DNA of 61,316 nucleotides, from positions 1 through 61,316 of the forward strand of contig JASHRC010000275.1 of assembly GCA_030037525.1 (NCBI GenBank), written 5' to 3'. The DNA is from Candidatus Acidiferrales bacterium (GTDB taxonomy: Bacteria; Acidobacteriota; Terriglobia; Acidiferrales; UBA7541). A program made the position numbers and the translations under genes. Below the pieces are notes generated by a model. It was not told where the DNA came from. It made no database searches and saw only the letters and a program-made list of their open reading frames with translations. Positions 1 to 61,316 of the stretch are shown here, piece after piece; position 1 is the stretch's first letter, and every line of letters starts with the position of its first letter.

Positions 1-170
1 CCGCCAGCTCCAACATGCACCAGAACTTCGCTTACGGAGCGCGCCGTTTCCGCCGGACGCCACCCATAGCGTTCCGCCGGGAAAGCCTCCGCCAATGCAA
101 GCAGCTGCTGTTGAGCAATGTCATATTCCCAAAGGTATTCGCCCCTGAAACCCGGAAGCCGCGTGCTCAT
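1..170 (-). CDS. DinB family protein, N-terminal part (runs off the left edge)
   Basis: A minus-strand reading frame starts at the ATG complementary to 168-170 and stays open to the window edge, giving about 56 residues that begin MSTRLPGFRGEYLWEYDIAQ. The run AEAFPAERYGWRPAE followed by RSVSEVLVHVG is the usual start of the DinB/YfiT four-helix fold: first helix, the Y-x-W-R-P turn, then a helix whose histidine (in VLVHVG) is one of the metal ligands. DinB proteins are putative metal-dependent enzymes, often thiol transferases; the substrate here cannot be told. The gene is cut by the window edge, not evidently broken. Confidence 0.75.
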   Translation of the reverse strand, partial: MSTRLPGFRGEYLWEYDIAQQQLLALAEAFPAERYGWRPAETARSVSEVLVHVGAG

Positions 171-529
171 GCTAGAAAACCTCCCGTTGCGCGACATTAT
201 ACTCGTCAGCCAAGAACGAGATAAGCCAACTGATGCAATCAGGCGATTATACGTATTGTGCGGACCGCCTATATTTTGGACGTATGACGGGCTATGCGTA
301 GAAGTGACTCTCGGTTGAGCAGGGGTTTTCGAGCATGGGTTGATTGGCGCGGGGACTGGCGATGGTACGCGTAAACGGGCCGCGCACGGTCGACCAACCA
401 AGCCAAACGTCTCGGGAACTACCAAGACTTGTGCTGCTTCCACTGTACCCCCCAGAGCGCCGTTCAAGCGTAGCTGTGTTACCCTTCGGGAACTATACCC
501 AGCCGGACTGGGTACCCAGGAGTCCTCCA

Positions 530-1459
530 ATGGGCGCCCCACTCAACAAGCAGGACGCTATTCTGTACGGACAGTTTGTCAACGCCGCCTACAAAATGTT
601 CAAGCGTGATCCCACGCAACTCCGGCCCCTGCCCCAGCCCGATGATATTCCCTCCCCCTATGAACTGGTGGCGTGGGTTCACATGTCGGATTTCATTTTC
701 TGGTGGCGCGAACGCCCCAAGTTCTACGGTTTCGTAGCTCGTCACCCGCAACAGAAACACAATTTTGTGTTAGCCATTCGCGGCACCGAGGGCTGGGTGG
801 AGTGGCTCGACGACGCCTTTGCGCGCCTGGTGCCGTTCCGCCCGCTCTCCCGGCCGATGCGCGTGGAGCACGGCTTCAACAAAATCTACAGCACCTTGAA
901 AGTGGTGAAACGGTATTTAGGGATGGCCGTCGCGCCCAAAGCGCCCGCTGCGAAACGTGCCGCCGCGCCTATTCCCCCGGCTGACGTTATGCCTGGGGAG
1001 ACCTTCGCCCAGCAGTTGGAAAATCTCGCCGACACGCTCGAAGAGCCCGCCGTTATGAGCCTCGCAAAAGAGAAGCGCCCTAGGCGCTCCTTCGTGGTCA
1101 CGGGACATAGCCTCGGGTCCGCGCTCGCCACCCTTTTTGTGATGGAGAACCAGGACAAAAACAGGTTCAACATTTTCAGGATTTGCACCTTCGCGTCCCC
1201 GCGCGTGGGCGACGCGGACTTCGTGGGACAGTTCAACGCATTGCCGCTGGATTCCTGGCGTATCGTCAACACACAGGACGTCGTTCCGAAGATTCCCCTG
1301 CATATCCCCCCACTGTTTGGTTACGAGCACGTTGCAACAGAGAGTGCCTTTTCTTCCGCGGGCCAGGTGAAGGAGAATCCGGGCTGCTGGCACTCGATGA
1401 GCACTTACCTGCATGGGCTCGACTCAAACATGAAAGTTGACGACAACTGCAAAACGTGA
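530..1459 (+). CDS. Class 3 lipase-like alpha/beta hydrolase
   Basis: A 309-residue protein of the Lipase_3 (fungal-type triacylglycerol lipase) family. The nucleophile elbow reads VVTGHSLGSALATLF, matching G-x-S-x-G with the serine as nucleophile. The Asp of the triad is probably in NTQDVVPKIP and the His in the last 25 residues (CWHSMSTYLHG). The N-terminal FVLAIRGTEGWVEWLDD is the oxyanion/beta-strand region of the family. The frame opens upstream at a TTG (344), but the ATG at 530 is preceded by AGGAG at good spacing and by residues with no family likeness upstream. No signal peptide is obvious. It stands alone; substrate unknown. Confidence 0.8.
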   Translation: MGAPLNKQDAILYGQFVNAAYKMFKRDPTQLRPLPQPDDIPSPYELVAWVHMSDFIFWWRERPKFYGFVARHPQQKHNFVLAIRGTEGWVEWLDDAFARLVPFRPLSRPMRVEHGFNKIYSTLKVVKRYLGMAVAPKAPAAKRAAAPIPPADVMPGETFAQQLENLADTLEEPAVMSLAKEKRPRRSFVVTGHSLGSALATLFVMENQDKNRFNIFRICTFASPRVGDADFVGQFNALPLDSWRIVNTQDVVPKIPLHIPPLFGYEHVATESAFSSAGQVKENPGCWHSMSTYLHGLDSNMKVDDNCKT

Positions 1460-1845
1460 CAATTCCAGGACCAACTGCGCCGCTACGTGGCCTGCGGCGC
1501 ACTACGTTCGAGAGGCTGTTTTGCACGAGACTGCTTCGCCATCCTCTTCCCACAGATCACTTCTACGAAAACGCGACTTTTCGTCCAAGTCCGTGCCGTC
1601 GGACATAACACGCGATTTGCCTCCATACGACCGCACACTGAATTTCTTCAGCTCGCGGAAATCCCTTACACAAAAGCGGGAGGTGCTTCATAGCGACAAC
1701 GGAGTGAGCTGTAGCCCTCTTGAAGGCAGCCAGGGCACGTGTACATTCGGAGTTCGCGGAGAGCGTTGCTACCGGCACCCGAGCGGCGGCGCAGGGAGCA
1801 GTCCTCCGAACAACCTCATCGCAAGAGCGTTCGGATGCTGCGATT
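1460..1845. other. Non-coding stretch, nothing recognised
   Basis: Between the lipase and the AraC gene several short frames are open on both strands, but none has a recognisable protein pattern or a convincing ribosome binding site. No RNA gene or clear terminator was seen. Confidence 0.4.
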
Positions 1846-2826
1846 CTAGGAGCCCGCCCTTGACACCCAATCCGCTCGAAACCTTGAAGGGGTGGCGCCT
1901 TCGAGCTTTCGGAACATTCGCGCGAAATGACTCGGATTTTGAAATCCTACATCTAGTCCTGCTTCGATAATGCTGCGTCTGGGATCACGAAGAAGCTGCT
2001 TAGCCCGCTCGATCCTCTGAAGGAGCACATAATTATGCGGAGAGCGGCCTACTGTTTGTTTGAATAGCTCACTAAAGTAATGCGGACTCATGCCAGCAAT
2101 CGTGGCAAGGTCCGAAAGGCTGATGTCCGTTCCCAAATTGTCGGCAATGTAGTCGAGGACGCGCTTGAGACGATAGGGGGGCAATCCTCCCTTGTAAAAT
2201 GCAGGCGTAATCCGCCGCACGGCATAACGCTTCACCAGGTAGACCGCCAAGGCGTTGGCAAGCGCCTCCCCATAACTTGCTCCTGCTGGTGAGTTGTCAC
2301 CGAGGTCATTCACCATCTCCGAAACCAGCGCCGAGATGTGTGAGTCGATTAAATTCCAGTGCTCCGTTAGTTCGACGTCCGGTTCGTGGGCGGTCTCGTT
2401 CAGCGCGCCAGTCAAGAGTCGCGGCTGTATTGCCACAGCGACGCGATGTGTTGGGCCTTCCCAATTCACTTCATCCACCGTGCCTCTGGGCAGAAGGAAA
2501 ATTGTGCCGGGGCGCGACGTGAAGCGCAGCAGCCGGCCTTTGGTTTCGACCTGGTACTTGACCGCTCCGCGTAACACGACGTGCAAAAAATGTTCGGGAT
2601 GCTCATGACGGGGAATAAATACCGCCGGAACGTTCCAGTTCTCGACTGCAATACCCCGCCAGCGCGCAGGTGAACTGGAAAGAGTGGCAGGAGCTTCGAG
2701 AAACCGCTCTTGGCGCCCTTCGCGGACCACGCCTATGCCCGGAACGACAGACTGCCTAGTGCCGGACGATTCTAGCTTCGTCCCAGCCGCGCCCCGGGGA
2801 ACATCCCCCTGACTTATAGCGCCCAT
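1846..2826 (-). CDS. AraC-family transcriptional regulator with cupin sensor
   Basis: A 326-residue regulator. The N-terminal half is a cupin-like sensor (FIPRHEHPEHFLHVVLRG, then a Gly-rich turn and a PRGTVDEVNW segment); the last 100 residues are the double helix-turn-helix of AraC/XylS proteins, with ISLSDLATIAGMSPHYFSEL as the first HTH and the signature AGLDVGFQNPSHFARMFRK as the second. The frame reaches a TTG at 2904, but the ATG at 2826 has GGAG seven bases upstream and is preferred. It is not next to an obvious target operon, so ligand and regulon are unknown. Confidence 0.88.
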   Translation of the reverse strand: MGAISQGDVPRGAAGTKLESSGTRQSVVPGIGVVREGRQERFLEAPATLSSSPARWRGIAVENWNVPAVFIPRHEHPEHFLHVVLRGAVKYQVETKGRLLRFTSRPGTIFLLPRGTVDEVNWEGPTHRVAVAIQPRLLTGALNETAHEPDVELTEHWNLIDSHISALVSEMVNDLGDNSPAGASYGEALANALAVYLVKRYAVRRITPAFYKGGLPPYRLKRVLDYIADNLGTDISLSDLATIAGMSPHYFSELFKQTVGRSPHNYVLLQRIERAKQLLRDPRRSIIEAGLDVGFQNPSHFARMFRKLEGATPSRFRADWVSRAGS

Positions 2827-3013
2827 GTCGGGGCTCCAACCGAAAAAATGACTTCGGGCAGGGGAGTCCTGTCCCGAGCGAATTATATCGGAAGATTCGC
2901 ACAAAAGCTGACGTTTGGAACAGCAAAAAGTCCATACCAGTGCCTACCCTCGCTGCGCAACTTAAGTGCGCCGCATGAACGGCACACGTCCTTAACCGAC
3001 GGGGAGACCAACG

Positions 3014-3775
3014 ATGACGTTTTTAGCGGCGCACGAGATGAAGGAGACATCGTCTGCGACGCCTTCTGCTTCGTTGTTCATCAAAACCGAGGAACAAGAG
3101 CGTGTCGCCGAAGCTCAGCGCGGATCGACGATCGCGTTCGAATGGCTCGTCGAGAAATACGAGCGGCGGATCTTCCGCCTCGCTCAAAATATCACTCACA
3201 ACCACGAGGACGCTGAAGACGTAATGCAGAATGCCCTCGTCAAGGCCTTCAGAAAACTAACGTCTTTTCGTGGAGATTCGAGTTTCTACACTTGGCTCGT
3301 GCGAATTACAGTTAACGAAGCGCTCATGGGCATCCGGCGCCGTCGGCGGAACGAAGTCTCCATGGACGATTCGGGTGAACAGGATGGCCTTCTGCTACGT
3401 GATGAGATTGAGGATTGGGGCCCCAGCCCAGAGCAGAGCTATTCGCGGACAGAACTCCAGGACATTCTTGCCGAGGCGATAGGGGGCCTCGGTCCTGGGT
3501 ATCGCATCGTCTTTCAGCTTCGGGACGTTGAGGGCTTTTCAACTCGCGAAACAGCACAAGCACTGTCGCTTTCTTCAACGGCGGTGAAGTCGCGCTTGCA
3601 ACGCGGACGCTTGCAACTGCGCAGATCCCTCAACAAATACTTTGGATCTAAGGGCCACAAGAACGCCGCCAACCTTGCGGTCGGACAATGTGCGATGCGT
3701 GCAGCCTTGCGTCAAGCCGTCGGAAACCCTGGACAATTTGTTCGGGAGCTTGAACTCGAACGGGCCACGAACTAA
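3014..3775 (+). CDS. ECF-type RNA polymerase sigma factor
   Basis: A 253-residue sigma-70 family protein. Region 2 spans roughly residues 45-115 (YERRIFRLAQNITHN, EDAEDVMQNALVKAFRKL, FYTWLVRITVNEAL) and region 4 about residues 160-210 (IVFQLRDVEGFSTRETAQ, STAVKSRLQRGR). GGGGAG lies before the ATG. It is followed in the same direction, 28 bases on, by an exported DsrE protein, a DUF302 protein and an outer-membrane protein, so it may control that set. No anti-sigma gene with a zinc-finger motif is adjacent, which is unusual for the class. The tail after region 4 is about 45 residues long and of unknown role. Confidence 0.9.
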   Translation: MTFLAAHEMKETSSATPSASLFIKTEEQERVAEAQRGSTIAFEWLVEKYERRIFRLAQNITHNHEDAEDVMQNALVKAFRKLTSFRGDSSFYTWLVRITVNEALMGIRRRRRNEVSMDDSGEQDGLLLRDEIEDWGPSPEQSYSRTELQDILAEAIGGLGPGYRIVFQLRDVEGFSTRETAQALSLSSTAVKSRLQRGRLQLRRSLNKYFGSKGHKNAANLAVGQCAMRAALRQAVGNPGQFVRELELERATN

Positions 3776-3803
3776 GACAAGCCGAATGCTATGGAGGGAA
3801 TTT

Positions 3804-4319
3804 ATGTTCAAGAAGAGTTTAGGATGGGCCCCCTTTGTTACCTGTATTTTGCTCTGTGCGGTCCCTGTTTATGCCCAACGCAACACGAGCTCCGAGCCAA
3901 GCCTTCACATCGACATTCCCACGAAACTAGACAAAGCAAACGTTGTCGTTGACGTCGGACACGCAGTGTACCTGGGCGACACGCTGTTTGCTTTGGGAGA
4001 CATCAATCTACTCGCCGACGACGTTCGAGAATGGAAGGCCAAAGGCCAGATCGTCATGGTTTTTCACGGCGACGCGGCCTATGTCATCCTGAACGATGAA
4101 ACGTACAACTCGAATCGCCACGTCGCCATCGGGAATCCCTACAAGAAAATTCTCAATGGGCTGATGGAAAAAGGTGTCCAGCTTGAATTGTGTGGCGCCA
4201 CGGCAAAAGGCAATCACTGGGGCAACGCAGACCTTCTTCCGGGAGTGAAGGTCAACACGAACGCGATGGTCAGAGTGACCCAATTGGAGCAGGAAGGCTA
4301 CACTCTGATCTACGAATAA
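3804..4319 (+). CDS. Exported DsrE-like protein
   Basis: A 171-residue protein starting at the ATG at 3804 (GGAGGG just upstream) with a signal peptide that ends at about VPVYAQ. The mature part has the DsrE/COG1416 pattern: an alternating beta/alpha fold, the segment QIVMVFHGDAAYVILND, and a single cysteine in KGVQLELCGATAKG, where DsrE-like proteins carry their reactive Cys. Known DsrE proteins carry persulfide sulfur; export to the periplasm suggests handling of thiols or sulfane sulfur there. Part of the ECF sigma-DsrE-DUF302-OMP set. The longer frame from 3642 overlaps the sigma gene and has no start signal. Confidence 0.75.
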   Translation: MFKKSLGWAPFVTCILLCAVPVYAQRNTSSEPSLHIDIPTKLDKANVVVDVGHAVYLGDTLFALGDINLLADDVREWKAKGQIVMVFHGDAAYVILNDETYNSNRHVAIGNPYKKILNGLMEKGVQLELCGATAKGNHWGNADLLPGVKVNTNAMVRVTQLEQEGYTLIYE

Positions 4320-4362
4320 AGAATGCAAGTACCACGGCAGAGAGTATCGAAGGAGGTGGGTC

Positions 4363-4821
4363 ATGAAGACGTGGCAGCTTGCGGTAGTAATCGCAGGCTT
4401 AGCTCTGGCGGCCTCAGCAGCAGATAAACCGATGGACAAGGGGGATGGAATCGTCACTATTCCCAGCAGTCACTCTGTCGATGAGACTGTGGCTAGACTC
4501 AAGGACATCCTTCAGTCCAAAGGGATCACTTTGTTTGCGGTGATCGACCACAGCGGGGAAGCGGCGAAAGTGGGAATGAAAATGCCCAACACCAAGCTAG
4601 TGATCTTCGGCAACCCCAAAGGCGGCACACCCCTGATGCTCGCTGCTCCCAGCATTGCAATCGACCTGCCTCTGAAGATCCTCGTGGCAGAAGACGCGCA
4701 GGGAAAGGTCTGGATCTCGTACAACAGCCCACAATATCTGAAAGAGCGGCACGGTCTGCCGGAGAATCTGGTGGCGAATATCGCAGTAGTTGAAACATTG
4801 GCCACCAAAGCGGCTGAGTAA
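4363..4821 (+). CDS. Exported DUF302 protein
   Basis: A 152-residue protein with a short signal peptide (MKTWQLAVVIAGLALAASAA) followed by a DUF302 domain over nearly all the rest: GIVTIPSSHSVDETVARLKD, FAVIDHSGEAAKVGM, TKLVIFGNPKGGTPLM, and IAIDLPLKILV. This is a small alpha-beta fold of unknown function common in bacteria that meet sulfur compounds or metals. GGAGGTG lies at optimal distance before the ATG. It sits between an exported DsrE protein and an outer-membrane protein, in one direction with short gaps, so joint expression is likely. Confidence 0.88.
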   Translation: MKTWQLAVVIAGLALAASAADKPMDKGDGIVTIPSSHSVDETVARLKDILQSKGITLFAVIDHSGEAAKVGMKMPNTKLVIFGNPKGGTPLMLAAPSIAIDLPLKILVAEDAQGKVWISYNSPQYLKERHGLPENLVANIAVVETLATKAAE

Positions 4822-4882
4822 CCGCCACTCGCTCGACCAGTATTTCAAATCAAACGGATGGGCGCAGCCTACGACGACCAAA

Positions 4883-5599
4883 ATGAAATGGTGGGTTCAG
4901 AGCAAGTGGCTGATCGTGCCATTCTTTCTGTTGCTGACGCCCTCCTACGCTCAAGCGCAAACAACCATTACAGCCTTCCTGCCTGAAGTCGAATCCTACT
5001 TCCGTCTCAGTTCCAATGTTCGAGTGGTCTTTGATGCGAAGGGCTATATGGAAGACGGTGACCTCAATCACGCGCAGATTGGCCCCAGCCTTCAGTTCAA
5101 TTTCCGGCCGCTTGAAAGACTCAAGCGAATCTCCGTTTTCGACTTGGACGACATCAAGTGCATGCCGGTCGTATTCACCATCGGGTACCGCTATCTTCCG
5201 TCGACCATACAGCCCAACATCAATCGCTTGCAACCTATCGTGATGTTTCACATCCCCTTTCCCGGCCGCACCCTGCTCTCGGACCGAAACCGCGCGGATC
5301 TCGACTGGTCGAGAGGCCCTTTTCGATGGACCTATCGCAATCGGATCACAGCCGAGCGGCGCTTGACGATTCGCTCGTATCATCCAGGTCCGTATGCTGC
5401 CGCCGAGTTCTCCTACCAGAGCCAGTACTCCAAGTGGAGTGTCACCCGTTTCTTCGCGGGGAGCCTTTTCCCGCTCAACAGGCACATCCAACTCGACAGC
5501 TACTACGAGCATGTAAACAACACCGGCCCGCACCCGAATCGCCAGGTCAACGCCATCGGCGCGATATTCAGCTTCTACTTCCCGCCGTATAAGGGATGA
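4883..5599 (+). CDS. DUF2490-like outer-membrane beta-barrel protein
   Basis: A 238-residue protein with a signal peptide ending near LTPSYAQAQ and then alternating hydrophobic/aromatic strands typical of a small barrel (FRLSSNVRVVFDAKGYMED, GPFRWTYRNRITAERRL, AAEFSYQSQYSKW, ending in VNAIGAIFSFYFPPYKG). The R-x-R-N-R and SYYEH-type pattern and the size fit DUF2490. Role unknown; probably a structural or transport barrel. It closes the ECF sigma set and starts 61 bases after DUF302. Confidence 0.65.
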   Translation: MKWWVQSKWLIVPFFLLLTPSYAQAQTTITAFLPEVESYFRLSSNVRVVFDAKGYMEDGDLNHAQIGPSLQFNFRPLERLKRISVFDLDDIKCMPVVFTIGYRYLPSTIQPNINRLQPIVMFHIPFPGRTLLSDRNRADLDWSRGPFRWTYRNRITAERRLTIRSYHPGPYAAAEFSYQSQYSKWSVTRFFAGSLFPLNRHIQLDSYYEHVNNTGPHPNRQVNAIGAIFSFYFPPYKG

Positions 5600-5846
5600 A
5601 GCAGAGGTTCGGATTCATTTCTTGCGCCCCACGGACATCTGCACCACGGGACAGGATCGGGCTTGACAACAGCGGCTCGGCCAGATTCAGAGCCGGCGGA
5701 TATCGAACATGCAGACTGTCTTAGCCAACGATCCATTTGGGCGCAAAACGCGCAACCCGGACAACTGATTTGCTCCCAAAACCCAGAGCTCGAAATCGGA
5801 TGAAGGGGTTCTTTGGGAAGTAGTTGAAAACAAGCATCTAAAAAAC

Positions 5847-5923
5847 TGGCGCGCCCGGCGTGATTCGAACACGCGACCCTCTGCTTAGAAGGCAGATGCT
5901 CTATCCAACTGAGCTACGGGCGC
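5847..5923 (-). tRNA. tRNA-Arg (anticodon TCT)
   Basis: The minus strand folds as a complete cloverleaf: acceptor GCGCCCG pairs with CGGGCGC, D arm GCTC/GAGC, anticodon stem TCTGC/GCAGA around the loop CTTCTAA (anticodon TCT), variable GGGTC, T arm GCGTG/CACGC with TTCGAAT. The discriminator is G and CCA is encoded in the DNA. Read by eye from pairing. Confidence 0.95.
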
Positions 5924-6024
5924 ACTGCGTTACTTGATTCTAAACCATTTACGATGCAATTTGGAGGGATCAACCCTCTGCTATCCAAGCAGACGCTCTT
6001 TACTGTGGCCAATGAGCTGCATCG

Positions 6025-6179
6025 CACGATGCAGAGCTTCCGGTAGAGCGAAGCGCGCGAGACCGGACGAAATATTCACGATGCGCCCGCCATCGTTGAT
6101 GATCGCCGCTCTGCTCTCTGACGAGAACCGCTGGGTGAACGGCCAGCGGATCGAAGTTTCAGGCGGAATGGCGCTGTGA
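6025..6179. pseudogene. Scrambled short-chain dehydrogenase remnant
   Basis: Two pieces of an SDR gene lie here in opposite directions. On the minus strand, 6094 down to about 6030 reads DGGRIVNISSGLARFALPE, the beta-5/catalytic-serine region of SDRs. On the plus strand, 6102-6179 reads LLSDENRWVNGQRIEVSGG and a stop, the usual SDR C-terminus. An inversion inside a former SDR gene, or joining of two copies, would explain it. Neither piece can be expressed as an enzyme. The intact SDR at 6221 follows directly. Confidence 0.6.
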
Positions 6180-6220
6180 GAGTGCGTAAACCAAATACTG
6201 GACGCCAAAAGGAGAATACG

Positions 6221-6970
6221 ATGCACGACAAACCCGTCGCCCTGGTTACAGGGGCCAACAAAGGAATCGGTCTTCAAATCGCGAAAGATCTCGCGGCGCA
6301 CGGTTTCACCATGCTTGTCGGGTCGCGCAACATCGAAAATGGTGAGGCGGCCGCAAAGAGCATCGGAGCAGACGCTCGCGCCATCCAGCTCGACGTGACG
6401 AATCAGGCTTCCATAACCGCCGCGGCAGAGCGCATCTGGAAAGAGTTCGGCCGGCTCGACGTTTTGGTGAACAACGCCGGCATCTCCCATACGGGAAAGC
6501 TGGGCAAGCCGCTCGCGGAGATCGTGAAGTCGAGCCGCCCGAGCGTCGCGTCTCTCGACGAGGTGCGCGCCATTTTCGAGACAAACCTGTTCGGCGTCAT
6601 CGCTGTAACGCAGGCGATGCTGCCGCTTCTTCGAGAAGCACCGGCCGCGCGCATCGTCAACGTGTCGAGCTCCACCGGCTCGCTGGCCCTGAACTCGGAC
6701 CGTGCGAACCCGCGGCGCGCGATCTTCGGTGCCTATTCGTGGTCGAAGACGGCGCTAAACGCGGTCACGATCGCCTTCGCTTCAGAGCTCGAAGCTTCCG
6801 GCATCAAGGTGAACGCCGCGTGTCCCGGCTTCACGGCGACGGACCTCAACAACTTCGAGGGAACGCGCACCGTTCAACAGGCCGCACGGGAGCCGGTCCG
6901 CCTCGCGCTCCTCGATGCGAACGGTCCCACGGGCACGTACTCGAGCGAGGACGGCCCGATTCCATGGTGA
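6221..6970 (+). CDS. Short-chain dehydrogenase/reductase (SDR)
   Basis: A 249-residue classical SDR. The nucleotide-binding motif is VTGANKGIGLQIAKD (TGxxxGIG), the structural motif NNAGISHTG, the catalytic serine lies in VNVSSSTGSLAL and the YxxxK pair is in FGAYSWSKTALNAV. AAAAGGAG precedes the ATG at 6221. It oxidises or reduces a small alcohol/carbonyl with NAD(P); the insert KPLAEIVKSSRPSVAS resembles carbonyl-reductase-type members. It is isolated among gene remnants, so no pathway can be inferred. Confidence 0.88.
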   Translation: MHDKPVALVTGANKGIGLQIAKDLAAHGFTMLVGSRNIENGEAAAKSIGADARAIQLDVTNQASITAAAERIWKEFGRLDVLVNNAGISHTGKLGKPLAEIVKSSRPSVASLDEVRAIFETNLFGVIAVTQAMLPLLREAPAARIVNVSSSTGSLALNSDRANPRRAIFGAYSWSKTALNAVTIAFASELEASGIKVNAACPGFTATDLNNFEGTRTVQQAAREPVRLALLDANGPTGTYSSEDGPIPW

Positions 6971-7164
6971 TGCGGCGGCAGTTGTTTCAGCTGGGTGCAT
7001 CAAGCTCGCCAACGGAAGTCGCGGTGTACGGACCGAGATCGCAACAATTGGTTCAAAGGAGGAAAGACAACATGCGAGTTTTCGCTACGGGAGCATCGTG
7101 TCCCTCGCCAAAATGTCGTAAGTACGAAAAAAGCGCCGTTCCTTTGTCAATAGCATGGAACGCG

Positions 7165-7388
7165 CGGAGCTGTAGGCTCTCTACCCACCGCTCAGCGACG
7201 CCGTTCTGCCACGGGCTCTCAAACGAAGTCCGAACCGGAGCAATACTCAGCGATCGAACTGCCGCGAGAACCTCGAGCCCGTATTTCCCGTCCCGATCAA
7301 ACAGGAGGAATCGGGGAGCCGAGCCGAAGGGAAATGCCTCGCGGAGTTGCTGGACGACCCAAAGGCTTGTCGGATGCTTCGTCATGTC
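7165..7388 (-). pseudogene. Transposase/integrase core remnant (rve type)
   Basis: The minus strand reads LWVVQQLREAFPFGSAPRFL, LFDRDGKYGLEVLAAV and SPWQNGVAERWVES. These match the DDE integrase core of IS481/IS3-type transposases found as ...APRYLLRDRD... and ...SPWQNAYVERWIGSIRRE. The fragment keeps the middle Asp (FDRDGKYG) and the last Glu (VAERW) but lacks both ends of the protein. No terminal inverted repeats or target duplication could be fixed by eye. It lies across the start of the cupin gene on the other strand. Confidence 0.7.
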
Positions 7389-7773
7389 AGTGACCTGTGT
7401 TGCCTTGACGCTCGGCGTAATCGCGGCACAGGAGCGCCCGAAGCGTGAGCCTATGACTTTCGCCTTGGACTGCGCCGGGAGCGACTGCCCGTTGCTCAAG
7501 GGAGCGCCGCAGACGAGCGGAATGAGGGGCGGTTCAGTGAAGCTCAAGCCCGGCGAGAGCGTGGGCTGGCACTCGACTTCGGGAAACGAGGAAGCTCTGG
7601 TCATCCTGCACGGGAGCGGCGTTGCGAACATCGAGGGACATCCCGACGTGCCGCTCAAGGAAAAGATGCTCGCCTACATCCCGCCTGCGACGCGGCACAA
7701 CGTCACGAACATCGGATCGCAAGTCCTGGAGTACGTCTGGGTGGTCGCGCCGACAGCCGAGGCAGCAAAGTGA
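7384..7773 (+). CDS. Exported cupin-domain protein
   Basis: A cupin of 129 residues if started at the ATG at 7384: a leader MSVTCVALTLGVIAAQ, then a single cupin barrel with motif 1 around KPGESVGWHSTSGNEEALVI and motif 2 around PPATRHNVTNIG. His and Glu residues in these two segments would bind a metal. The same frame is open further upstream to an ATG at 7072 that has a near-perfect AAAGGAGG signal, giving a 233-residue version whose first 100 residues are antisense to a transposase remnant. The leader of the original gene has probably been hit by an insertion; which start is used cannot be told. Confidence 0.65.
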   Translation: MSVTCVALTLGVIAAQERPKREPMTFALDCAGSDCPLLKGAPQTSGMRGGSVKLKPGESVGWHSTSGNEEALVILHGSGVANIEGHPDVPLKEKMLAYIPPATRHNVTNIGSQVLEYVWVVAPTAEAAK

Positions 7774-7977
7774 CTGTGATGGACGGCGAATTTATGCCGT
7801 CGCGGCGGCCGCTAATCCGCAGGCGAGCGCCAGGACGTTTTCTAGGGTGGTCACAAAGGCTGTTTTCAATATTTGAAACGCACCAGCCACCCCGAACCCT
7901 TGCCGGCAGCCAATTCGGCGCAGAATCGGCTTTTCTGTAGATCGTGTAGCCCACCGTGGGAAAATGAGTCCCCACAG

Positions 7978-8110
7978 ATGAATGCCGCCGTTCCTGAGCG
8001 CAAGCCCACATCCGAGGAAATCTCCGGGCTGATCGAGCGCGTCACCTTCCACAAGGAGGAGAACGGCTTCTGTGTCCTGCGCGTGAAAACACAGAGACGA
8101 CGGTCATCGG
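7978..8110 (+). pseudogene. RecD-like helicase, N-terminal remnant
   Basis: The segment EEISGLIERVTFHKEENGFC, then VLRVKTQ, is the start of RecD2-type ATP-dependent DNA helicases (the small SH3-like N-terminal domain). Family likeness continues only after a frame change (ETTVIGS) and is then lost; no Walker motifs are found downstream. An intact RecD2 is over 700 residues, so this is a broken copy. The rest of 7774-8442 shows nothing recognisable. Confidence 0.6.
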
Positions 8111-8442
8111 CTCATCGCGCCCTTGGGATGCAGCACATGTTCAAAGGAAAGAGTCAGGAATATATCGGTACGCTGACCCAGATCAACGCCGTCAAGGGCC
8201 GGGGCAGGATGCCGACATGGGAACGCTCGTGTTCTCATTGTGGCTCTGGCCGATGACCGAGGGGTCGGCGTGGAATTCTGTTTGCCAGTTTTCGTAGGGC
8301 AAGAGTGCTTCCGGTTGGCACGCGGCTCCCGGCTATTCAGAATCCGGCCTTCTACCTGGATAAAGGCAAACGACGCATAGCCCATCAGGTGGGAAATTGA
8401 ACCAAGTTCGCGCAAGGTTGTACGATCGGAAAGGGGTCGCGC

Positions 8443-9168
8443 GTGCGCATCGCCGTTGTGTCCGACATCCACGGCAATCTAACCGCTTTCGAAGCGGTGC
8501 TCGCGGATCTCGGCCAAACTTCTCCCGATCTGGTTCTGCATGGCGGCGACTTGGTACATGGAGGTTCAATGCCGGCGGAGATCGTCGATCGCGTCCGCGA
8601 GCTGGGCTGGGAAGGAGTCGTAGGAAACACAGACGAAATGCTGTGGATGCCCGAGAGCCTTGAGGAATTTGCTCGTAACGTGCCCAAGCTCGCACCGCTG
8701 ATGGCAACCATCCGGCAAATGATTCCGCCGACCCTTGAGAAGTTGGGCGACGAGCGACTGGCGTGGCTGCGGAATCAGCCTCGGATGCAGAGCACCGAAT
8801 CGGTGGCGTTGGTGCATGCTAGTCCCGAAAGTTGTTGGCGAGCTCCGATGCCGAATGCGACCGATGAGGAGATGGAGTCGACCTACGGCGGCCTCGGGCG
8901 GCCGATCGCGGTCTACGGACACATCCATCAATCCTATGTTCGACGCCTGCGGGGATTGACGGTGGTCAACACCGGCAGCGTGAGCCTTTCCTACGACGGC
9001 GACCCTCGCGCGTCGTATCTACTGTTGGACGGCTCGCATGCGACGATCCGGCGGGTTTCCTACGATATCGAGGCCGAAGCGCGTGCAATTATGCAATGCG
9101 GCCTGCCTCATGCGGCGTGGATCTGCCAAACGTTGCGCGCCGCAACCTATGTTCCACCGGCACAGTGA
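8443..9168 (+). CDS. Metallophosphoesterase, calcineurin-like
   Basis: A 241-residue phosphoesterase starting at GTG. The metal-binding motifs appear in order: SDIHGN (D-x-H), LHGGDLVHGG (GD), GVVGNTDEM (GN[T/H]D), ALVHASPE (H) and VYGHIHQSYVRR (GHxH). This is the YfcE/MJ0936-like group, which hydrolyses phosphodiesters or phosphomonoesters in the cytoplasm. The VVNTGSVSLSYDGDPRASY stretch with N-x-G-S is the typical C-terminal signature. Substrate unknown; isolated gene among remnants. Confidence 0.88.
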   Translation: MRIAVVSDIHGNLTAFEAVLADLGQTSPDLVLHGGDLVHGGSMPAEIVDRVRELGWEGVVGNTDEMLWMPESLEEFARNVPKLAPLMATIRQMIPPTLEKLGDERLAWLRNQPRMQSTESVALVHASPESCWRAPMPNATDEEMESTYGGLGRPIAVYGHIHQSYVRRLRGLTVVNTGSVSLSYDGDPRASYLLLDGSHATIRRVSYDIEAEARAIMQCGLPHAAWICQTLRAATYVPPAQ

Positions 9169-9504
9169 AGCTGCTAACCGCGCAAGGCCTGCACGGATCT
9201 ACATTCGCGGCGCTGGATGAACGCTACGTACGTGCGCTTTGCAGCTTCGACGGCTGCAGGGGACTTGGAGTTTAACGGCCGGCTCGCAGATGGCGAGTTG
9301 CAAAAGGTCCGTGCGGGGAGCGAAATCCGCAGACTTGAACGGGACCTTCCGGTTGGCGCACCTTGCCAAGATCAACCCGAATGCCTACACCGGCGGATGT
9401 GAGGCTACGGACGGACGGCTCATCACACCTTCCGCGTGGCCCGACCAGGGATACGACTTGGCCCGTTTGATTTTGCAACACACGGATATACCCACACCGG
9501 AAGA

Positions 9505-9632
9505 TTTGGTTCGTTGTTCCCGCTGTCGGCGACGAGATTCGTTTCGGGCGGGCCGCTCGCACGTATCTTCCCGATCGAAGTCGAAGCAAGGTTCGAACGC
9601 AATCAACAGGGAGAGGTAACCGGGCTCTTCGA
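9505..9632 (+). pseudogene. Hydrolase C-terminal remnant
   Basis: The plus strand reads LFPLSATRFVSGGPLARIFP followed by IEVEARFERNQQGEVTGL. This L-x-P-x-S-x-T-x-F ... F-x-x-x-G-x-V-x-G-L pattern is the small beta domain that ends many beta-lactamase/serine-hydrolase family proteins. No catalytic domain precedes it: 9169-9504 has only short frames. It runs straight into TPR debris. Confidence 0.4.
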
Positions 9633-10140
9633 TGAACAATCTGGCGATTGACTACCAGGCGCAGGGTAAGTATGCGCAGGCTGAGACAATCCAAGCTCAG
9701 GTTCTTGAGATCCGGCGCCGCGGTTTGGGTCCCGAGCATCCCGACAGGCTCAGGTCCTTGTACAATCTGGCCATCTGGCGCTGGCCTACATCTCGCAGGG
9801 AAAATTCGCTGAAAGTGAGCCCCTCGCGCGCGAGGCGCTGGCCATGGAGGTGGATCAAAAGAAGCAGTCGGATGACTGGCAACGATTCCGCGCCCAAACC
9901 CTGGTGGGCGAAAGCCTTGCGGGAGAGAAGAAATACGCCGAAGCCGAACCGCTACTGCGGGAAGGCTACCAGGAAATGCTCGCGCGCAAGTACCTCATCG
10001 ACGCCCCTGATCGCTACCATCTGGAACTGGCCCATCGGTGACTCGTCCAGCTTTACAAGAATTGGGAAAGCCCGCGAAGACAGCCGAAGTGGCGAGAGAG
10101 CCAGAACAGTAGGAGTTGTGGATGAATCACGGGGAGCCGA
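9632..10140 (+). pseudogene. TPR-repeat protein remnant with frameshifts
   Basis: 9632-9770 reads MNNLAIDYQAQGKYAQAETI, then LGPEHPDRLRSLYNLA, a kinesin-light-chain-type TPR. At about 9770 the likeness moves to another frame (ALAYISQGKFAESEPL, AREALAMEVDQKKQ, EKKYAEAEPLLREGYQEML), then a stop at 10039-10041 interrupts before LVQLYKNW, the usual end of such proteins. These are the C-terminal repeats of the Ser/Thr kinase-TPR proteins common in Acidobacteria. At least one frameshift and one stop make it a pseudogene. Confidence 0.7.
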
Positions 10141-10158
10141 ATAGAACCGTTCAAATAG

Positions 10159-10713
10159 CTAGGGCGAGTTTTTCGGGTTGGATGGCTGGCTACCGATTTG
10201 GTCAGGCATTGGCATCGGCGTCTTGATCCCTTGCATCTCGGGCGGCACTCCCGGAAAGGAGTTGTCATTCTGGGAGACGACCACAAGCCAAGTGCCCTTC
10301 CGTCTTGCAGCGACCATCGTCATCATACCGTAACGCCGCTCTCGCGCCGTGCCATCTGGGTTCTTATCGCCGGCAAGCGTCCAACTCCAGTGGACGACGG
10401 CGATGTCTGGACTCAAGAAGCGCACTGCCGTCTGAAGTGGCGTGATCGACGACTCCTTGAAACGCCCGCTCAGTAGCCGCACATGGTATTTCTCGAAGTC
10501 AGGCCTGCCGTGCAGCCACGTGGCACCTACCGTCACGAAGTCCACATCGTCCGCCATCATTTTTGCGAGTTCGTGGCCGTCGTGTTTGGCCCATGCGTCC
10601 GCGAAAGCCTGTGGAATCTTGCGCACAGCTTGCTCGTCCGGCTTCGTCTGGCTGCCGAGGGGTGAGGCTACAGCCACAAATAACGCGATCGGCGCGAGTA
10701 CGAGATTCTTCAT
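10159..10713 (-). CDS. Exported SgcJ/EcaC (DUF4440, SnoaL-like) protein
   Basis: A 184-residue protein with a signal peptide (MKNLVLAPIALFVAVASPLG) and a cone-shaped NTF2-like domain: IPQAFADAWAKHDGHELAKM, DDVDFVTVGATWLHGRPDF, VRFLSPDIAVVHWSWTLAGD and GTWLVVVSQND. This order matches the SgcJ/EcaC group. The ATG at 10713 has AAGGAG seven bases upstream; the frame extends to 10776 without a better start. Members bind small ligands or act as hydrolases/isomerases; function here is unknown. Confidence 0.8.
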   Translation of the reverse strand: MKNLVLAPIALFVAVASPLGSQTKPDEQAVRKIPQAFADAWAKHDGHELAKMMADDVDFVTVGATWLHGRPDFEKYHVRLLSGRFKESSITPLQTAVRFLSPDIAVVHWSWTLAGDKNPDGTARERRYGMMTMVAARRKGTWLVVVSQNDNSFPGVPPEMQGIKTPMPMPDQIGSQPSNPKNSP

Positions 10714-10844
10714 TTGCTGACTCCTTCCGCGGGGAGTTTCCGATTGGTCCTGGGTCGCGCATCGTATGCTCATCATCTACGTACGTAACCCCGATTGTAT
10801 ATACTAGGCGGATTCCGGCTGGCAGGGTATGGCCATTCCGTACG

Positions 10845-11010
10845 GCAGCCACTTGGCCCCCCTACGAAATCGTCTCAGCTATTGGTGCGGGCGGGATGGG
10901 CGAAGTGTACCGTGCCAGAGATCCAAAACTAGGCGGTGACCTAGCCATCAAGGTTCTCGACCTCGGTTTGGCAAAGGCTCTGGAAGGCGACCCGCTTCGA
11001 TCGACATCTT
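10845..11010 (+). pseudogene. Ser/Thr protein kinase remnant with internal deletion
   Basis: The reading PPYEIVSAIGAGGMGEVYRA plus RDPKLGGDLAIKVL is the kinase start with the Gly-rich loop and the Lys of VAIK. It then jumps straight into DLGLAKALEGDP, which is the DFG region normally some 130 residues later. The catalytic loop (HRD) is missing, so the protein cannot phosphorylate. Likeness ends near 11010; 11011-11308 has nothing recognisable. Confidence 0.75.
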
Positions 11011-11308
11011 CACTTCGGGGCGCGCGTCAGAGACTTAGCCGAAGTCACGAACACGATCCGGCATTAAGATTTGGCGACATCGGTCACGCGACCTCGCCCG
11101 ACGTTTCCGACCCCCTATCTGGACGCAAATTGGCTTGCCAACATTTTCCGAGTTGTGCATCAATATAGCCTCGTATGGATTCGTCCGATAGCAATCGGCG
11201 TCCCGCTGCCGGCTTCACTTGAAGTTCCTCCCTCTAAGCGACGGTCGGCCGTTTCGAAAATGCATCTGCATCTGAACTTCCAGCGAAGACCCAGGGGAGG
11301 AATCACTA

Positions 11309-12415
11309 ATGCAGCGAGGAATCTCTCCGATCGGAGCTGTACTATCGCTTTTTATCGGGAGCCTCGCCGGTGCACAACCGCAAATGGGCGACCGGCCGAA
11401 GGAAGCGGCGTTCCACGTAAAGAACGCGTTCGTAGTGAAGGTTCCACAGGGAGCGCACCGGGTGCGCGTCTGGTTTGCGGTTCCGCAGGAGGACGCCTAC
11501 TCAGTGATCACGAATTTCAGCGCCACCAGCGACGCTCCCGTGCGGTACGACTGGGATTCGTGGGGCAACAAGGAAGGATTTGTCGAAGTCCGCACTCCTG
11601 CCGTTTCCGAAATCCGCATTACCGAAGAATTCGATCTGAAGCGCACCGAAATGCGCAACAAGATCGATCCAAGCGGTACGCGTCCGCTGACCGACGCCGA
11701 ACGCCTGGCCCTCTCGCGTTACCTGCAACCTTCGACTTACGTGATCGTCAACGATCAAGTCAGGGCGACCGCGGCGCAGATCGTCGGCGGCGAAACCAAC
11801 CCTATTCTCGCCGCGCGCAAGCTCTACGACTGGACCATGCAGAACATCGACTACTGGGTGAAGGACCCCGATCACCTGAAAGCCTCGCCCATGGGCAGTA
11901 GCGAGTACTGCCTCGGCAGAAAGACCGGCAATTGTACGGACTTCCATTCGCTGTTCGCCTCGCTCGCGATTGCATCGGGCGTTCCCGCGCGCATGATCTA
12001 TGGCTCGCTTCTCAAGCCGCCGCTGAATGGAATGGCGGTCGACGGCAGCTACCACTGCTGGATTGAGTTTTACGCGCCGCGCGTGGGATGGATTCCACTC
12101 GACGCCTCGCTCGCGAACATCTACGGCAAGCAATTCGATCTGACCGAGAAGAACACAAATCTCGTCGAGCTCACGACTGCCGCCGGATATCACGGCTACG
12201 ATCCCAGCAAGATCGACTATTACTTCGGTAATCTCGCCGAACGCCGCGTCGTGTGGTCGATGGGCCGCGACCTGATGATGCAGCCCGCGCAGGAAGATGG
12301 CCCCGTGAATTCGCTGCCGAAGGCATATGTCGAAATCGATGGCAAGGCCTCAAGCGATTACACACGTACGTTCACGTACAAAGAGCTTTCCGCGGGTACG
12401 AGCGCATCGGACTGA
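11309..12415 (+). CDS. Exported transglutaminase-like cysteine protease-fold protein
   Basis: A 368-residue protein with a signal peptide ending near LAGAQPQ, a beta-rich N-terminal half, and a transglutaminase-like domain at about residues 200-290. The triad is visible: Cys in GRKTGNCTDFHSLFASLA, His in GSYHCWIEFYAP, Asp in WIPLDASLAN. GGGGAGGAAT lies before the ATG. Such proteins act as peptidases or amidases more often than cross-linkers. It heads a tight run with TusA, DsrE, TusA-OsmC and a MetE-like enzyme (12 bases to the next start), an unusual partnership. Confidence 0.85.
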   Translation: MQRGISPIGAVLSLFIGSLAGAQPQMGDRPKEAAFHVKNAFVVKVPQGAHRVRVWFAVPQEDAYSVITNFSATSDAPVRYDWDSWGNKEGFVEVRTPAVSEIRITEEFDLKRTEMRNKIDPSGTRPLTDAERLALSRYLQPSTYVIVNDQVRATAAQIVGGETNPILAARKLYDWTMQNIDYWVKDPDHLKASPMGSSEYCLGRKTGNCTDFHSLFASLAIASGVPARMIYGSLLKPPLNGMAVDGSYHCWIEFYAPRVGWIPLDASLANIYGKQFDLTEKNTNLVELTTAAGYHGYDPSKIDYYFGNLAERRVVWSMGRDLMMQPAQEDGPVNSLPKAYVEIDGKASSDYTRTFTYKELSAGTSASD

Positions 12416-12427
12416 GTCGATTTGTCG

Positions 12428-12646
12428 ATGATTGCCGAGAGATGGAACGCCGGGGAGATGGGATGCGGAGAGCTGTTGATCGAGCTTGCCCTGCGCATGA
12501 AAGCGCTCGCGCCCGGGCAGGTCTTCGAGCTGACAGCTCTCGATCCCGGCGCAGTCGAGGACATTCCCGCGTGGTGCAAGTTGACGAGCCATGCGCTGGT
12601 GTTCGCCGAACATCCCATTTATCGGATTCGCCGAAGAGAAGATTGA
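12428..12646 (+). CDS. TusA-like sulfur carrier (single domain)
   Basis: A 72-residue protein of the TusA/SirA fold. The cysteine at residue 13 (GEMGCGELLIELALRMKAL) sits where TusA has Cys-Pro-x-Pro, but the proline is replaced by Gly. The rest follows the fold: APGQVFELTALDPGAVEDIP and a second Cys in AWCKLTSHAL. TusA relays persulfide sulfur between enzymes. The gene starts 12 bases after the transglutaminase stop and ends 27 before the DsrE gene. The frame upstream contains a TTG at 12422; the ATG at 12428 is taken. Confidence 0.78.
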   Translation: MIAERWNAGEMGCGELLIELALRMKALAPGQVFELTALDPGAVEDIPAWCKLTSHALVFAEHPIYRIRRRED

Positions 12647-12673
12647 ATCTCGCACACACTTAAGGAGGAGCCA

Positions 12674-13036
12674 ATGCCAGGAAGCTTTTGCGTCAGCATC
12701 ACGCATTCGAAAGACAATACGGACAAGGCCACCGTCGGCTTCGTCGTTGCCAATGCCGCGGTCGCGTCGGACAAGGACACCATGGTATTTCTCAGCATCG
12801 AAGGCGTACGCCTCTCGCAGAAGGGATTCGCGGATGACATCCACGAAGCAGGATTCGCGCCGCTAAAAGAACTGATGGACAACTTCGTCAAGGCGGGCGG
12901 GAAGATCTTCGTCTGTTCGCCGTGCTTCAAAAAGCGCGGACTAGCCGAGGACAAGGTCGTCGCCGGAGCGACCATCGTGGGCGGTGCCAAGCTCGTCGAG
13001 TTTTTGAGCGGCGGCGCTCCCTGCGTGAGCTATTGA
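12674..13036 (+). CDS. DsrE-family sulfur-relay protein
   Basis: A 120-residue cytoplasmic DsrE-like protein. It opens with the FCVSITHSKDNTDKATVGFV strand-helix unit, has the acidic middle MVFLSIEGVRLSQKGFAD, and places two cysteines in IFVCSPCFKKRGL, where DsrE/DsrE2 proteins carry the reactive Cys. AAGGAGGAG is at ideal spacing before the ATG. Family members exchange persulfide with TusA; here a TusA lies on each side, so a relay is likely. Confidence 0.85.
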   Translation: MPGSFCVSITHSKDNTDKATVGFVVANAAVASDKDTMVFLSIEGVRLSQKGFADDIHEAGFAPLKELMDNFVKAGGKIFVCSPCFKKRGLAEDKVVAGATIVGGAKLVEFLSGGAPCVSY

Positions 13037-13052
13037 TCCAGCCGGAGCCCAC

Positions 13053-13781
13053 ATGGCGGTCGAGCACGATCCGATCCCGGACGCGATGTGCGATGGCGGC
13101 GATCTTGATTGCGGCAGCGGACTGCTTCTGATCATCCGCAACGCAATGGATCCGCTGCCGTCTGGCGCTGTTCTGGAGGTCCGCAGCCGCGAAATCAGCG
13201 TGAAGGAAGACCTGCCGGCATGGTGCAGGCTCGTCGGTCACGACATGCTCACAGCGAAGCCGGGCGACGCAGGCTCGACCAGCTATTTCATTCGCAAGAA
13301 AGCGGCAGATGCCGTGCTCAAACAGGACCTCGAGCAAGCCAGGAATTACGTCTGGCGCGCTCGAGTGCGCGGCCGGGGTGGAATGGCCGCGGAGATTTTT
13401 GTTCGAAACCATTCGTTTACGGTGGGACAGCCCGCGAGTTTCGATACGGCCGATCAGGCGATCAGCGCGATCGAGTATTTGCTCGGCTCGCTCGGAGCGT
13501 GCATCGCCGTGGGCCTTCAGTGGCGCGCCTCGCAAAAGGGCATCACCGTGCACAATCTCGAGGTGGCCCTGCAAGCGCGCGCGGAGGACATTCTCGTTTA
13601 CTTGGGCGTGCACGGCACGGGGAATCCTGGCTTGGCCGACGCTCGGGCCGTGGTTTACGTCGATGCAGACGCCGAGACGGAGACTCTGCAGGAATTGCTC
13701 GACGAGACGATCCGCCGGTCCCCGGTGGCACAAACATTTCTGAATGCCGTTCCATTCCATGCCGACATCCGAAAGGCCTGA
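13053..13781 (+). CDS. TusA-OsmC fusion protein
   Basis: A 242-residue two-domain protein. Residues about 12-80 are a second TusA-like domain (DLDCGSGLLLIIRNAM with Cys20, then DLPAWCRLVGHDML), again with Cys-Gly in place of Cys-Pro. Residues about 105-240 are OsmC-like: FVRNHSFTVGQPASFDTADQ, IEYLLGSLGACIAVGLQWRA, and the end RSPVAQTFLNAVPF. The first OsmC cysteine is present (GAC), but the second, usually Cys-Pro, is Ser-Pro. A one-Cys OsmC joined to a sulfur carrier suggests persulfide or thiol transfer rather than peroxidase action. It starts 16 bases after the DsrE stop. Confidence 0.8.
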   Translation: MAVEHDPIPDAMCDGGDLDCGSGLLLIIRNAMDPLPSGAVLEVRSREISVKEDLPAWCRLVGHDMLTAKPGDAGSTSYFIRKKAADAVLKQDLEQARNYVWRARVRGRGGMAAEIFVRNHSFTVGQPASFDTADQAISAIEYLLGSLGACIAVGLQWRASQKGITVHNLEVALQARAEDILVYLGVHGTGNPGLADARAVVYVDADAETETLQELLDETIRRSPVAQTFLNAVPFHADIRKA

Positions 13782-13784
13782 GCG

Positions 13785-14921
13785 ATGAATCCGCGCGTGC
13801 TCTATCCAGTGACAGTCGTCGGCAGTTGGCCCAGGCCCGCTTGGCTTGTCGAGGCGATGAAGCGCCGCTCGCCTGCGCTTGCCGATTTGCAGGATCAGGC
13901 CACGCTGCTGGCGATCAAGTATCAGGAAGACGCGGGAGTCGACATCATCTCCGACGGCGAGCAGCGCCGCGACAACTTCTATTCCTTCATCGCGGACCGC
14001 CTCGACGGCGTCCGCCTGATGACGCTCGCCGAGCTGCTCGATTACGTCGAGGACAAAGCTGCCTTCGAAAATCTTCTGAACGCGCTCGATGTTCCGGCAT
14101 TTGCCATCAAGAATCCCGTGGTCGTGGGCAAAGTCAGGCGGCGGAAGCCGCTGGTAATGGACGATTACCGCTTCTTGCGCGAGCATACGCGGAAATCAAT
14201 CAAAGTCACTTTGCCCGGCCCCTACCTGCTGAGCCGCTCAACCTGGGTGAAAGGACTCTCCGAGTCCACCTATCCCGATGGCGATCACCTCGGCAGCGAT
14301 ATCGTCGCTGTTCTGCGCGAGGAATTGCAGGAACTTGTGGGTGCAGGTGTTGAAACGATTCAGTTCGACGAGCCGGTCCTCAGTGAACTGCTGCTCGCAG
14401 GCCGGTCCGCTACGCGCACCTTTATGTGTGCCGCGCTCGCGGCAAGCTCAAGCCCGGAAGGTGAACTCGAACGGGCGGTCGGCCTGATGAATCGCGTCGT
14501 CGAAGGCATTCACGGATCGATTCTTGCTGTGCACGTCTGCCGCGGAAATTGGAGCCGCAACGAAGACGTGCTTCTCTCCGGTCCCTATGACGGTCTGATT
14601 CCATATTTGAATCGTATGAAGCTCGATCAATTTGTTCTGGAGTATGCGACTGCCCGCGCGGGCACTCCGAAAGCGCTCGCCAGCCTGCGGGAAGACGCGC
14701 AGATCGGATACGGCGTCGTCAATCCGCGCACTTCCGAAATCGAGCCTCCCGACGAAATCGTCGCGCGCGTGCGGGAGCTGACTGAATTCATTTCGCCGGA
14801 ACGGATTTTCCTCAATCCCGATTGCGGTTTCGGAACGTTCGCCGAAAGGCCGGTCGCCGACGCACGGACGGCCTACGCGAAGCTCCGCACACTCGTCGCC
14901 GCAGCTGAGAAGTTGCGCTGA
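13785..14921 (+). CDS. Cobalamin-independent methionine synthase, core type (MetE C-terminal-like)
   Basis: A 378-residue TIM-barrel protein matching only the catalytic C-terminal half of MetE. Near the N-terminus is TVVGSWPRPAWL, then ISDGEQRRDNFY. The zinc ligands are visible as H and C in LAVHVCRGNW, E in LDQFVLEYA and C in FLNPDCGFGTFAERP. Short core-MetE enzymes lack the folate-binding N-terminal half and are known in some lineages to take methyl groups from a corrinoid donor. It begins three bases after the TusA-OsmC stop, so its thiol acceptor may be supplied by these sulfur carriers. Substrate unproven. Confidence 0.82.
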   Translation: MNPRVLYPVTVVGSWPRPAWLVEAMKRRSPALADLQDQATLLAIKYQEDAGVDIISDGEQRRDNFYSFIADRLDGVRLMTLAELLDYVEDKAAFENLLNALDVPAFAIKNPVVVGKVRRRKPLVMDDYRFLREHTRKSIKVTLPGPYLLSRSTWVKGLSESTYPDGDHLGSDIVAVLREELQELVGAGVETIQFDEPVLSELLLAGRSATRTFMCAALAASSSPEGELERAVGLMNRVVEGIHGSILAVHVCRGNWSRNEDVLLSGPYDGLIPYLNRMKLDQFVLEYATARAGTPKALASLREDAQIGYGVVNPRTSEIEPPDEIVARVRELTEFISPERIFLNPDCGFGTFAERPVADARTAYAKLRTLVAAAEKLR

Positions 14922-15000
14922 GGCTCTTTTTTGATGGTGTCGTCGATGCGAGAGGGCCTCTACACGCGTGGCTGACTTCGTTGACACGAAACGTCGTTGT

Positions 15001-15195
15001 CTATCGTTTCGACTCGCGCTTTTGGTCGAAACGCTTTGGCATTCGCCGTGGCTGCTTCTCGACCATCTTGCGCAGCCTGCTGATGGCGCGGTCCCACCCA
15101 GCCGAGATCATTTCGAGGAACGCCCGTGCTTCTTCGAGTCGCCGCGCTTCGAGCTCATAGAGAGAAAAAGCCCCGTCCGGCGTTGGGTGGCTCTG
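15001..15195 (-). pseudogene. ArsR-type regulator, C-terminal remnant
   Basis: The minus strand reads GAFSLYELEARRLEEARAFL, then EMISAGWDRAISRLRKMVEK, the amphipathic C-terminal helices typical of the ArsR-type regulators that sit beside SRPBCC/AHSA1 genes. A stop lies in frame just upstream and no helix-turn-helix part is found. The rest of 14922-15637 has short frames only and nothing else recognisable. Confidence 0.42.
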
Positions 15196-15637
15196 TCAGT
15201 TGACTTGGCCAAGACAAAACCTGCAACGGGTCGTGAGGATACGATGACGATCCGGTTCTTGCTCCGTCGCGTTGCGTCCTGCTACGGGCCTCCGGATTGG
15301 GCGCCACAGTTCAGGCGAGAGATCAGGGAAGCGAACGCTGACCCTTGAATGCTCGCCGTGTTCGTGAGCGGCAACAAGGCGAGCTTCTTCAGGTGGATCA
15401 CCAAAGCCCTGCGCGAAAGGGCAGCATCGCTGCCAAAGGAGAACCGCGCGATTCGCGCTGCCACAGAAGATCCTTGACCTCTCGGCTGCGGCAGGTGATG
15501 AGCGTCGCCGACCATGCCGTAGTTTGCGTCTAGGCGACAGCCAGCTCACCAGATAGATTGATCTTGTCCTGCAAATGGGTCAGAAGTCCGGTACCGCGAG
15601 ATGACGGTCGCCGCCAACTGCCTTCCCCTGTCGCGGT

Positions 15638-16027
15638 CTATGCAGTCGCCGCTGCTGCTGTCGCACCGGCCTCCGCTGTGTAAACCACAACTGCCTTCTT
15701 GCCGCCTTTCGCGGCAGTGGCATGAATAGTTTTCAGGTTCACGCCTTTCGCCGCCAGTTTTTCCAGAGTTTGCGCCAGTGCTCCTGGCTTGTTTGGCAGC
15801 TCGTATTGCTCGGCTTCTGTCTCCTGATAGCCGAGCTTGGCATCATCGAGCGCCTTTTTGGCACGCCTGGGATCCTCAGCAATCAGATGCACTGTCCCGA
15901 CCGTTCCTTGGGCCGTTCCCAAAAGAGAAAGAATATTCACCTTCGCATTGCCAAGTGCTCTGACGACCTCAAGGACTGCACCCGGTTGATTTTGAACCGA
16001 GATGGTGAACTGCTTCGTTTTCGGCAT
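15638..16027 (-). CDS. Tandem ACT-domain protein
   Basis: A 129-residue protein made of two ACT-like units. The first is KQFTISVQNQPGAVLEVVRA ... VNILSLLGTAQGTVGTVHLI, the second is YELPNKPGALAQTLEKLAAK ... KTIHATAAKGGKKAVVVYTA. Such stand-alone ACT proteins bind amino acids or similar ligands. The Gly-Ala-rich tail is low complexity. The frame opens upstream at 16090, but the ATG at 16027 follows a GGGGG stretch and fits the domain start. No linked operon. Confidence 0.85.
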   Translation of the reverse strand: MPKTKQFTISVQNQPGAVLEVVRALGNAKVNILSLLGTAQGTVGTVHLIAEDPRRAKKALDDAKLGYQETEAEQYELPNKPGALAQTLEKLAAKGVNLKTIHATAAKGGKKAVVVYTAEAGATAAAATA

Positions 16028-16388
16028 AGGGCCCCCTTTCTTTTGCGAGATTATACGCCGGTCTGCTCTCAGAACCTCATGGCAGTGCACCGTTCGCAGG
16101 ACCTGGTACTCAGTTCGCGCTCGCTGCCATGTCGTCGGCAGTTCCTTCGAATTCCCATGACGAGGGGGGGGCTAGTTTGATTGGTGCCGATCTCGCACAA
16201 CCTGTTTGCGGCGATCCTGATGATGAACACATTCGAGCTGCTGGCGTCGGGCGGAAATCCGACTTGCCTCAGGGCGCCACGCGGGAGCAAACTCAGGATG
16301 CCGCAAAGGATCACGCTCTTTGTAGCCCGGGCAGATCGGGCTGGAGAATCGATAATTTGATGTCTGCATTGTCTCAAGGAGGAAAGCA
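16028..16388. other. Intergenic, no gene recognised
   Basis: Divergent region between the ACT protein and the aldehyde dehydrogenase. Short frames on both strands show no family pattern. It should hold promoters for both genes, but no clear -10/-35 pair or operator was picked out. Confidence 0.35.
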
Positions 16389-17891
16389 ATGGCGACTACA
16401 ACGCAGGCGATTCCGGTAGACGAAAATGTGAGTAAGTATGTCGCGAAGGCGCGACCCATGCTGATCAACGGGAAATGGGTGAACGCCGCCTCGGGCAAGA
16501 CGTTCCCGACCTACAATCCGGCCACTGGCGAAATCCTCGCTCACGTCGTCGAAGGCGACCGGGAAGACATCGACCGCGCGGTAGCAGCCGCGCGCACCGC
16601 CTTCGACAAAGGCCCCTGGCGGAAACTTTCACCGTCCGAGCGCGCCCGCCTCGTGTGGAAACTGGCCGATCTGCTCGAGAAACATGCTGAGGAGTTCGCT
16701 CAGCTGGAGTGTCTCAACCAGGGCAAGCCGCTGACCCTTGCCCGCGTCGCCGACATACCCGTTTCCATCGACCAGCTGCGTTACTACGCGGGCTGGGCTA
16801 CGAAGATCGAGGGAAACACGATCCCTCTTTCCATGCAGGGCGGTGGAAAATTCCTTGCCTACACACTGCGCGAGCCGATCGGCGTGGTCGGCCAGATCAT
16901 TCCCTGGAACTTTCCGCTGATCATGGCTACGTTGAAACTGGGCCCGGCGCTCGCTGTCGGCTGCACGGTGGTCTTGAAGCCCGCTGAGCAAACTCCACTG
17001 ACTGCGCTGCGGTTGGGCGAATTGATTCAGGAAGCCGGTTTCCCGGAAGGCGTCGTCAACATCGTGCCAGGCTACGGCGAAACAGCGGGGGCGGCGCTGG
17101 CGGCGCATCCCCATGTCGACAAGATCGCGTTCACTGGGTCCACAGAAGTGGGGAAGCTGATCGTCCATGCCGCAGCTGGAAACTTGAAAAAGGTCTCGCT
17201 CGAATTGGGGGGAAAGTCCCCCAACATCGTTTTTCAGGATGCGGAAATCGATAGCGCCATCCCCGGCGCTGCCAACGCCATCTTCTTCAACCAGGGCCAA
17301 GTCTGCTGCGCGGGATCGCGGCTCTACGTCGAAGACAAGCAATTCGACAAGGTAGTCGATGGCGTGTCGCAGATCGCATCGAAGCTCCGGATTGGTCCGG
17401 GCATGGAGTCCACGACCCAAATAGGTCCGCTCGTATCTGAGGAGCAACTCAATCGTGTTTGTGGTTATCTCGAGTCGGGATATTCGGAAGGAGCCCGGGC
17501 TGCCGTCGGTGGCAAACGCCACGGCGCGAAAGGCTACTTCGTGGAGCCGACCATTCTGGTCAACACGAACGAGAAAATGAAAGTCGTGCGCGAAGAAATC
17601 TTCGGGCCGGTTGTCACGGTGATGCCGTTCCAGGACCTCGATGATCTGGTGGGCAAGGCCAACGACACACCGTATGGGCTGGCGGCGGCGGTTTGGACGC
17701 GCGACATCAAAAAGGCTCACCACATCGCGGCGGAACTTCGCGCGGGAACGGTCTGGATCAATTGCTACGGCGTTCTCGATTCGGCGATGCCGTTCGGCGG
17801 ATACAAACAGTCCGGGTGGGGCCGCGAAATGGGCCACCAGATGCTCGAGCTCTACACAGAGGTCAAGTCGGTTTGCACGCCCATCTCATAA
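16389..17891 (+). CDS. NAD(P)-dependent aldehyde dehydrogenase
   Basis: A full-length 500-residue ALDH. The Rossmann region has GVVGQIIPWNFPLIM and KPAEQTPLTAL, the GxTxxG motif is FTGSTEVGKL, the general base Glu is in SLELGGKSPN and the nucleophile Cys is in FNQGQVCCAGSR; EEIFGPVV and the C-terminal WINCYGVLDSAMPFGGYKQS complete the set. AAGGAGGAAAG precedes the ATG. Sequence style is that of the broad phenylacetaldehyde/betaine-type ALDHs. Next to the benzoyl-CoA genes it might oxidise an aromatic aldehyde to the acid, but that is inference. Confidence 0.92.
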   Translation: MATTTQAIPVDENVSKYVAKARPMLINGKWVNAASGKTFPTYNPATGEILAHVVEGDREDIDRAVAAARTAFDKGPWRKLSPSERARLVWKLADLLEKHAEEFAQLECLNQGKPLTLARVADIPVSIDQLRYYAGWATKIEGNTIPLSMQGGGKFLAYTLREPIGVVGQIIPWNFPLIMATLKLGPALAVGCTVVLKPAEQTPLTALRLGELIQEAGFPEGVVNIVPGYGETAGAALAAHPHVDKIAFTGSTEVGKLIVHAAAGNLKKVSLELGGKSPNIVFQDAEIDSAIPGAANAIFFNQGQVCCAGSRLYVEDKQFDKVVDGVSQIASKLRIGPGMESTTQIGPLVSEEQLNRVCGYLESGYSEGARAAVGGKRHGAKGYFVEPTILVNTNEKMKVVREEIFGPVVTVMPFQDLDDLVGKANDTPYGLAAAVWTRDIKKAHHIAAELRAGTVWINCYGVLDSAMPFGGYKQSGWGREMGHQMLELYTEVKSVCTPIS

Positions 17892-18257
17892 CGTCGGCGT
17901 GTGGAGAACCCAGAATTTTGACGCGCTGCCGTCGAAGTGTAGGCGAGCCGCTGGCGGCACGACACAAAAAACAGTCAACTTTGCGGGATTCCGCGGAGCT
18001 TTTTCTTCGGCTGCTGATTTGCGTCGGGCCCCTTGCCGCGCAGTCAGGTGCCTGTGATTCCTAAGCTGGGTCTGCTGCATCGTGAGAAGAGAAGCTGCTC
18101 TCTGCGGCAGATAGGAAAGCTACTGGGACCAGAAGATCGGGCCCTACTTGGTCCAATTGGCAAACGAAAGGAAGCTTTCGCGCAGCACATTCCTTTGACG
18201 CATAATGTACACTCGGCCGTCCGAGCCTCCGGCAAATGCCCAGATCACTTTCTGAAT
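17892..18257. other. Intergenic upstream of had, no gene recognised
   Basis: Together with the control site at 18258 this forms the gap between the aldehyde dehydrogenase and had. Frames on both strands are short and composition-driven. No terminator hairpin stood out. Confidence 0.35.
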
Positions 18258-18271
18258 GTGACGGTCGTCAC
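18258..18271. promoter_or_regulatory. Crp/Fnr-type palindrome upstream of had
   Basis: GTGACGGTCGTCAC is a perfect GTGA-N6-TCAC dyad, 51 bases before the had start. An AT-rich TCATATCG lies about 30 bases downstream of its centre, where a -10 element would sit if the site were a class II activator site. One of five copies in the window, all in control regions. Confidence 0.6.
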
Positions 18272-18322
18272 CGCCTCGCGCCCGAGCATCTCATATCGTG
18301 ACGGCTATCCACGATTGAGCGA

Positions 18323-19429
18323 GTGAGGTGGAAATTGACGAGTGTACAGGGGGCGCACGGGTTTCAACTAACCGCCTCGAATACGACTTTGCAGCCTTGC
18401 ACACTCCCGGTCCTGACCCCAGGCCCTGACCAAGTTATCGTAGAGGTTGCAGGTTGCGGTGTCTGCCATACCGACCTCGCCTTTACGTTCGACGGGGTTC
18501 CCACGCGTCACGCCCTGCCCTTGGTCCTTGGCCATGAGATCTCGGGGAGAGTCGTCGCCGCGGGCGAAAATGCATCTTCCTGGCTCGGACGACCGGTGAT
18601 TGTCCCCGCGGTAATCCCGTGCGGATCGTGCCCGGCATGCCGGGCGGGTCAGCCGACAATCTGTCGTCAGCAGTTCATGCCGGGCAATGACGGCGATGGC
18701 GGTTTTGCCACCCATGTTCTGGTGCCGTCTCGCGGGCTATGTACTGTGCCCGAAATTCTGCCACCTGGGCTCACGCTGGAGATGTTGTCGGTCGTTGCGG
18801 ATGCGGTGACCACGCCTTATGAAGCGATCCGCAGGGCCGAACTGGGGTCGCAGGACGTGGCTGTAATCGTGGGCGTCGGTGGCATAGGCGGATTCGCAGT
18901 GCAAATTGCGGCCGCGCGGGGTGCCGCAGTGGCTGCCATTGACATCGACAGCGAACGACTGGAACTGGCCGGCCGGCACGGCGCTGGACTCCTGCTGGAT
19001 GCCAGCTCGACCGACCTCAAGGGTTTGAAAGCCGCTATTCGCGCATTCGTCCGTGCATCCGGGCGCGTTGCGATGGGCTTGAAGATTTTCGAAATGAGCG
19101 GCACGCCGGCCGGACAAGCCACTGCGTTTGGACTGCTGGATCACGGTGCCTATCTTGCAGTCGTCGGTTTCACGCCCAAACCTGTCGAGATTCGGCTATC
19201 CAATCTCATGGCGTTCGACGCAATCGCACGGGGAAACTGGGGTTGCCCGCCGGACCAGTATCCTGCTGCGCTGAGGCTCATACTGGATGGCAAGGTCGTC
19301 CTCACTCCGTTTGTCGAACTCCATCCACTGGAGGAAGCGCCCGCGATTTTCGAGGCCGTCAGGGGGCACGCGATCCGACGGCGAGTTATTTTGCAGCCGA
19401 ACCAAAACCAGGGAGCGCACAGACCATGA
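18323..19429 (+). CDS. had: 6-hydroxycyclohex-1-ene-1-carbonyl-CoA dehydrogenase
   Basis: A 368-residue zinc alcohol dehydrogenase. The catalytic zinc site shows as Cys and His in GCGVCHTDLAF and GHEISGRVVAAGE; the structural zinc Cys cluster is CGSCPACRAGQPTIC; the NAD fold is IVGVGGIGGFAVQIAAARGA. Length and order match Had of the benzoyl-CoA pathway, which oxidises the hydroxylated ring product of Dch to the 6-oxo compound with NAD. The identification rests on the direct had-oah-dch order with ATGA overlaps. The start is GTG at 18323; a TTG at 18335 is possible. Confidence 0.85.
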   Translation: MRWKLTSVQGAHGFQLTASNTTLQPCTLPVLTPGPDQVIVEVAGCGVCHTDLAFTFDGVPTRHALPLVLGHEISGRVVAAGENASSWLGRPVIVPAVIPCGSCPACRAGQPTICRQQFMPGNDGDGGFATHVLVPSRGLCTVPEILPPGLTLEMLSVVADAVTTPYEAIRRAELGSQDVAVIVGVGGIGGFAVQIAAARGAAVAAIDIDSERLELAGRHGAGLLLDASSTDLKGLKAAIRAFVRASGRVAMGLKIFEMSGTPAGQATAFGLLDHGAYLAVVGFTPKPVEIRLSNLMAFDAIARGNWGCPPDQYPAALRLILDGKVVLTPFVELHPLEEAPAIFEAVRGHAIRRRVILQPNQNQGAHRP

Positions 19430-20541
19430 AGAATCACAATTTAGTTGAGGCCATTTCTCCGCGCGAGATACTCGTTGAGTCGAGACCTGCCCGCGATCGG
19501 CTCGGCAAGGCCGTGGACGGTCTGCACAATGTGTGGATCACACTCAACAACCCAAATGAACTCAATAGCTATACCACTTCCATGGCCAAGGAAGTGATTC
19601 TGGCGCTGCGGGAGGCGAGCAACGATCGCGCGGCAGTGGCCGTAGTCCTGACCGGAGCGGGCACGCGCGCATTCTGTAGCGGTGGAAACACCCGGGAATA
19701 TGCGGAGCAGTATGCAGGGGCGCCCGGTGAATACCGACAGTACATGCGTCTTTTCAACGACATGGTTTCCACCCTTCTCCAGTGCGACAAGCCTGTGATC
19801 TGCCGCGTCAATGGCATACGCGTAGGCGGTGGCCAGGAGATCGGAATGGCTTGCGATTTCTCGATCGCGAGCGATCTCGCTCTTTTCAGTCAGGCCGGAC
19901 CGAAGCACGGCTCCGCTCCCGACGGCGGCAGCACGGACTTTCTTCCGGTCTTGGTGGGCATCGAGCGAGCCATGTACAGCGGGACCCTTTGCGAAACGTG
20001 GAGCGCCCACCGTTTCTACTGGCTCGGCGGACTTACCCAAATTGTTCCCGCGTTGAAAGTCGAGGGACGTTGGGTGGCGAATCCTCTGGTCGTGACCGAC
20101 CGCGTTTTGGACGAGTATGGCAGGTTGGTGATGGGGGAGTGGAAAAGCGGACAAGCACGTGAAGACGGGAAAGCCCTGCTGGCGAAAGGTACTACGGATC
20201 TTTCCTTGCTCGATGAGGCCGTCGAGCAGATGTGCACAAAGCTTCTCTATACGATGCCTGACTGTCTCATCAAGACGATCGAAAGTCTTCGCAAGCACAA
20301 ACTCGTGCATTGGGATAAGAACCGCGAAACCAATCGCGCTTGGCTCTCCCTGAACATGATGACGGAAGCCAACGCAGGTTTCCGGGCCTTTCACTACGGA
20401 AACAAGGAAGAACGCGAAGTGAATTTCATTCGTCTTCGGCAGCGGCTTGCCGAAGGCGCGCGCTGGAGCGAAGAACTTGTCCAGGAGATCGCCCCGTGGG
20501 TGACAGAGCCTTCTAAGGCGGCACGAGGATTCACTCCATGA
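19426..20541 (+). CDS. oah: 6-oxocyclohex-1-ene-1-carbonyl-CoA hydrolase (ring opening)
   Basis: A 371-residue crotonase-superfamily protein of the Oah/BamA type, about 100 residues longer than an ordinary enoyl-CoA hydratase. Distinctive stretches: FCSGGNTREYAEQYAGAPGE, the oxyanion segment NGIRVGGGQEIGMACDFSIA, SQAGPKHGSAPDGGSTDFLP and LCETWSAHRFYWLGGL. It adds water and cleaves the ring ketone to an open-chain hydroxy-dicarboxyl-CoA, the committed ring-opening step. It overlaps had by ATGA and dch by ATGA, so the three are translationally coupled. Confidence 0.9.
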   Translation: MKNHNLVEAISPREILVESRPARDRLGKAVDGLHNVWITLNNPNELNSYTTSMAKEVILALREASNDRAAVAVVLTGAGTRAFCSGGNTREYAEQYAGAPGEYRQYMRLFNDMVSTLLQCDKPVICRVNGIRVGGGQEIGMACDFSIASDLALFSQAGPKHGSAPDGGSTDFLPVLVGIERAMYSGTLCETWSAHRFYWLGGLTQIVPALKVEGRWVANPLVVTDRVLDEYGRLVMGEWKSGQAREDGKALLAKGTTDLSLLDEAVEQMCTKLLYTMPDCLIKTIESLRKHKLVHWDKNRETNRAWLSLNMMTEANAGFRAFHYGNKEEREVNFIRLRQRLAEGARWSEELVQEIAPWVTEPSKAARGFTP

Positions 20542-21311
20542 CAAGCGAGTATCGAACCATCGAAAGCGAGTTCGAGAGGGAAGTGGCCAGAATCACGCTG
20601 AATCAGCCACCTCTCAACATCATGGACATTGCGATGCTGGGAGAGTTGCAGAGCGCTCTGGCGCGCGTCCATTCTGAGAAGCTGGCCAAGGTTCTCGTCA
20701 TCGACCATAAGGGAAAGGCCTTCTCGGCCGGAGTGTCCATTCAGGAACATACGCCCGCAAAAGTTTCGGAGATGATCGAGAAGTTTCACGGTATCTTCCG
20801 CCTGCTCAACTCCCTCGCCCTGCCGACACTCGCTCTTGTGGATGGAATGGCACTGGGAGGCGGTTGCGAGCTGGCTACTTTTTGCGACATCGTCATTGCT
20901 TCGGATCGGGCGACGTTCGGGCAGCCAGAGATCAAGGTAGGGGTCTTTCCACCGGTGGCCGCGGTCATTTTTCCACACCTGGTGGGCCGAAACCGGGCGC
21001 TGGAATTGCTGTTGAGCGGAGAAGTCATCGAAGCTGCTGAAGCAAAGGCGATCGGTCTTATTAACAGGGTCTTTCCGGCCGACGGTTTCCACGAGAAGGC
21101 AGACAACTTCGTCGAAAAGCTCACCTCGCTTAGCTGCCCCGTGCTGAAGTTGACCAAGCGGGCCGTGGACCGGGCTCTCTACGCCACTGTGAGCGACGCT
21201 CTCCGTTCGGTCGAGGACCTCTATCTTGGCGAACTAATGCAGACCGCAGACGCGCACGAGGGCCTGAACGCTTATCTGGAAAAGCGCAAGCCCGTCTGGA
21301 AAAACAGGTAG
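20538..21311 (+). CDS. dch: Cyclohexa-1,5-diene-1-carbonyl-CoA hydratase
   Basis: A 257-residue crotonase. The first oxyanion loop is KAFSAGVSIQEHTPAKVSEM; the second is DGMALGGGCELATFCD; the catalytic-region Glu lies in FGQPEIKVGVFPPVAA. The FPPVAAVIFPHLVG stretch replaces the PGAGGTQRL of ordinary hydratases and is seen in Dch proteins. It hydrates the dienoyl-CoA made by benzoyl-CoA reductase. Last gene of the had-oah-dch run; its start overlaps the oah stop. Confidence 0.87.
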   Translation: MTSEYRTIESEFEREVARITLNQPPLNIMDIAMLGELQSALARVHSEKLAKVLVIDHKGKAFSAGVSIQEHTPAKVSEMIEKFHGIFRLLNSLALPTLALVDGMALGGGCELATFCDIVIASDRATFGQPEIKVGVFPPVAAVIFPHLVGRNRALELLLSGEVIEAAEAKAIGLINRVFPADGFHEKADNFVEKLTSLSCPVLKLTKRAVDRALYATVSDALRSVEDLYLGELMQTADAHEGLNAYLEKRKPVWKNR

Positions 21312-21366
21312 CGCTGGGGCTCGCGCAATCGTTGCGCGGTCTAGGATCAAGCGCTCGGCGCCACCC

Positions 21367-21633
21367 CTAGACAGTTCTTTCCCGTTCCTGCACGCTGAGG
21401 ATTGGCGCAGCTTGAACCTCTGTAGTTTTCCCGTCGAGCGAATCGAGCCGCGGTGCCATGGGGACCAACTGGATGGCCGGCGGCATGCCCTTGGGGTTGA
21501 GCGTGTGAATCTTTCCGCCGCCCGAGTTCACAGAGGTCTTAGCTTTTGCTGGCCCAGCCAGAGCGGGAGAACCAGCCAAGACAGCCGGAGAAACACCCAG
21601 TAGCGACAGCAGTTTGCGCCAATTGATTTTCAT
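21367..21633 (-). pseudogene. Truncated UGSC-family protein
   Basis: An 88-residue frame with a leader (MKINWRKLLSLLGVSPAVLA) then HTLNPKGMPPAIQLVPMAPR and LDSLDGKT. That second segment is the conserved start of UGSC-motif (seleno)proteins, which continue with a sheet and the Cys/Sec motif. Here likeness stops after GKT and the frame ends about 20 residues later, so the functional part is missing. It may be a short expressed peptide but is most likely a remnant. Confidence 0.5.
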
Positions 21634-21699
21634 TGGCCGCTCCTAGTTGTGCGATCAGTGCACCTCGCGCGGCGGCAGTAGCCGGCAAGCTGCACCAGT

Positions 21700-21960
21700 A
21701 TGGAGACCGTTCCTACGGCATTTCGGTTACGGTGGGGTGAAGGCTGGTGGCCTGTTGGAGCGCGCGGTTCAGCATTACACAAATGCGCGGTTTGCCGTTG
21801 ACCATGCAGGTGATATTGCCCCTGGATCGCCTCCCACAGCGTTTGGCCCGTATCGACGTCGAAGGCGCGAAATCGGCGGCTCATGCCCCCGTGAGAAACC
21901 AGGCCGCCTGCGGTAATGAGCATGCGCCTTTCCGGGAGCGCGGCCGAGGGCAAATCTCTC
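21700..21960 (-). pseudogene. PQQ-dependent dehydrogenase C-terminal remnant
   Basis: The minus strand reads GGLVSHGGMSRRFRAFDVDT then GQTLWEAI, a tryptophan-docking blade of quinoprotein alcohol dehydrogenases. After EAI the likeness moves to another frame, NITCMVNGKPRICVM, equal to the usual IT-Y-x-VNGKQYIAVM. A frameshift and loss of all upstream blades show a dead gene. 21961-22220 carries only the porin leader region. Confidence 0.6.
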
Positions 21961-22220
21961 CTTGTTCGGGCCACCGGACGAATCGGTTTGTAACACAGAA
22001 TTCACATTCAAGTCACAGGACATTCATTGTAAATGCTTTAAGGTCCGCGTGTCCGTAAGTCTTGCTGCAGCGGCATCGGAAAAACTTCACCAGGGTGGGT
22101 CTCCGAAGCGGCGAGTCGGGCATCGCGTCGTGAGCAGGAGAAGGGGCGTAGGTTTCTACGGTGTCATCTCAGCCCCTTTTGTGGACGCCGGCGGTTCAGA
22201 ATCAATTCAAGGAGGAATGA

Positions 22221-24209
22221 ATGCGAGCACTTGCTACGTGTATTGTTGCCCTGTGCTTGGCTGCGTCGCCCATGCTGGCGAGAGCGGCTGGGCCGGATGA
22301 AAACGACAATCGGGGAGGAGGGGGACCAACGACTCAACCAGCTGCGGGATCGAAGGCCGATCCGGCACCATCGGCGTCACCATCGAGCGCAGAGCTGGAA
22401 AATGAACTGCGGGAGGTGCGTGAACTTCTGGAGGCTCAGACCAGGGAGATTGCCGAGCAGCAGCAGCGAATGGAGTTGCTGGAAGAGGAACTCCGCGCCG
22501 CGAAGGGGGCTGGCGCCCTAGACCCTGCGGAACCCTCGGCGAGTGCCTCGCCAGTCAATGCCGCGGTTACAGAGAACGGGGGCGCCCAGGCCGAAAACCC
22601 CGAGGAGCCGCTTTCGATCCATTTCAAGGGAATTACCCTCACACCGGGGGGCTTCGCGGCGGCAGAAACGGTGTGGCGGCAAAAGGCCTTGGCTTCCGAC
22701 GTGAACACGCCGTTCAACTCTGTTCCGTACAATGGATCGTCGAACGCACACATTTCCGAATTTCAGGCAAGCGGCCGCCAGTCGCGCATTGCCATGCTCA
22801 TGCAAGGCCAACTCAGCAGCGTGAAGATCGGCAGCTACTATGAAGCTGACTTTCTTTCTGCCGGGACGACATCGAATTCCAATCAAAGCAACAGCTACAC
22901 GTTTCGGCAGCGGCAGTTCTGGGCACAAGCCGCGTTCAACAGTGGCTGGACGTTCACAGGCGGACAGCAGTGGAGCTTGATTACCGAGACGACTCACGGC
23001 ATGGACAACCGCACCGAGGCCTTGCCGATGACCATCGATGCGCAGTACAACGTCGGTTTTAGCTGGGCGCGCCAGTTCGGCGCTCGGCTGACCTATGACA
23101 TTAGCAACAAGGTCTGGTTGGGATTCGCGGTAGAAGAATCTCAGCCCACCCTGACCGTGCACGGAAATCCGACCGCGCAGGCTGCCGGCACCACAGTCTG
23201 CGTGCCTCCGGCGGCGCCCGCCCCTCTCTCATGCGCCACGACCGCGACCGTCAACCTCAACCCCACCTACAACAACTTCCTGTTGGGTGCATTCGGCGCC
23301 AGCGGTGGCCTCTACAATCCGGCGAACAACTATGGCTATAACTACGCCCCGGATTTCGTGCTGAAGGCGGTTTTTGAGCCAGGCTTCGGCCACTACGAGG
23401 TGTTTGGTCTGCTCTCGTCCTTCCACGACCGCATCTTCCCTTGCATTCCGATAACCGGTGCGGCGGTTCCGGCTGGCTGCCCCTCGACCACTTCCGGCCT
23501 GAACGCGTCGAACAACGCAGCAGAGGGAGGCGGCGTCGGTGCGAACGCTCGCTGGAACCTTTTCGCGAAAAAGGTTGATTTGGGTGCTCATTTCTTCGGC
23601 GGCGCAGGCATTGGGCGCTACGGCTCAGGCCAATTGTCAGACTTAACGGTTCGTCCCAACGGATCGCTGGTTCCTATTCACAACTTCCAGGCTCTCGGCA
23701 CCTTCCAGCTCCATCCCACCGCAAAACTGGACATCTACACGAACGTCGGCGGAGAGTTCGAAGAACGCACTGCCTACGTGAAATCTAACTCTGGCGTGTT
23801 TTCACCTTGTGTGGAGGCTAAAAGCGGTTCAGGCATTTGCAACGAGGGGTATGGCTACGAAGCCCTGAATAACTCCGGCTGCTGGACGGAAACCCTGCCC
23901 GTCACCGGGCCGGCTACCAACACCAACCTAGGCGTTCCCACCGGCATCGGCGGGACGACCGGTTTCGTCCCGGGACCGCTCGGCAACTGCACCGGCGACA
24001 CACGCAATCTGATTGAGGGAACGCTCGGGTTCTGGTATCGCTTCTACAAGGGCCCGCGGGGAACCTTCCAGTACGGGATGCAGTATTCCAACTGGGTGCG
24101 CAACTCGTGGCGCGGAGTGGGAAGCACTACGATCCCGATCGCAGCCAGTGGTCAACCCCACGCCGACAATAACATGGTGTTGAGTTCGTTCCGCTACTAC
24201 CTGCCATAG
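22221..24209 (+). CDS. Outer-membrane porin with N-terminal coiled coil
   Basis: A 662-residue protein. The signal peptide ends near MLARAAGPDE; a Pro/Ala/Ser linker follows; residues about 55-95 form a coiled coil (ELENELREVRELLEAQ, QQQRMELLEEELRAAKG); the rest is a large beta-barrel with many aromatic/Gly strands (FWAQAAFNSGWTFTGGQQWS, VWLGFAVEESQPTLTVHG) and ends in SSFRYYLP. This layout recurs in Acidobacteria. The coiled coil could anchor the trimer to peptidoglycan. AAGGAGGAATGA is before the ATG; a strong hairpin follows the stop. Probable uptake channel; substrate not known. Confidence 0.75.
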   Translation: MRALATCIVALCLAASPMLARAAGPDENDNRGGGGPTTQPAAGSKADPAPSASPSSAELENELREVRELLEAQTREIAEQQQRMELLEEELRAAKGAGALDPAEPSASASPVNAAVTENGGAQAENPEEPLSIHFKGITLTPGGFAAAETVWRQKALASDVNTPFNSVPYNGSSNAHISEFQASGRQSRIAMLMQGQLSSVKIGSYYEADFLSAGTTSNSNQSNSYTFRQRQFWAQAAFNSGWTFTGGQQWSLITETTHGMDNRTEALPMTIDAQYNVGFSWARQFGARLTYDISNKVWLGFAVEESQPTLTVHGNPTAQAAGTTVCVPPAAPAPLSCATTATVNLNPTYNNFLLGAFGASGGLYNPANNYGYNYAPDFVLKAVFEPGFGHYEVFGLLSSFHDRIFPCIPITGAAVPAGCPSTTSGLNASNNAAEGGGVGANARWNLFAKKVDLGAHFFGGAGIGRYGSGQLSDLTVRPNGSLVPIHNFQALGTFQLHPTAKLDIYTNVGGEFEERTAYVKSNSGVFSPCVEAKSGSGICNEGYGYEALNNSGCWTETLPVTGPATNTNLGVPTGIGGTTGFVPGPLGNCTGDTRNLIEGTLGFWYRFYKGPRGTFQYGMQYSNWVRNSWRGVGSTTIPIAASGQPHADNNMVLSSFRYYLP

Positions 24210-24229
24210 ATGGTCTGACAACTGGAACC

Positions 24230-24252
24230 GAGGGGCGGGACACCCGCCCCTC
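24230..24252 (+). terminator. Hairpin after the porin gene
   Basis: A perfect 10-base inverted repeat, GAGGGGCGGG and CCCGCCCCTC, around a 3-base loop starts 20 bases after the porin stop. The stem is very stable; only a short CGTTTCC follows, so it is a terminator-like structure without a full U-tract. Confidence 0.65.
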
Positions 24253-24499
24253 CGTTTCCTAAGCGGCCTTCCCCGTGTTGCTCGTGACGGAATCTCCCGC
24301 TTGGTTGCCCCTTTCTTTCTCTCGCTCGGCAGTGCTCGAGCGCCTCTGGTGAAGAGAATCCAATCGCATCTACTTTTCTTATCAATCCGTGTTAAATGGC
24401 CTAGCCCAGCGATCCGCAAGCGGCAGCACAGTTTCCGAACCCCACACAGGCTGGAGGATCCCGATGGTCCGTTGCGGAGTAGGCTTGCGCGGGCGAACG

Positions 24500-24630
24500 C
24501 ACCAGATTAAGGGACCGAGTGTCGAGCGGCTCGCAGTCTTGAGCGACGGCATATTCGCGGTAGCGATGAGCTTCTCGTTTTGGTGTTCCCGCCGCAGAGG
24601 CCGATCGCAGCGGGAAATCCGGTTTACACG
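24500..24630 (+). pseudogene. TMEM175-like channel remnant
   Basis: The plus strand reads SVERLAVLSDGIFAVAMSF, close to the hallmark FSDGVFAIA(I/M)TLLVL of the TMEM175/DUF1211 potassium channels. The expected LLVL follows only in another frame (LLVLVFPPQRP), and no later membrane segments appear. A dead fragment. Nothing else was recognised in 24253-24696. Confidence 0.5.
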
Positions 24631-24696
24631 TCAGAGCAGTAAAGGTAGGATGTCGGATTCGCGATCAGAATCCTTTTCGATCATAAAGAGGACGGA

Positions 24697-25314
24697 TTGT
24701 CGCGCCCTGCGCCTGGTTCGAGCCTTTACCTTTCTGTGGTAATAGCGATCGGGGTGGCCGCTCTGGGGCTGGCCATTTTAGAAAGAGCGTTGTCCGCCGA
24801 GGCGATGAGCGCTGCCGAGGAAGAGAGCTCGGGAGCTTTTACTCCCGCCCATCCCACCCTCTACGATGCGGTTCGCGAATTTTTCGAGATCCGCTCGAAA
24901 CCAGTCCAGCCGATTGCTTATACGCACAAAGTGCATCTGGCCAATGGCATGCAATGCACCGATTGTCATGTAGGTGTTGACCAGGGACCCGATGCCAGAA
25001 TCCCCAGCGTCAATTTCTGCATGACCTGCCACCAGGTCATTGCCACCCAACAGCCGGAAATCAAGAAACTGGCGGCCTATAAGGCGCGAGGCGAAGACGT
25101 TCCCTGGCAACGCGTTTACGGCTTTGAACGCTCGGCGCACGTGAAGTTCAATCATGCGCCGCACATTCGCGCTGGAGTAGATTGTTCGGTTTGCCACGGC
25201 GATATGAGGCAGCAGACGGTGGCGGAACGAAAAGTGGATCACACCATGGGGTTTTGCGTCAGTTGTCATCAGCAAAAAAACGCCTCGGTGGATTGCGTGA
25301 CTTGTCATTTCTGA
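24697..25314 (+). CDS. Pentaheme c-type cytochrome (ActA-like)
   Basis: A 205-residue protein with an N-terminal membrane anchor (SLYLSVVIAIGVAALGLAIL) and five CxxCH heme motifs: CTDCH, CMTCH, CSVCH, CVSCH and CVTCH. Extra His residues (THKVH, FNHAPH, VDHTMGF) can be the distal ligands, as in cytochrome c3/c7-type proteins. Five hemes and gene order match ActA of alternative complex III and the cytochrome of Qrc-type complexes. It would pass electrons from the MopB/Fe-S/NrfD module at the outer face of the membrane. TTG start with AAAGAGGA upstream. Confidence 0.85.
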   Translation: MSRPAPGSSLYLSVVIAIGVAALGLAILERALSAEAMSAAEEESSGAFTPAHPTLYDAVREFFEIRSKPVQPIAYTHKVHLANGMQCTDCHVGVDQGPDARIPSVNFCMTCHQVIATQQPEIKKLAAYKARGEDVPWQRVYGFERSAHVKFNHAPHIRAGVDCSVCHGDMRQQTVAERKVDHTMGFCVSCHQQKNASVDCVTCHF

Positions 25315-25354
25315 CGGGTGGTTGGGCGGCGCCCGGAATCGCTTTCGAGGATCT

Positions 25355-27604
25355 ATGCAGCGTCGTGATTTCCTGAAAATCTCGGCAGTGGCGGGAGCGA
25401 CAGCAGCACTGGAAGGTTGCGGTAATCCGGATCATCAGCTGATCCGCTTTGTGCCGGAAGAAGATTTGATTCCGGGCATCGCCACTTGGAAGCCGAGTAT
25501 CTGCACGCTGTGCCCGGCGGGCTGCGGTTTGCTGGTGCGCGTGATGCAAGGGGAAGCGGAGGTGGTGCGCGAGGGACGACTCGGTCTGCTGAAGATGGGG
25601 CTGGCGAAAAAGCTGGAGGGTAATCCCGCGCACCCCATCAATCAAGGAAAACTCTGCCCGCGCGGCCAGGCAGGACTGCAGGTCACCTACCATCCGGATC
25701 GGATCCAAGGGCCGCTGGCCCGCGTCGGGCCGCGTGGCTCGGGCCAGTTTCGAGAAATGACCTGGGAGAGTGCCACCAGGCAGCTGGCGTCCCAGCTCGC
25801 GGATCTGCAAGAGAGCGGTCAGGAGGGCAGTCTGGCACTCATCACCTCTCCGCTTCGCGGGCAGAAGAGGGCGATTTTGGACGCATTCGCAAACCATTTC
25901 AAGAAATCGCTCCCCGTGGAACTGGCGTTTTTTGACGACAGCACGATCCGTGCGGCGAATCTAGCGAGCTTCGGCCATGCCCTGCCCCTCACCCTGGACC
26001 TGGGCCAGTCAAACTACGTGGTCTCATTCGGCGCAGATTTTCTCGGCACCTGGAACTCTCCGGTGGCGCAGGCCATCGGGTTCGGCCGCATGCGCACAGG
26101 CCGTCCGGGCGAGCGCGCCAAATTTGTGCAATTCGAGCAGCGCATCTCGCAAACCGGAGCGAGCGCAGATGAGTGGATTCCCGTTCAGCCTGGGACCGAA
26201 GGTGCGGTCGCTCTGGGGCTCGCCCACGTCATGTTGGCGGAAAATCTGCGGCCGGCTGCTGGTGCAGGCCACGCCGGCTTGCTCCTCGAGGGGTGGTCGG
26301 AGGGGCTTCCCGACTACGCGCCCGAAAAAATCGCCGCACAAACCGGCGTGAAGGCCGAAACGATCGTCCGCATCGCGCGGGAAGCTGCCGCGCACGACCC
26401 CGCCGTGGCCATACTCGGTGGCGCCGCTGCCGCGCATACCAACGGGCTCGTTGGCGCGCTTGCGGCGAACGCGCTCAACGCCCTTCTCGGCAGTGTGGGC
26501 AAGCCCGGCGGAATTCTGTTCCCTCCCTTACTGGCCGCGAAGGAGTCCGGGATTTCGCTTGAGATCTTGGCCTCCCAGATCAATTCCCGCGCAGCCGCCG
26601 CAAAAGTTCTCCTGGTCTATAACGCAGATCCCGTGTTCTCGGCTCCGGCGGCGTGGGGCGTGCGGGCCGCTCTCGATAAGATTCCCTTTATTGCCAGCTT
26701 CAGCAGTTTCCTGGATGAGACGACCATGCTTGCCGATCTGATCCTGCCCGATCATTCGCCGCTGGAGTCGTGGCTGGACGATGCGCCGCCTTCCGGCTCG
26801 GCGAGAACGATTCGGAGCGTGGCGCCGCCCGCCATGCATCCGCTTCACAACACACGCTCGATGCCGGACGTTCTTTTGGACCTGGCGCACCAGCTGGGCG
26901 GCGATCTCGCCAGCACATTGCCCTGGAAAACATACGACGAGGCGATCGAGGCCTCCTTTGCCGCGCTTTACAAAGAGAAGGGAACCAAGATCGCCAAGGA
27001 CGCCGACGAGTTCTGGCAGAAAGCGCAGGATCAGGGCGGCTGGTGGAGCACAGAGCCGGAAAGCGTTCCGGCCTCTCCGGCCGGCGCACCCAGTGGTGTC
27101 GTCAAACCGCGAGCGCCCGAGTTCGCGGGCGACCCGAACGACTACCCATTCCACTTTTTGCCTTTTGCGTCCCAGCTTCTCTACGACGGCTCACTGGCCC
27201 ACCTGCCCTGGATGCAGGAAGCGCCCGATCCTCTTTCGACCGTCATGTGGGGCACCTGGGTCGAGGTCAATCCGCGCACGGCTCGGAAGCTGTCACTCCA
27301 GCCAGGAGACCTGGTGGAGGTCACGTCGCCCCACGGCAAGCTCGAAGCGCCGGCGCTCGTCAATCCCGGCATTGCGCCGGATGTGATCGCCATGCCCGTT
27401 GGGCAAGGGCATCAGAATTTCACGCGCTATGCCAGTGGCCGGGGCGCGAACCCCATTTCCATCTTGTCGCCGCTCACGGTGGAGGGCACCCAGTCGCTGG
27501 CTTGGGCGGCCACGCGCGTGAAGCTTTCCGTGGTGGGCCGCGGGAAGTTGATTTTATTCGGTGGCAGTTTGACCGAAGTTTCACCGGAGCTCGAACACCG
27601 GTAG
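25355..27604 (+). CDS. Molybdopterin-oxidoreductase-like subunit (ActB1/QrcB-like)
   Basis: A 749-residue MopB-family protein with a twin-arginine leader (MQRRDFLKISAVAGATAALE). Cysteines C50, C53, C57 and C101 (SICTLCPAGCGLL, GKLCPRGQAGL) form a possible N-terminal [4Fe-4S] site. The MopB domains follow, with SNYVVSFGADFLGTWNSPVA and the C-terminal DPNDYPFHFLPFASQLLYDG and RYASGRGANPISIL. No Cys or SeCys stands at the usual molybdenum-ligand position (AANLASFGHAL). In alternative complex III and Qrc the related subunit has lost the Mo cofactor; here that remains open. Confidence 0.85.
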   Translation: MQRRDFLKISAVAGATAALEGCGNPDHQLIRFVPEEDLIPGIATWKPSICTLCPAGCGLLVRVMQGEAEVVREGRLGLLKMGLAKKLEGNPAHPINQGKLCPRGQAGLQVTYHPDRIQGPLARVGPRGSGQFREMTWESATRQLASQLADLQESGQEGSLALITSPLRGQKRAILDAFANHFKKSLPVELAFFDDSTIRAANLASFGHALPLTLDLGQSNYVVSFGADFLGTWNSPVAQAIGFGRMRTGRPGERAKFVQFEQRISQTGASADEWIPVQPGTEGAVALGLAHVMLAENLRPAAGAGHAGLLLEGWSEGLPDYAPEKIAAQTGVKAETIVRIAREAAAHDPAVAILGGAAAAHTNGLVGALAANALNALLGSVGKPGGILFPPLLAAKESGISLEILASQINSRAAAAKVLLVYNADPVFSAPAAWGVRAALDKIPFIASFSSFLDETTMLADLILPDHSPLESWLDDAPPSGSARTIRSVAPPAMHPLHNTRSMPDVLLDLAHQLGGDLASTLPWKTYDEAIEASFAALYKEKGTKIAKDADEFWQKAQDQGGWWSTEPESVPASPAGAPSGVVKPRAPEFAGDPNDYPFHFLPFASQLLYDGSLAHLPWMQEAPDPLSTVMWGTWVEVNPRTARKLSLQPGDLVEVTSPHGKLEAPALVNPGIAPDVIAMPVGQGHQNFTRYASGRGANPISILSPLTVEGTQSLAWAATRVKLSVVGRGKLILFGGSLTEVSPELEHR

Positions 27605-27619
27605 GGAAGGTCCGAGGAC

Positions 27620-28327
27620 ATGGCTCACCGCTGGGGGATGGTAATTGATCTGGACCGATGCACGGGCTGCGAAGCCTGCGTCGTGGCTTGTCGTGCGGAG
27701 AACAACATTGCCACCGTGGGCGAGGAGCAAGCCGGCCTCAGCCGTGCGAAGCATTGGATTCGGGTCGAACGCTATTACGAAGGCGAGTTTCCCGACGTGA
27801 AAGTGAAATTCCAACCGGTTCTTTGCCAGCAGTGCGACGCCGCGCCGTGCGAAACGGTTTGTCCCACGTTTGCGAGCTACCACACGGGCGAAGGGTTGAA
27901 TGGACAGATTTACAACCGCTGTATCGGCACGCGCTATTGTGCGAACGCTTGCCCTTACGAGGTGCGCTTTTTCAATTTCTTCAATCCCGTCTGGGACAAG
28001 CCGCTCCATTTGCAGCTGAATCCCGACGTGTCGGTGCGCACCGTGGGCGTCATGGAAAAGTGCACGTTCTGCGTGCAACGGATCAAAGCGGGAGAAATTC
28101 AGGCGGAGGCCGAAAAGCGCGAGCTGAAGGATGGGGAAATCCGGCCGGCGTGCGTGCAGTCGTGTCCGCCGGAGGCCATGGTTTTCGGCGATCTCAACGA
28201 TGCAGAAAGCCGAGCCTCGCGGCTGGCGAATTCTCGCCGTCGAACGAAGCTGCTGGCCGAGCTCGGTACGCGGCCCAAGGTAACCTACCTCCAGCGGGAT
28301 TCCTGGCATGGCGACGAAAACGCCTGA
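27620..28327 (+). CDS. 4Fe-4S ferredoxin-type subunit (ActB2/PsrB-like)
   Basis: A 235-residue protein with four iron-sulfur binding groups: CTGCEACVVACRAEN, CQQCDAAPCETVCPT, CIGTRYCANACPYEV plus CTFCVQRIKAG, and CVQSCPPEAM. This is the DmsB/PsrB/NrfC pattern of an electron wire between a quinol-binding NrfD protein and a MopB subunit. It starts 15 bases after the MopB stop and overlaps the NrfD gene by 20 bases, so stoichiometric expression is likely. Confidence 0.92.
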   Translation: MAHRWGMVIDLDRCTGCEACVVACRAENNIATVGEEQAGLSRAKHWIRVERYYEGEFPDVKVKFQPVLCQQCDAAPCETVCPTFASYHTGEGLNGQIYNRCIGTRYCANACPYEVRFFNFFNPVWDKPLHLQLNPDVSVRTVGVMEKCTFCVQRIKAGEIQAEAEKRELKDGEIRPACVQSCPPEAMVFGDLNDAESRASRLANSRRRTKLLAELGTRPKVTYLQRDSWHGDENA

Positions 28328-29657
28328 GCAAATCAACGACGATCTGCTGCGCCCGCTCTCGGGAATCTCCGGACGCTACGCGCTCTCCGCCGCATTGCTG
28401 GCCGGCGTGGCTGTGGCGGCGTTCTGCGCATTTTTCTATCAAGCCTATACGGGGTTGGGCGTGTCCGGGCTGCGGTGGCCTGTTTTTTGGGGCTTCTATA
28501 TCACCAATTTCGTTTTCTGGATTGGGCTGAGCCATGCTGGCACGCTGATTTCCGCCATCCTGCGGCTCTCCAACGCTACCTGGCGGCGACCCGTGACGCG
28601 CTGCGCCGAAGTCATCACGGTTTTTGCGCTGTCGATTGGCGCCATGTTTCCGATCATCCATTTGGGGCGTCCCTGGTTGGCTTTTTGGCTCTTCCCCTAC
28701 CCCAGTGAGCGCCGTATCTGGCCCAACATCCACTCGCCGTTGCTCTGGGATTTTTTTGCCATTAACACCTACTTGATCGCCAGCGTCACGTTCCTGCTTC
28801 TCCCGATCATCCCCGATATGGCTTTGGTCCGGGATCGGGCTGCGGGTTTAAGGAAGAAGATCTACCGAGCGCTGGCACTGGGCTGGACCGGCACACCCAA
28901 ACAGTGGCACCGCCTGGAAACCGCCATGCACGTCATGGCCATTGTCGTGATTCCCGTGGCTGTTTCGGTTCACAGTATTGTTTCCTGGGATTTCGCGATG
29001 GCGCCCGTACCGATGTGGCATTCGACGATTTTTGCTCCCTATTTTGTCTGCGGCGCGATTTTCAGCGGGATTGCGGCGCTGCTCCTGGCCATGGCTCTGT
29101 TGCGAAAATTCTTGCATCTCGAGGAATATCTGCTCCCGATTCATTTCGAGAATTTGGGGAAGCTTCTCCTGGTGATGAGTGTGCTGTGGTTCTATTTCAT
29201 TTTCGCCGAACGCTTGACCACTTGGTACGGAAACAGCGTGGGAGAGATGCCCGTTTTTTGGGCCACCCAGCACGGCTCCTACGCGCCGCTTTTCTGGACG
29301 ATGATGTTCTGCAACTTCCTGATCCCGGTTCCCATCCTGGCCATCCGGAAGCTTCGATCGATCACCGGCACGGCGATCGCTTCCTTCACGATCGTTATCG
29401 GAATGTGGCTGGAACGTTTCCTGATCATCGTACCGTCTCTCTCCCATAAGTACCTGACTTACAGCTGGGGTACCTATCGTCCCACCTGGGTAGAAATCAC
29501 CATAACGGCCGGCACATTTTCAGGCCTGGCGCTTCTGTACATGATTTTTTCCAAGGTCGTTCCGATCATTTCCATCTGGGAGCTAAAGGTGGGCTTGCGC
29601 CAAGTGCCGCACAGCGCGCGAATCATCGTCGAACCGAAAGAAGTAGGAGCGGACTGA
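28308..29657 (+). CDS. NrfD/ActC-like integral membrane quinol-interacting subunit
   Basis: A 449-residue polytopic protein with nine to ten membrane segments. NrfD marks include VFWGFYITNFVFWIGLSHAG followed by TLISAILRL, with the His used for quinone, and FPIIHLGRPWLAFWLFPYP. The larger ActC/QrcD/PsrC-type size fits a complex with the neighbouring Fe-S and MopB proteins. It would oxidise or reduce menaquinone and send electrons to the cytochrome. Confidence 0.92.
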   Translation: MATKTPEQINDDLLRPLSGISGRYALSAALLAGVAVAAFCAFFYQAYTGLGVSGLRWPVFWGFYITNFVFWIGLSHAGTLISAILRLSNATWRRPVTRCAEVITVFALSIGAMFPIIHLGRPWLAFWLFPYPSERRIWPNIHSPLLWDFFAINTYLIASVTFLLLPIIPDMALVRDRAAGLRKKIYRALALGWTGTPKQWHRLETAMHVMAIVVIPVAVSVHSIVSWDFAMAPVPMWHSTIFAPYFVCGAIFSGIAALLLAMALLRKFLHLEEYLLPIHFENLGKLLLVMSVLWFYFIFAERLTTWYGNSVGEMPVFWATQHGSYAPLFWTMMFCNFLIPVPILAIRKLRSITGTAIASFTIVIGMWLERFLIIVPSLSHKYLTYSWGTYRPTWVEITITAGTFSGLALLYMIFSKVVPIISIWELKVGLRQVPHSARIIVEPKEVGAD

Positions 29658-29658
29658 T

Positions 29659-30195
29659 ATGCCGATTCCGCCGGCGATCTATGGCCTGTTTCCGGACCCC
29701 GATTCCGCGGAGCGGGGCATGAACGCTTTGAACCGCGCTGGAATTAGCCCCCGGCGCATTGTGGTGATGTCCGCGGAACCGTTCGACGGGTATTCCTTCA
29801 CGCAGATGGACGAGCGGACGCCGATGCCGTGGCTTGCGCCGATGGGAGGGTTGGTGGGCGGCATACTGGGCTTCCTGCTGGCGCGGCTGACCCAGGAAGC
29901 CTATCCCTATCCGCTCATCACGGGTGGCATGCCGCTTCTGGCTGCCTGGCCCACCGGTATCATCACCTATGAGTGCACCATGCTGGGAGCTGTTCTGGCG
30001 ACGGTTGCGACCTTGCTGATCTCGACGAAACTGCCGAATTGGAAGCCCAAGCTGTACGACCCCGAGGTTTCCCACGGCAAGATTCTCATCGGCGTGCTCG
30101 ACCCTTCCGATGCTGCCCGCCCTGAGATTGAAAACCGCCTGCGCGGGGCGGGAGCCGAAAAAGTCAAGATCATCGGCGTTTCCCCTGCCAGTTAG
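29659..30195 (+). CDS. DUF3341 membrane subunit (ActD-like)
   Basis: A 178-residue protein starting one base after the NrfD stop. It has an N-terminal alpha/beta part (AIYGLFPDPDSAERGMNALN), two membrane helices (PMGGLVGGILGFLLARL; MLGAVLATVATLLISTKL) and an ActD-type tail (ILIGVLDPSDAARPEIENRL). DUF3341 is subunit D of alternative complex III. ActE and ActF homologues are not present downstream. Confidence 0.87.
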   Translation: MPIPPAIYGLFPDPDSAERGMNALNRAGISPRRIVVMSAEPFDGYSFTQMDERTPMPWLAPMGGLVGGILGFLLARLTQEAYPYPLITGGMPLLAAWPTGIITYECTMLGAVLATVATLLISTKLPNWKPKLYDPEVSHGKILIGVLDPSDAARPEIENRLRGAGAEKVKIIGVSPAS

Positions 30196-30248
30196 ATTCG
30201 CGCGCGTGTGCCATTCACCTGCGGCAGCGCTTACCTGTTGGTTAGCGT

Positions 30249-31829
30249 TCAGATAGGCGTGAATTCGCCGGAAACGACCATCTTTTCACTGAGGGCGCGG
30301 GCCTGCTGGAACTGGTTCCTGGTTTCCACAGGGGTGTCCGTCGGCAATTCGTTGAGGATGCGGGCGAGCTCCTGGTCGAAGATCTGGGTGATTCGTTCGG
30401 GTGTGTGGGAAACGGGCTGGCCGTTCTCATCCACGATTCGGACCGCGTCGCGATGGCGGACCCGTTGGCCGATCATCAGCCGGTAGATGCGATCGGTAGC
30501 AAGATCCTCCATGTAGCCATCCAGGAGACTTGCGCCCTGGCCCGCGAGCACGCCCTGCCGGTAGCGAATCACCGTACGAATTGCCGCACGCGTCCCCGCA
30601 AGCGTCCGTTTGCCAACGCCCACCGGGATCGGTCGCAGATCGGGTGTGGGTTCCGCGTGGGCCGGCCGCGCTTTCAATTGGTTGGGGAAAGGAAACTGGT
30701 TTACGGCAATTTCATTTTGGTCGGGATGACCCGTCCACGCGCCATCCATCAGGCAGATCGCTTCGTTCTTCTTGTCCTTCTCAAGGACAGCAAGCGCACG
30801 CGCATTCAATTCGGGATCCTCGCGGCTAGGATAAAGCGCGGTCATTCCTCCGATGGCGAGCATCCCGTGCTTGTGGCAGATTTCCGGTATGCGATTGCGC
30901 AGGTTTTGAAAGAAGGCGACGTCGTGCGGAATCGTATTTCGATCCGGCAGGACCCAGCGCGGGTCGGGGAGGTTGAAATGGATCAGACTGGCCATATAAT
31001 CCCATCTTCCCAGGTTCAACCCCAGTAGGTGTTCGCGCAGGTTGTAGGCGAACTCCTCCATCTGATAGGCGAGCGGATGGGATTCGACAAGTGCCATGCA
31101 CTTGATAAAATCCCTTGGCCAACCCCTGGCCCGGCTGATGGCCTGGAAAAGGTCGCGCCACCAAAGCCCTTCTTCTGCCGACTCCGATTTGGGAATGTAG
31201 AAGGCCAGCGGATGCTTCAACTCGCCAGGGTCAGCTTGGAAAGCAACCAACGCCACATCGAAAAGCGACGCCGGCAGGATCCCCTCGCCCATCACTCCCG
31301 CTTGATGAATATGCAGCCCCCGGGGTCTGACAAAAATCGCCGAGCGACTGGGCTGGATCGAAACGGTACGGTTCCGTTTACGGTCGAAATAGCTAAGCTC
31401 GCCGCGCAGCGCCGCCAGCACATTTGCGATGCCTTGCGAGACATGCGTCCAAGTGTTGGCCACAGAATCTTCAAGATCCAGCATCACGCCTGGCGCACCT
31501 GAATTCAGCATCTTGACGGACAACTCTCGGTCGTCGGCGGGCCCCGTCATTTGGTTGCGCTGATCCACGCACCAGTCAGGCAGTTCGATTTGCCACCCTT
31601 GAAGCGTCGCCCGAGAGGGAGGTAGGTAGTCCGGAAGCTTTCCCTGGTGCGCTGCCGCGAGCGCCACCGCGCGTTTGTGGACGAGCTCACCCTGCCACGG
31701 CGTGAAGGTCTGATCGAGAGGGCGCAAGAAATCGGCGAACCCTTTGGGCAGATCCCGCACCGGATCGAAACCCGCTGGTGTTGTGTTCATGGGCTGAAGG
31801 GTTTCGCGCGGGATCCTGCGTGCGTTCAT
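30249..31829 (-). CDS. aceB: Malate synthase
   Basis: A 526-residue malate synthase A-type protein, which condenses glyoxylate with acetyl-CoA. Conserved parts: GAPGVMLDLEDSVANTW, IFVRPRGLHIHQAGV with the catalytic Arg, LNLGRWDYMASLIHF, MDGAWTGHPDQNEIA, and DGYMEDLATDRIYRLM, the acid residue region. The segment usually written ETLxAxFxMxEI reads ESHPLAYQMEEF, a divergent version. No isocitrate lyase is nearby, but the gene shares a Crp/Fnr-type site with the thioesterase on the other side and so may serve aromatic-derived acetyl-CoA. ATG at 31829. Confidence 0.85.
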   Translation of the reverse strand: MNARRIPRETLQPMNTTPAGFDPVRDLPKGFADFLRPLDQTFTPWQGELVHKRAVALAAAHQGKLPDYLPPSRATLQGWQIELPDWCVDQRNQMTGPADDRELSVKMLNSGAPGVMLDLEDSVANTWTHVSQGIANVLAALRGELSYFDRKRNRTVSIQPSRSAIFVRPRGLHIHQAGVMGEGILPASLFDVALVAFQADPGELKHPLAFYIPKSESAEEGLWWRDLFQAISRARGWPRDFIKCMALVESHPLAYQMEEFAYNLREHLLGLNLGRWDYMASLIHFNLPDPRWVLPDRNTIPHDVAFFQNLRNRIPEICHKHGMLAIGGMTALYPSREDPELNARALAVLEKDKKNEAICLMDGAWTGHPDQNEIAVNQFPFPNQLKARPAHAEPTPDLRPIPVGVGKRTLAGTRAAIRTVIRYRQGVLAGQGASLLDGYMEDLATDRIYRLMIGQRVRHRDAVRIVDENGQPVSHTPERITQIFDQELARILNELPTDTPVETRNQFQQARALSEKMVVSGEFTPI

Positions 31830-31900
31830 ATCCCTGGCCTTTCCGGTCGCCCTGTACTGGGCAAGTGCATATTCTCTAGCAAGAAGTGAGCATCCATGCT

Positions 31901-31914
31901 GTGATAGCAGTCAC
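31901..31914. promoter_or_regulatory. Crp/Fnr-type palindrome between malate synthase and thioesterase
   Basis: GTGATAGCAGTCAC, a perfect GTGA-N6-TCAC dyad, is 71 bases before the malate synthase start and 56 before the thioesterase start, on opposite strands. It could control both. Confidence 0.6.
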
Positions 31915-31970
31915 GAAATGGCAAGGCTTTTGACCTGCGTAAACTCTCGAAAAAAAAAAAGGGACACGAC

Positions 31971-32402
31971 ATGCTGACGTATCGAAGGCGCATTCAAATC
32001 GAATGGGGAGACTGTGACGCAGCAGGAACGGTCTTTTTTCCGCGCTATTTCGAGTACGGCGATGCCTGCACCAATGCGTTGTTCGGCAAGGCCGGGTTGT
32101 TCAAGCGCACCATGCTGAAAACGTACAACATTCCTGGTCTGCCGATTGTTGACGTGCGCGCGCGGTTTATCATCCCTTCGGACTTCGGAGATGAGGTGGT
32201 GTACGAAACCAGCATTACCGAGTGGGGGCGCAGCAGTTTCATGGTTCGTCACCAGGTGTATAGACCCGATGGAAGTCTTAGCCTTGAGATTTTCGAGAAG
32301 CGCGCATGGGTAAAGCGGATCAGCGAGGATCCCGTGAAATTTCAAAGCGAACCCATTCCCGATGAGGTGAGGAAGCGATTTACCGATGATTCTGCTGTGT
32401 AA
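31971..32402 (+). CDS. Acyl-CoA thioesterase, 4-hydroxybenzoyl-CoA thioesterase family
   Basis: A 143-residue hotdog-fold thioesterase. The 4-HBT motif is clear in IEWGDCDAAGTVFFPRYFEY, with the catalytic Asp in WGDCD. It probably hydrolyses an aromatic or alicyclic CoA ester, releasing CoA when intermediates build up, as thioesterases in benzoate clusters do. It faces bcrD tail to tail with 51 bases between. AAGGGACAC is the likely ribosome site. Confidence 0.85.
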   Translation: MLTYRRRIQIEWGDCDAAGTVFFPRYFEYGDACTNALFGKAGLFKRTMLKTYNIPGLPIVDVRARFIIPSDFGDEVVYETSITEWGRSSFMVRHQVYRPDGSLSLEIFEKRAWVKRISEDPVKFQSEPIPDEVRKRFTDDSAV

Positions 32403-32453
32403 CCGATCGGGCATCGGCCTCGACCTTTCGGCAGCTCCTCAGGGCCCGGGCTA

Positions 32454-33275
32454 TTATCCAAAAACGTAGGATTCTGGCTCTTTGATTCCACCCAGCTTCT
32501 GCAAACGTTGGTAAGCGAGCAATGCAGCACCGAGCGCAGCGACCGTATCGGGTTCCTCGCTGACGTTCACCGGACGATGGATGGTCTGTTTCAGAGCTTC
32601 TACCATTCCGCTCTGGCGGGCCACACCACCAACAAAAGTGACTTCGTCTTCCAGGCCAACACGGGAAAGCAGCGCTTTCGAGCGAGAGGCCAGTGAATTG
32701 TGGATACCGCGGATGATGTTCTCAACCGTTTGGCCGTCGCTGACGTGGTTAATGATCTCCGATTCCGCCAACACGGCGCAGACGCTGCTGATCGTGGTGG
32801 GTTTATCTGCGCCCATCGATAATTCGCCAAGCTGAGTGAGGGGAATCTCCAGATAGTGCGCTGCCCTTTCCAGGAACCCTCCCGAGCCGGCGGCGCACTT
32901 GTCATTGGACTTGAACTCTTTCACCTTACCCCCTTCGCGCAACCGGATGGCCCGTGTGCTCTGGCCGCCCACATCAAGCACGCAGGCCGTATTCGGAAAT
33001 AAGAACTCCGCCCCCCGGGCCGCGCAGGTGATGTCGGTGATCTGGATGTCGCGGAAGGGCACGTTGTAGCGTCCCAAGCCCGTGGTGGCGACATATTTTA
33101 CGTCCTCCTGGCGGCCACCGGCCTTCGCCAGCGCCTGCTCCATGGCTTCGCGGGCGACCGCGGGGAAATCGGGGCGCGTTTTGATTAGGGCGGTGCCGCA
33201 GACACGCCGTGAGTCGTCCAGTAGGACAGCTTTTGTGCTTCTGGATCCAATGTCGATTCCCGCCACATAAGCCAT
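32454..33275 (-). CDS. bcrD: Benzoyl-CoA reductase, activating ATPase subunit (BcrD/BzdQ-like)
   Basis: A 273-residue BadF/BadG/BcrA/BcrD ATPase (ASKHA fold). Phosphate loop: AGIDIGSRSTKAVLLDD; second loop: ACVLDVGGQSTRAI; adenosine motif: VTFVGGVARQSGM. Two cysteines that bind a shared [4Fe-4S] cluster at the dimer interface lie in SNDKCAAGSGGFLE and SSVCAVLAESEI. With the sister subunit it couples ATP hydrolysis to electron transfer into the reductase. Last gene of the bcr run; 21 bases follow bcrA. Confidence 0.88.
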   Translation of the reverse strand: MAYVAGIDIGSRSTKAVLLDDSRRVCGTALIKTRPDFPAVAREAMEQALAKAGGRQEDVKYVATTGLGRYNVPFRDIQITDITCAARGAEFLFPNTACVLDVGGQSTRAIRLREGGKVKEFKSNDKCAAGSGGFLERAAHYLEIPLTQLGELSMGADKPTTISSVCAVLAESEIINHVSDGQTVENIIRGIHNSLASRSKALLSRVGLEDEVTFVGGVARQSGMVEALKQTIHRPVNVSEEPDTVAALGAALLAYQRLQKLGGIKEPESYVFG

Positions 33276-33296
33276 AGGTCACCTCGATAACCGAAT

Positions 33297-34160
33297 TCAG
33301 GTCTGCTGCGCGGCACTCGGCTGCGATGATGCGGGGGCCTCCCGCCGGCCGACTTTTGCTGGCCCCGCGGAAGCCTCCCCTCCCAAGGCCCGCTCGAGCG
33401 CGAAGATGGCCGCGCCGATGGCGCCGATGAAGTGCGAATCGTCGCAAACGTTTACCGGCAATCCCAGTTTTTCTTCCAAAGCTTTTACCATCCCGATATT
33501 CCGAGATACACCGCCGGTGAAGGCGACCTCCGGCTCGATTCCGACACGGCGCACCAAGGCCACGGTGCGAGCGGCGATCGCACTATGGACGCCGCCCAGA
33601 ATGTCCGGCACGGTTTTTCCCTCGGCCAGATACGACATGATGTCGGATTCAACGAAGACTGCGCAGACCGTGCTCAGGCGCACCGGCTTGGTCGCTTCCA
33701 GGGAAATGGGACCGATCTGATCCAGGCTAAGCCCGACGGTCTCTGCGGCGTTGGAGAGGAAGCGACCTGTGCCGGCCGCGCACTTGTCGTTCATGACGAA
33801 GTCCTTCACATCTCCCTGCTCTCCCACGCGGATGCCCTTGGCGTCCTGACCGCCCATGTCAATGACGGTTCGTGTTTGGGGGAACAGGAAATTCGCGCCA
33901 CGGGCGTGACAGGAGATTTCGGTGATCTGGGCGTTTCCGAAATTTACTTTGTACCGGCCGTAGCCCGTGCCCACAACGTAGGCGATGCCCTCGGGTGGGA
34001 CGCCGGCGGCGGAGGCCGCTTGCTTGAATGCACGCTCGGCTGCCATCGAGACATTCGCTCCCGTATTGATCAAAGCGCGGGCGACGATTTGGCGGTCCTC
34101 TGAAAGAATCACTGCTTTCGTTTGCGTTGATCCGACGTCTACTCCTGCTCCGTACGTCAT
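33297..34160 (-). CDS. bcrA: Benzoyl-CoA reductase, activating ATPase subunit (BcrA/BzdP-like)
   Basis: A 287-residue ASKHA ATPase paralogous to bcrD. It has [59 protein letters not shown] with one cluster Cys, [19 protein letters not shown] with the other, and [20 protein letters not shown]. Both activases being under 300 residues resembles the Azoarcus Bzd set rather than the Thauera set, in which BcrA is over 400 residues. Start at ATG 34160 with AGGCAGG upstream; the longer frame to 34256 would overlap bcrB. Confidence 0.88.
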
Positions 34161-34215
34161 GTTGCCTGCCTTTCCGTGTGTCCTTCTGCTCCTGCCACGA
34201 GCTGGACAGCTGACC

Positions 34216-35490
34216 TCAGCTTTTGACGACCATCCTCTGGTGCTCCAACGCTTCAAAGAATGCGTCCACGCGATTTCGCAATTGCGCCTCGGAGAAGTAA
34301 CGCGGGTCTTCGATATCTGATTCGATCAGGAGCGTGGGGACGTTGAGTTGCTTGGTGAAATATTCCCTCATATCGCCCTGGCCGGCTGAAAACAGTCGGC
34401 AGCTCTTGACGGAATGAATGACCAGCGCGTCAGCGTTCCAATCCCGCACGTAGTCTTTGATCTGACGATAGCGTTGAAGGAAATTTCGATTCGTCAGATT
34501 CCACTGCAGCATGTGGCGAGCAATGCTCTCGATCGGTCGCTGTGGATCGTGCCGGAAACCGAACTCCCAGATGCCGCCGACGGTCGAATACGTAGAAGCG
34601 ACCGCCACGGCGCCCCAGCGGCTGAACAGGTCGCGAAACTGTCGCAGGTAGGGCCAAGGCGGAGGGCCCTCCATCACCACACGAAACTTTTCCTCAGGAA
34701 GCGGGCCTTCGTGCCTGTCCGCCCTCTCCTTCATTTCCTTGTACGCTTGCTGAAAGAACCAGAGTCCGTCCTCGGTGCCGCGCAAGCAGTAGAGCGGAGC
34801 CATCATCATGACGGAATCGAAATACGCGTCGAACGGAGCCGGGCGTTGCTGGGTGAGCGTCTTGATGTCCGACCACAAGGCGCCTGTTTCCCCGGAGAGT
34901 TCGACGATATGCTGCAGTCTCTTGTAGTCCAGTTTCCGTCCGCTCATGCGTTCCAGAATTTCAATCAATTCTTCCAACTGCTTGACGACGTAATGGACAT
35001 CGTCCTCGCTGGGCTCATCGGCGTTGGTCCGGAAGAATGGGACGTCCAGGTTATAAATGGGGGCTTTGGAATACTCCCTCAAGTGCTCGAACCATTGCAG
35101 GTACACATTGCAGCCGACGTAATTGCAAAGAATCAGGTCCGGTTCGGGGATGGTTGCGAAGGGAGTCTTGCGGCCGGCAAAGTACATGCCCACGTCGGCC
35201 TTGACATATGCGCAGTTGTCGGTCGAGTAGCCCATCTCTTCGGCGGCCAAAATGAGAGGCAGCGATTGCTTCTTCACCGCGAGCTGCAGTGCGTTGACCT
35301 CGGGGTAGACCGGAATCATGTCAAAAGCCTCAATGAGCTCGACGGGGTTGCCGCTGATCAACATGTAGATGGCCTTCTCCCCCTGGTTTTCCGCCGCAGC
35401 GGTCAGCCGGGAGTAATAGCGGCCAATCATGTCCTTTTGAAGATTGTGGATCCGTCCCTGGTAATCCGTTTTTGCTGGACTTTGCGCCAT
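34216..35490 (-). CDS. bcrB: Benzoyl-CoA reductase catalytic subunit (BcrB/BzdO-like)
   Basis: A 424-residue HgdB/BcrB-family protein. Cluster cysteines appear in [31 protein letters not shown] and [18 protein letters not shown]. Other family marks are [13 protein letters not shown] and [12 protein letters not shown]-type helices. With BcrC it holds the [4Fe-4S] clusters and binds benzoyl-CoA, which is reduced to the 1,5-diene. AAGGAG lies before the ATG. Confidence 0.9.
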
Positions 35491-35523
35491 AGCCAGGCTC
35501 CTTCGCCGATGAATTCCTCTATT

Positions 35524-36705
35524 TCAGTCGAACAACAGCGATTCCACGAATGTTTCTGCCTCCGAGCGAACGCGATCAAAACTCCAAGTTTTCTCCTCAA
35601 ATTCCAATAGCAGGTGAGGAATCTTGGCCTCCTCGAGAGCCTTGCGGTAGAGGGCATAATCGAATAAAGCAGGTTCGCAAAACTTGGCAGCCTGGAACAC
35701 CACTGCGTCTGCCTTCTTTTCTCGAGCCAGGCGGATCAAGTGTTCCGCCTTGGACTCCCGCGAATCGTGTTTGGTGCCGGAATAATAGGCGCGCTCGGAA
35801 TAACTCTCGGCGAGCGCCGCCAGCGGATGGTCACCGATGGGCACATCTTCGGTGAACCATCTCCACCCCCGCAAAAAATCATCATCCAGGATGTAACAGC
35901 CGGCCTGCTCTAATGTTTCAATCAAACCGATCGGGGGTAGTTCGCAGAAAGAGCCTTCCAGAACAACCCGAATCCGGTCCTTGGGTTTGACGGGCCGTGT
36001 GGGAAGCTCTCGCAGGACTTGGTCGAGTAGGTTCAGGAAGTCTTCCGGAGCCATCAGCGTGCCAGCCCTGGTCAGCACGAATGACTCCGCAGCCGAAATC
36101 AAGTGGGGGGTTTCGGTTCTGATTCGGTAGATCACCCGCAATGCGCTTCGAACCTGGTTGTAGAGGCCGAGGCTGCGGTTCAAATCCTCGGTGGTAGGGG
36201 CATGGCCGGATCTTTGCTCGAGCCCGTCCAGAATCCGGCGGTACTCTCTCGCCAAATACTGTCGGGCCAGGGGGGACGCGAAGTTCTGAGGAAAGTGAAT
36301 ATATTCGACAAACAGATTCGGGAAATTTCGCTGGAACACGCTGGATAGATTTCTGGCCGGGTCGCAGATGGAGTGGAATAACAGTCCTTCCAGGAAATTA
36401 AGCCGGTTCGTCAGACCCAGTTCGAGCGTGCTCTTGACAATCGAGCAGACGAAGGACTGAAAACGGGAATCGGCAAAGGTGATCTCGATTTGATTGCCGG
36501 CGCCAATGACGCCCAGCGGCAACATGCCGGAGGCATGAATCAGTTCCACGGGGCAGTAGACCGGAAAGCAGCCGATGGCCTTTCGCCCCGGGTGTTGTTC
36601 GAGCCAGCGCTTGGCGACGGAAAACTCGGGATCCTGAGCCATGTCCCGACAGGAAGCAAAAATGGAATCCAGAAGTGAAACCTCTGGGATCAGTGTCGTA
36701 GCCAC
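35524..36705 (-). CDS. bcrC: Benzoyl-CoA reductase catalytic subunit (BcrC/BzdN-like)
   Basis: A 393-residue partner of bcrB in the same superfamily. It has GCFPVYCPVELIHASGMLPL, SFVCSIVKSTLELGL, FHSICDPARNL, VVLEGSFCELPPIGLIE and AKFCEPALFDYALYRKAL, giving the cysteines for an iron-sulfur cluster and the substrate pocket. It starts with GTG after GAGGAGGAAAC. First gene of the reductase run; a dyad-rich region lies between it and the Rrf2 gene. No ferredoxin gene is beside the subunits, unlike most bcr/bzd clusters. Confidence 0.88.
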   Translation of the reverse strand: MATTLIPEVSLLDSIFASCRDMAQDPEFSVAKRWLEQHPGRKAIGCFPVYCPVELIHASGMLPLGVIGAGNQIEITFADSRFQSFVCSIVKSTLELGLTNRLNFLEGLLFHSICDPARNLSSVFQRNFPNLFVEYIHFPQNFASPLARQYLAREYRRILDGLEQRSGHAPTTEDLNRSLGLYNQVRSALRVIYRIRTETPHLISAAESFVLTRAGTLMAPEDFLNLLDQVLRELPTRPVKPKDRIRVVLEGSFCELPPIGLIETLEQAGCYILDDDFLRGWRWFTEDVPIGDHPLAALAESYSERAYYSGTKHDSRESKAEHLIRLAREKKADAVVFQAAKFCEPALFDYALYRKALEEAKIPHLLLEFEEKTWSFDRVRSEAETFVESLLFD

Positions 36706-36800
36706 GTTTCCTCCTCAGTTAGGGCGCCCCAGCATTCCTGGTCGGAAGAGCAACACGCAAACTGGTTTCTTGCCCACGCCAGCCCGGCTTCGTTCGACGG

Positions 36801-36822
36801 TATGGTGGTGCGTACGACCATA
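36801..36822. promoter_or_regulatory. Candidate operator upstream of bcrC
   Basis: TATGGTGGTGCGTACGACCATA has 6-base perfect arms (TATGGT/ACCATA) and matches its own reverse complement at 18 of 22 positions. It is about 96 bases before the bcrC start and after the rrf2-type gene stop. A related half pattern (TATGGT...ACC) lies before the RIC gene near 39096. It could bind the Rrf2 regulator. Confidence 0.4.
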
Positions 36823-36839
36823 AACCTCTTAGGCCCTCC

Positions 36840-36878
36840 CTTCAGGCCCGCCCGGCTGCCGTGCGCGCGGGCCTGAAG
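36840..36878 (-). repeat. Inverted repeat at the 3' end of the Rrf2 gene
   Basis: CTTCAGGCCCGC and GCGGGCCTGAAG are perfect 12-base arms around a 15-base loop, and include the stop codon and last residues of the Rrf2 gene. The RNA from the minus strand would fold strongly. It may reduce read-through into bcrC or protect the message; no U-tract follows. Confidence 0.5.
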
Positions 36879-37306
36879 ACGCGCGACGAGTGCGCCCAAG
36901 GCTTAGCGGCCATTAACTTGAGCATCGTCGAGATACTGATGGAGCGAAACGTTGCTACCGTATGGTCATCGAGTTCATCCAGAATGACCCGCAGCGCCGA
37001 CTCGGGATCCGTAAGAGCCTTCAGACCGCCGCTGGCCCCCGAATCTGAGCCGACCGGTTCAAATACTTGAATCACATCCAGGAGCGTCAGCCGTTTTGGA
37101 TTCGCGATGAGGCGGTAGCCTCCGCCGACACCGCGTGCTCCATCGACGATGCCTGCGCGACCCAAATCTCGCAGCACCTTTGCCAGATGGTGGACGGAAA
37201 TCCCATACTTCGCTGCGATTTCAACACCCGACAGCTGCCGGGTTGGATTGGCCGCGAGTTCCAGCACTGCAAACAGTGCGAACGAGCTTGCCTTCTGTAG
37301 TTTCAC
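36842..37306 (-). CDS. Rrf2-family transcriptional regulator lacking cysteine
   Basis: A 154-residue regulator. The winged helix is typical of Rrf2: SFALFAVLELAANPTRQLSG, EIAAKYGISVHHLAKVLRDL, GRAGIVDGARGVGGGYRLIA, LTLLDVIQVFEPV. In IscR/NsrR-type members three cysteines then bind an Fe-S cluster; here that stretch reads VGSDSGASGGL and the whole protein has no cysteine, so it cannot sense through an Fe-S cluster with Cys ligands. It lies just upstream of bcrC on the same strand and 12 bases after a GNAT gene, so it probably controls this cluster. Confidence 0.88.
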   Translation of the reverse strand: MKLQKASSFALFAVLELAANPTRQLSGVEIAAKYGISVHHLAKVLRDLGRAGIVDGARGVGGGYRLIANPKRLTLLDVIQVFEPVGSDSGASGGLKALTDPESALRVILDELDDHTVATFRSISISTMLKLMAAKPWAHSSRVFRPARTAAGRA

Positions 37307-37318
37307 CGGTCCTGTTTC

Positions 37319-37810
37319 CTATCCGTTTCGATCGAGCGCCATTTCCAGTTCAATGAACGGCCCCGCCATCATTCCCTGGCTCCGAAAGAAAGAAAGCACG
37401 AGGTGATTATCTCGAGCCATGATCGTACGCACTTTCGTTACTCCGGCACGCCGGAATCGATCACACAGCGCGCTGAAGAGGTCCGTGCCGATCCCTTGCA
37501 GCCGCGTTTTCGGCCGCACCTCGATGGCAAAGACCCAGCCACAGGGCGGTTCACCGAATTCCCAAGCGCGTATTTCTCCCACAATGAATCCCTGGATCTG
37601 GTTCTGCTCTTCAGCGACCAACACGTATCGAGACCGTCCTCCACCGGACGCCAAAAGGTGGGTCCAATATTTCCGTTTCGCCACGCCCGAAACTTCTTCG
37701 TCGATTCGAGTGAGCTCGGCCAGATCCGACCCCGTCGCCGGCCGTATGCGGATGGCCTCGCTCGTCCTCGGTTCGGCCAGAGGCTTCATGGTTGAGATGG
37801 CTGTCATCAT
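37319..37810 (-). CDS. GNAT N-acetyltransferase
   Basis: A 163-residue GCN5-type acetyltransferase: IRIRPATGSDLAELTRIDEE, then YVLVAEEQNQIQGFIVGEIR, the acetyl-CoA loop VRPKTRLQGIGTDLFSALCD (Q/R-x-x-G-x-G), and RDNHLVLSFFRSQGM. Substrate unknown. The ATG pair at 37807-37810 is preceded by TTAGGCG; the longer frame to 37867 would overlap the next gene. It is in one run with Rrf2 and the SnoaL-like gene. Confidence 0.82.
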   Translation of the reverse strand: MMTAISTMKPLAEPRTSEAIRIRPATGSDLAELTRIDEEVSGVAKRKYWTHLLASGGGRSRYVLVAEEQNQIQGFIVGEIRAWEFGEPPCGWVFAIEVRPKTRLQGIGTDLFSALCDRFRRAGVTKVRTIMARDNHLVLSFFRSQGMMAGPFIELEMALDRNG

Positions 37811-37829
37811 TTCGCCTAATTTCACGCCG

Positions 37830-38300
37830 CTACCACGGATGATCCTGCATTCGGCTGGTGGCTCCACGGCCTAAAGACACATGGTTGTGGTAAAGTTTCC
37901 AAGAACCGCTTTGTTGCAAAAAAACATCCGTTCCATAGCCTTCGCGTAACAAGTGTGCACCATTGAGTTTGGACCATCCGTCGGTGCGCCACTCGTAGAC
38001 GACCGTCGCCACATCCCCGAAGACTCTCACTTTGCGCGGACCAAACTTGAGGCTGATCTCCTCTAAATTGTCGAAATATGCGGTCAGCATTTGCTTGGCC
38101 ACCTCCCACCCGTAGTAGGCGCCGCGTGAGGTGAAAAGGACAAACCCGTCATTGTGCCAGTAATGGCTGAACAACTCTGCGAGATCCTTATTGCTCCATG
38201 CCTTTTCCATCGAATCCATGATGCGGAGCACTGCATCGACGTTCGGTCCGGCGACCTCTGGCTGTGCCGTTCGTTCCAGGGCAGAAGCTGCTGGTTTCAT
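37830..38300 (-). CDS. SnoaL-like / NTF2-fold protein
   Basis: A 156-residue cytoplasmic protein with an NTF2-like domain: VLRIMDSMEKAWSNKDLAEL, HYWHNDGFVLFTSRGAYYG, VRVFGDVATVVYEWRTDG and SGSWKLYHNHVSLGRG. It resembles ketosteroid-isomerase-like DUF3225/SnoaL proteins. Function unknown. CAGGAGAAACGGAA precedes the ATG. It lies between a RIC repair protein and GNAT, all on the minus strand. Confidence 0.75.
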   Translation of the reverse strand: MKPAASALERTAQPEVAGPNVDAVLRIMDSMEKAWSNKDLAELFSHYWHNDGFVLFTSRGAYYGWEVAKQMLTAYFDNLEEISLKFGPRKVRVFGDVATVVYEWRTDGWSKLNGAHLLREGYGTDVFLQQSGSWKLYHNHVSLGRGATSRMQDHPW

Positions 38301-38315
38301 TTCCGTTTCTCCTGT

Positions 38316-39077
38316 CTAAGCCTGATGGCGGCTCTTACCGGAATTGTGCGAAAGATCACTCTCGAGCTCAACGGCTCGCGGAAAAAGTAGGTTGTTCTCC
38401 AAATGAATGTGCTCGTGCAAATCAGCGGTGAACGCCGGGAGAGCCTCATACAGGGCTCGGTAACTCACCGAGCCGTCTGGCGGCACGGTGTAGCCGTGGG
38501 TTATTTCGTGGATCTTCTCGAGAGCCTGGCCTGAAGCTTCGTGCTCCATAATCATGACGGCGACGGGGTTCTCGACGGTTCCGAACACGGCTTCTGGCGG
38601 CCGCCGTCTGGTGCGAGCAGCTTCCTCCATCTCTGCGATGTAGGGAAACAGCAGTTGCTCCTCTTTTCTCATGTGCTCCCGGAGTTCTTCAGAAAGACCT
38701 GCGAACAATGTCTCCAGGCGGGAGAGTTCAGGATGGTGGGCTCCGTGTGCGGTCACCACTTGGCCGATGAGCTCGGTGAGGCGAGTGATTTCCCTTTCTG
38801 CGAACCAGTGGTGTTTGTCTACGATGTACTGAGCAAGATCGGCCAGCGATCGATGGCGCCAATCAGTTTCCGGCGGGGAGTCACCACAGGCCAGCGCCGC
38901 CGTTACTTCACCGATCGAACGGTTCACCCGATGGCAAGCATCGGCAAGCGTCTGAGCGCCGCCACAGTAGTAATCAATCCCCAGGCGTTCGAAGACTCTG
39001 GCTCGCGCGGGATTCTCTAACACCAGGTCACGCAGTTGCGCCGCCGCGATGCCACCGGCAGAAGATGGGTTGGACAT
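38316..39077 (-). CDS. Iron-sulfur cluster repair di-iron protein (RIC/ScdA/YtfE type)
   Basis: A 253-residue protein. The N-terminal ScdA_N (DUF542) part reads AAQLRDLVLENPARARVFER and LGIDYYCGGAQTLADACHRV with its Cys pair. Then comes a hemerythrin-like four-helix bundle with ligands in VDKHHWFAEREITRLTE, AHGAHHPELSRLE, EELREHMRKEEQLLFPYIAE, MIMEHEASGQALEKI and DLHEHIHLENNLLFPRA. RIC proteins repair Fe-S clusters after NO or oxidative damage, which would protect the cluster-rich benzoyl-CoA reductase. Start at ATG 39077. Confidence 0.92.
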   Translation of the reverse strand: MSNPSSAGGIAAAQLRDLVLENPARARVFERLGIDYYCGGAQTLADACHRVNRSIGEVTAALACGDSPPETDWRHRSLADLAQYIVDKHHWFAEREITRLTELIGQVVTAHGAHHPELSRLETLFAGLSEELREHMRKEEQLLFPYIAEMEEAARTRRRPPEAVFGTVENPVAVMIMEHEASGQALEKIHEITHGYTVPPDGSVSYRALYEALPAFTADLHEHIHLENNLLFPRAVELESDLSHNSGKSRHQA

Positions 39078-39191
39078 GAAGGCCTTAACCAGTATTATGG
39101 TACTACAATACCTATTTGCTGGCAAGCACGAATTTCACTGCGAGCGGTGCCCCCCTTCGGGGCGATCAGCGGAAGCCCTGGGGAACTCATC

Positions 39192-40397
39192 TCAGCAGCG
39201 CTCCAGAATCGTCGCAATTCCCTGTCCCACTCCGATGCACATGGTGCAGAGCGCGTAGCGTTCCCGCAAGCGCTCGAGCTGGTAGAGGGCCGCTGTGACC
39301 AGACGCGCCCCGCTGGCGCCCAGCGGATGCCCGATCGCGATCGCTCCTCCGTTCGGATTTACATGGTCGGCCGAATCCGGCAGGCCCAGCTCGCGCAAGA
39401 CGGCCAGTGCTTGCGCCGCGAAGGCTTCGTTCAACTCAATGACCTGCATATCAGCCAGCGACAGGCCCGTTTGTGAGAGGACCTTGCGAGTCGCTGGGAC
39501 CGGTCCCATCCCCATGATTCGCGGCTCGACGCCTGCGACCGCGGTGCTCACGATGCGGACGCGGCCTCTCAGACCGTAGCTTTCGGCTGCCCTTTCCGAG
39601 GCGAGCAGCAGTGCACAGGCACCGTCGTTGATCCCCGACGCGTTTCCGGCGGTGATCGTTCCGTTCGCTTTCACGATGGGCTGGAGCTTGGAAAGATTCT
39701 CAAAGGTGGTGTCGGGACGCGGATGCTCGTCGGTGTCGAACCGTTTGACCTCTCCTTTCTTCTGAGGGATCGAAACGGAGATCAGGTGGGACTTAAAAAA
39801 ACCGTCCGCCTGCGCCTTGGCCCATCGCTGCTGGGTTCGTAAGGCGAATTGATCCTGATCGGAGCGCGCTACGCGGAAGTCCTCGGCTACGTTTTCCGCC
39901 GTTTCTGCCATGGAATCGATTCCGTACTTGCTCTTCATCCGCAGATTGACAAATCGCCATCCAATGGTTGTGTCGAAAATCTCAGCGGTTCGGCTGAACG
40001 GTTGATCCGCTTTTCCGATCACGAAAGGAGCCCGCGACATGCTCTCCACGCCGCCAGCGATGACCAGGTCCGCCTCGCCGCATTTGATGGCTCGCGCGGC
40101 CATTCCAATCGCGTCCATGCTCGAACCGCAAAGGCGATTCACCGTGGTGCCCGGAACCTGGGGCGGCAAACCGGCCAGCAAGGCAGCCATTCTGGCAACA
40201 TTGCGGTTGTCCTCTCCGGCCTGGTTGGCACAGCCCAGAATCACGTCGTCGACGGATCCCCAATCGACCTGTGGATTGCGTTCCATCAAGGCGCGAATGG
40301 GAATGGCCGCAAGATCGTCGGTGCGGATCGACGAAAGCGCGCCGCCATAGCGCCCAAAAGGAGTCCGAACTGCATCGCAGATCACGGCGCTCGTCAT
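39192..40397 (-). CDS. Thiolase (3-oxopimelyl-/3-oxoadipyl-CoA type)
   Basis: A 401-residue thiolase. The nucleophile Cys is in [15 protein letters not shown], the catalytic His in [20 protein letters not shown] and the second Cys in [16 protein letters not shown]. The N-terminal [20 protein letters not shown] and [16 protein letters not shown] resemble PcaF/PaaJ, which cleave dicarboxylic 3-oxoacyl-CoAs. In this setting it should split 3-oxopimelyl-CoA to glutaryl-CoA and acetyl-CoA. Its start overlaps the HADH stop by 4 bases. Confidence 0.87.
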
Positions 40398-41983
40398 GAA
40401 CGGCCCCCCGGTGAATTTGCCGCCATCTCAAGCGAGAGCCCATCGGACGTCATGGTCTTTCCGGCCCAGACGAGTTGTTGGATTTTCGACGAGACCCGAT
40501 AGCGTTCTCCCCCGTAGTGACTCGCAAGGTTCCGAAGCACTTTCTGGACGGCTGGGAGACCCAGCGTATCGGCCCAAGCCAGAGGGCCTTGCGGATAATT
40601 GACCCCTTTGCGCATTGCTGTATCGACATCCGCAGCCGTGGCGACGCCCTGATTGACGACGTCAGCGGCTTCGTTCGCGAGCATGCTCAGCGTTCGCATG
40701 ACAACCATGCCTGGAACATCTTTGATCCGGGAGACGAGATAACCCGCAGATTGGAGTAGTCCAACGATCGAGCCGTAGGCGTCGTCGGTGCATCCGTCCG
40801 CCTTGGCGACCGCAATGCGCGTGGCCTTTCGATAGTCGAGCGCGAGGTCAACCGTCACCGAGTTCAGGCGCCCGGTTTCACTTGCGACTTGTGTGGCGGT
40901 GCGACCGTCGGTGACCGTAAGGATCGCGTCGTCGACTTCGATCCAATCGGGATCCTCTGGGAGGTGGTCTCTGGAAATGACGGCCACCTCGGAAGGGGCC
41001 AATCTCTCTGCCAACGCATGTGCGAGAGGGTTGGTAAGGCGAAGGGTGGCGCGCTTCGGTTTTCGGGCCGGCGGCTCTGTTTGCGGCTGCGGCTTTTCTG
41101 CGCTTTCGCCATACCGGTAGAATCCGCGTCCGGCCTTCCGACCGAGGTACCCGGCACGAACCATTTCTTGCTGGATGACAGAAGGCCGATAACGAGCGTC
41201 TCCAAAGTAGGCTTGGAACAGTGATTGGCTGACGGCCAGACCGATGTCGAGGCCGATGAGATCCATCAACTCGAATGGACCCATGGGGAACCCCCCGGCC
41301 TCCCGCATCACGGCATCCAGCGTGGCTGGATCCGCGGCTTGTTCGGCGAGCAGAACCAGGGCCTCTCCGTAATAAGCTCGAGCCACACGATTCACGATGA
41401 AACCGGGCGTTGATTTGGCGACAACGGCCCACTTGCCCCAAGCCGACGCCGTCGCCCGAGCGGCGGCGATCACTTGCGCATCGGTTGTCAGGCCGCCAAT
41501 GATCTCGACCAGTTGCATCACCGGAGCCGGATTGAAGAAATGCATCCCGACCAGCCGCTCAGGCCGCTGGAGCGACGCTGCAATCGCGCTGATCGAGAGT
41601 GAAGACGTATTGGTCGCAAAAATGCAGTTCGCATCCACCACGTTTTCGAGCTCTCCGAACAACTGGCGCTTGGCTTCGAGTTCCTCCACGATCGCCTCGA
41701 TGACGATGGCTGCTCCGCGAAGGTCTCCCAAGGTGGACGCAGCGCGAAGCCCCTCCCCCGCGCTCTGGGCCGAATCGCTGGAAATTTTACCTTTGGAAGC
41801 CAGCTTCTGGAAATTTTGGCGGATCCCTTGAATCGCAGTCGGTACAGCATCGGGCCGTGCATCATAGAGAATCACAGGATGCCCTCGACTGGCTGCGACC
41901 TGTGCGATGCCAGCTCCCATCGTTCCGCTGCCGACTACCGCGACGAGGCTCCCTGGTGGAATTGCGCTGGAGGTGATGACCAT
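40394..41983 (-). CDS. 3-hydroxyacyl-CoA dehydrogenase (PaaH/HbdA-type)
   Basis: A 529-residue enzyme: Rossmann domain (SLVAVVGSGTMGAGIAQVAA), catalytic His/Glu region in GMHFFNPAPVMQLVEIIGG, NRVARAYYGEALVLL with EAGGFPMGPFELMDLIGLDI, then a second C-terminal domain (YLVSRIKDVPGMVVMRTLSM, NYPQGPLAWADTLGL). This long form occurs in phenylacetate and dicarboxyl-CoA routes. It would oxidise 3-hydroxypimelyl-CoA from Oah. ATG at 41983; the frame runs to 42043 but a Crp/Fnr-type site lies just beyond. Confidence 0.87.
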   Translation of the reverse strand: MVITSSAIPPGSLVAVVGSGTMGAGIAQVAASRGHPVILYDARPDAVPTAIQGIRQNFQKLASKGKISSDSAQSAGEGLRAASTLGDLRGAAIVIEAIVEELEAKRQLFGELENVVDANCIFATNTSSLSISAIAASLQRPERLVGMHFFNPAPVMQLVEIIGGLTTDAQVIAAARATASAWGKWAVVAKSTPGFIVNRVARAYYGEALVLLAEQAADPATLDAVMREAGGFPMGPFELMDLIGLDIGLAVSQSLFQAYFGDARYRPSVIQQEMVRAGYLGRKAGRGFYRYGESAEKPQPQTEPPARKPKRATLRLTNPLAHALAERLAPSEVAVISRDHLPEDPDWIEVDDAILTVTDGRTATQVASETGRLNSVTVDLALDYRKATRIAVAKADGCTDDAYGSIVGLLQSAGYLVSRIKDVPGMVVMRTLSMLANEAADVVNQGVATAADVDTAMRKGVNYPQGPLAWADTLGLPAVQKVLRNLASHYGGERYRVSSKIQQLVWAGKTMTSDGLSLEMAANSPGGRS

Positions 41984-42045
41984 TTTCCCAACTGCTTCCG
42001 AGTTTTGAAACGGTCCCAGTCTGGGCAGTCGCACAAGAAACATCA

Positions 42046-42059
42046 GTGACGAGCGTCAC
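42046..42059. promoter_or_regulatory. Crp/Fnr-type palindrome between HADH and glutaryl-CoA dehydrogenase genes
   Basis: GTGACGAGCGTCAC, a perfect GTGA-N6-TCAC dyad, lies 62 bases before the HADH start and 85 before the glutaryl-CoA dehydrogenase start, which diverge from here. Confidence 0.6.
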
Positions 42060-42144
42060 AGCTTCCCAGGGGCCCCTCTCTCTAGTGTGCTTGGTACGTT
42101 CGCGCATTTGCTGTGGCGACGAAGCGGAGCAAAAGGAGGACGGG

Positions 42145-43317
42145 ATGCCCGCCTTTCCTGGTGTGGACTACTTGGACTTCGACGGGGTGCTCCATGACGA
42201 AGAACTTCTGGCCCGTCAGACCGCGAGGCAATTCGTCGATCAGCAGTTTCTTCCCATTGTCGAGAAGCACTATCGAGAAGCTACGTTTCCCACAGAGCTC
42301 GTTCCGCAATTGGGCACACTTGGATTCTTCGGCTCGAATCTGAAGGGCTACGGTTGCGCCGAGATGTCCAACGTAGCCTACGGATTGGTAATGCAGGAGC
42401 TCGAGAGGGGAGATTCGGGACTTCGGAGCTTTGTGTCGGTGCAAAGCGCACTGGTCATGTACCCCATCTACGCCTATGGTTCGCCCGCACAGAAACAGAA
42501 ATGGCTGCCGCGCTTGCAGAGCGGCGGAGCCGTTGGCTGCTTCGGACTCACCGAACCGCAGTTTGGCTCCAACCCCGGTGGGATGCTCACGCGTGCAGTT
42601 CGCCGCGGCGACCGCTACGTTCTGAACGGGGAGAAGATGTGGATCACCAATGGTTCGCTCGCCGACCTCGCGCTCGTGTGGGCCAGGTGCGAAGACGACC
42701 GGGTGCGGGGCTTTCTGGTGGAAAAAGGTACCAAGGGTTTCCGATCGCATGATGTGCACGGCAAGTGGTCCATGCGCGCTTCGGTGACTTCTGGGCTTTC
42801 CTTGAGCGATTGCGAGGTAGGGGCCGACAGTGTGCTTCCGGGCGTGGATGGTCTGCGTGGACCTCTCTCCTGCTTGACGCAGGCCCGCTATGGCATCGGG
42901 TGGGGAGCGATCGGTGCTGCGATGGCGTGCTACGACACTGCTTTGCGATATGCGAAATCGCGCAAGCAGTTCGCGAACAAACCCATCGCCTCGCATCAGC
43001 TCGTTCAGGATAAGCTGGCGTGGATGATCACCGAGATCTCCAAAGCGCAGTTGCTGGCGCTGCACGTCGGCCGATTGAAAGATAGCGATCGAATGCACCC
43101 CTCGCACGCGTCCATGCTCAAAATGAACAACGTGTGGATGGCACGGGAGACGGCGCGACTGGCTCGTGAACTATTGGGAGCAAACGGGATTGTAGAGGAC
43201 TACTGCATCATGCGCCACATGAACAACCTCGAATCGGTATACACCTACGAGGGCACTCACGATATTCAGCGCCTCATCATCGGCGAGCGAATCACCGGCA
43301 TCTCCGCCTATGTGTGA
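42145..43317 (+). CDS. gcdH: Glutaryl-CoA dehydrogenase
   Basis: A 390-residue acyl-CoA dehydrogenase of the GcdH type. GLRSFVSVQSALVMYPIYAY is the GcdH-specific stretch; FGLTEPQFGSNPGGM and WITNGSLADLALVWAR bind FAD; the catalytic Glu is in SVYTYEGTHDIQRLIIGERI. It oxidises and decarboxylates glutaryl-CoA to crotonyl-CoA and CO2, the last special step of benzoyl-CoA breakdown. AAAAGGAGGACGGG precedes the ATG at 42145. It is divergent from the HADH-thiolase pair that makes its substrate. Confidence 0.9.
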   Translation: MPAFPGVDYLDFDGVLHDEELLARQTARQFVDQQFLPIVEKHYREATFPTELVPQLGTLGFFGSNLKGYGCAEMSNVAYGLVMQELERGDSGLRSFVSVQSALVMYPIYAYGSPAQKQKWLPRLQSGGAVGCFGLTEPQFGSNPGGMLTRAVRRGDRYVLNGEKMWITNGSLADLALVWARCEDDRVRGFLVEKGTKGFRSHDVHGKWSMRASVTSGLSLSDCEVGADSVLPGVDGLRGPLSCLTQARYGIGWGAIGAAMACYDTALRYAKSRKQFANKPIASHQLVQDKLAWMITEISKAQLLALHVGRLKDSDRMHPSHASMLKMNNVWMARETARLARELLGANGIVEDYCIMRHMNNLESVYTYEGTHDIQRLIIGERITGISAYV

Positions 43318-43383
43318 AGATGCGTTGGCTTTTGGCCGGGGCTCCCCCCTGGCTTGATGGCGAGGGCCCGCAGGACCTAGGAC

Positions 43384-44181
43384 TCAGGGCATCAACTCGC
43401 CGCCCGCAACCACGATGCATTGCCCGGTTATCGACGCGGCGTTGTCTCTCGATAGCCAGGCGACTGTGTCCGCCACTTCGCTGGGCTGGATTAGCCGGCC
43501 CTGCGGATTTCGCGAGACCAAGCTAGAGATTGCTTCCTCCCGGGTACGGTGTGTCTTTTGCATGATGTTCTCTACGCTGTGAGTGGTCATGTCGGTCTCG
43601 GTATATCCTGGGCATACGGCATTGACCGTCACCCCAGTACGGACTGTCTCCATTGCCAAGGCACGCGTCAGGCCAATCAGGGCGTGCTTGGCGGCGCAGT
43701 ACGCCGTAATGTAGGCATAGCCGGACAGGCCGGCAGTCGACGCAATATTAATGATCCGGCCCCAGTTGGACTCCAGCATTGCCGGAAGAACAGCCTGCGT
43801 GCAATACACGGCGGCCATGAGGTCCGTGTCGAGTAGTTTTCGCCAAAACGCGGTGTCCGACCTGAGAAAAGGCGAGGACACCGCCACGCCGGCGTTATTG
43901 ACCAGGATCGTGGGCGGGCCCAGTGCGTCGGCGACCTTGGGTATCGCTTTCTGAACGGCCGCCTGGTCGGTGAGGTCGGCGGCCGCGATCGCTACTTTTA
44001 CGCCGTGATTTTCACCGATGCGACTTGCTGTCGCTTCTAACGCTTCGGCATTGCGGCTGATCAGAGATACCGACGCGCCCAATTTTGCCAGGCTTTCGGC
44101 AATGGCTGCCCCGATACCTCGGCCTCCACCCGTTACTACGGCATGGTGGCGAGCCAACTCGAGTTCTCCGCCTGGTTCCAT
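43384..44181 (-). CDS. SDR-family dehydrogenase
   Basis: A 265-residue classical SDR: VVTGGGRGIGAAIAESLAKL, ILVNNAGVAVSSPF, IINIASTAGLSGYAYITAYC with AAKHALIGL (Ser, Tyr, Lys), and VNAVCPGYTETDM. It ends the ligase-led operon and may oxidise a 3-hydroxyacyl-CoA or an alicyclic hydroxyacyl-CoA. The ATG at 44181 is used; the frame to 44232 overlaps the acyl-CoA dehydrogenase. Confidence 0.85.
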   Translation of the reverse strand: MEPGGELELARHHAVVTGGGRGIGAAIAESLAKLGASVSLISRNAEALEATASRIGENHGVKVAIAAADLTDQAAVQKAIPKVADALGPPTILVNNAGVAVSSPFLRSDTAFWRKLLDTDLMAAVYCTQAVLPAMLESNWGRIINIASTAGLSGYAYITAYCAAKHALIGLTRALAMETVRTGVTVNAVCPGYTETDMTTHSVENIMQKTHRTREEAISSLVSRNPQGRLIQPSEVADTVAWLSRDNAASITGQCIVVAGGELMP

Positions 44182-44191
44182 GGAAGCTGCC

Positions 44192-45382
44192 TCAATCTGG
44201 TTGATCCGATGCCTCCAGAACCTTGGCGGCAATGATCAGCTTGAGCACCTCGCTGGCGCCCTCGTAGATACGCAACGCGCGAATTTCTCGATACAGCCGC
44301 TCCACCGTGACGCCGCGAACGACGCCCAGTCCGCCATAGATCTGCACAGCTGCGTCAATCGCTTGCTGCGCGGCTTCGGTGGCAAAGAGCTTTGCCATAG
44401 AGGCTTCGCGTGTGACGCGCCCGCCTGCCACATCCTTGGTCCACGCCGAACGATAAATCAACAGGGCGGCAGCGTCGGTCGCGACGGCCATGTCGGCAAG
44501 CTTCTCCTGTGTTAATTGAAATTCGGCCTGCGTCCGGCCGAACATGTGCCGCTGCTTGGCGCGGTCGACTGCCTCATCCAGAGCACGACGCGCAAAACCC
44601 AGTGCGGCCGCACCGACCGTCGTGCGAAAGATGTCGAGTGTGGCCATGGCGATCTGGAAGCCTTGCCCCGGCCGGCCCAGAAGGCAGTCACTCGGAACAC
44701 GGCAGCCAGACAAGCGGAGGGTACCCAAAGGATGGGGCGCGATCACTTCGATACGTTCTGAGGCGTCCAGTCCGGGACTGTTGGCATCCACGATGAACGC
44801 CGAGAGGCCTTTGTTTCCAGGTCCCTCTCCCGTACGCGCAAAAATCACGTAGAAGGCAGCCAGACCGGCGTTGGAGATCCAGGTCTTGACGCCGTCGAGC
44901 CGCCAAGAACCCCCGTCGAGTGTAGCCGTTGTGGAAAGGGCGCTGACGTCCGATCCTGCGTCGGGCTCCGAGAGAGCGAAGGCCGCCAGTCGAGTGCCGG
45001 CCGATACCGGCGGCAGAATAGCCTGTTTCTGCTTCTCAGTTCCGTACAGGCTAACCGGCGCGCTCCCCAGGCCCTGCATGGCCAATGCGAAGTCAGCTAA
45101 CCCGGAAAACCGACCCATGATTTCACGAGCCAAACACAGGCTGCGAACATCGAGCTTCTCGCGCGCTCCCCCATAAGCGCGGGGGACGCATACCCGCAGC
45201 AATCCTGCTTTGCCCATCTCAGCGACGATGGTGCGGACAGACGCGTAGACAGCGTCGAGATTCCCCTCGGAGGTTTCCAGCAAGGGTGGAAGAACTTCCC
45301 TGGCCCAGCGCTCCGTCTCGCTGGCCAGAGTTCGGTGGCCTTCATCGAAGAACGGCCAAGCCAGGAAGCTCTTGTCCGCCAT
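44192..45382 (-). CDS. Acyl-CoA dehydrogenase
   Basis: A 396-residue FAD enzyme. [20 protein letters not shown] and [20 protein letters not shown] contact [23 protein letters not shown] is the C-terminal helix signature; the catalytic Glu lies in [20 protein letters not shown]. Placed with a BadH-like SDR and hydratases, it could act on an alicyclic acyl-CoA such as cyclohexanecarboxyl-CoA, or on a chain intermediate. One-base overlap with the upstream hydratase gene. Confidence 0.87.
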
Positions 45383-46200
45383 CAGTTGCCTTCGAAAACG
45401 GGCGTTTTCTTGTTTGCGAACGCCTGGTAGGCACGTTCAAAGTCTTGCGTCTGCATGCAAATTGCCTGGGCCTGGGCTTCGCCTTCGATGCATTCGTCGA
45501 GACCCTGGCTCCACTCTTGATACAGCATCGTCTTGGTCATTCCATGCGCGAAGGTAGGGCCGTCTGCCAGCGAGTTGGCCATGGCCGTGGCCTCTTCCAG
45601 CAATTTCTCCGGCTCCACGATGCGGTTGTAGAAACCAAAACGCTCGGCCTCCTCACCGTTCATGGCACGACCGGTATAGAGCAAGTCCGCAGCACGCGAC
45701 AATCCGACCAACCGCGGAAGCAAGGTGCAAGCGCCCATATCCGCGGCGGCAAGTCCGACACGCACGAACAGGAACGCGACTTTGCTGCGCGCCGTGCCGA
45801 ACCGCAAGTCCGAGGCGCAAGCGATCATGGCTCCGGCCCCAGCACAAACTCCGTCAATGGCGGAGATGATCGGCTGCGGGCAGGAGCGCATCGCCTTCAC
45901 CAGATCGCCGGTCATGCGGGTGAACTTGAGCAGGTCAAGCATGTCCATCTGCACGAGCTTTCCAATAATGTCGTGAACATCACCGCCAGAGCAGAAATTT
46001 CCCCCTGCTCCGGTGAACACGACAACCTTGATATCGGTCGCGTCGACCAATGCGCGGAATAGGTCCCGGAGTTCTCCGTAGGATTCGAAGGTGATCGGAT
46101 TTTTTCGCTCCGGGCGGTTGAGCGTAATCGTAGCGATCTTGCCGGAAACGGTCCAACCGAAGTGGCTGGCCTGGTAATTTGCCATTTGAATCTTCTTCAT
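45382..46200 (-). CDS. Enoyl-CoA hydratase/isomerase-family protein (atypical active site)
   Basis: A 272-residue crotonase-fold protein. Oxyanion loops are [14 protein letters not shown] and [20 protein letters not shown]. The two glutamates of hydratases are not at their places: GGGCE reads AGAGAM, and the QPE region reads FLFVRVGL. Instead there is an Asp in [17 protein letters not shown], much like the AADVGTLQRLP of dienoyl-CoA isomerases. So it may be an isomerase, or a hydratase/hydrolase with another acid. It is followed at once by an acyl-CoA dehydrogenase. Confidence 0.82.
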
Positions 46201-46221
46201 GACGCTGCTCCTCGAATGTAA

Positions 46222-46968
46222 CTAGCCAACCATGGTCAGTCCGCCGTTGACGCTCAGCACTTGACCGGTGATGTAATCGGATCGAGAGCTGACAAAAAAC
46301 AGAATGGCATCGGCCACCTCTTGGGGTTTGCCAAACCGGCGGAAGGGGATCGCTCGTTTGAACGCTTCCAGATGTTTTTCAGGGACTGCAAACAACAGCG
46401 GGGTTTCCGTGGGGCCGGGACAGACGCAATTCACGTTGATGTTATAGCGCGCCACTTCGCGGGCTAGTGACTTTGTGAATGCAATCAGGCCGCCTTTAGC
46501 ACCGGCATAGACCGTTTCACCGGAACTGCCCACGCGCCCGGCGTCGCTGCTGACGTTCACGATTTTCCCGCTGTTGCGCTCCATCATTTTGGGCAGGAAC
46601 GATTTGACCAGCTTCATCGGGCCGACGAGGTTAAGAGCCACGATCTTACTCCAGACGTCGAGCGGCATGTCCCAAAACGCTTTGATCTGTCCCCATCCCG
46701 CACCGTTTACGACGATATCTGCGCCGCCCATTTTCGCTTGGACCGTTTCGGTAAACTTGGCGATCGACATATCGTCGGTAACATCCAAGTGGACATACTC
46801 TGCCTTAAAGCCTTTCTTCTGAAGTGTGCTCGCAGCAGCCTCTCCTTGATCCCTGGCGATATCGGCCACGATTACGCACGCTTCGGCTGCGGCCAGCGTC
46901 TCAGCAGTCGCCCAGCCGATGCCGGAGGCAGCACCCGTGACCACTGCTGTCTTCCCCACAAGTTTCAT
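46222..46968 (-). CDS. BadH-like SDR (2-hydroxycyclohexanecarboxyl-CoA dehydrogenase type)
   Basis: A 248-residue SDR: AVVTGAASGIGWATAETLAA, DIVVNGAGWGQIKAFWDMPL, VNVSSDAGRVGSSGETVYAG with AKGGLIAFTKSLAREVARY, VNCVCPGPTETPLL and ITGQVLSVNGGLTMVG. The GRVGSSGE-VYA-KGGLIAF run and the CPGPT-T-LL and end motifs are those I associate with BadH of alicyclic acid breakdown. It could oxidise a ring hydroxyacyl-CoA. It follows the ligase-hydratase fusion by 30 bases. Confidence 0.8.
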   Translation of the reverse strand: MKLVGKTAVVTGAASGIGWATAETLAAAEACVIVADIARDQGEAAASTLQKKGFKAEYVHLDVTDDMSIAKFTETVQAKMGGADIVVNGAGWGQIKAFWDMPLDVWSKIVALNLVGPMKLVKSFLPKMMERNSGKIVNVSSDAGRVGSSGETVYAGAKGGLIAFTKSLAREVARYNINVNCVCPGPTETPLLFAVPEKHLEAFKRAIPFRRFGKPQEVADAILFFVSSRSDYITGQVLSVNGGLTMVG

Positions 46969-46998
46969 GATTCCTCCTAACGCTGAAGTAAGATGGCC

Positions 46999-49398
46999 TT
47001 ACGCCTTGACCGTCTGCCGCCGCTTGGCACTTCTCTCCAGAAATTCAGCAACCCTGCGCCGCGTCTCAGGATGCTGATACAGCTTGCGCGTCGCAGCGAG
47101 CTCCTCGGCATAGCCGTCGCGGTGCGGATCGCCGAAAGCTGCCAGGCATCGCTTGCTCGCAGCCAGTGCCGGCCTGGGCGCTTGGGCCAACCGCGTCGCA
47201 AGCTCCCGTGTCCACTCGGCGAGTTGTGAAAGTGGCTGAGCCCATTGGACAATCCCCAGTCGCTCGGCGGTGGCGCCATCGACAATTTCACCACCCAGAA
47301 TGAGGCGGTTTGCCGTGCCGCAGCCGCAGAGACGAGTCAGCCGCTGTGTGCCGCCAGCCCCGGGCAGCAGGCCTAAATTCACCTCCGGCAAGCCGAGCTT
47401 TGCTTCGAGGGCGGCGACCCGAATGTCACAGGCCAGTGTCAGTTCCAAACCCCCTCCCATCGCCGCGCCGCCTATTTCGGCCAGCGCGACCAGGGGAGAG
47501 GACTCGATCCGCGCGAACAGGCGGTGCATCCTACGCACCAGATCAAGCATTACGTCCGGGCCCTCGAGCGTGCCGAAACACGACTGCATCAAAGCAAGGT
47601 CGGCCCCGGCACAAAACGCCTGCTGGTCGCTGCGGATATGCAGCACGGTTACTTCTTGATCTTCAATGGCGTGATCAACGATCGCGTCGAGCCGGTCGAT
47701 CATTTCATCGTTGAGTGCGTTTACGGGAGGACGGGACAGCGTGGCCACGACGATTCGACCGATCCGCTCAACCAAAATCATCGCTGGGGCCCTGCGCCTT
47801 TGGGAAGCCCGCCCTTGATCCGCAGCAGCGACACGCAGTTTGTAGCGCTGGATCTTTCCCGTTGCTGTCTTCGGTAATTTTTCGACCACGTGCACCCACG
47901 CTGGCAGTTTGTAGCGCGGGAGCACTGTTTCACAGAAATGCCGCAACTCTTCTTCGATCTCCGGACCCGAAACGGTCGAATCTTTCAGAACCACCCAGGC
48001 ATCGGCGTGCAGCAGGCCGTACTCATCCTTTCGACTGATGACCGCTGCTTCGAGAACTTGGGGATGTTGGACGAGGACCGATTCGATCTCGTAGGGCGAG
48101 ACCCATCGGCCGCTGACCTTGAACACATCGTCGCTTCGTCCACAGTAAACGAAGTATCCGTGCGCGTCGCGTCGAAGCGTGTCGCCGGTGTCGTACCAGC
48201 CGTCACTGATCATCTTGGCCGTGCGTTCCGGATCGTTCAAATACCGCTTGGTCACCGACTGTCCCTTTACCAGCAGTCGGCCGGGTACGTCGTCGGGAAC
48301 ATCGTTCCCGGCTTCATCGACCAGCCTGACCTCGTAACCGGGTATCGGCTTGCCGGTTACCCCGGGGCGAATATCGTCGACGCGGTTGGAGATGTAGATG
48401 TGGCCGGCTTCTGTCGAACCGAGGCCTTCCATGATCGGGACACCGGTTGTCGCGAGCCACTCGCGATGCAATTCGGGAGGCAACGCTTCGGCAGCGGAAA
48501 TACACCGGCGCAGACGAGGGACGTCCTTCCTGCTGAGCAGCCCGGAGGCCAAAAACTGGGCGTAGAAAGTAGGCACGGCGGCGAAGATGGTGGGGCGGCA
48601 CCCACGAAAAATTTCGAGCACGCTCTGCGGAGTCGGGCGCCGATCGTCGAGGATCGCCGTCGCTCCAACGTACAGAGGCCCGATCATGCCGATGTTCATG
48701 CCATAGGAGAAACACAGTCGCGCCACGCTGAAGAACGCGTCGTCATCAGTCGCGCCAAGAGTTTCGACCATATAGAACTGGCTGATCACAGCGACGTCGC
48801 CGTGCGCGTGCACCACGCCTTTGGGCAGACCCGTCGTGCCAGAGGAATAAAGAGAAAAGCAATCGTCTTCCGCTTTTGTAAATACCGCCTCGAGGTGCGA
48901 AGAAGCATGGTGGGCCAGATCCGTCACGGATTCACGGTCACCCTCGATCGGCAGAACGACTTTCGGCCTTGGGGACGAGGCTGCGAGCGCTGTCTCGATC
49001 GTGGTGGTGAACTCGCGTGAATGAAACAGTGCCGAACACTTGGAGTGCTGGATGATGAACTCGAAGTCGCTGGCGGGTGCCAAGCCGTTCAGCGGAATCG
49101 GCATCGCGCCGATCTTGACTGCCCCCCAGAACAGGAAGAAAAATTCCGGACAGTCTTTGATGGCCATCAATACGTGGTCGCCCGGTCGAATCCCGAGACT
49201 CGCCAGCGCGTTGCCGAACCGGTTTACGCTATCAACCAGCTCGGCGTAGCTTACCTCGCGCTCGAGCGTACGGATGGCCGCTTGGTTGCTGCGGCCCTCC
49301 GCGATGTGACGATCGATGAAGTAGTCAGCCGCATTGTACGGTTCGGGAAATCGAAGCCGTCGGACGCCCTCGTCGCTCGTTTCCATTACGACACCCAT
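46999..49398 (-). CDS. Benzoate-CoA ligase fused to enoyl-CoA hydratase
   Basis: A 799-residue two-domain enzyme. Residues about 1-525 are an ANL ligase of the benzoate-CoA ligase type: SLYSSGTTGLPKGVVHAHGD, CISAAEALPPELHREWLATT, GSTEAGHIYISN, GWYDTGDTLRRDAHGYFVYC and LPKTATGKIQRYKLR with the catalytic Lys. After a linker of some 15 residues, about 540-799 is a crotonase: DQQAFCAGADLALMQS, GGAAMGGGLELTLACD and LGLPEVNLGLLPGAGGTQRL, with both hydratase glutamates. There is no stop between them, and the internal Met at 47781 has no strong ribosome site. GAGGAG precedes the ATG at 49398. It leads the operon down to 43384. Confidence 0.88.
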   Translation of the reverse strand: MGVVMETSDEGVRRLRFPEPYNAADYFIDRHIAEGRSNQAAIRTLEREVSYAELVDSVNRFGNALASLGIRPGDHVLMAIKDCPEFFFLFWGAVKIGAMPIPLNGLAPASDFEFIIQHSKCSALFHSREFTTTIETALAASSPRPKVVLPIEGDRESVTDLAHHASSHLEAVFTKAEDDCFSLYSSGTTGLPKGVVHAHGDVAVISQFYMVETLGATDDDAFFSVARLCFSYGMNIGMIGPLYVGATAILDDRRPTPQSVLEIFRGCRPTIFAAVPTFYAQFLASGLLSRKDVPRLRRCISAAEALPPELHREWLATTGVPIMEGLGSTEAGHIYISNRVDDIRPGVTGKPIPGYEVRLVDEAGNDVPDDVPGRLLVKGQSVTKRYLNDPERTAKMISDGWYDTGDTLRRDAHGYFVYCGRSDDVFKVSGRWVSPYEIESVLVQHPQVLEAAVISRKDEYGLLHADAWVVLKDSTVSGPEIEEELRHFCETVLPRYKLPAWVHVVEKLPKTATGKIQRYKLRVAAADQGRASQRRRAPAMILVERIGRIVVATLSRPPVNALNDEMIDRLDAIVDHAIEDQEVTVLHIRSDQQAFCAGADLALMQSCFGTLEGPDVMLDLVRRMHRLFARIESSPLVALAEIGGAAMGGGLELTLACDIRVAALEAKLGLPEVNLGLLPGAGGTQRLTRLCGCGTANRLILGGEIVDGATAERLGIVQWAQPLSQLAEWTRELATRLAQAPRPALAASKRCLAAFGDPHRDGYAEELAATRKLYQHPETRRRVAEFLERSAKRRQTVKA

Positions 49399-49458
49399 GC
49401 TCGGTCTCCTCGACCGTCAACAGCACCCAAAAATATGTGATTTCCTGGCGAAATGGCG

Positions 49459-49495
49459 GTGATCTTGATCACTATTGGACCGTGATCTATGTCAC
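49459..49495. promoter_or_regulatory. Two tandem Crp/Fnr-type palindromes in the divergent ligase/UROD control region
   Basis: GTGATCTTGATCAC at 49459-49472 and GTGATCTATGTCAC at 49482-49495, both GTGA-N6-TCAC, have centres 23 bases apart, about two helical turns. The near site is 61 bases before the ligase start; the UROD start is 187 bases away on the other side. Confidence 0.62.
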
Positions 49496-49682
49496 GCCAG
49501 CCAAGGCAACAGGCAAGATAGGATTCGCGGACAGTGCCAGGCCCCCGAGCGATCCAGCAGAGATTGCGCGAAAGATTCGCATGGCCGCTACGCGGAGCAG
49601 CGAGCACGTCACGGTTCTAGACCTTAAGCGGTGTTCGCCCGAGAGCATCGGCGCAGAATGCCAGTCAACCGGGAGGAAGAAC

Positions 49683-50948
49683 ATGCCCAAGACACCGGAA
49701 CAGCTGCTTGCCGAGCGAACCAAGCGTCTGACCGATGCCTATGCACTCAAAAGGCCGGACCGCATCCCCATCCGACTGTACTTTGGCTACCTGCTGGCAA
49801 AGCTCGGCGGAATCACCTACCAGGAGCTGGACGCAAATCCCGAAAAGGCCCAAGAGCTGCTGGAGAAGTGGGCCGTCTATTTCGAGCCGGACCAAGCGCT
49901 GGGACTCGACTTCTTCATTTCTGCGACCAGCGTCCTGCTTGGCGACCAGCAGACGAAATGGCCGGGATACGGCCTGCCAGCCAACAGCCCCATGCAATAC
50001 ATCGAAGGCGAGTATATGAAGGCCGAGGACTACGATGAATTCCTCGACGATCCCACGAATTTCACTTTGCGAATAATTTTGCCGCGAGTCTACAAAAAGC
50101 TGGAAGGACTCTCCCGTTTACCGAGACTTTCGATCCTGGCGACCGGTTATCCCTCTCTGGCGAGTCTCGGGGCGATGCTCGCAGACTCGTCTCTGGCCGA
50201 CTCGCTCTGCGCTCTCGCAAGAGTCGCGCAATTTCATGCCGAGAGAATCCCGCGGAGGCGCGCGTACGCCGAGCGCATGGCCGCGCTTGGTTTTCCGACG
50301 GGCATCGGACGGGGCGTGGGGCCGGGAGCCTTTGCTCTTGCCCCGTTTGATTTCATGAGCGACACGTTGCGGGGCATGCGAGGAATCTTTCTGGACATGC
50401 ACCGGCGGCCTGAGAAATTGCTCGCCGCGGAAGAAAAAGCGCGTCGCATTTGCACGGAAGCTACCATCCAGGCCTGCCGCGCTACCGGCTCGACTTTCGC
50501 GTTCATCCCGCTGCATCGCGGCTCGGACGGATTCATGTCGCTCGCGCAATTCGAAACGTTTTACTGGCCGCAGTTGAAGCGTCTGGTCCTGGACCTCGTC
50601 GACGCCGGTATCATGCCCGGTCTGTTTTACGAGGGGAGTTGGGATCAGCGGCTTCACTATCTCCGCGAGCTGCCCAGGGCTAAAACCACCGGGCACTTCC
50701 AAAGCACGAATATCCATAAGTTGAAGGAAGCAGTAGGCGACGTGATGTGCATTTCGGGCGCCTTTCCCTCTTCGTTGCTTCAAATGGGAACGCCCGACGA
50801 GGTTCGGCAGTATACCCGAAAGCTGTGCGAGGTCCTCGGCAGGGACGGCGGCTACATCATGGCGGCAAACTCCTCGATGGACGAATGCGACCCGAATCTG
50901 GTAAAGGTCTGGGTGGATGCCACCAAGGAGTACGGCGCTAACGCTTGA
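49683..50948 (+). CDS. Uroporphyrinogen decarboxylase-family protein (putative methyltransferase)
   Basis: A 421-residue UROD-fold TIM-barrel protein, longer than true HemE (about 350). It has RPDRIPIRLYFGYLLAKLGG, FVEPD-like YFEPDQALGLDFFISAT, FMSLAQFETFYWPQLKRLVL, GLFYEGSWDQRL and HFQSTNIHKLKEAVGDVMCI. The QFETFYWPQ segment is typical of UROD-family methyltransferases such as MtaA/CmuA relatives, but the His-Cys-Cys zinc pattern is not clear. It directly precedes cofG with a 4-base overlap of frames, so it may act with F420 or a corrinoid. GGGAGGAAGA lies before the ATG. Confidence 0.8.
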   Translation: MPKTPEQLLAERTKRLTDAYALKRPDRIPIRLYFGYLLAKLGGITYQELDANPEKAQELLEKWAVYFEPDQALGLDFFISATSVLLGDQQTKWPGYGLPANSPMQYIEGEYMKAEDYDEFLDDPTNFTLRIILPRVYKKLEGLSRLPRLSILATGYPSLASLGAMLADSSLADSLCALARVAQFHAERIPRRRAYAERMAALGFPTGIGRGVGPGAFALAPFDFMSDTLRGMRGIFLDMHRRPEKLLAAEEKARRICTEATIQACRATGSTFAFIPLHRGSDGFMSLAQFETFYWPQLKRLVLDLVDAGIMPGLFYEGSWDQRLHYLRELPRAKTTGHFQSTNIHKLKEAVGDVMCISGAFPSSLLQMGTPDEVRQYTRKLCEVLGRDGGYIMAANSSMDECDPNLVKVWVDATKEYGANA

Positions 50949-50995
50949 CCGTGCGACCTGGTGCGACAGATATACAGGGAAGATCCAGGCCTGCC

Positions 50996-52171
50996 ATGAG
51001 AGGACTCGCGGACACCGGTTTAGTGATCGACGCCCTCGAGCGCGGGATCGAAGGCGATGGCATCTCCCGCGATCAGGCGCTGTTGTTGGTCGAGCACGCG
51101 GATCGGGGCTCCCTTCTCCAGGCGGCCAGATCGGTTCGAGATCGATCCAAAGGCCGGACGGTAAGCTACTCGAAGAAGGTGTTCATCCCGCTGACCAACC
51201 TTTGCCGAGATTATTGCGGCTATTGTACGTTCCGGACGGACCCTCTACCCGATCGCGAACCGTTCCTGACACCGCAAGAAGTCCTCGCGGTGGCTGAGGC
51301 TGGGTGTCGTGTGGGGTGCAAAGAGGCGCTGTTCAGCCTGGGTGATCAGCCCGAGACGGTATTCCCGGAGGCCAGAGCGTTTCTGCGAAGACAGGGCTTC
51401 GGGCGCACGCTCGAATACCTGGCGGCTATGACGCAACTTGTTCTCGACGAAACCGGACTGCTTCCTCATTCCAATCCCGGTCTCATGCCGGCCGTCGATC
51501 TCGGCCGCCTGAAGGAGACAAACATCAGTCTTGGCCTGATGCTGGAGACTGGCAGCCGACGCCTGTCTCGCTCCGGCGGCCCGCATTGGAGGGCCCCGGA
51601 CAAGGTGCCCTTGCTTCGACTGCAAACGATCGAAGAGGCTGGCCGGTTATCGGTCGCATTTACGACGGGGATCCTCATCGGTATCGGCGAAACGGCCGAA
51701 GAACGCATTGATTCGCTTCTCGCCATTCGCGAGCTCCACAGGAAGTACGGCCACATCCAGGAAGTGATCGTTCAGCCGTTCCGAGCCAAGCCGGGGACGA
51801 GGATGGCACTCGCCGTTGAACCATCCGCGGAAGACTTGCTGGAAACTCTGGCCATCGCCCGGCTGATTTTCGGGGCGGACATGAATATTCAATCTCCGCC
51901 GAACTTGCTCTCCAACGACTATCCCAAATTACTGGAAGCCGGAATCAATGATTGGGGCGGAATCTCCCCCGTCACGAAGGATTACATCAATCCAGAGGCC
52001 GCTTGGCCAGACATCTCGTTGCTGGCCGAAAAGACCGCCGCCGCGGGGTTCGCTCTGCGCGAGAGACTGGCGATCTATCCAGAATTCTCGTCGCGGCCCG
52101 GATTCGTGGATCGACGCCTCCAGTCCCCTCTGCGGAAGCTCCAAGGAGAGGACGGCTATGCCCGGAACTGA
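50996..52171 (+). CDS. cofG: 7,8-didemethyl-8-hydroxy-5-deazariboflavin synthase, CofG subunit
   Basis: A 391-residue radical SAM enzyme of F420 synthesis. The cluster motif is CRDYCGYC in FIPLTNLCRDYCGYCTFRTD; LFSLGDQPETVFPEARAF, LLPHSNPGLM and SPPNLLSNDYPKLLEAGIND are CofG marks. With CofH it joins tyrosine to a ribityl-uracil to make the deazaflavin core (Fo). The ATG at 50996 is used; the frame continues to a TTG at 50945 that overlaps the previous stop. Confidence 0.9.
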   Translation: MRGLADTGLVIDALERGIEGDGISRDQALLLVEHADRGSLLQAARSVRDRSKGRTVSYSKKVFIPLTNLCRDYCGYCTFRTDPLPDREPFLTPQEVLAVAEAGCRVGCKEALFSLGDQPETVFPEARAFLRRQGFGRTLEYLAAMTQLVLDETGLLPHSNPGLMPAVDLGRLKETNISLGLMLETGSRRLSRSGGPHWRAPDKVPLLRLQTIEEAGRLSVAFTTGILIGIGETAEERIDSLLAIRELHRKYGHIQEVIVQPFRAKPGTRMALAVEPSAEDLLETLAIARLIFGADMNIQSPPNLLSNDYPKLLEAGINDWGGISPVTKDYINPEAAWPDISLLAEKTAAAGFALRERLAIYPEFSSRPGFVDRRLQSPLRKLQGEDGYARN

Positions 52172-52180
52172 GAGCCGCGA

Positions 52181-53419
52181 GTGCTGAACCCCAACGATCC
52201 TCGGTGGCGCGAGATTTCCTGGGAGCAAGCCCTCTCAGCTGCCAGTCCCTCCATTGCCAACATTCTCGAGAAGGCCGTGGTGGGAAGAGACCTGGATGCA
52301 AGCGACGGCCTTGCTTTGTCGAGCGCAGCAGAGGAAGACTTTCTGGCGGTGCTCAAGGTTGCCAATGAGCTTCGCCGCCGCGCCGTCGGTGATCAAGTGA
52401 CCTATGTGGTGAACCGGAACCTAAACTTCACGAACGTGTGTGTCGTTGGTTGCGCATTCTGCGGGTTCGGGAAAAGCGCGCGCGCACCCGATGCCTATTT
52501 TCATTCCACAGAGTCGCTGCTCGCCAAGTCTGTAGAAGCCGTCGAGCGCGGCGCCACGGAAGTCTGCATTCAGGGCGGCCTGCCTCGCGAGCTGGACGGC
52601 GGGTATTACGCCCGCCTCTTGCGCGCGATCAAATCGCGTCTGCCGAGCTTGCATCTGCATGCATATTCGCCGATGGAAATCGTCTACGGCGTCGAAAAGA
52701 CCGGCATGAGCCTGCCCGACTACTTGCAAACGCTGCGCCAGGCAGGGTTAGGCACCATCCCGGGCACGGCCGCGGAAATCCTGGATGACACCGTGCGCGA
52801 GATCTTGAGCCCGAACAAGCTGAAGGTCCGCCAATGGATCGAGGTGATTCGCACCGCACACGGACTCGGCATTCCGTCCACTTCCACTATGATGTACGGC
52901 CATGTAGAGCTGCCGGAGCACTGGGTGCGCCACTTGTTGTTGCTGCGCGAGATTCAGATGGACACCGGCGGATTCACAGAATTTGTCCCCTTGGGGTTCA
53001 TTCACTGGCGGACCAGACTGTTCCGTACCGGACGCGCGCGCGCAGGAAGTTCTTTTGAGGAAAACTTGCTGGTGCACGCGCTGGCCCGCCTGCTCCTCCA
53101 GGGGCATATCAAAAATATTCAGGTGTCCTGGGTGAAACTTGGTTTTGAAGGAGCGCTGGCCTGTCTGGAAGCGGGCGCGAACGATTTTGGCGGCACGCTG
53201 ATGGAGGAGAGCATCTCGAAATCTGCGGGAGCCAATTTCGGCGAATCGGTTGCGCCCACTGAGCTGCGCGCACTGATCCGAACGATTGGCCGCACCCCCG
53301 CCGAGCGCACTACGACCTACCAGATCCGGCGGGTCTTCGACGAGCCAGATCCCAGCGAATGCCTGCCGCTGGAGCGCCTGGCAGGGAGTTCGGTCGTGCG
53401 CGATCAGGTGCGATACTGA
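52181..53419 (+). CDS. cofH: 5-amino-6-ribitylaminouracil-tyrosine 4-hydroxyphenyl transferase, CofH subunit
   Basis: A 412-residue radical SAM partner of CofG. It has RNLNFTNVCVVGCAFCGFGK with CxxxCxxC, CIQGGLPRELDGGYYARLLR, IPSTSTMMYGHVELPEHWVR and GGFTEFVPLGFIHWRT. GTG start, 9 bases after cofG. Separate cofG and cofH genes are found in archaea and several bacterial groups, whereas Actinobacteria have the FbiC fusion. Confidence 0.92.
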   Translation: MLNPNDPRWREISWEQALSAASPSIANILEKAVVGRDLDASDGLALSSAAEEDFLAVLKVANELRRRAVGDQVTYVVNRNLNFTNVCVVGCAFCGFGKSARAPDAYFHSTESLLAKSVEAVERGATEVCIQGGLPRELDGGYYARLLRAIKSRLPSLHLHAYSPMEIVYGVEKTGMSLPDYLQTLRQAGLGTIPGTAAEILDDTVREILSPNKLKVRQWIEVIRTAHGLGIPSTSTMMYGHVELPEHWVRHLLLLREIQMDTGGFTEFVPLGFIHWRTRLFRTGRARAGSSFEENLLVHALARLLLQGHIKNIQVSWVKLGFEGALACLEAGANDFGGTLMEESISKSAGANFGESVAPTELRALIRTIGRTPAERTTTYQIRRVFDEPDPSECLPLERLAGSSVVRDQVRY

Positions 53420-54369
53420 TGGACATTGCAGCGCTGGCAGGCGGGGTCGGCGCCTCCAAACTGTTGCTGGGCCTCATTCGCATAATGGATCCGCGGGAAT
53501 TGACCGTCATTGTGAACACGGGCGACGACATCGTCCTCGACGGCCTTTCCATCTCGCCCGATCTGGATATCGTGACCTACACGTTGGCAGAGGTGGTCAA
53601 CCCCGAGACGGGTTGGGGGTTCCGCGACGAAACATTTCGCGCACTCGAGCAGCTCGCCGTTTACCGCGGTCCCCAGTGGTTCCACCTTGGAGATCGCGAT
53701 CTGGCGACCCACATTCATCGCACCGCCATGCTTCGCGCGGGCAAACGTCTGTCGGAAGTGGCGAATTCGATCCGGGAAGCGTTGGGCGTGCCGAGCACCA
53801 TTCTTCCCATGACTGACCAGCCTGTACCCACCATGATTCACACCAGCCAGGGGCGACTCCACTTTCAAGAGTACCTCGTCGAGCGACAGGCCGAACCGAA
53901 CATTCAGGCCATCAGCTTTGAGGGCATCGCAGGCGCACGTCCCGCTCCGGGCGTCCTCGAAGCGCTGGAGGGTGCTCGTGGCATCGTGATTTGCCCGAGT
54001 AATCCGCTGATCAGCATCGGGCCGATTCTGGCCATCGCCGGTGTGCGAGAAACCCTGCAACGGCGCCGGAGTTGCGTTGTCGCTGTCTGTCCGATCGTAG
54101 GAGGCAAATCCCTGAAGGGACCGTCCGATCGAATGCTCGCGCAGCTGGGTCACGACCCCTCGGCCGTAGGAGTGGCTCGGATGTACCAGGATATCTGTGG
54201 AACCATGGTCATTGATCCGGTCGACGCCACCCAGCGCCCGGCCATCGAAGAGCTCGGCATCGACGTGATCGTCCATCCGACGATCATGCGCAACCTTGAA
54301 GACAAGGAGCTTGTCGCGCGAAGAATCCTGCAGTTCACGGCGAGCGAGAAGGCAGGAGCCGCTCGATGA
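53419..54369 (+). CDS. cofD: 2-phospho-L-lactate transferase (CofD/FbiA)
   Basis: A 316-residue protein: LAGGVGASKLLLGLIRIMDP, VNTGDDIVLDGLSISPDLDI, WFHLGDRDLATHIHRTAMLR, ICPSNPLISIGPILAI, and VCPIVGGKSLKGPSDRM. It moves phospholactyl (or phosphoenolpyruvyl) from the GDP-activated form to Fo, giving F420-0. Its ATG overlaps the cofH stop (TGATG), and its end overlaps cofC by ATGA. Confidence 0.93.
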   Translation: MDIAALAGGVGASKLLLGLIRIMDPRELTVIVNTGDDIVLDGLSISPDLDIVTYTLAEVVNPETGWGFRDETFRALEQLAVYRGPQWFHLGDRDLATHIHRTAMLRAGKRLSEVANSIREALGVPSTILPMTDQPVPTMIHTSQGRLHFQEYLVERQAEPNIQAISFEGIAGARPAPGVLEALEGARGIVICPSNPLISIGPILAIAGVRETLQRRRSCVVAVCPIVGGKSLKGPSDRMLAQLGHDPSAVGVARMYQDICGTMVIDPVDATQRPAIEELGIDVIVHPTIMRNLEDKELVARRILQFTASEKAGAAR

Positions 54370-55046
54370 AAGCGATCCTCATTCCGGTGAAGGAATTTCA
54401 CCAGGCCAAGCAGAGGCTGGCTCCGCATTTCTCCCCAGCCGAACGTGCGGCGCTGGCGGAGGCGATGTGCGAGGATTTCTTCAGTGTCGTGGCTCAAACG
54501 CGCTGTGCAGACCGCATTTTTGTGATCAGCAAGGAAGTCGGGGCCCTTTCGCGCGCGAGACAACGTGGTTGGGAAACGATTGTCGAATCTTGCCAGATCT
54601 CAGAAAGCGACTCGGTGGACGCAGGATCGCGCTACTGCGCCAAGCAGGGCGTTCACGCTTTGCTTCGACTGCCCATCGATCTCCCGCTGGTCGAACCGCA
54701 CGACATTGAGGCGATCTTTGAACAGTTGGACGTAGCGCCTTCGGTAGTTATGGTTCCCTCGAGTGACGGCACCGGCACCAACGCGCTTTTGCGGTCGCCG
54801 GCCGTTCTTTTCCCTTCGCACTTCGGCCCCCATAGCTTTCCCCGCCACTTGGCCGAGGCGAAGGTCTGCGGTGCGCGGACTCGAGTCTTGCGAAACCCTC
54901 GCCTGGAACTCGATATTGACGAACTGGACGATCTGCAGAGGCTTTCCAGTCAACTACGGCCCGGCTCCGCCACAGTCCGCTGGCTGATCGAGCGTGACAT
55001 CGATCGTGGAGCACCTCGAGCCCGTAGCGGGGTTTCCGGCAGGTAG
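54366..55046 (+). CDS. cofC: 2-phospho-L-lactate guanylyltransferase (CofC/FbiD)
   Basis: A 226-residue nucleotidyltransferase: ILIPVKEFHQAKQRLAPHFS, ISKEVGALSRARQRGWE, LLRLPIDLPLVEPHDIE, VPSSDGTGTNALLRSPAVLF and NPRLELDIDELDDLQRL. It makes the GDP-linked three-carbon acid used by CofD. Last gene of the set; CofE, the glutamate ligase that adds the tail, is not in the window. It faces the CoA-transferase gene end to end. Confidence 0.9.
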   Translation: MKAILIPVKEFHQAKQRLAPHFSPAERAALAEAMCEDFFSVVAQTRCADRIFVISKEVGALSRARQRGWETIVESCQISESDSVDAGSRYCAKQGVHALLRLPIDLPLVEPHDIEAIFEQLDVAPSVVMVPSSDGTGTNALLRSPAVLFPSHFGPHSFPRHLAEAKVCGARTRVLRNPRLELDIDELDDLQRLSSQLRPGSATVRWLIERDIDRGAPRARSGVSGR

Positions 55047-55093
55047 AGCCGTTCCGATCTTCGCATCGAGCGTTTGGCAGGGGAGACGAGCGA

Positions 55094-56287
55094 TTAGATG
55101 ATGTGATCGCTCCGAAGAGCGTCAATTTCAGCGGCCCCGTAGCCGAGTTCTTGGAGAATCGCCTCGGTATCTTGTCCGAGTGCAGGAATCGAACCCAAGC
55201 GCGCAGGGCTGTCGGACAGCCGTAGGGGGCTTGCGATCACCGGCACGGGTCCCACCGGCGATTCCATCTCCCGGATCATTTTCCGCGCGATCACCTGAGG
55301 ATGAGCCAAGACCTCGCCGATGCCGTTTAGCTTCCCGTGTGGCAATTCGCTATCCCGCAACCGGCGCAGCCATTCCTGGTGTGGCTGCTCCAGGAAAATC
55401 TTCTCGATCATTTCCTCCAATACAGCACGATTCCGGCGGCGGTCCGGCGCTGAGCGGAAGCGAGGATCTTCGAGTAGCTCAGGGTGCTCGATTACCTTCC
55501 GGCAGAAGACCTGCCAATCCTCGGTCGTCGCTACGGCCAAGCTCACGTATACGCCGTCCCTTGCCAAGTACGGGCCATAGGGAACGATGTAATGGTGGCG
55601 CATACCTACGCGCACCGGTTCTTCGCCGCCATGCCAATAGTGCTGCGGAAAATACCCCAGCCAGGCCACCGCCGATTCGAACATGGAGATATCGATCAGT
55701 TGGCCGTGGCCGGTCCGTTCCCTCTGATAAAGCGCCAAGAGAATTCCAACCGCCGCATACATCGACGAGGCGAGGTCGGTGATCGGCAGGCCGACCTTGG
55801 CTGGCTTGTCGGGATAGCCCGTCGTGGCAATAATCCCAGCCTCACCCTGAATGAGCAGGTCGTACGCTTTTACGTCTCGGTAGGGGCCGTCCTGGCCGTA
55901 ACCGGACAGCGAACAGTAAATGAGTCGTGGATTGCGAGCGCGGAGTTCAGCGGCTCCCAGGCCCAGCCGATCCGCTACTCCCGGCGCAAAGTTCTCGAGG
56001 ATGACGTCCACGCGTTCGGCTAAGCGTCGAACGGCCGCAAGCCCCGCCGGCTTCTTAATATCCACGGCAAAACTGCGCTTGTTGCCATTGAGCCAAACGA
56101 AGCCGGAGGAGAGACCTCGCACGACCGAGTCCCACCCGCGAATCAGGTCGCCGGTTCCCGGCTTTTCAATCTTAATGACTTCGGCGCCCATGTCTCCCAA
56201 AATCCGCGAGCAGTGCGGACCGGAAACGGAGACTTCCAGCGCCAAGACGCGAACGCCATCAAGTGCCCGAGGCTGGTTCTCCGTCAT
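55094..56287 (-). CDS. Class III (CaiB/BaiF) CoA-transferase
   Basis: A 397-residue CoA-transferase. VLALEVSVSGPHCSRILGDM and GAEVIKIEKPGTGDLIRGW open the fold, NKRSFAVDIKKPAGLAAVRR follows, and the catalytic Asp is in GLPITDLASSMYAAVGIL. HGGEEPVRVGMRHHYIVPYG is the family lid. It moves CoA between acids without ATP. It overlaps the MaoC gene (TGATG), so the two are coupled. With MaoC and CitE proteins it resembles the itaconate route (transferase, hydratase, lyase). Confidence 0.88.
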   Translation of the reverse strand: MTENQPRALDGVRVLALEVSVSGPHCSRILGDMGAEVIKIEKPGTGDLIRGWDSVVRGLSSGFVWLNGNKRSFAVDIKKPAGLAAVRRLAERVDVILENFAPGVADRLGLGAAELRARNPRLIYCSLSGYGQDGPYRDVKAYDLLIQGEAGIIATTGYPDKPAKVGLPITDLASSMYAAVGILLALYQRERTGHGQLIDISMFESAVAWLGYFPQHYWHGGEEPVRVGMRHHYIVPYGPYLARDGVYVSLAVATTEDWQVFCRKVIEHPELLEDPRFRSAPDRRRNRAVLEEMIEKIFLEQPHQEWLRRLRDSELPHGKLNGIGEVLAHPQVIARKMIREMESPVGPVPVIASPLRLSDSPARLGSIPALGQDTEAILQELGYGAAEIDALRSDHII

Positions 56288-56787
56288 CAGGGACGGACCT
56301 CTGGGAAAAGATTTTGCTTCGGCGCGTGCGCACGCTTCCACACCATAACGCTGCGGCTGTAGTCGATGACCACTTTGCCTTCCTGCTGGATACCCTGGGT
56401 GCGGACCTTGATAATCCCCCATTGAGGCTTGGACTTGGACTCACGCTTTTCCAGCACCTCGGATTGAGAATAGAGAGTATCGCCGGCAAACAGCGGATTG
56501 GGCAGCTTAATCTCGTCCCACCCCAGCGCAAATCCATTCTCGCTGACATCGGCCACACCCATTCCGGCCACGATGGCAAGCGTGAGGGCGCTGTTGATCA
56601 AACATCGGCCGAACTCCGTGCGTTTGCCGTATTCGTTGTTGAAGTGAATCTGATTTGTATTGTTGGTCAGCAGCGTGAACCAGATATTGTCGTTCTCCGT
56701 GACTGTCCGCCCGAGGCGGCAACGGTAAACATCTCCGACTTCAAAATCTTCAAAGAATCTTCCTTCCCATCCAGGCTTAACTGCCAT
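56287..56787 (-). CDS. MaoC-family dehydratase
   Basis: A 166-residue hotdog-fold hydratase: GRFFEDFEVGDVYRCRLGRT, the hydratase-2 segment NTNQIHFNNEYGKRTEFGRC with Asn/His in the D-x(4)-H place, then INSALTLAIVAGMGVADVSE, and NPLFAGDTLYSQSEVLEKRE. It hydrates or dehydrates a short or branched enoyl-CoA; candidates are itaconyl-CoA or mesaconyl-CoA. Shorter than the roughly 280-residue itaconyl-CoA hydratase of pseudomonads. Confidence 0.87.
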   Translation of the reverse strand: MAVKPGWEGRFFEDFEVGDVYRCRLGRTVTENDNIWFTLLTNNTNQIHFNNEYGKRTEFGRCLINSALTLAIVAGMGVADVSENGFALGWDEIKLPNPLFAGDTLYSQSEVLEKRESKSKPQWGIIKVRTQGIQQEGKVVIDYSRSVMVWKRAHAPKQNLFPEVRP

Positions 56788-56864
56788 TTTGATCCCTCCT
56801 GATCAACGGAACTGCGAAATTTCCCGAGAGGTCATACGTCTTTCGACGTGAACTCCCAAACACG

Positions 56865-57785
56865 CTACGAGGACCGACTGGCCAGCGATTCCGCCAGATC
56901 GAGAGTCTGTCGTGCCCTGTCCACAATCGGAAGGTCAAGGAGTTGCCCGCCGAACGCCACGGCGCCTTCGCCTCGGGCTCTGGCCTCATCGAAAGCCTTC
57001 AGCACTCTTCGCGCATAGTCGATCTCGTCGGCCGCCGGGGTGAAGGCAGCGTTCACGGCATCAACCTGAGCCGGATGAATCAGCGACATTCCCGAGAACC
57101 CCAGCCGGCGGGACTGCAGCGCAAATGCCTTCAAGCCTTCGGTGTCTTGAAGGTCCGGCCACACACCGTCGACGGCCTGTACGTGCGCGCACGCGGCGGC
57201 CGTTACCAGGGCCGAACGCGCGTAGACGAGGTCGCGGGCTTCGCCTTCACGCCGCAGGGGCAGGCTCAGCTCTCGCGAAAAATCCTCTGCCCCGAAAAGC
57301 AGCCCGATCACCCGGGGCGAAGCCGTGGCGATGGCATAGGCGTTGAACAGCCCTTTCGGACTTTCCAGAGCGGCCAGCATACGCAGCGTGCCCGGAGAAA
57401 GCCCCAGTTCCGATTCACGACGATCCAAGATCTGCGCGACGGTCTTGATCTGTTCAGCCGTCTCGACTTTCGGCACAACCAGACCCTCGAGACCGTGCCG
57501 CACAACCAAGGCAAGATCGTCCCGGCTGCGCTCGTGCCCGACGGCATTGATGCGCACGAATCTCGCGGGCGTCCGGAACGGCTTTCCGCTCTTGAGGTTG
57601 GCAGCTACTTGGTCGAGACAGGCGGCGATTTGCTGGCGCGCCGAGTCCTTCTCCGCGGGAGCAACGCCGTCTTCAATGTCCATCATGACAGCGTCCACCG
57701 GAACCCCCAGCGATTTTTCGATCATGCGCTGGCGATTTCCGGGCACGAACATCCAGGAGCGCAATAAGGCGTTTCTCTGATCCAT
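56865..57785 (-). CDS. CitE/HpcH-type CoA-ester lyase
   Basis: A 306-residue CitE-like TIM barrel: SWMFVPGNRQRMIEKSLGVP, DAVMMDIEDGVAPAEKDSAR, ARFVRINAVGHERSRDDLAL, GLVVPKVETAEQI, LAALESPKGLFNAYAIATAS, FGAEDFSRELSL and GMSLIHPAQVDAVNAAF. Glu and Asp in LESP and AEDF bind Mg. Such enzymes cleave citramalyl-CoA, malyl-CoA or methylmalyl-CoA. ATG 57785 with GGAG upstream is preferred over 57803. Confidence 0.9.
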   Translation of the reverse strand: MDQRNALLRSWMFVPGNRQRMIEKSLGVPVDAVMMDIEDGVAPAEKDSARQQIAACLDQVAANLKSGKPFRTPARFVRINAVGHERSRDDLALVVRHGLEGLVVPKVETAEQIKTVAQILDRRESELGLSPGTLRMLAALESPKGLFNAYAIATASPRVIGLLFGAEDFSRELSLPLRREGEARDLVYARSALVTAAACAHVQAVDGVWPDLQDTEGLKAFALQSRRLGFSGMSLIHPAQVDAVNAAFTPAADEIDYARRVLKAFDEARARGEGAVAFGGQLLDLPIVDRARQTLDLAESLASRSS

Positions 57786-57842
57786 TTGCTGTTCTCCATT
57801 CACGATGAGTCCGCTCGAGGACTATCGCTGCGTATTCCAGTC

Positions 57843-59000
57843 CTAATATGACTTGGGCATCTTCAGGACGTTCTGGCCAAGAAAAGCCAGGATCAAGTTA
57901 TTGCTGACCGGCGCGACGGTGAGGAGCCGAGTCTCGCGAAACTTCCTCTCGACATCGTAGTCGCGGGCGAATCCATACCCTCCATAGGTTGTCAGGCAGA
58001 CGTCTGCCGCCTCCCAGGAAGCTTCCGACGCCAGCAGCTTGGCCAGATTGGCCTCGGCCCCGCACTTTTCTTTCCGATCGAACTTCGCAGCGGCATCGAA
58101 GCGCATCAGATCGGCCGCCTGCACGTGTGCGTAGGCTTTCGCAATCGGAAACTGGACGCCTTGATTTGCGCCGATCGGTCGCCCAAAGACCAGGCGCTCG
58201 CATGCATACGAGGAGGCCCGCTCTACGAACCAGTGGCCGTCGCCGATCGCTTCGGAGGCAACCAAAATCCGCTCCGCGTTCCACCCGTCGATGATGTAGC
58301 GAAATCCTTTTCCTTCTTCGCCGATCAGACTGGAAGCCGGGATATCCACATCCTCGAAGAAAATGGTGTTGGTATGGTGATTCACCATCAGATTCAAGGG
58401 CCGGATCTGAAGATTGCCTTTGACCTCCCGCATATCCACGAGGAATACCGATATCCCTTGGGTTTTGTCCTGCACGTCGTTGTATGGGGTGGTTCGCGCC
58501 AGCAGAAGCATCAAGTCGGATTGTTGCGCTCGGGAGATAAAAATCTTCTGTCCGTTGACGATGTACCGGTCCCCTTTGCGCACGGCCCGGGTTTCGATGC
58601 GGGTGGTCTCTGAGCCAGCGTTGGGTTCGGTAACGGCAAAAGCCTGCAAGCGCAGTTCGCCCTTAGCAATCGCCGGGAGATAACGCCGCTTCTGTTCCTC
58701 GCTGCCGTGGCGCAGCAGAGTTCCCATCGTGTACATCTGGGCATGACAGGCGCCGGAATTGCCCCCGGAGCTGTTGATCTCTTCTAGGATGATGCCGGCC
58801 TCGGTGATTCCCAGGCCGGAACCTCCGTACTCTTCCGGAATCAGCACTGCCAAGTACCCGCTCTCGGTGAGAGCCTTCACAAAGTCCTGCGGATATGCCG
58901 CCTGGCTGTCGGTCTCGCGCCAGTATGTATCCGGAAAGTCCTTGCAAAGAGCGCGCACGTTGTCGCGGATGGATTGAAGGTCTTCTGCTGTTGTTGTCAT
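57843..59000 (-). CDS. Acyl-CoA dehydrogenase with alternate catalytic glutamate
   Basis: A 385-residue FAD enzyme: FAVTEPNAGSETTRIETRAV, KIFISRAQQSDLMLLLARTT, SYACERLVFGRPIGANQGVQ and CLTTYGGYGFARDYDVERKF. The usual C-terminal YEG(T/A)-Glu is missing; that part reads RLLTVAPVSNNLILAFLGQN. A Glu-Arg in IDGWNAERILVASEAIGDG takes the position used as catalytic base by isovaleryl-CoA dehydrogenase, so a branched substrate is likely. ATG 59000 after GGAGGGGCAG. Confidence 0.87.
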   Translation of the reverse strand: MTTTAEDLQSIRDNVRALCKDFPDTYWRETDSQAAYPQDFVKALTESGYLAVLIPEEYGGSGLGITEAGIILEEINSSGGNSGACHAQMYTMGTLLRHGSEEQKRRYLPAIAKGELRLQAFAVTEPNAGSETTRIETRAVRKGDRYIVNGQKIFISRAQQSDLMLLLARTTPYNDVQDKTQGISVFLVDMREVKGNLQIRPLNLMVNHHTNTIFFEDVDIPASSLIGEEGKGFRYIIDGWNAERILVASEAIGDGHWFVERASSYACERLVFGRPIGANQGVQFPIAKAYAHVQAADLMRFDAAAKFDRKEKCGAEANLAKLLASEASWEAADVCLTTYGGYGFARDYDVERKFRETRLLTVAPVSNNLILAFLGQNVLKMPKSY

Positions 59001-59029
59001 AAGCTCTGCCCCTCCTGCCCTCGATGTGC

Positions 59030-60043
59030 TCAGTCGAGCCACATCAGTTTTGCCGGATTGTCATGGAGCATGATTCGGACCTCATGCTCCTTAATTCCGA
59101 ATGCCAGTAACGCGCGGATGAAAACGCGCATTCCATCGATGCTGTCCATGTGAAGTACTTGGCCGAAATCACTGCCGATGATGCAGCGCTTTGGGCCAAT
59201 GGCTTGGATGGTCTTGATCGTCTCCATCGGATCGGCGACAGGCTGGTAAAGGCTGGGAATCATAGGCTGGCAATAGGTGCCCACGTAGACGCCGAGATCG
59301 GCGAGCTCGAGCATCTCTTCCAGCAGCAGCTTGTTGAGTTCAAGCAGCGGATGATCCAGCGTGGCGCGCACGCCCAGCTCTTTGGCCTTCTTGGCCAACG
59401 GCAGCAGCTCCTGGAAGTCCGTGTGTCCAAATCCGATGCCCACTTTTTTGGCGACGGCCATCTTCATGATCTCCACCACTTCGGGCAGCACTTCGCCGGA
59501 ATCACTGACCAGTCGCACACCGCCCCTCTCGGGGTGCCCAGCGCCCCGCCAGAACCCGAGCGAAGTAAAGGTAGGAAACCAAATCATTTTGAAGTTCGGA
59601 TATTGCAGCGCCACGCGGATGGCATCCGGATTCATGCCAAAACAGGTTCCCGAACCGCCATAGATTTCCACGCGATGAGACAGTTCTCCTTTTTCCAGGA
59701 GGTAGTCCATGTGTCGCTGCGCCAGGTAAGCGGCGTTGCAGCTGATGTTCCAGTGGTCTTTGAATGCCAGCGCGCGCATGCCAGCTTTAGAGGCATCGAT
59801 GGCGATTTGAATCATGTCCTGTGAGCGGTACACAAAATCGGGAAAGGCATGAATGTGGCAATCGATCGCTCCCCTGAGAAGTTCGTTCTCGATTCCCGGG
59901 TAGATCTTGAGCATTTCCGGGTTGTCCTTGAGCATCTGATAGAAGTAGTCTTTTGCATTGAGCTGGCGAACCCGCTCCACGGTTAGCACGCGTCCCACCA
60001 GAAGCTGTCGGGCCGCCTCTTGATCCGCAGCAAAATCGCACAT
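59030..60043 (-). CDS. DUF6282-type amidohydrolase-like metallohydrolase
   Basis: A 337-residue TIM-barrel protein. Metal-binding candidates: AIDCHIHAFPDFVYRSQDM (HxH), LAFKDHWNISCNAAYLAQ, GIGFGHTDFQELL, ATLDHPLLELNKLLLEE and IIGSDFGQVLHMDSIDGMR. This matches DUF6282 proteins, whose substrates are unknown; the amidohydrolase fold suggests hydrolysis or decarboxylation of a ring or amide. It lies between an F420-type oxidoreductase and an acyl-CoA dehydrogenase. Confidence 0.75.
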   Translation of the reverse strand: MCDFAADQEAARQLLVGRVLTVERVRQLNAKDYFYQMLKDNPEMLKIYPGIENELLRGAIDCHIHAFPDFVYRSQDMIQIAIDASKAGMRALAFKDHWNISCNAAYLAQRHMDYLLEKGELSHRVEIYGGSGTCFGMNPDAIRVALQYPNFKMIWFPTFTSLGFWRGAGHPERGGVRLVSDSGEVLPEVVEIMKMAVAKKVGIGFGHTDFQELLPLAKKAKELGVRATLDHPLLELNKLLLEEMLELADLGVYVGTYCQPMIPSLYQPVADPMETIKTIQAIGPKRCIIGSDFGQVLHMDSIDGMRVFIRALLAFGIKEHEVRIMLHDNPAKLMWLD

Positions 60044-60070
60044 GGTTTCTCCTTGTAAGAACGCCTTTGC

Positions 60071-61078
60071 TTATGAGTTTCCCCACGCTTCCACGAATTT
60101 TCGGGCATCGTCGATAACCGGCTCGGTTACCGGAACGTAGGGAACAATGAGTCGTGTCACGCCCGCTTCCACAAAGGGCTTTAGCCGCTCCTTGATTTCC
60201 TGGATCGAGGTTGCCGGGATCACCGGTAACTTGTCCATATAAGCGTCGGTGATCTTGGTGCTTGCGGCTTTGAATCCGCCTTCCTGGAAGGCTTGCTGGA
60301 CGGCGTTTACTTCCTCTTCAAATCCGGATGCCCTGAGCATGTCCTTGTAGTGATCGGCAATGTTGTAGAAGGTCAGCACTTGGCGAATACGCGACCTGGC
60401 CATGGCCCGATCCGGGTGCAGCGACACACGCACCTTCGCGATGATGTCAATCTGGTTTGGATCTCTGCCCGCCTCGAGGGCGCCAGCGCGGACGCGCTCC
60501 GCGATTTCTCGAATTTTGGCTGGCGTGGCCATGTTGATGAAAACTCCATCAGAAATCCGCCCGACCAGCCGTGTCATCTGCGGTCCTAGCCCTGCAAGAT
60601 AGATTGGGAAAGAGGGATGGGACGGCTTCCAGGAAAGCTGAAACCGCTGCCCTGTCGAATAAATCTCTCCCTGGTATTCCACGCGCTCACCAGCGGCCGT
60701 CTTGCGGACGATTTCGATGTATTCCTTGGCACGGCGCAGGGGGCGATCGAAAGTGCCCCCGTGCCACGCGGCGATGGTTTTGTTGGCCACCCCCAGACCC
60801 AAAAGGAGCCTTCCTCCGGAGAGGTCCTGTAAGGTGGCGGACTGGATGCCCAGGGTCACGGCGCTGCGGCCGTAGATGTGATAAATCGCCGTGCCGACTT
60901 TCAGTCGCCGAGTTCGTGCAGCAATGCCCGAGATTAGGACCAGAGGATCGGTGCTGTTGGATTCGCCCTTCCAGAAGGCGCCGAACCCGGCCTGCTCAAT
61001 CAAGGGCGATAATTCCACGATGCCCGCCACCGGATAATGTGCAGCGGAGTTCAGCTCAATGTCATAGATCACGATCAT
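60071..61078 (-). CDS. LLM-class F420-dependent oxidoreductase
   Basis: A 335-residue luciferase-like TIM barrel. The pattern is that of F420-binding members (MER/FGD type): PLIEQAGFGAFWKGESNSTD, LKVGTAIYHIYGRSAVTLGI, LSGGRLLLGLGVANKTIAAW, REYIEIVRKT-like AKEYIEIVRKTAAGE, FPIYLAGLGPQMTRLVGRIS and DGVFINMATPAKI. Such enzymes pass hydride to or from F420, or act as methylenetetrahydromethanopterin-reductase relatives. It heads the six-gene minus-strand operon. GCGAGGA is just before the ATG at 61078; the F420 genes are 5 kb away. Confidence 0.88.
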   Translation of the reverse strand: MIVIYDIELNSAAHYPVAGIVELSPLIEQAGFGAFWKGESNSTDPLVLISGIAARTRRLKVGTAIYHIYGRSAVTLGIQSATLQDLSGGRLLLGLGVANKTIAAWHGGTFDRPLRRAKEYIEIVRKTAAGERVEYQGEIYSTGQRFQLSWKPSHPSFPIYLAGLGPQMTRLVGRISDGVFINMATPAKIREIAERVRAGALEAGRDPNQIDIIAKVRVSLHPDRAMARSRIRQVLTFYNIADHYKDMLRASGFEEEVNAVQQAFQEGGFKAASTKITDAYMDKLPVIPATSIQEIKERLKPFVEAGVTRLIVPYVPVTEPVIDDARKFVEAWGNS

Positions 61079-61316
61079 TCCTCGCTTTCCCACGACGGTG
61101 GGTGGCGTTCGCTCACTCGAGACACACCCCCTGGGGGTCAACTTCCCCGCGCAACAGGCGCTGGTCCGCTGAGGGAAGTCGTGTCAGAACAGCAATTACG
61201 TTGCGGGCAATGGCGAAGCCGCCCAAAGCAATGTGGCTTCCTCGAGGAGCCGATTGGAACGACTTCGGAAACAGTTTTGATATTGTCGACCATACGCTGA
61301 TGGCTCGGTCGGATGA
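61079..61316. other. Right-edge intergenic region
   Basis: The 238 bases beyond the LLM oxidoreductase start should hold the promoter of the six-gene operon. No gene, dyad or GTGAY-N4-RTCAC site was seen, and neither strand shows a recognisable partial protein. Confidence 0.35.

Follow-up and report, generated by a model that had tools for sequence, protein, structure and literature searches.

Acidobacteriota are common in soil, and the locus considered here raises the question of what the palindrome GTGAY-N4-RTCAC, which recurs among its aromatic-breakdown genes, does there and which protein would read it. No paper defining such a regulon for Acidobacteriota was found in the available text of the literature searched; a box, its putative targets and a candidate regulator would together connect the anaerobic breakdown of aromatics with control by oxygen and stress.

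Palindromes in the window and their gene context

The window, by which we mean the whole 61,316-nucleotide stretch analyzed, contains seven matches to GTGA-N6-TCAC, against a mean of 0.85 and a maximum of 4 in 100 dinucleotide shuffles, and six matches to the refined GTGAY-N4-RTCAC, against a shuffle mean of 0.23 and a maximum of 2. Simulated intergenic DNA of the window (300 runs) gave 0.04 matches to the refined form, with a maximum of 1. These comparisons, together with the genome-wide reversed control given below, rule out a chance origin of the palindromes. The five copies described in an earlier, sequence-only reading are present at their positions, and all are intergenic by codon-model gene calls; the distances of 51-85 bases from these sites to the neighboring starts likewise agree with the codon-model calls and with the start of the had open reading frame. 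That start, 18323, is the GTG of the listed frame, the codon-model caller having chosen a later one at 18677. The sixth exact match, unlisted in the earlier reading, is coding and is probably not an operator. The predicted sites, to which no strand is assigned, are as follows.

5058..5071, sixth exact motif match, within the DUF2490 gene 4883-5599
18245..18248, TCAC half-site facing the had operator from 9 nt upstream, at a 23-bp pitch
18258..18271, predicted operator GTGACGGTCGTCAC, 51 bp upstream of the had GTG start 18323
31901..31914, predicted operator between malate synthase (-) and thioesterase (+), 71/56 bases from their starts
42046..42059, predicted operator between HADH (-) and acyl-CoA dehydrogenase (+), 62/85 bases from their starts
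49459..49472, predicted tandem operator 1 before benzoate-CoA ligase, 60 bases from its start
49482..49495, predicted tandem operator 2 before benzoate-CoA ligase, 23 bp from operator 1

The genes concerned, with their strands, are these.

18323..19429, +, had, 6-hydroxycyclohex-1-ene-1-carbonyl-CoA dehydrogenase, putative target (TIGR03201 over cut-off)
30249..31829, -, malate synthase, putative target (TIGR01344, below curated cut-off)
31971..32402, +, 4HBT thioesterase, putative target
32454..36705, -, bcrD, bcrA, bcrB and bcrC-like genes, without a site of their own, all on one strand and downstream of site 42046
40394..41983, -, 3-hydroxyacyl-CoA dehydrogenase (HADH), putative target
42145..43317, +, acyl-CoA dehydrogenase (gcdH of the earlier reading), putative target
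46999..49398, -, benzoate-CoA ligase fused to an enoyl-CoA hydratase domain, 799 aa, putative target (TIGR02262; AMP-binding and ECH_1)
49683..50948, +, URO-D family protein, divergent putative target (PF01208), called start 187-210 bp from the tandem sites

Downstream of had lie oah and a dch-like gene. The earlier reading had placed the bcr genes outside the regulon, possibly under Rrf2. In the window, the 136-nt gap upstream of bcrC (36706-36841) has no motif match at 0-1 mismatch. In relatives the placement does not hold, since every one of the 12 bcrCBAD-had operons whose head is in view has the site, which at bcrC ends about 35 bp short of the start codon. Transcription running on from site 42046 may nonetheless reach the bcr genes of the window. 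Longer alternative open reading frames touch some of the sites, namely 31911-32414 (-), 42046-43317 (+) and 49437-50948 (+).

Distribution across the genome

In the whole genome (4.22 Mb), acidobacterial by its had homologues, the refined motif occurs 51 times, compared with four matches for the reversed control. The many hits inside unrelated coding regions that would have counted against the earlier reading are not seen: among the 50 sites listed and examined, 45 fall outside called genes, and the window is only 15.2% intergenic. Dropping C88:19945, a repeat of C42:22098 at contig ends, keeps 44 of these 45, or 44 of 49 sites overall (binomial p 9e-31). The logo of the genome's sites, gcTGTGAY-N4-RTCACAgc, contains the TGTGA-N6-TCACA palindrome of CRP-class operators, so that the earlier assignment to Crp/Fnr-type operators stands as a prediction. 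No suitably placed called gene lies within 700 bp of C240:24918, C264:14958, C244:26379, C208:21925 or C79:7927; the fourth of these, close to the end of its contig, may lie in coding sequence.

A Pfam scan of 30 site-flanking genes, eight of which had no match, places sites upstream of genes for universal stress protein, Hsp20, hydrogenase, cytochrome oxidase, Fe-S repair (RIC) and Crp/Fnr proteins, in addition to the aromatic genes. Because such genes are among the putative targets, the regulon would be global. The sequence-only reading, which saw a regulon for aromatic breakdown, was right in that sites precede aromatic genes and too narrow in that many of the 51 sites adjoin non-aromatic ones.

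Conservation and spacing in relatives

Sites are kept before orthologous aromatic genes in relatives, one of the two checks on which the earlier reading had staked its claim. They stand at the operon heads of 21 of the 29 acidobacterial had clusters in view versus none of four proteobacterial ones. Of the remaining operon heads in these loci, 2 of 32 carry a site. Where had comes first, the site is present in 9 of 16 operons; six of the 16 lack a perfect site with at least 350 bp upstream, and a seventh has only 174 bp. The site upstream of HADH is kept in G001, G005 and G007, and there is none before HADH in G022. The tandem pair before benzoate-CoA ligase is kept at a 22-bp pitch in G001, where the malate synthase gene is divergent to it, and in G007, where that gene lies on the same side of the pair, one gene further off.

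The pitch itself recurs. With 31 spacings allowed, 61 of the 75 pairs tallied in relatives are at 22 bp and four at 23 bp, in a tally that covers 75 of 88 pairs and possibly counts orthologous promoters more than once. These 88 pairs come from 61 genomes, in which the reversed control yields two. Within the window's genome, a partner with 0-1 mismatch stands 22 bp away from 17 of 44 sites, whereas other spacings give 0.07 on average. Among 21 bcr/had promoters of relatives, 14 have a TCAC at 8 nt. Across a sample of the phylum, a refined pair pattern occurs in 17 of 297 genomes, with 10 of its 22 pairs at 22 bp, three of them in the window's genome; this pattern is stricter than that used on the 61 genomes, and the rates are therefore not comparable. 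The 22-bp tandem pitch of these operators is an observation new to this analysis, the only mention of tandem operators met in the available text of the literature searched being of tandem Cmr-like sites (PMC5499769). A pitch that is fixed, half-sites included, opens a direct test of whether neighboring Crp/Fnr dimers bind cooperatively.

A candidate reader and its rivals

As had been supposed, the regulator is not encoded in the window, since the HTH_Crp_2 hits of the genome lie on contigs other than the window's (C86). The candidate, L017, is a Crp/Fnr-family gene at G000:C244:18745-19464, whose product has an R-E...R recognition helix and combines the CRP recognition code RETVTR with FNR-like cysteines, C-x2-C-x8-C. 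Its AlphaFold model has a Crp/Fnr-like fold (mean pLDDT 87.3), with GlxR as the best fold match and the first FNR at rank 19. Membership of the family was set by similarity (E up to 1e-25), whether or not the cysteines are present. Residues were counted in all 30 homologues fetched, L188 and L189 included, as was L191, which is nearly identical to L187. The recognition residues R201, E202, T203 and R206 are present in all 30, as is C13; C16 is found in 28, C25 in 29 and C64 in 29, two members lacking C16 and one of these also C25, and C112, which corresponds in position to the fourth cysteine of FNR, is found in 13. According to the available text of PMC1274295, residues 180/181 of CRP go with box positions 3 and 6. 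At locus L089, had adjoins a Crp/Fnr gene that shares the candidate's cysteine motif.

The family and the box also occur together. Genomes that encode the family (34) have a site density of 8.5 per Mb, those that do not (27) one of 4.6 (p 2e-7), the difference is seen within the own genus (12 versus 8, p 6e-5), and the correlation persists when HTH_Crp_2 matches are controlled (partial r 0.64), all three with kinship ignored; with the family controlled, the number of HTH_Crp_2 matches gives r 0.20 (p 0.13). The 34 genomes also hold 80 of the 88 tandem pairs. Family-less genomes still exceed the reversed control, at about 1 match per Mb, and 20 motif matches occur in each of two genomes that lack any HTH_Crp_2 match. 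Upstream of 28 family genes (the 30 without L188 and L189), a perfect site lies within 400 bp in 14 and a 22/23-bp pair precedes 10 genes with the cysteine motif; the L017 gene itself, like 13 others, has no site within 400 bp upstream.

Among known systems, E. coli CRP and the CRP (GlxR) of Mycobacterium/Corynebacterium share the TGTGA-N6-TCACA box, the R-E...R residues and a global regulon, but the candidate differs in its N-terminal cysteines and the operators here in being often paired at 22 bp. The cAMP-contacting positions of CRP are R82/S83, and the R-S stretch aligned to them is not kept in L017, unlike in a cAMP-responsive CRP. FNR, FnrN, FixK and AadR resemble the present system in the Crp/Fnr fold, an N-terminal cysteine motif and anaerobic and aromatic target genes, whereas the box here is GTGA, not TTGA, and the cysteine spacing of the candidate is not the C-x2-C-x5-C of FNR. 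In Bacillus FNR the cysteines lie near the C-terminus. The available text of PMC1274295 names Bacillus subtilis FNR beside a regulator with a CRP-like motif, and gives for HcpR of Desulfovibrio the consensus wTGTGAnnnnnnTCACAw, no FNR-type cysteine motif, and hcp and frdX as main targets; HcpR is thus alike in its CRP-like box, but the cysteine motif of the candidate speaks against it. Cmr of Mycobacterium tuberculosis is a Crp/Fnr redox regulator that uses cysteines and has tandem site-like sequences before dosR and rv3134c, but differs in a TGTCA-type box and in having two cysteines only, and no fixed pitch for its sites was found in the available text (PMC5499769).

Our reading, to which we assign a probability of roughly two in three, is that the palindromes are operators of a global Crp/Fnr regulon of which aromatic breakdown is one branch, bound in tandem at 22 bp, with the L017 family as the likely reader. 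A dimeric Crp/Fnr protein with the R-E-T-V-T-R code would bind GTGAY-N4-RTCAC, and at many promoters two dimers would lie side by side, two helical turns (22 bp) apart, the second occupying a full, weakened or half site. The L017 family would be the most likely reader and, because L017 carries FNR-like cysteines, probably senses oxygen or redox state. As oxygen falls, it would adjust genes for anaerobic aromatic breakdown, hydrogenase, respiration and stress. We infer the identity of the binding paralogue, its Fe-S cluster, contact and cooperativity between dimers, and the sign of regulation. A bolder and distinctly tentative extension is that this lineage of Acidobacteriota has a global oxygen/redox regulon with fixed 22-bp tandem operators and an Fe-S sensor combining FNR-like sensing with the CRP code, in which touching dimers would bind cooperatively to give a sharp switch and a half-site would be enough as the second position.

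It is unlikely, though worth weighing, that the main readers of the box are the cysteine-less paralogues L016, L018 and L019, responding to another signal (nucleotide or metabolite), with L017 playing a minor part. These proteins bear RETVTR or RETVSR, and because they share RETVxR several proteins may use one box; L016 and L018 also have sites upstream of their called starts, at distances of 35 and 144 bp respectively. However, density tracks the L017 family and, with the family controlled, does not follow how many HTH_Crp_2 matches a genome has, and the tandem pairs upstream of cysteine-motif members argue against cysteine-less readers. We consider improbable the view of the sequence-only reading, an AadR/FnrN-type regulon in which one oxygen-sensing activator is dedicated to anaerobic aromatic genes. 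Sites do precede benzoyl-CoA pathway genes across Acidobacteriota, and the FNR-like cysteines of the candidate would fit, but the many sites beside non-aromatic genes argue against dedication, and the TTGA-type TTGAYNNNNRTCAA has nine genome matches (four reversed) versus 51 (four reversed) for the GTGA type. The FnrN/FixK group reads TTGA-type boxes and AadR is placed in its FnrN branch in the available text of PMC4999443, whereas the candidate's closest fold is GlxR. That the palindromes are a dispersed repeat or structural element rather than operators seems highly improbable: their recurrence and palindromy would suit such an element, but conservation fades past about three flanking bases, spacers differ between pairs, and the position before orthologous starts is kept while the flanks diverge.

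A CRP-type box in the window and across the genome

A motif search of the window bore out the five copies of GTGAY-N4-RTCAC claimed by the sequence-only reading, at 18258, 31901, 42046, 49459 and 49482, and its site-to-start distances agreed with ours when the start of had (6-hydroxycyclohex-1-ene-1-carbonyl-CoA dehydrogenase) was taken at GTG 18323. The whole window holds six matches against a mean of 0.23 in shuffled sequence, the sixth (5058) lying inside coding sequence; simulated intergenic DNA gave 0.04. The five sites are non-coding, as had been claimed, by our gene calls, but this label depends on those calls because longer alternative ORFs overlap some of them.

A scan of the whole genome (G000, 4.22 Mb, 286 contigs) found 51 matches, against 4 with the reversed pattern. 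We trained a codon-model gene caller on genes of the window and used it to examine the surroundings of 50 of the 51; the proposed check for many coding-region matches came out in favour of the motif, with 45/50 sites outside called genes, where the yardstick is an intergenic share of 15.2% in the window. The extended consensus, gcTGTGAY-N4-RTCACAgc, is by its sequence the CRP class of box. PMC4999443 assigns AadR to the FnrN branch and describes the FnrN/FixK box as TTGA-type.

As putative targets we took genes that lie no more than 700 bp from a site and are read away from it; of the 30 scanned, 8 matched no Pfam family. The targets include LigA (protocatechuate 4,5-dioxygenase alpha) and a LigB-type dioxygenase; a universal stress protein and two Hsp20 proteins; a NiFe hydrogenase small subunit, cytochrome oxidase subunit II and flavodoxin; a radical SAM/B12 protein and a corrinoid protein; a RIC-type Fe-S repair protein and a molybdenum-enzyme FAD subunit; Crp/Fnr genes themselves; and UPF0182, PQQ, UvrD, TonB, FAD-oxidoreductase, methyltransferase, outer-membrane and HD proteins. 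The proposed aromatic-breakdown regulon stands in that aromatic genes are among these, but stress, respiratory and regulator genes also carry sites: the predicted regulon is global, and aromatic breakdown is one branch of it.

Aromatic operon heads in relatives

Comparison of orthologous promoters, also proposed from the sequence, showed the aromatic operon-head sites to be conserved. Acidobacteriota MAGs (Terriglobia, Sulfotelmatobacter, Acidobacteriaceae, Thermoanaerobaculia) supplied 32/37 had homologues, with the operon head beyond the contig end in 3/32; the others are proteobacterial (4/37, site in 0/4) or a distant planctomycete match (1/37). A perfect site is present at 12/12 bcrCBAD-had operons in view, beginning 47-50 bp upstream of the called bcrC start in 10/12, and in 9/16 had-first clusters; the L074 cluster, with another gene first, has none, and of the remaining operon heads at these loci 2/32 carry a site. 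In L083, L084 and L092, counted among the 12, the site lies between bcrC and a further upstream gene, to which automated scoring had moved the operon head, giving no site. Such closeness to the bcrC start would be consistent with repression or with activation of a nearly leaderless transcript.

Of the nearest genomes, G001 and G007 retain both tandem sites upstream of benzoate-CoA ligase, and G005 and G022 have one site there. The HADH (3-hydroxyacyl-CoA dehydrogenase) site is present in G001, G005 and G007 and absent from G022; in G005, just as in the window, it faces acyl-CoA dehydrogenase too.

A second perfect palindrome, CGAACGNNCGTTCG, which we take to resemble a TetR-type operator, occurs at or near the bcrC start or, in L097, before had. 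It was found in 9/237 loci searched, every one a bcr/had cluster; its frequency in the window is at chance level, and at bcrC coding constraint may be an alternative cause.

Copies of CGAACGNNCGTTCG (locus:positions)
L079:849-862
L080:587-600
L083:936-949
L085:927-940
L088:919-932
L091:99-112
L094:841-854
L097:254-267
L106:936-949

Neighbouring genes in the window
24754-30195, cytochrome c, molybdopterin oxidoreductase (QrcB-like), FeS, DsrP-like and ActD genes
46999-49398, benzoate-CoA ligase carrying a fused enoyl-CoA hydratase domain
50996-54369, F420 biosynthesis genes cofG, cofH and cofD, adjoining the aromatic cluster

The first group, between the had and bcr regions, resembles an alternative complex III or Qrc-like electron-transfer module. 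G001 and G007 match the fusion over nearly its whole length; in G005 and G022 the match falls into two separate stretches.

Tandem sites at a 22-bp pitch

Across 61 relatives we found 88 site pairs, against 2 with the reversed pattern (31 spacings allowed); among the 75 listed, in which orthologous promoters may be counted repeatedly, 61 are at 22 bp and 4 at 23 bp, the pitch of the window pair. In the window's own genome, 17/44 sites have a partner (0-1 mismatch) at 22 bp and 2/44 at 23 bp; the average for other spacings is 0.07. The partnered sites are spread over 15 promoter regions. A facing TCAC half-site lies exactly 8 nt upstream in 14/21 bcr/had promoters of relatives, which equals the 22-bp pitch, and at 9 nt in the window had promoter. 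The simplest reading of these spacings is that neighbouring dimers would sit two helical turns apart. PMC5499769 reports tandem Cmr-like sequences upstream of dosR; a literature search judged by title and abstract opening found no paper describing this regulon or the 22-bp pitch. One relative (G050:C74:6191-6246) carries an array of three successive operators, spaced 22 and 20 bp.

A candidate Crp/Fnr reader

HTH_Crp_2 has six matches of 53-70 bits in the genome and a seventh, of 28 bits, barely above cut-off. Four of the six strong proteins carry the recognition code RETV[TS]R, the other two having RELISR and PFTVSR; according to PMC1274295, residues 180 and 181 correlate with box positions 3 and 6. 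The candidate, L017 (G000:C244:18745-19464), has an N-terminal C-x2-C-x8-C, and its gene has those for universal stress protein and OsmC next to it. Among 30 homologues, one per genome, R201, E202, T203 and R206 are invariant (30/30), and the cysteines are kept at C13 (30/30), C16 (28/30), C25 (29/30), C64 (29/30) and C112 (13/30). Its predicted structure has a Crp/Fnr fold, to which GlxR/CRP are closer matches than FNR, at rank 19.

L017 homologues are present in 34/61 genomes (E up to 1e-25). By statistics that ignore kinship, site density is 8.5 per Mb with the family and 4.6 without (p 2e-7), within the genus 12.3 against 4.6 (12 and 8 genomes, p 6e-5), and the link persists after controlling for HTH_Crp_2 match count. 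TTGA boxes gave no link with the family (rho -0.21, p 0.11). Site counts in family-negative genomes are still above the reversed control, and therefore other readers or coding background contribute. Upstream of L017-family genes, 14/28 have a perfect site and 10/28 a 22/23-bp pair; the candidate's own gene has no upstream site. In L089 a Crp/Fnr gene with the same cysteine motif adjoins had. A paralogue of the cysteine-bearing family, L019 (G000:C120), still has RETVTR but no longer the N-terminal cysteines.
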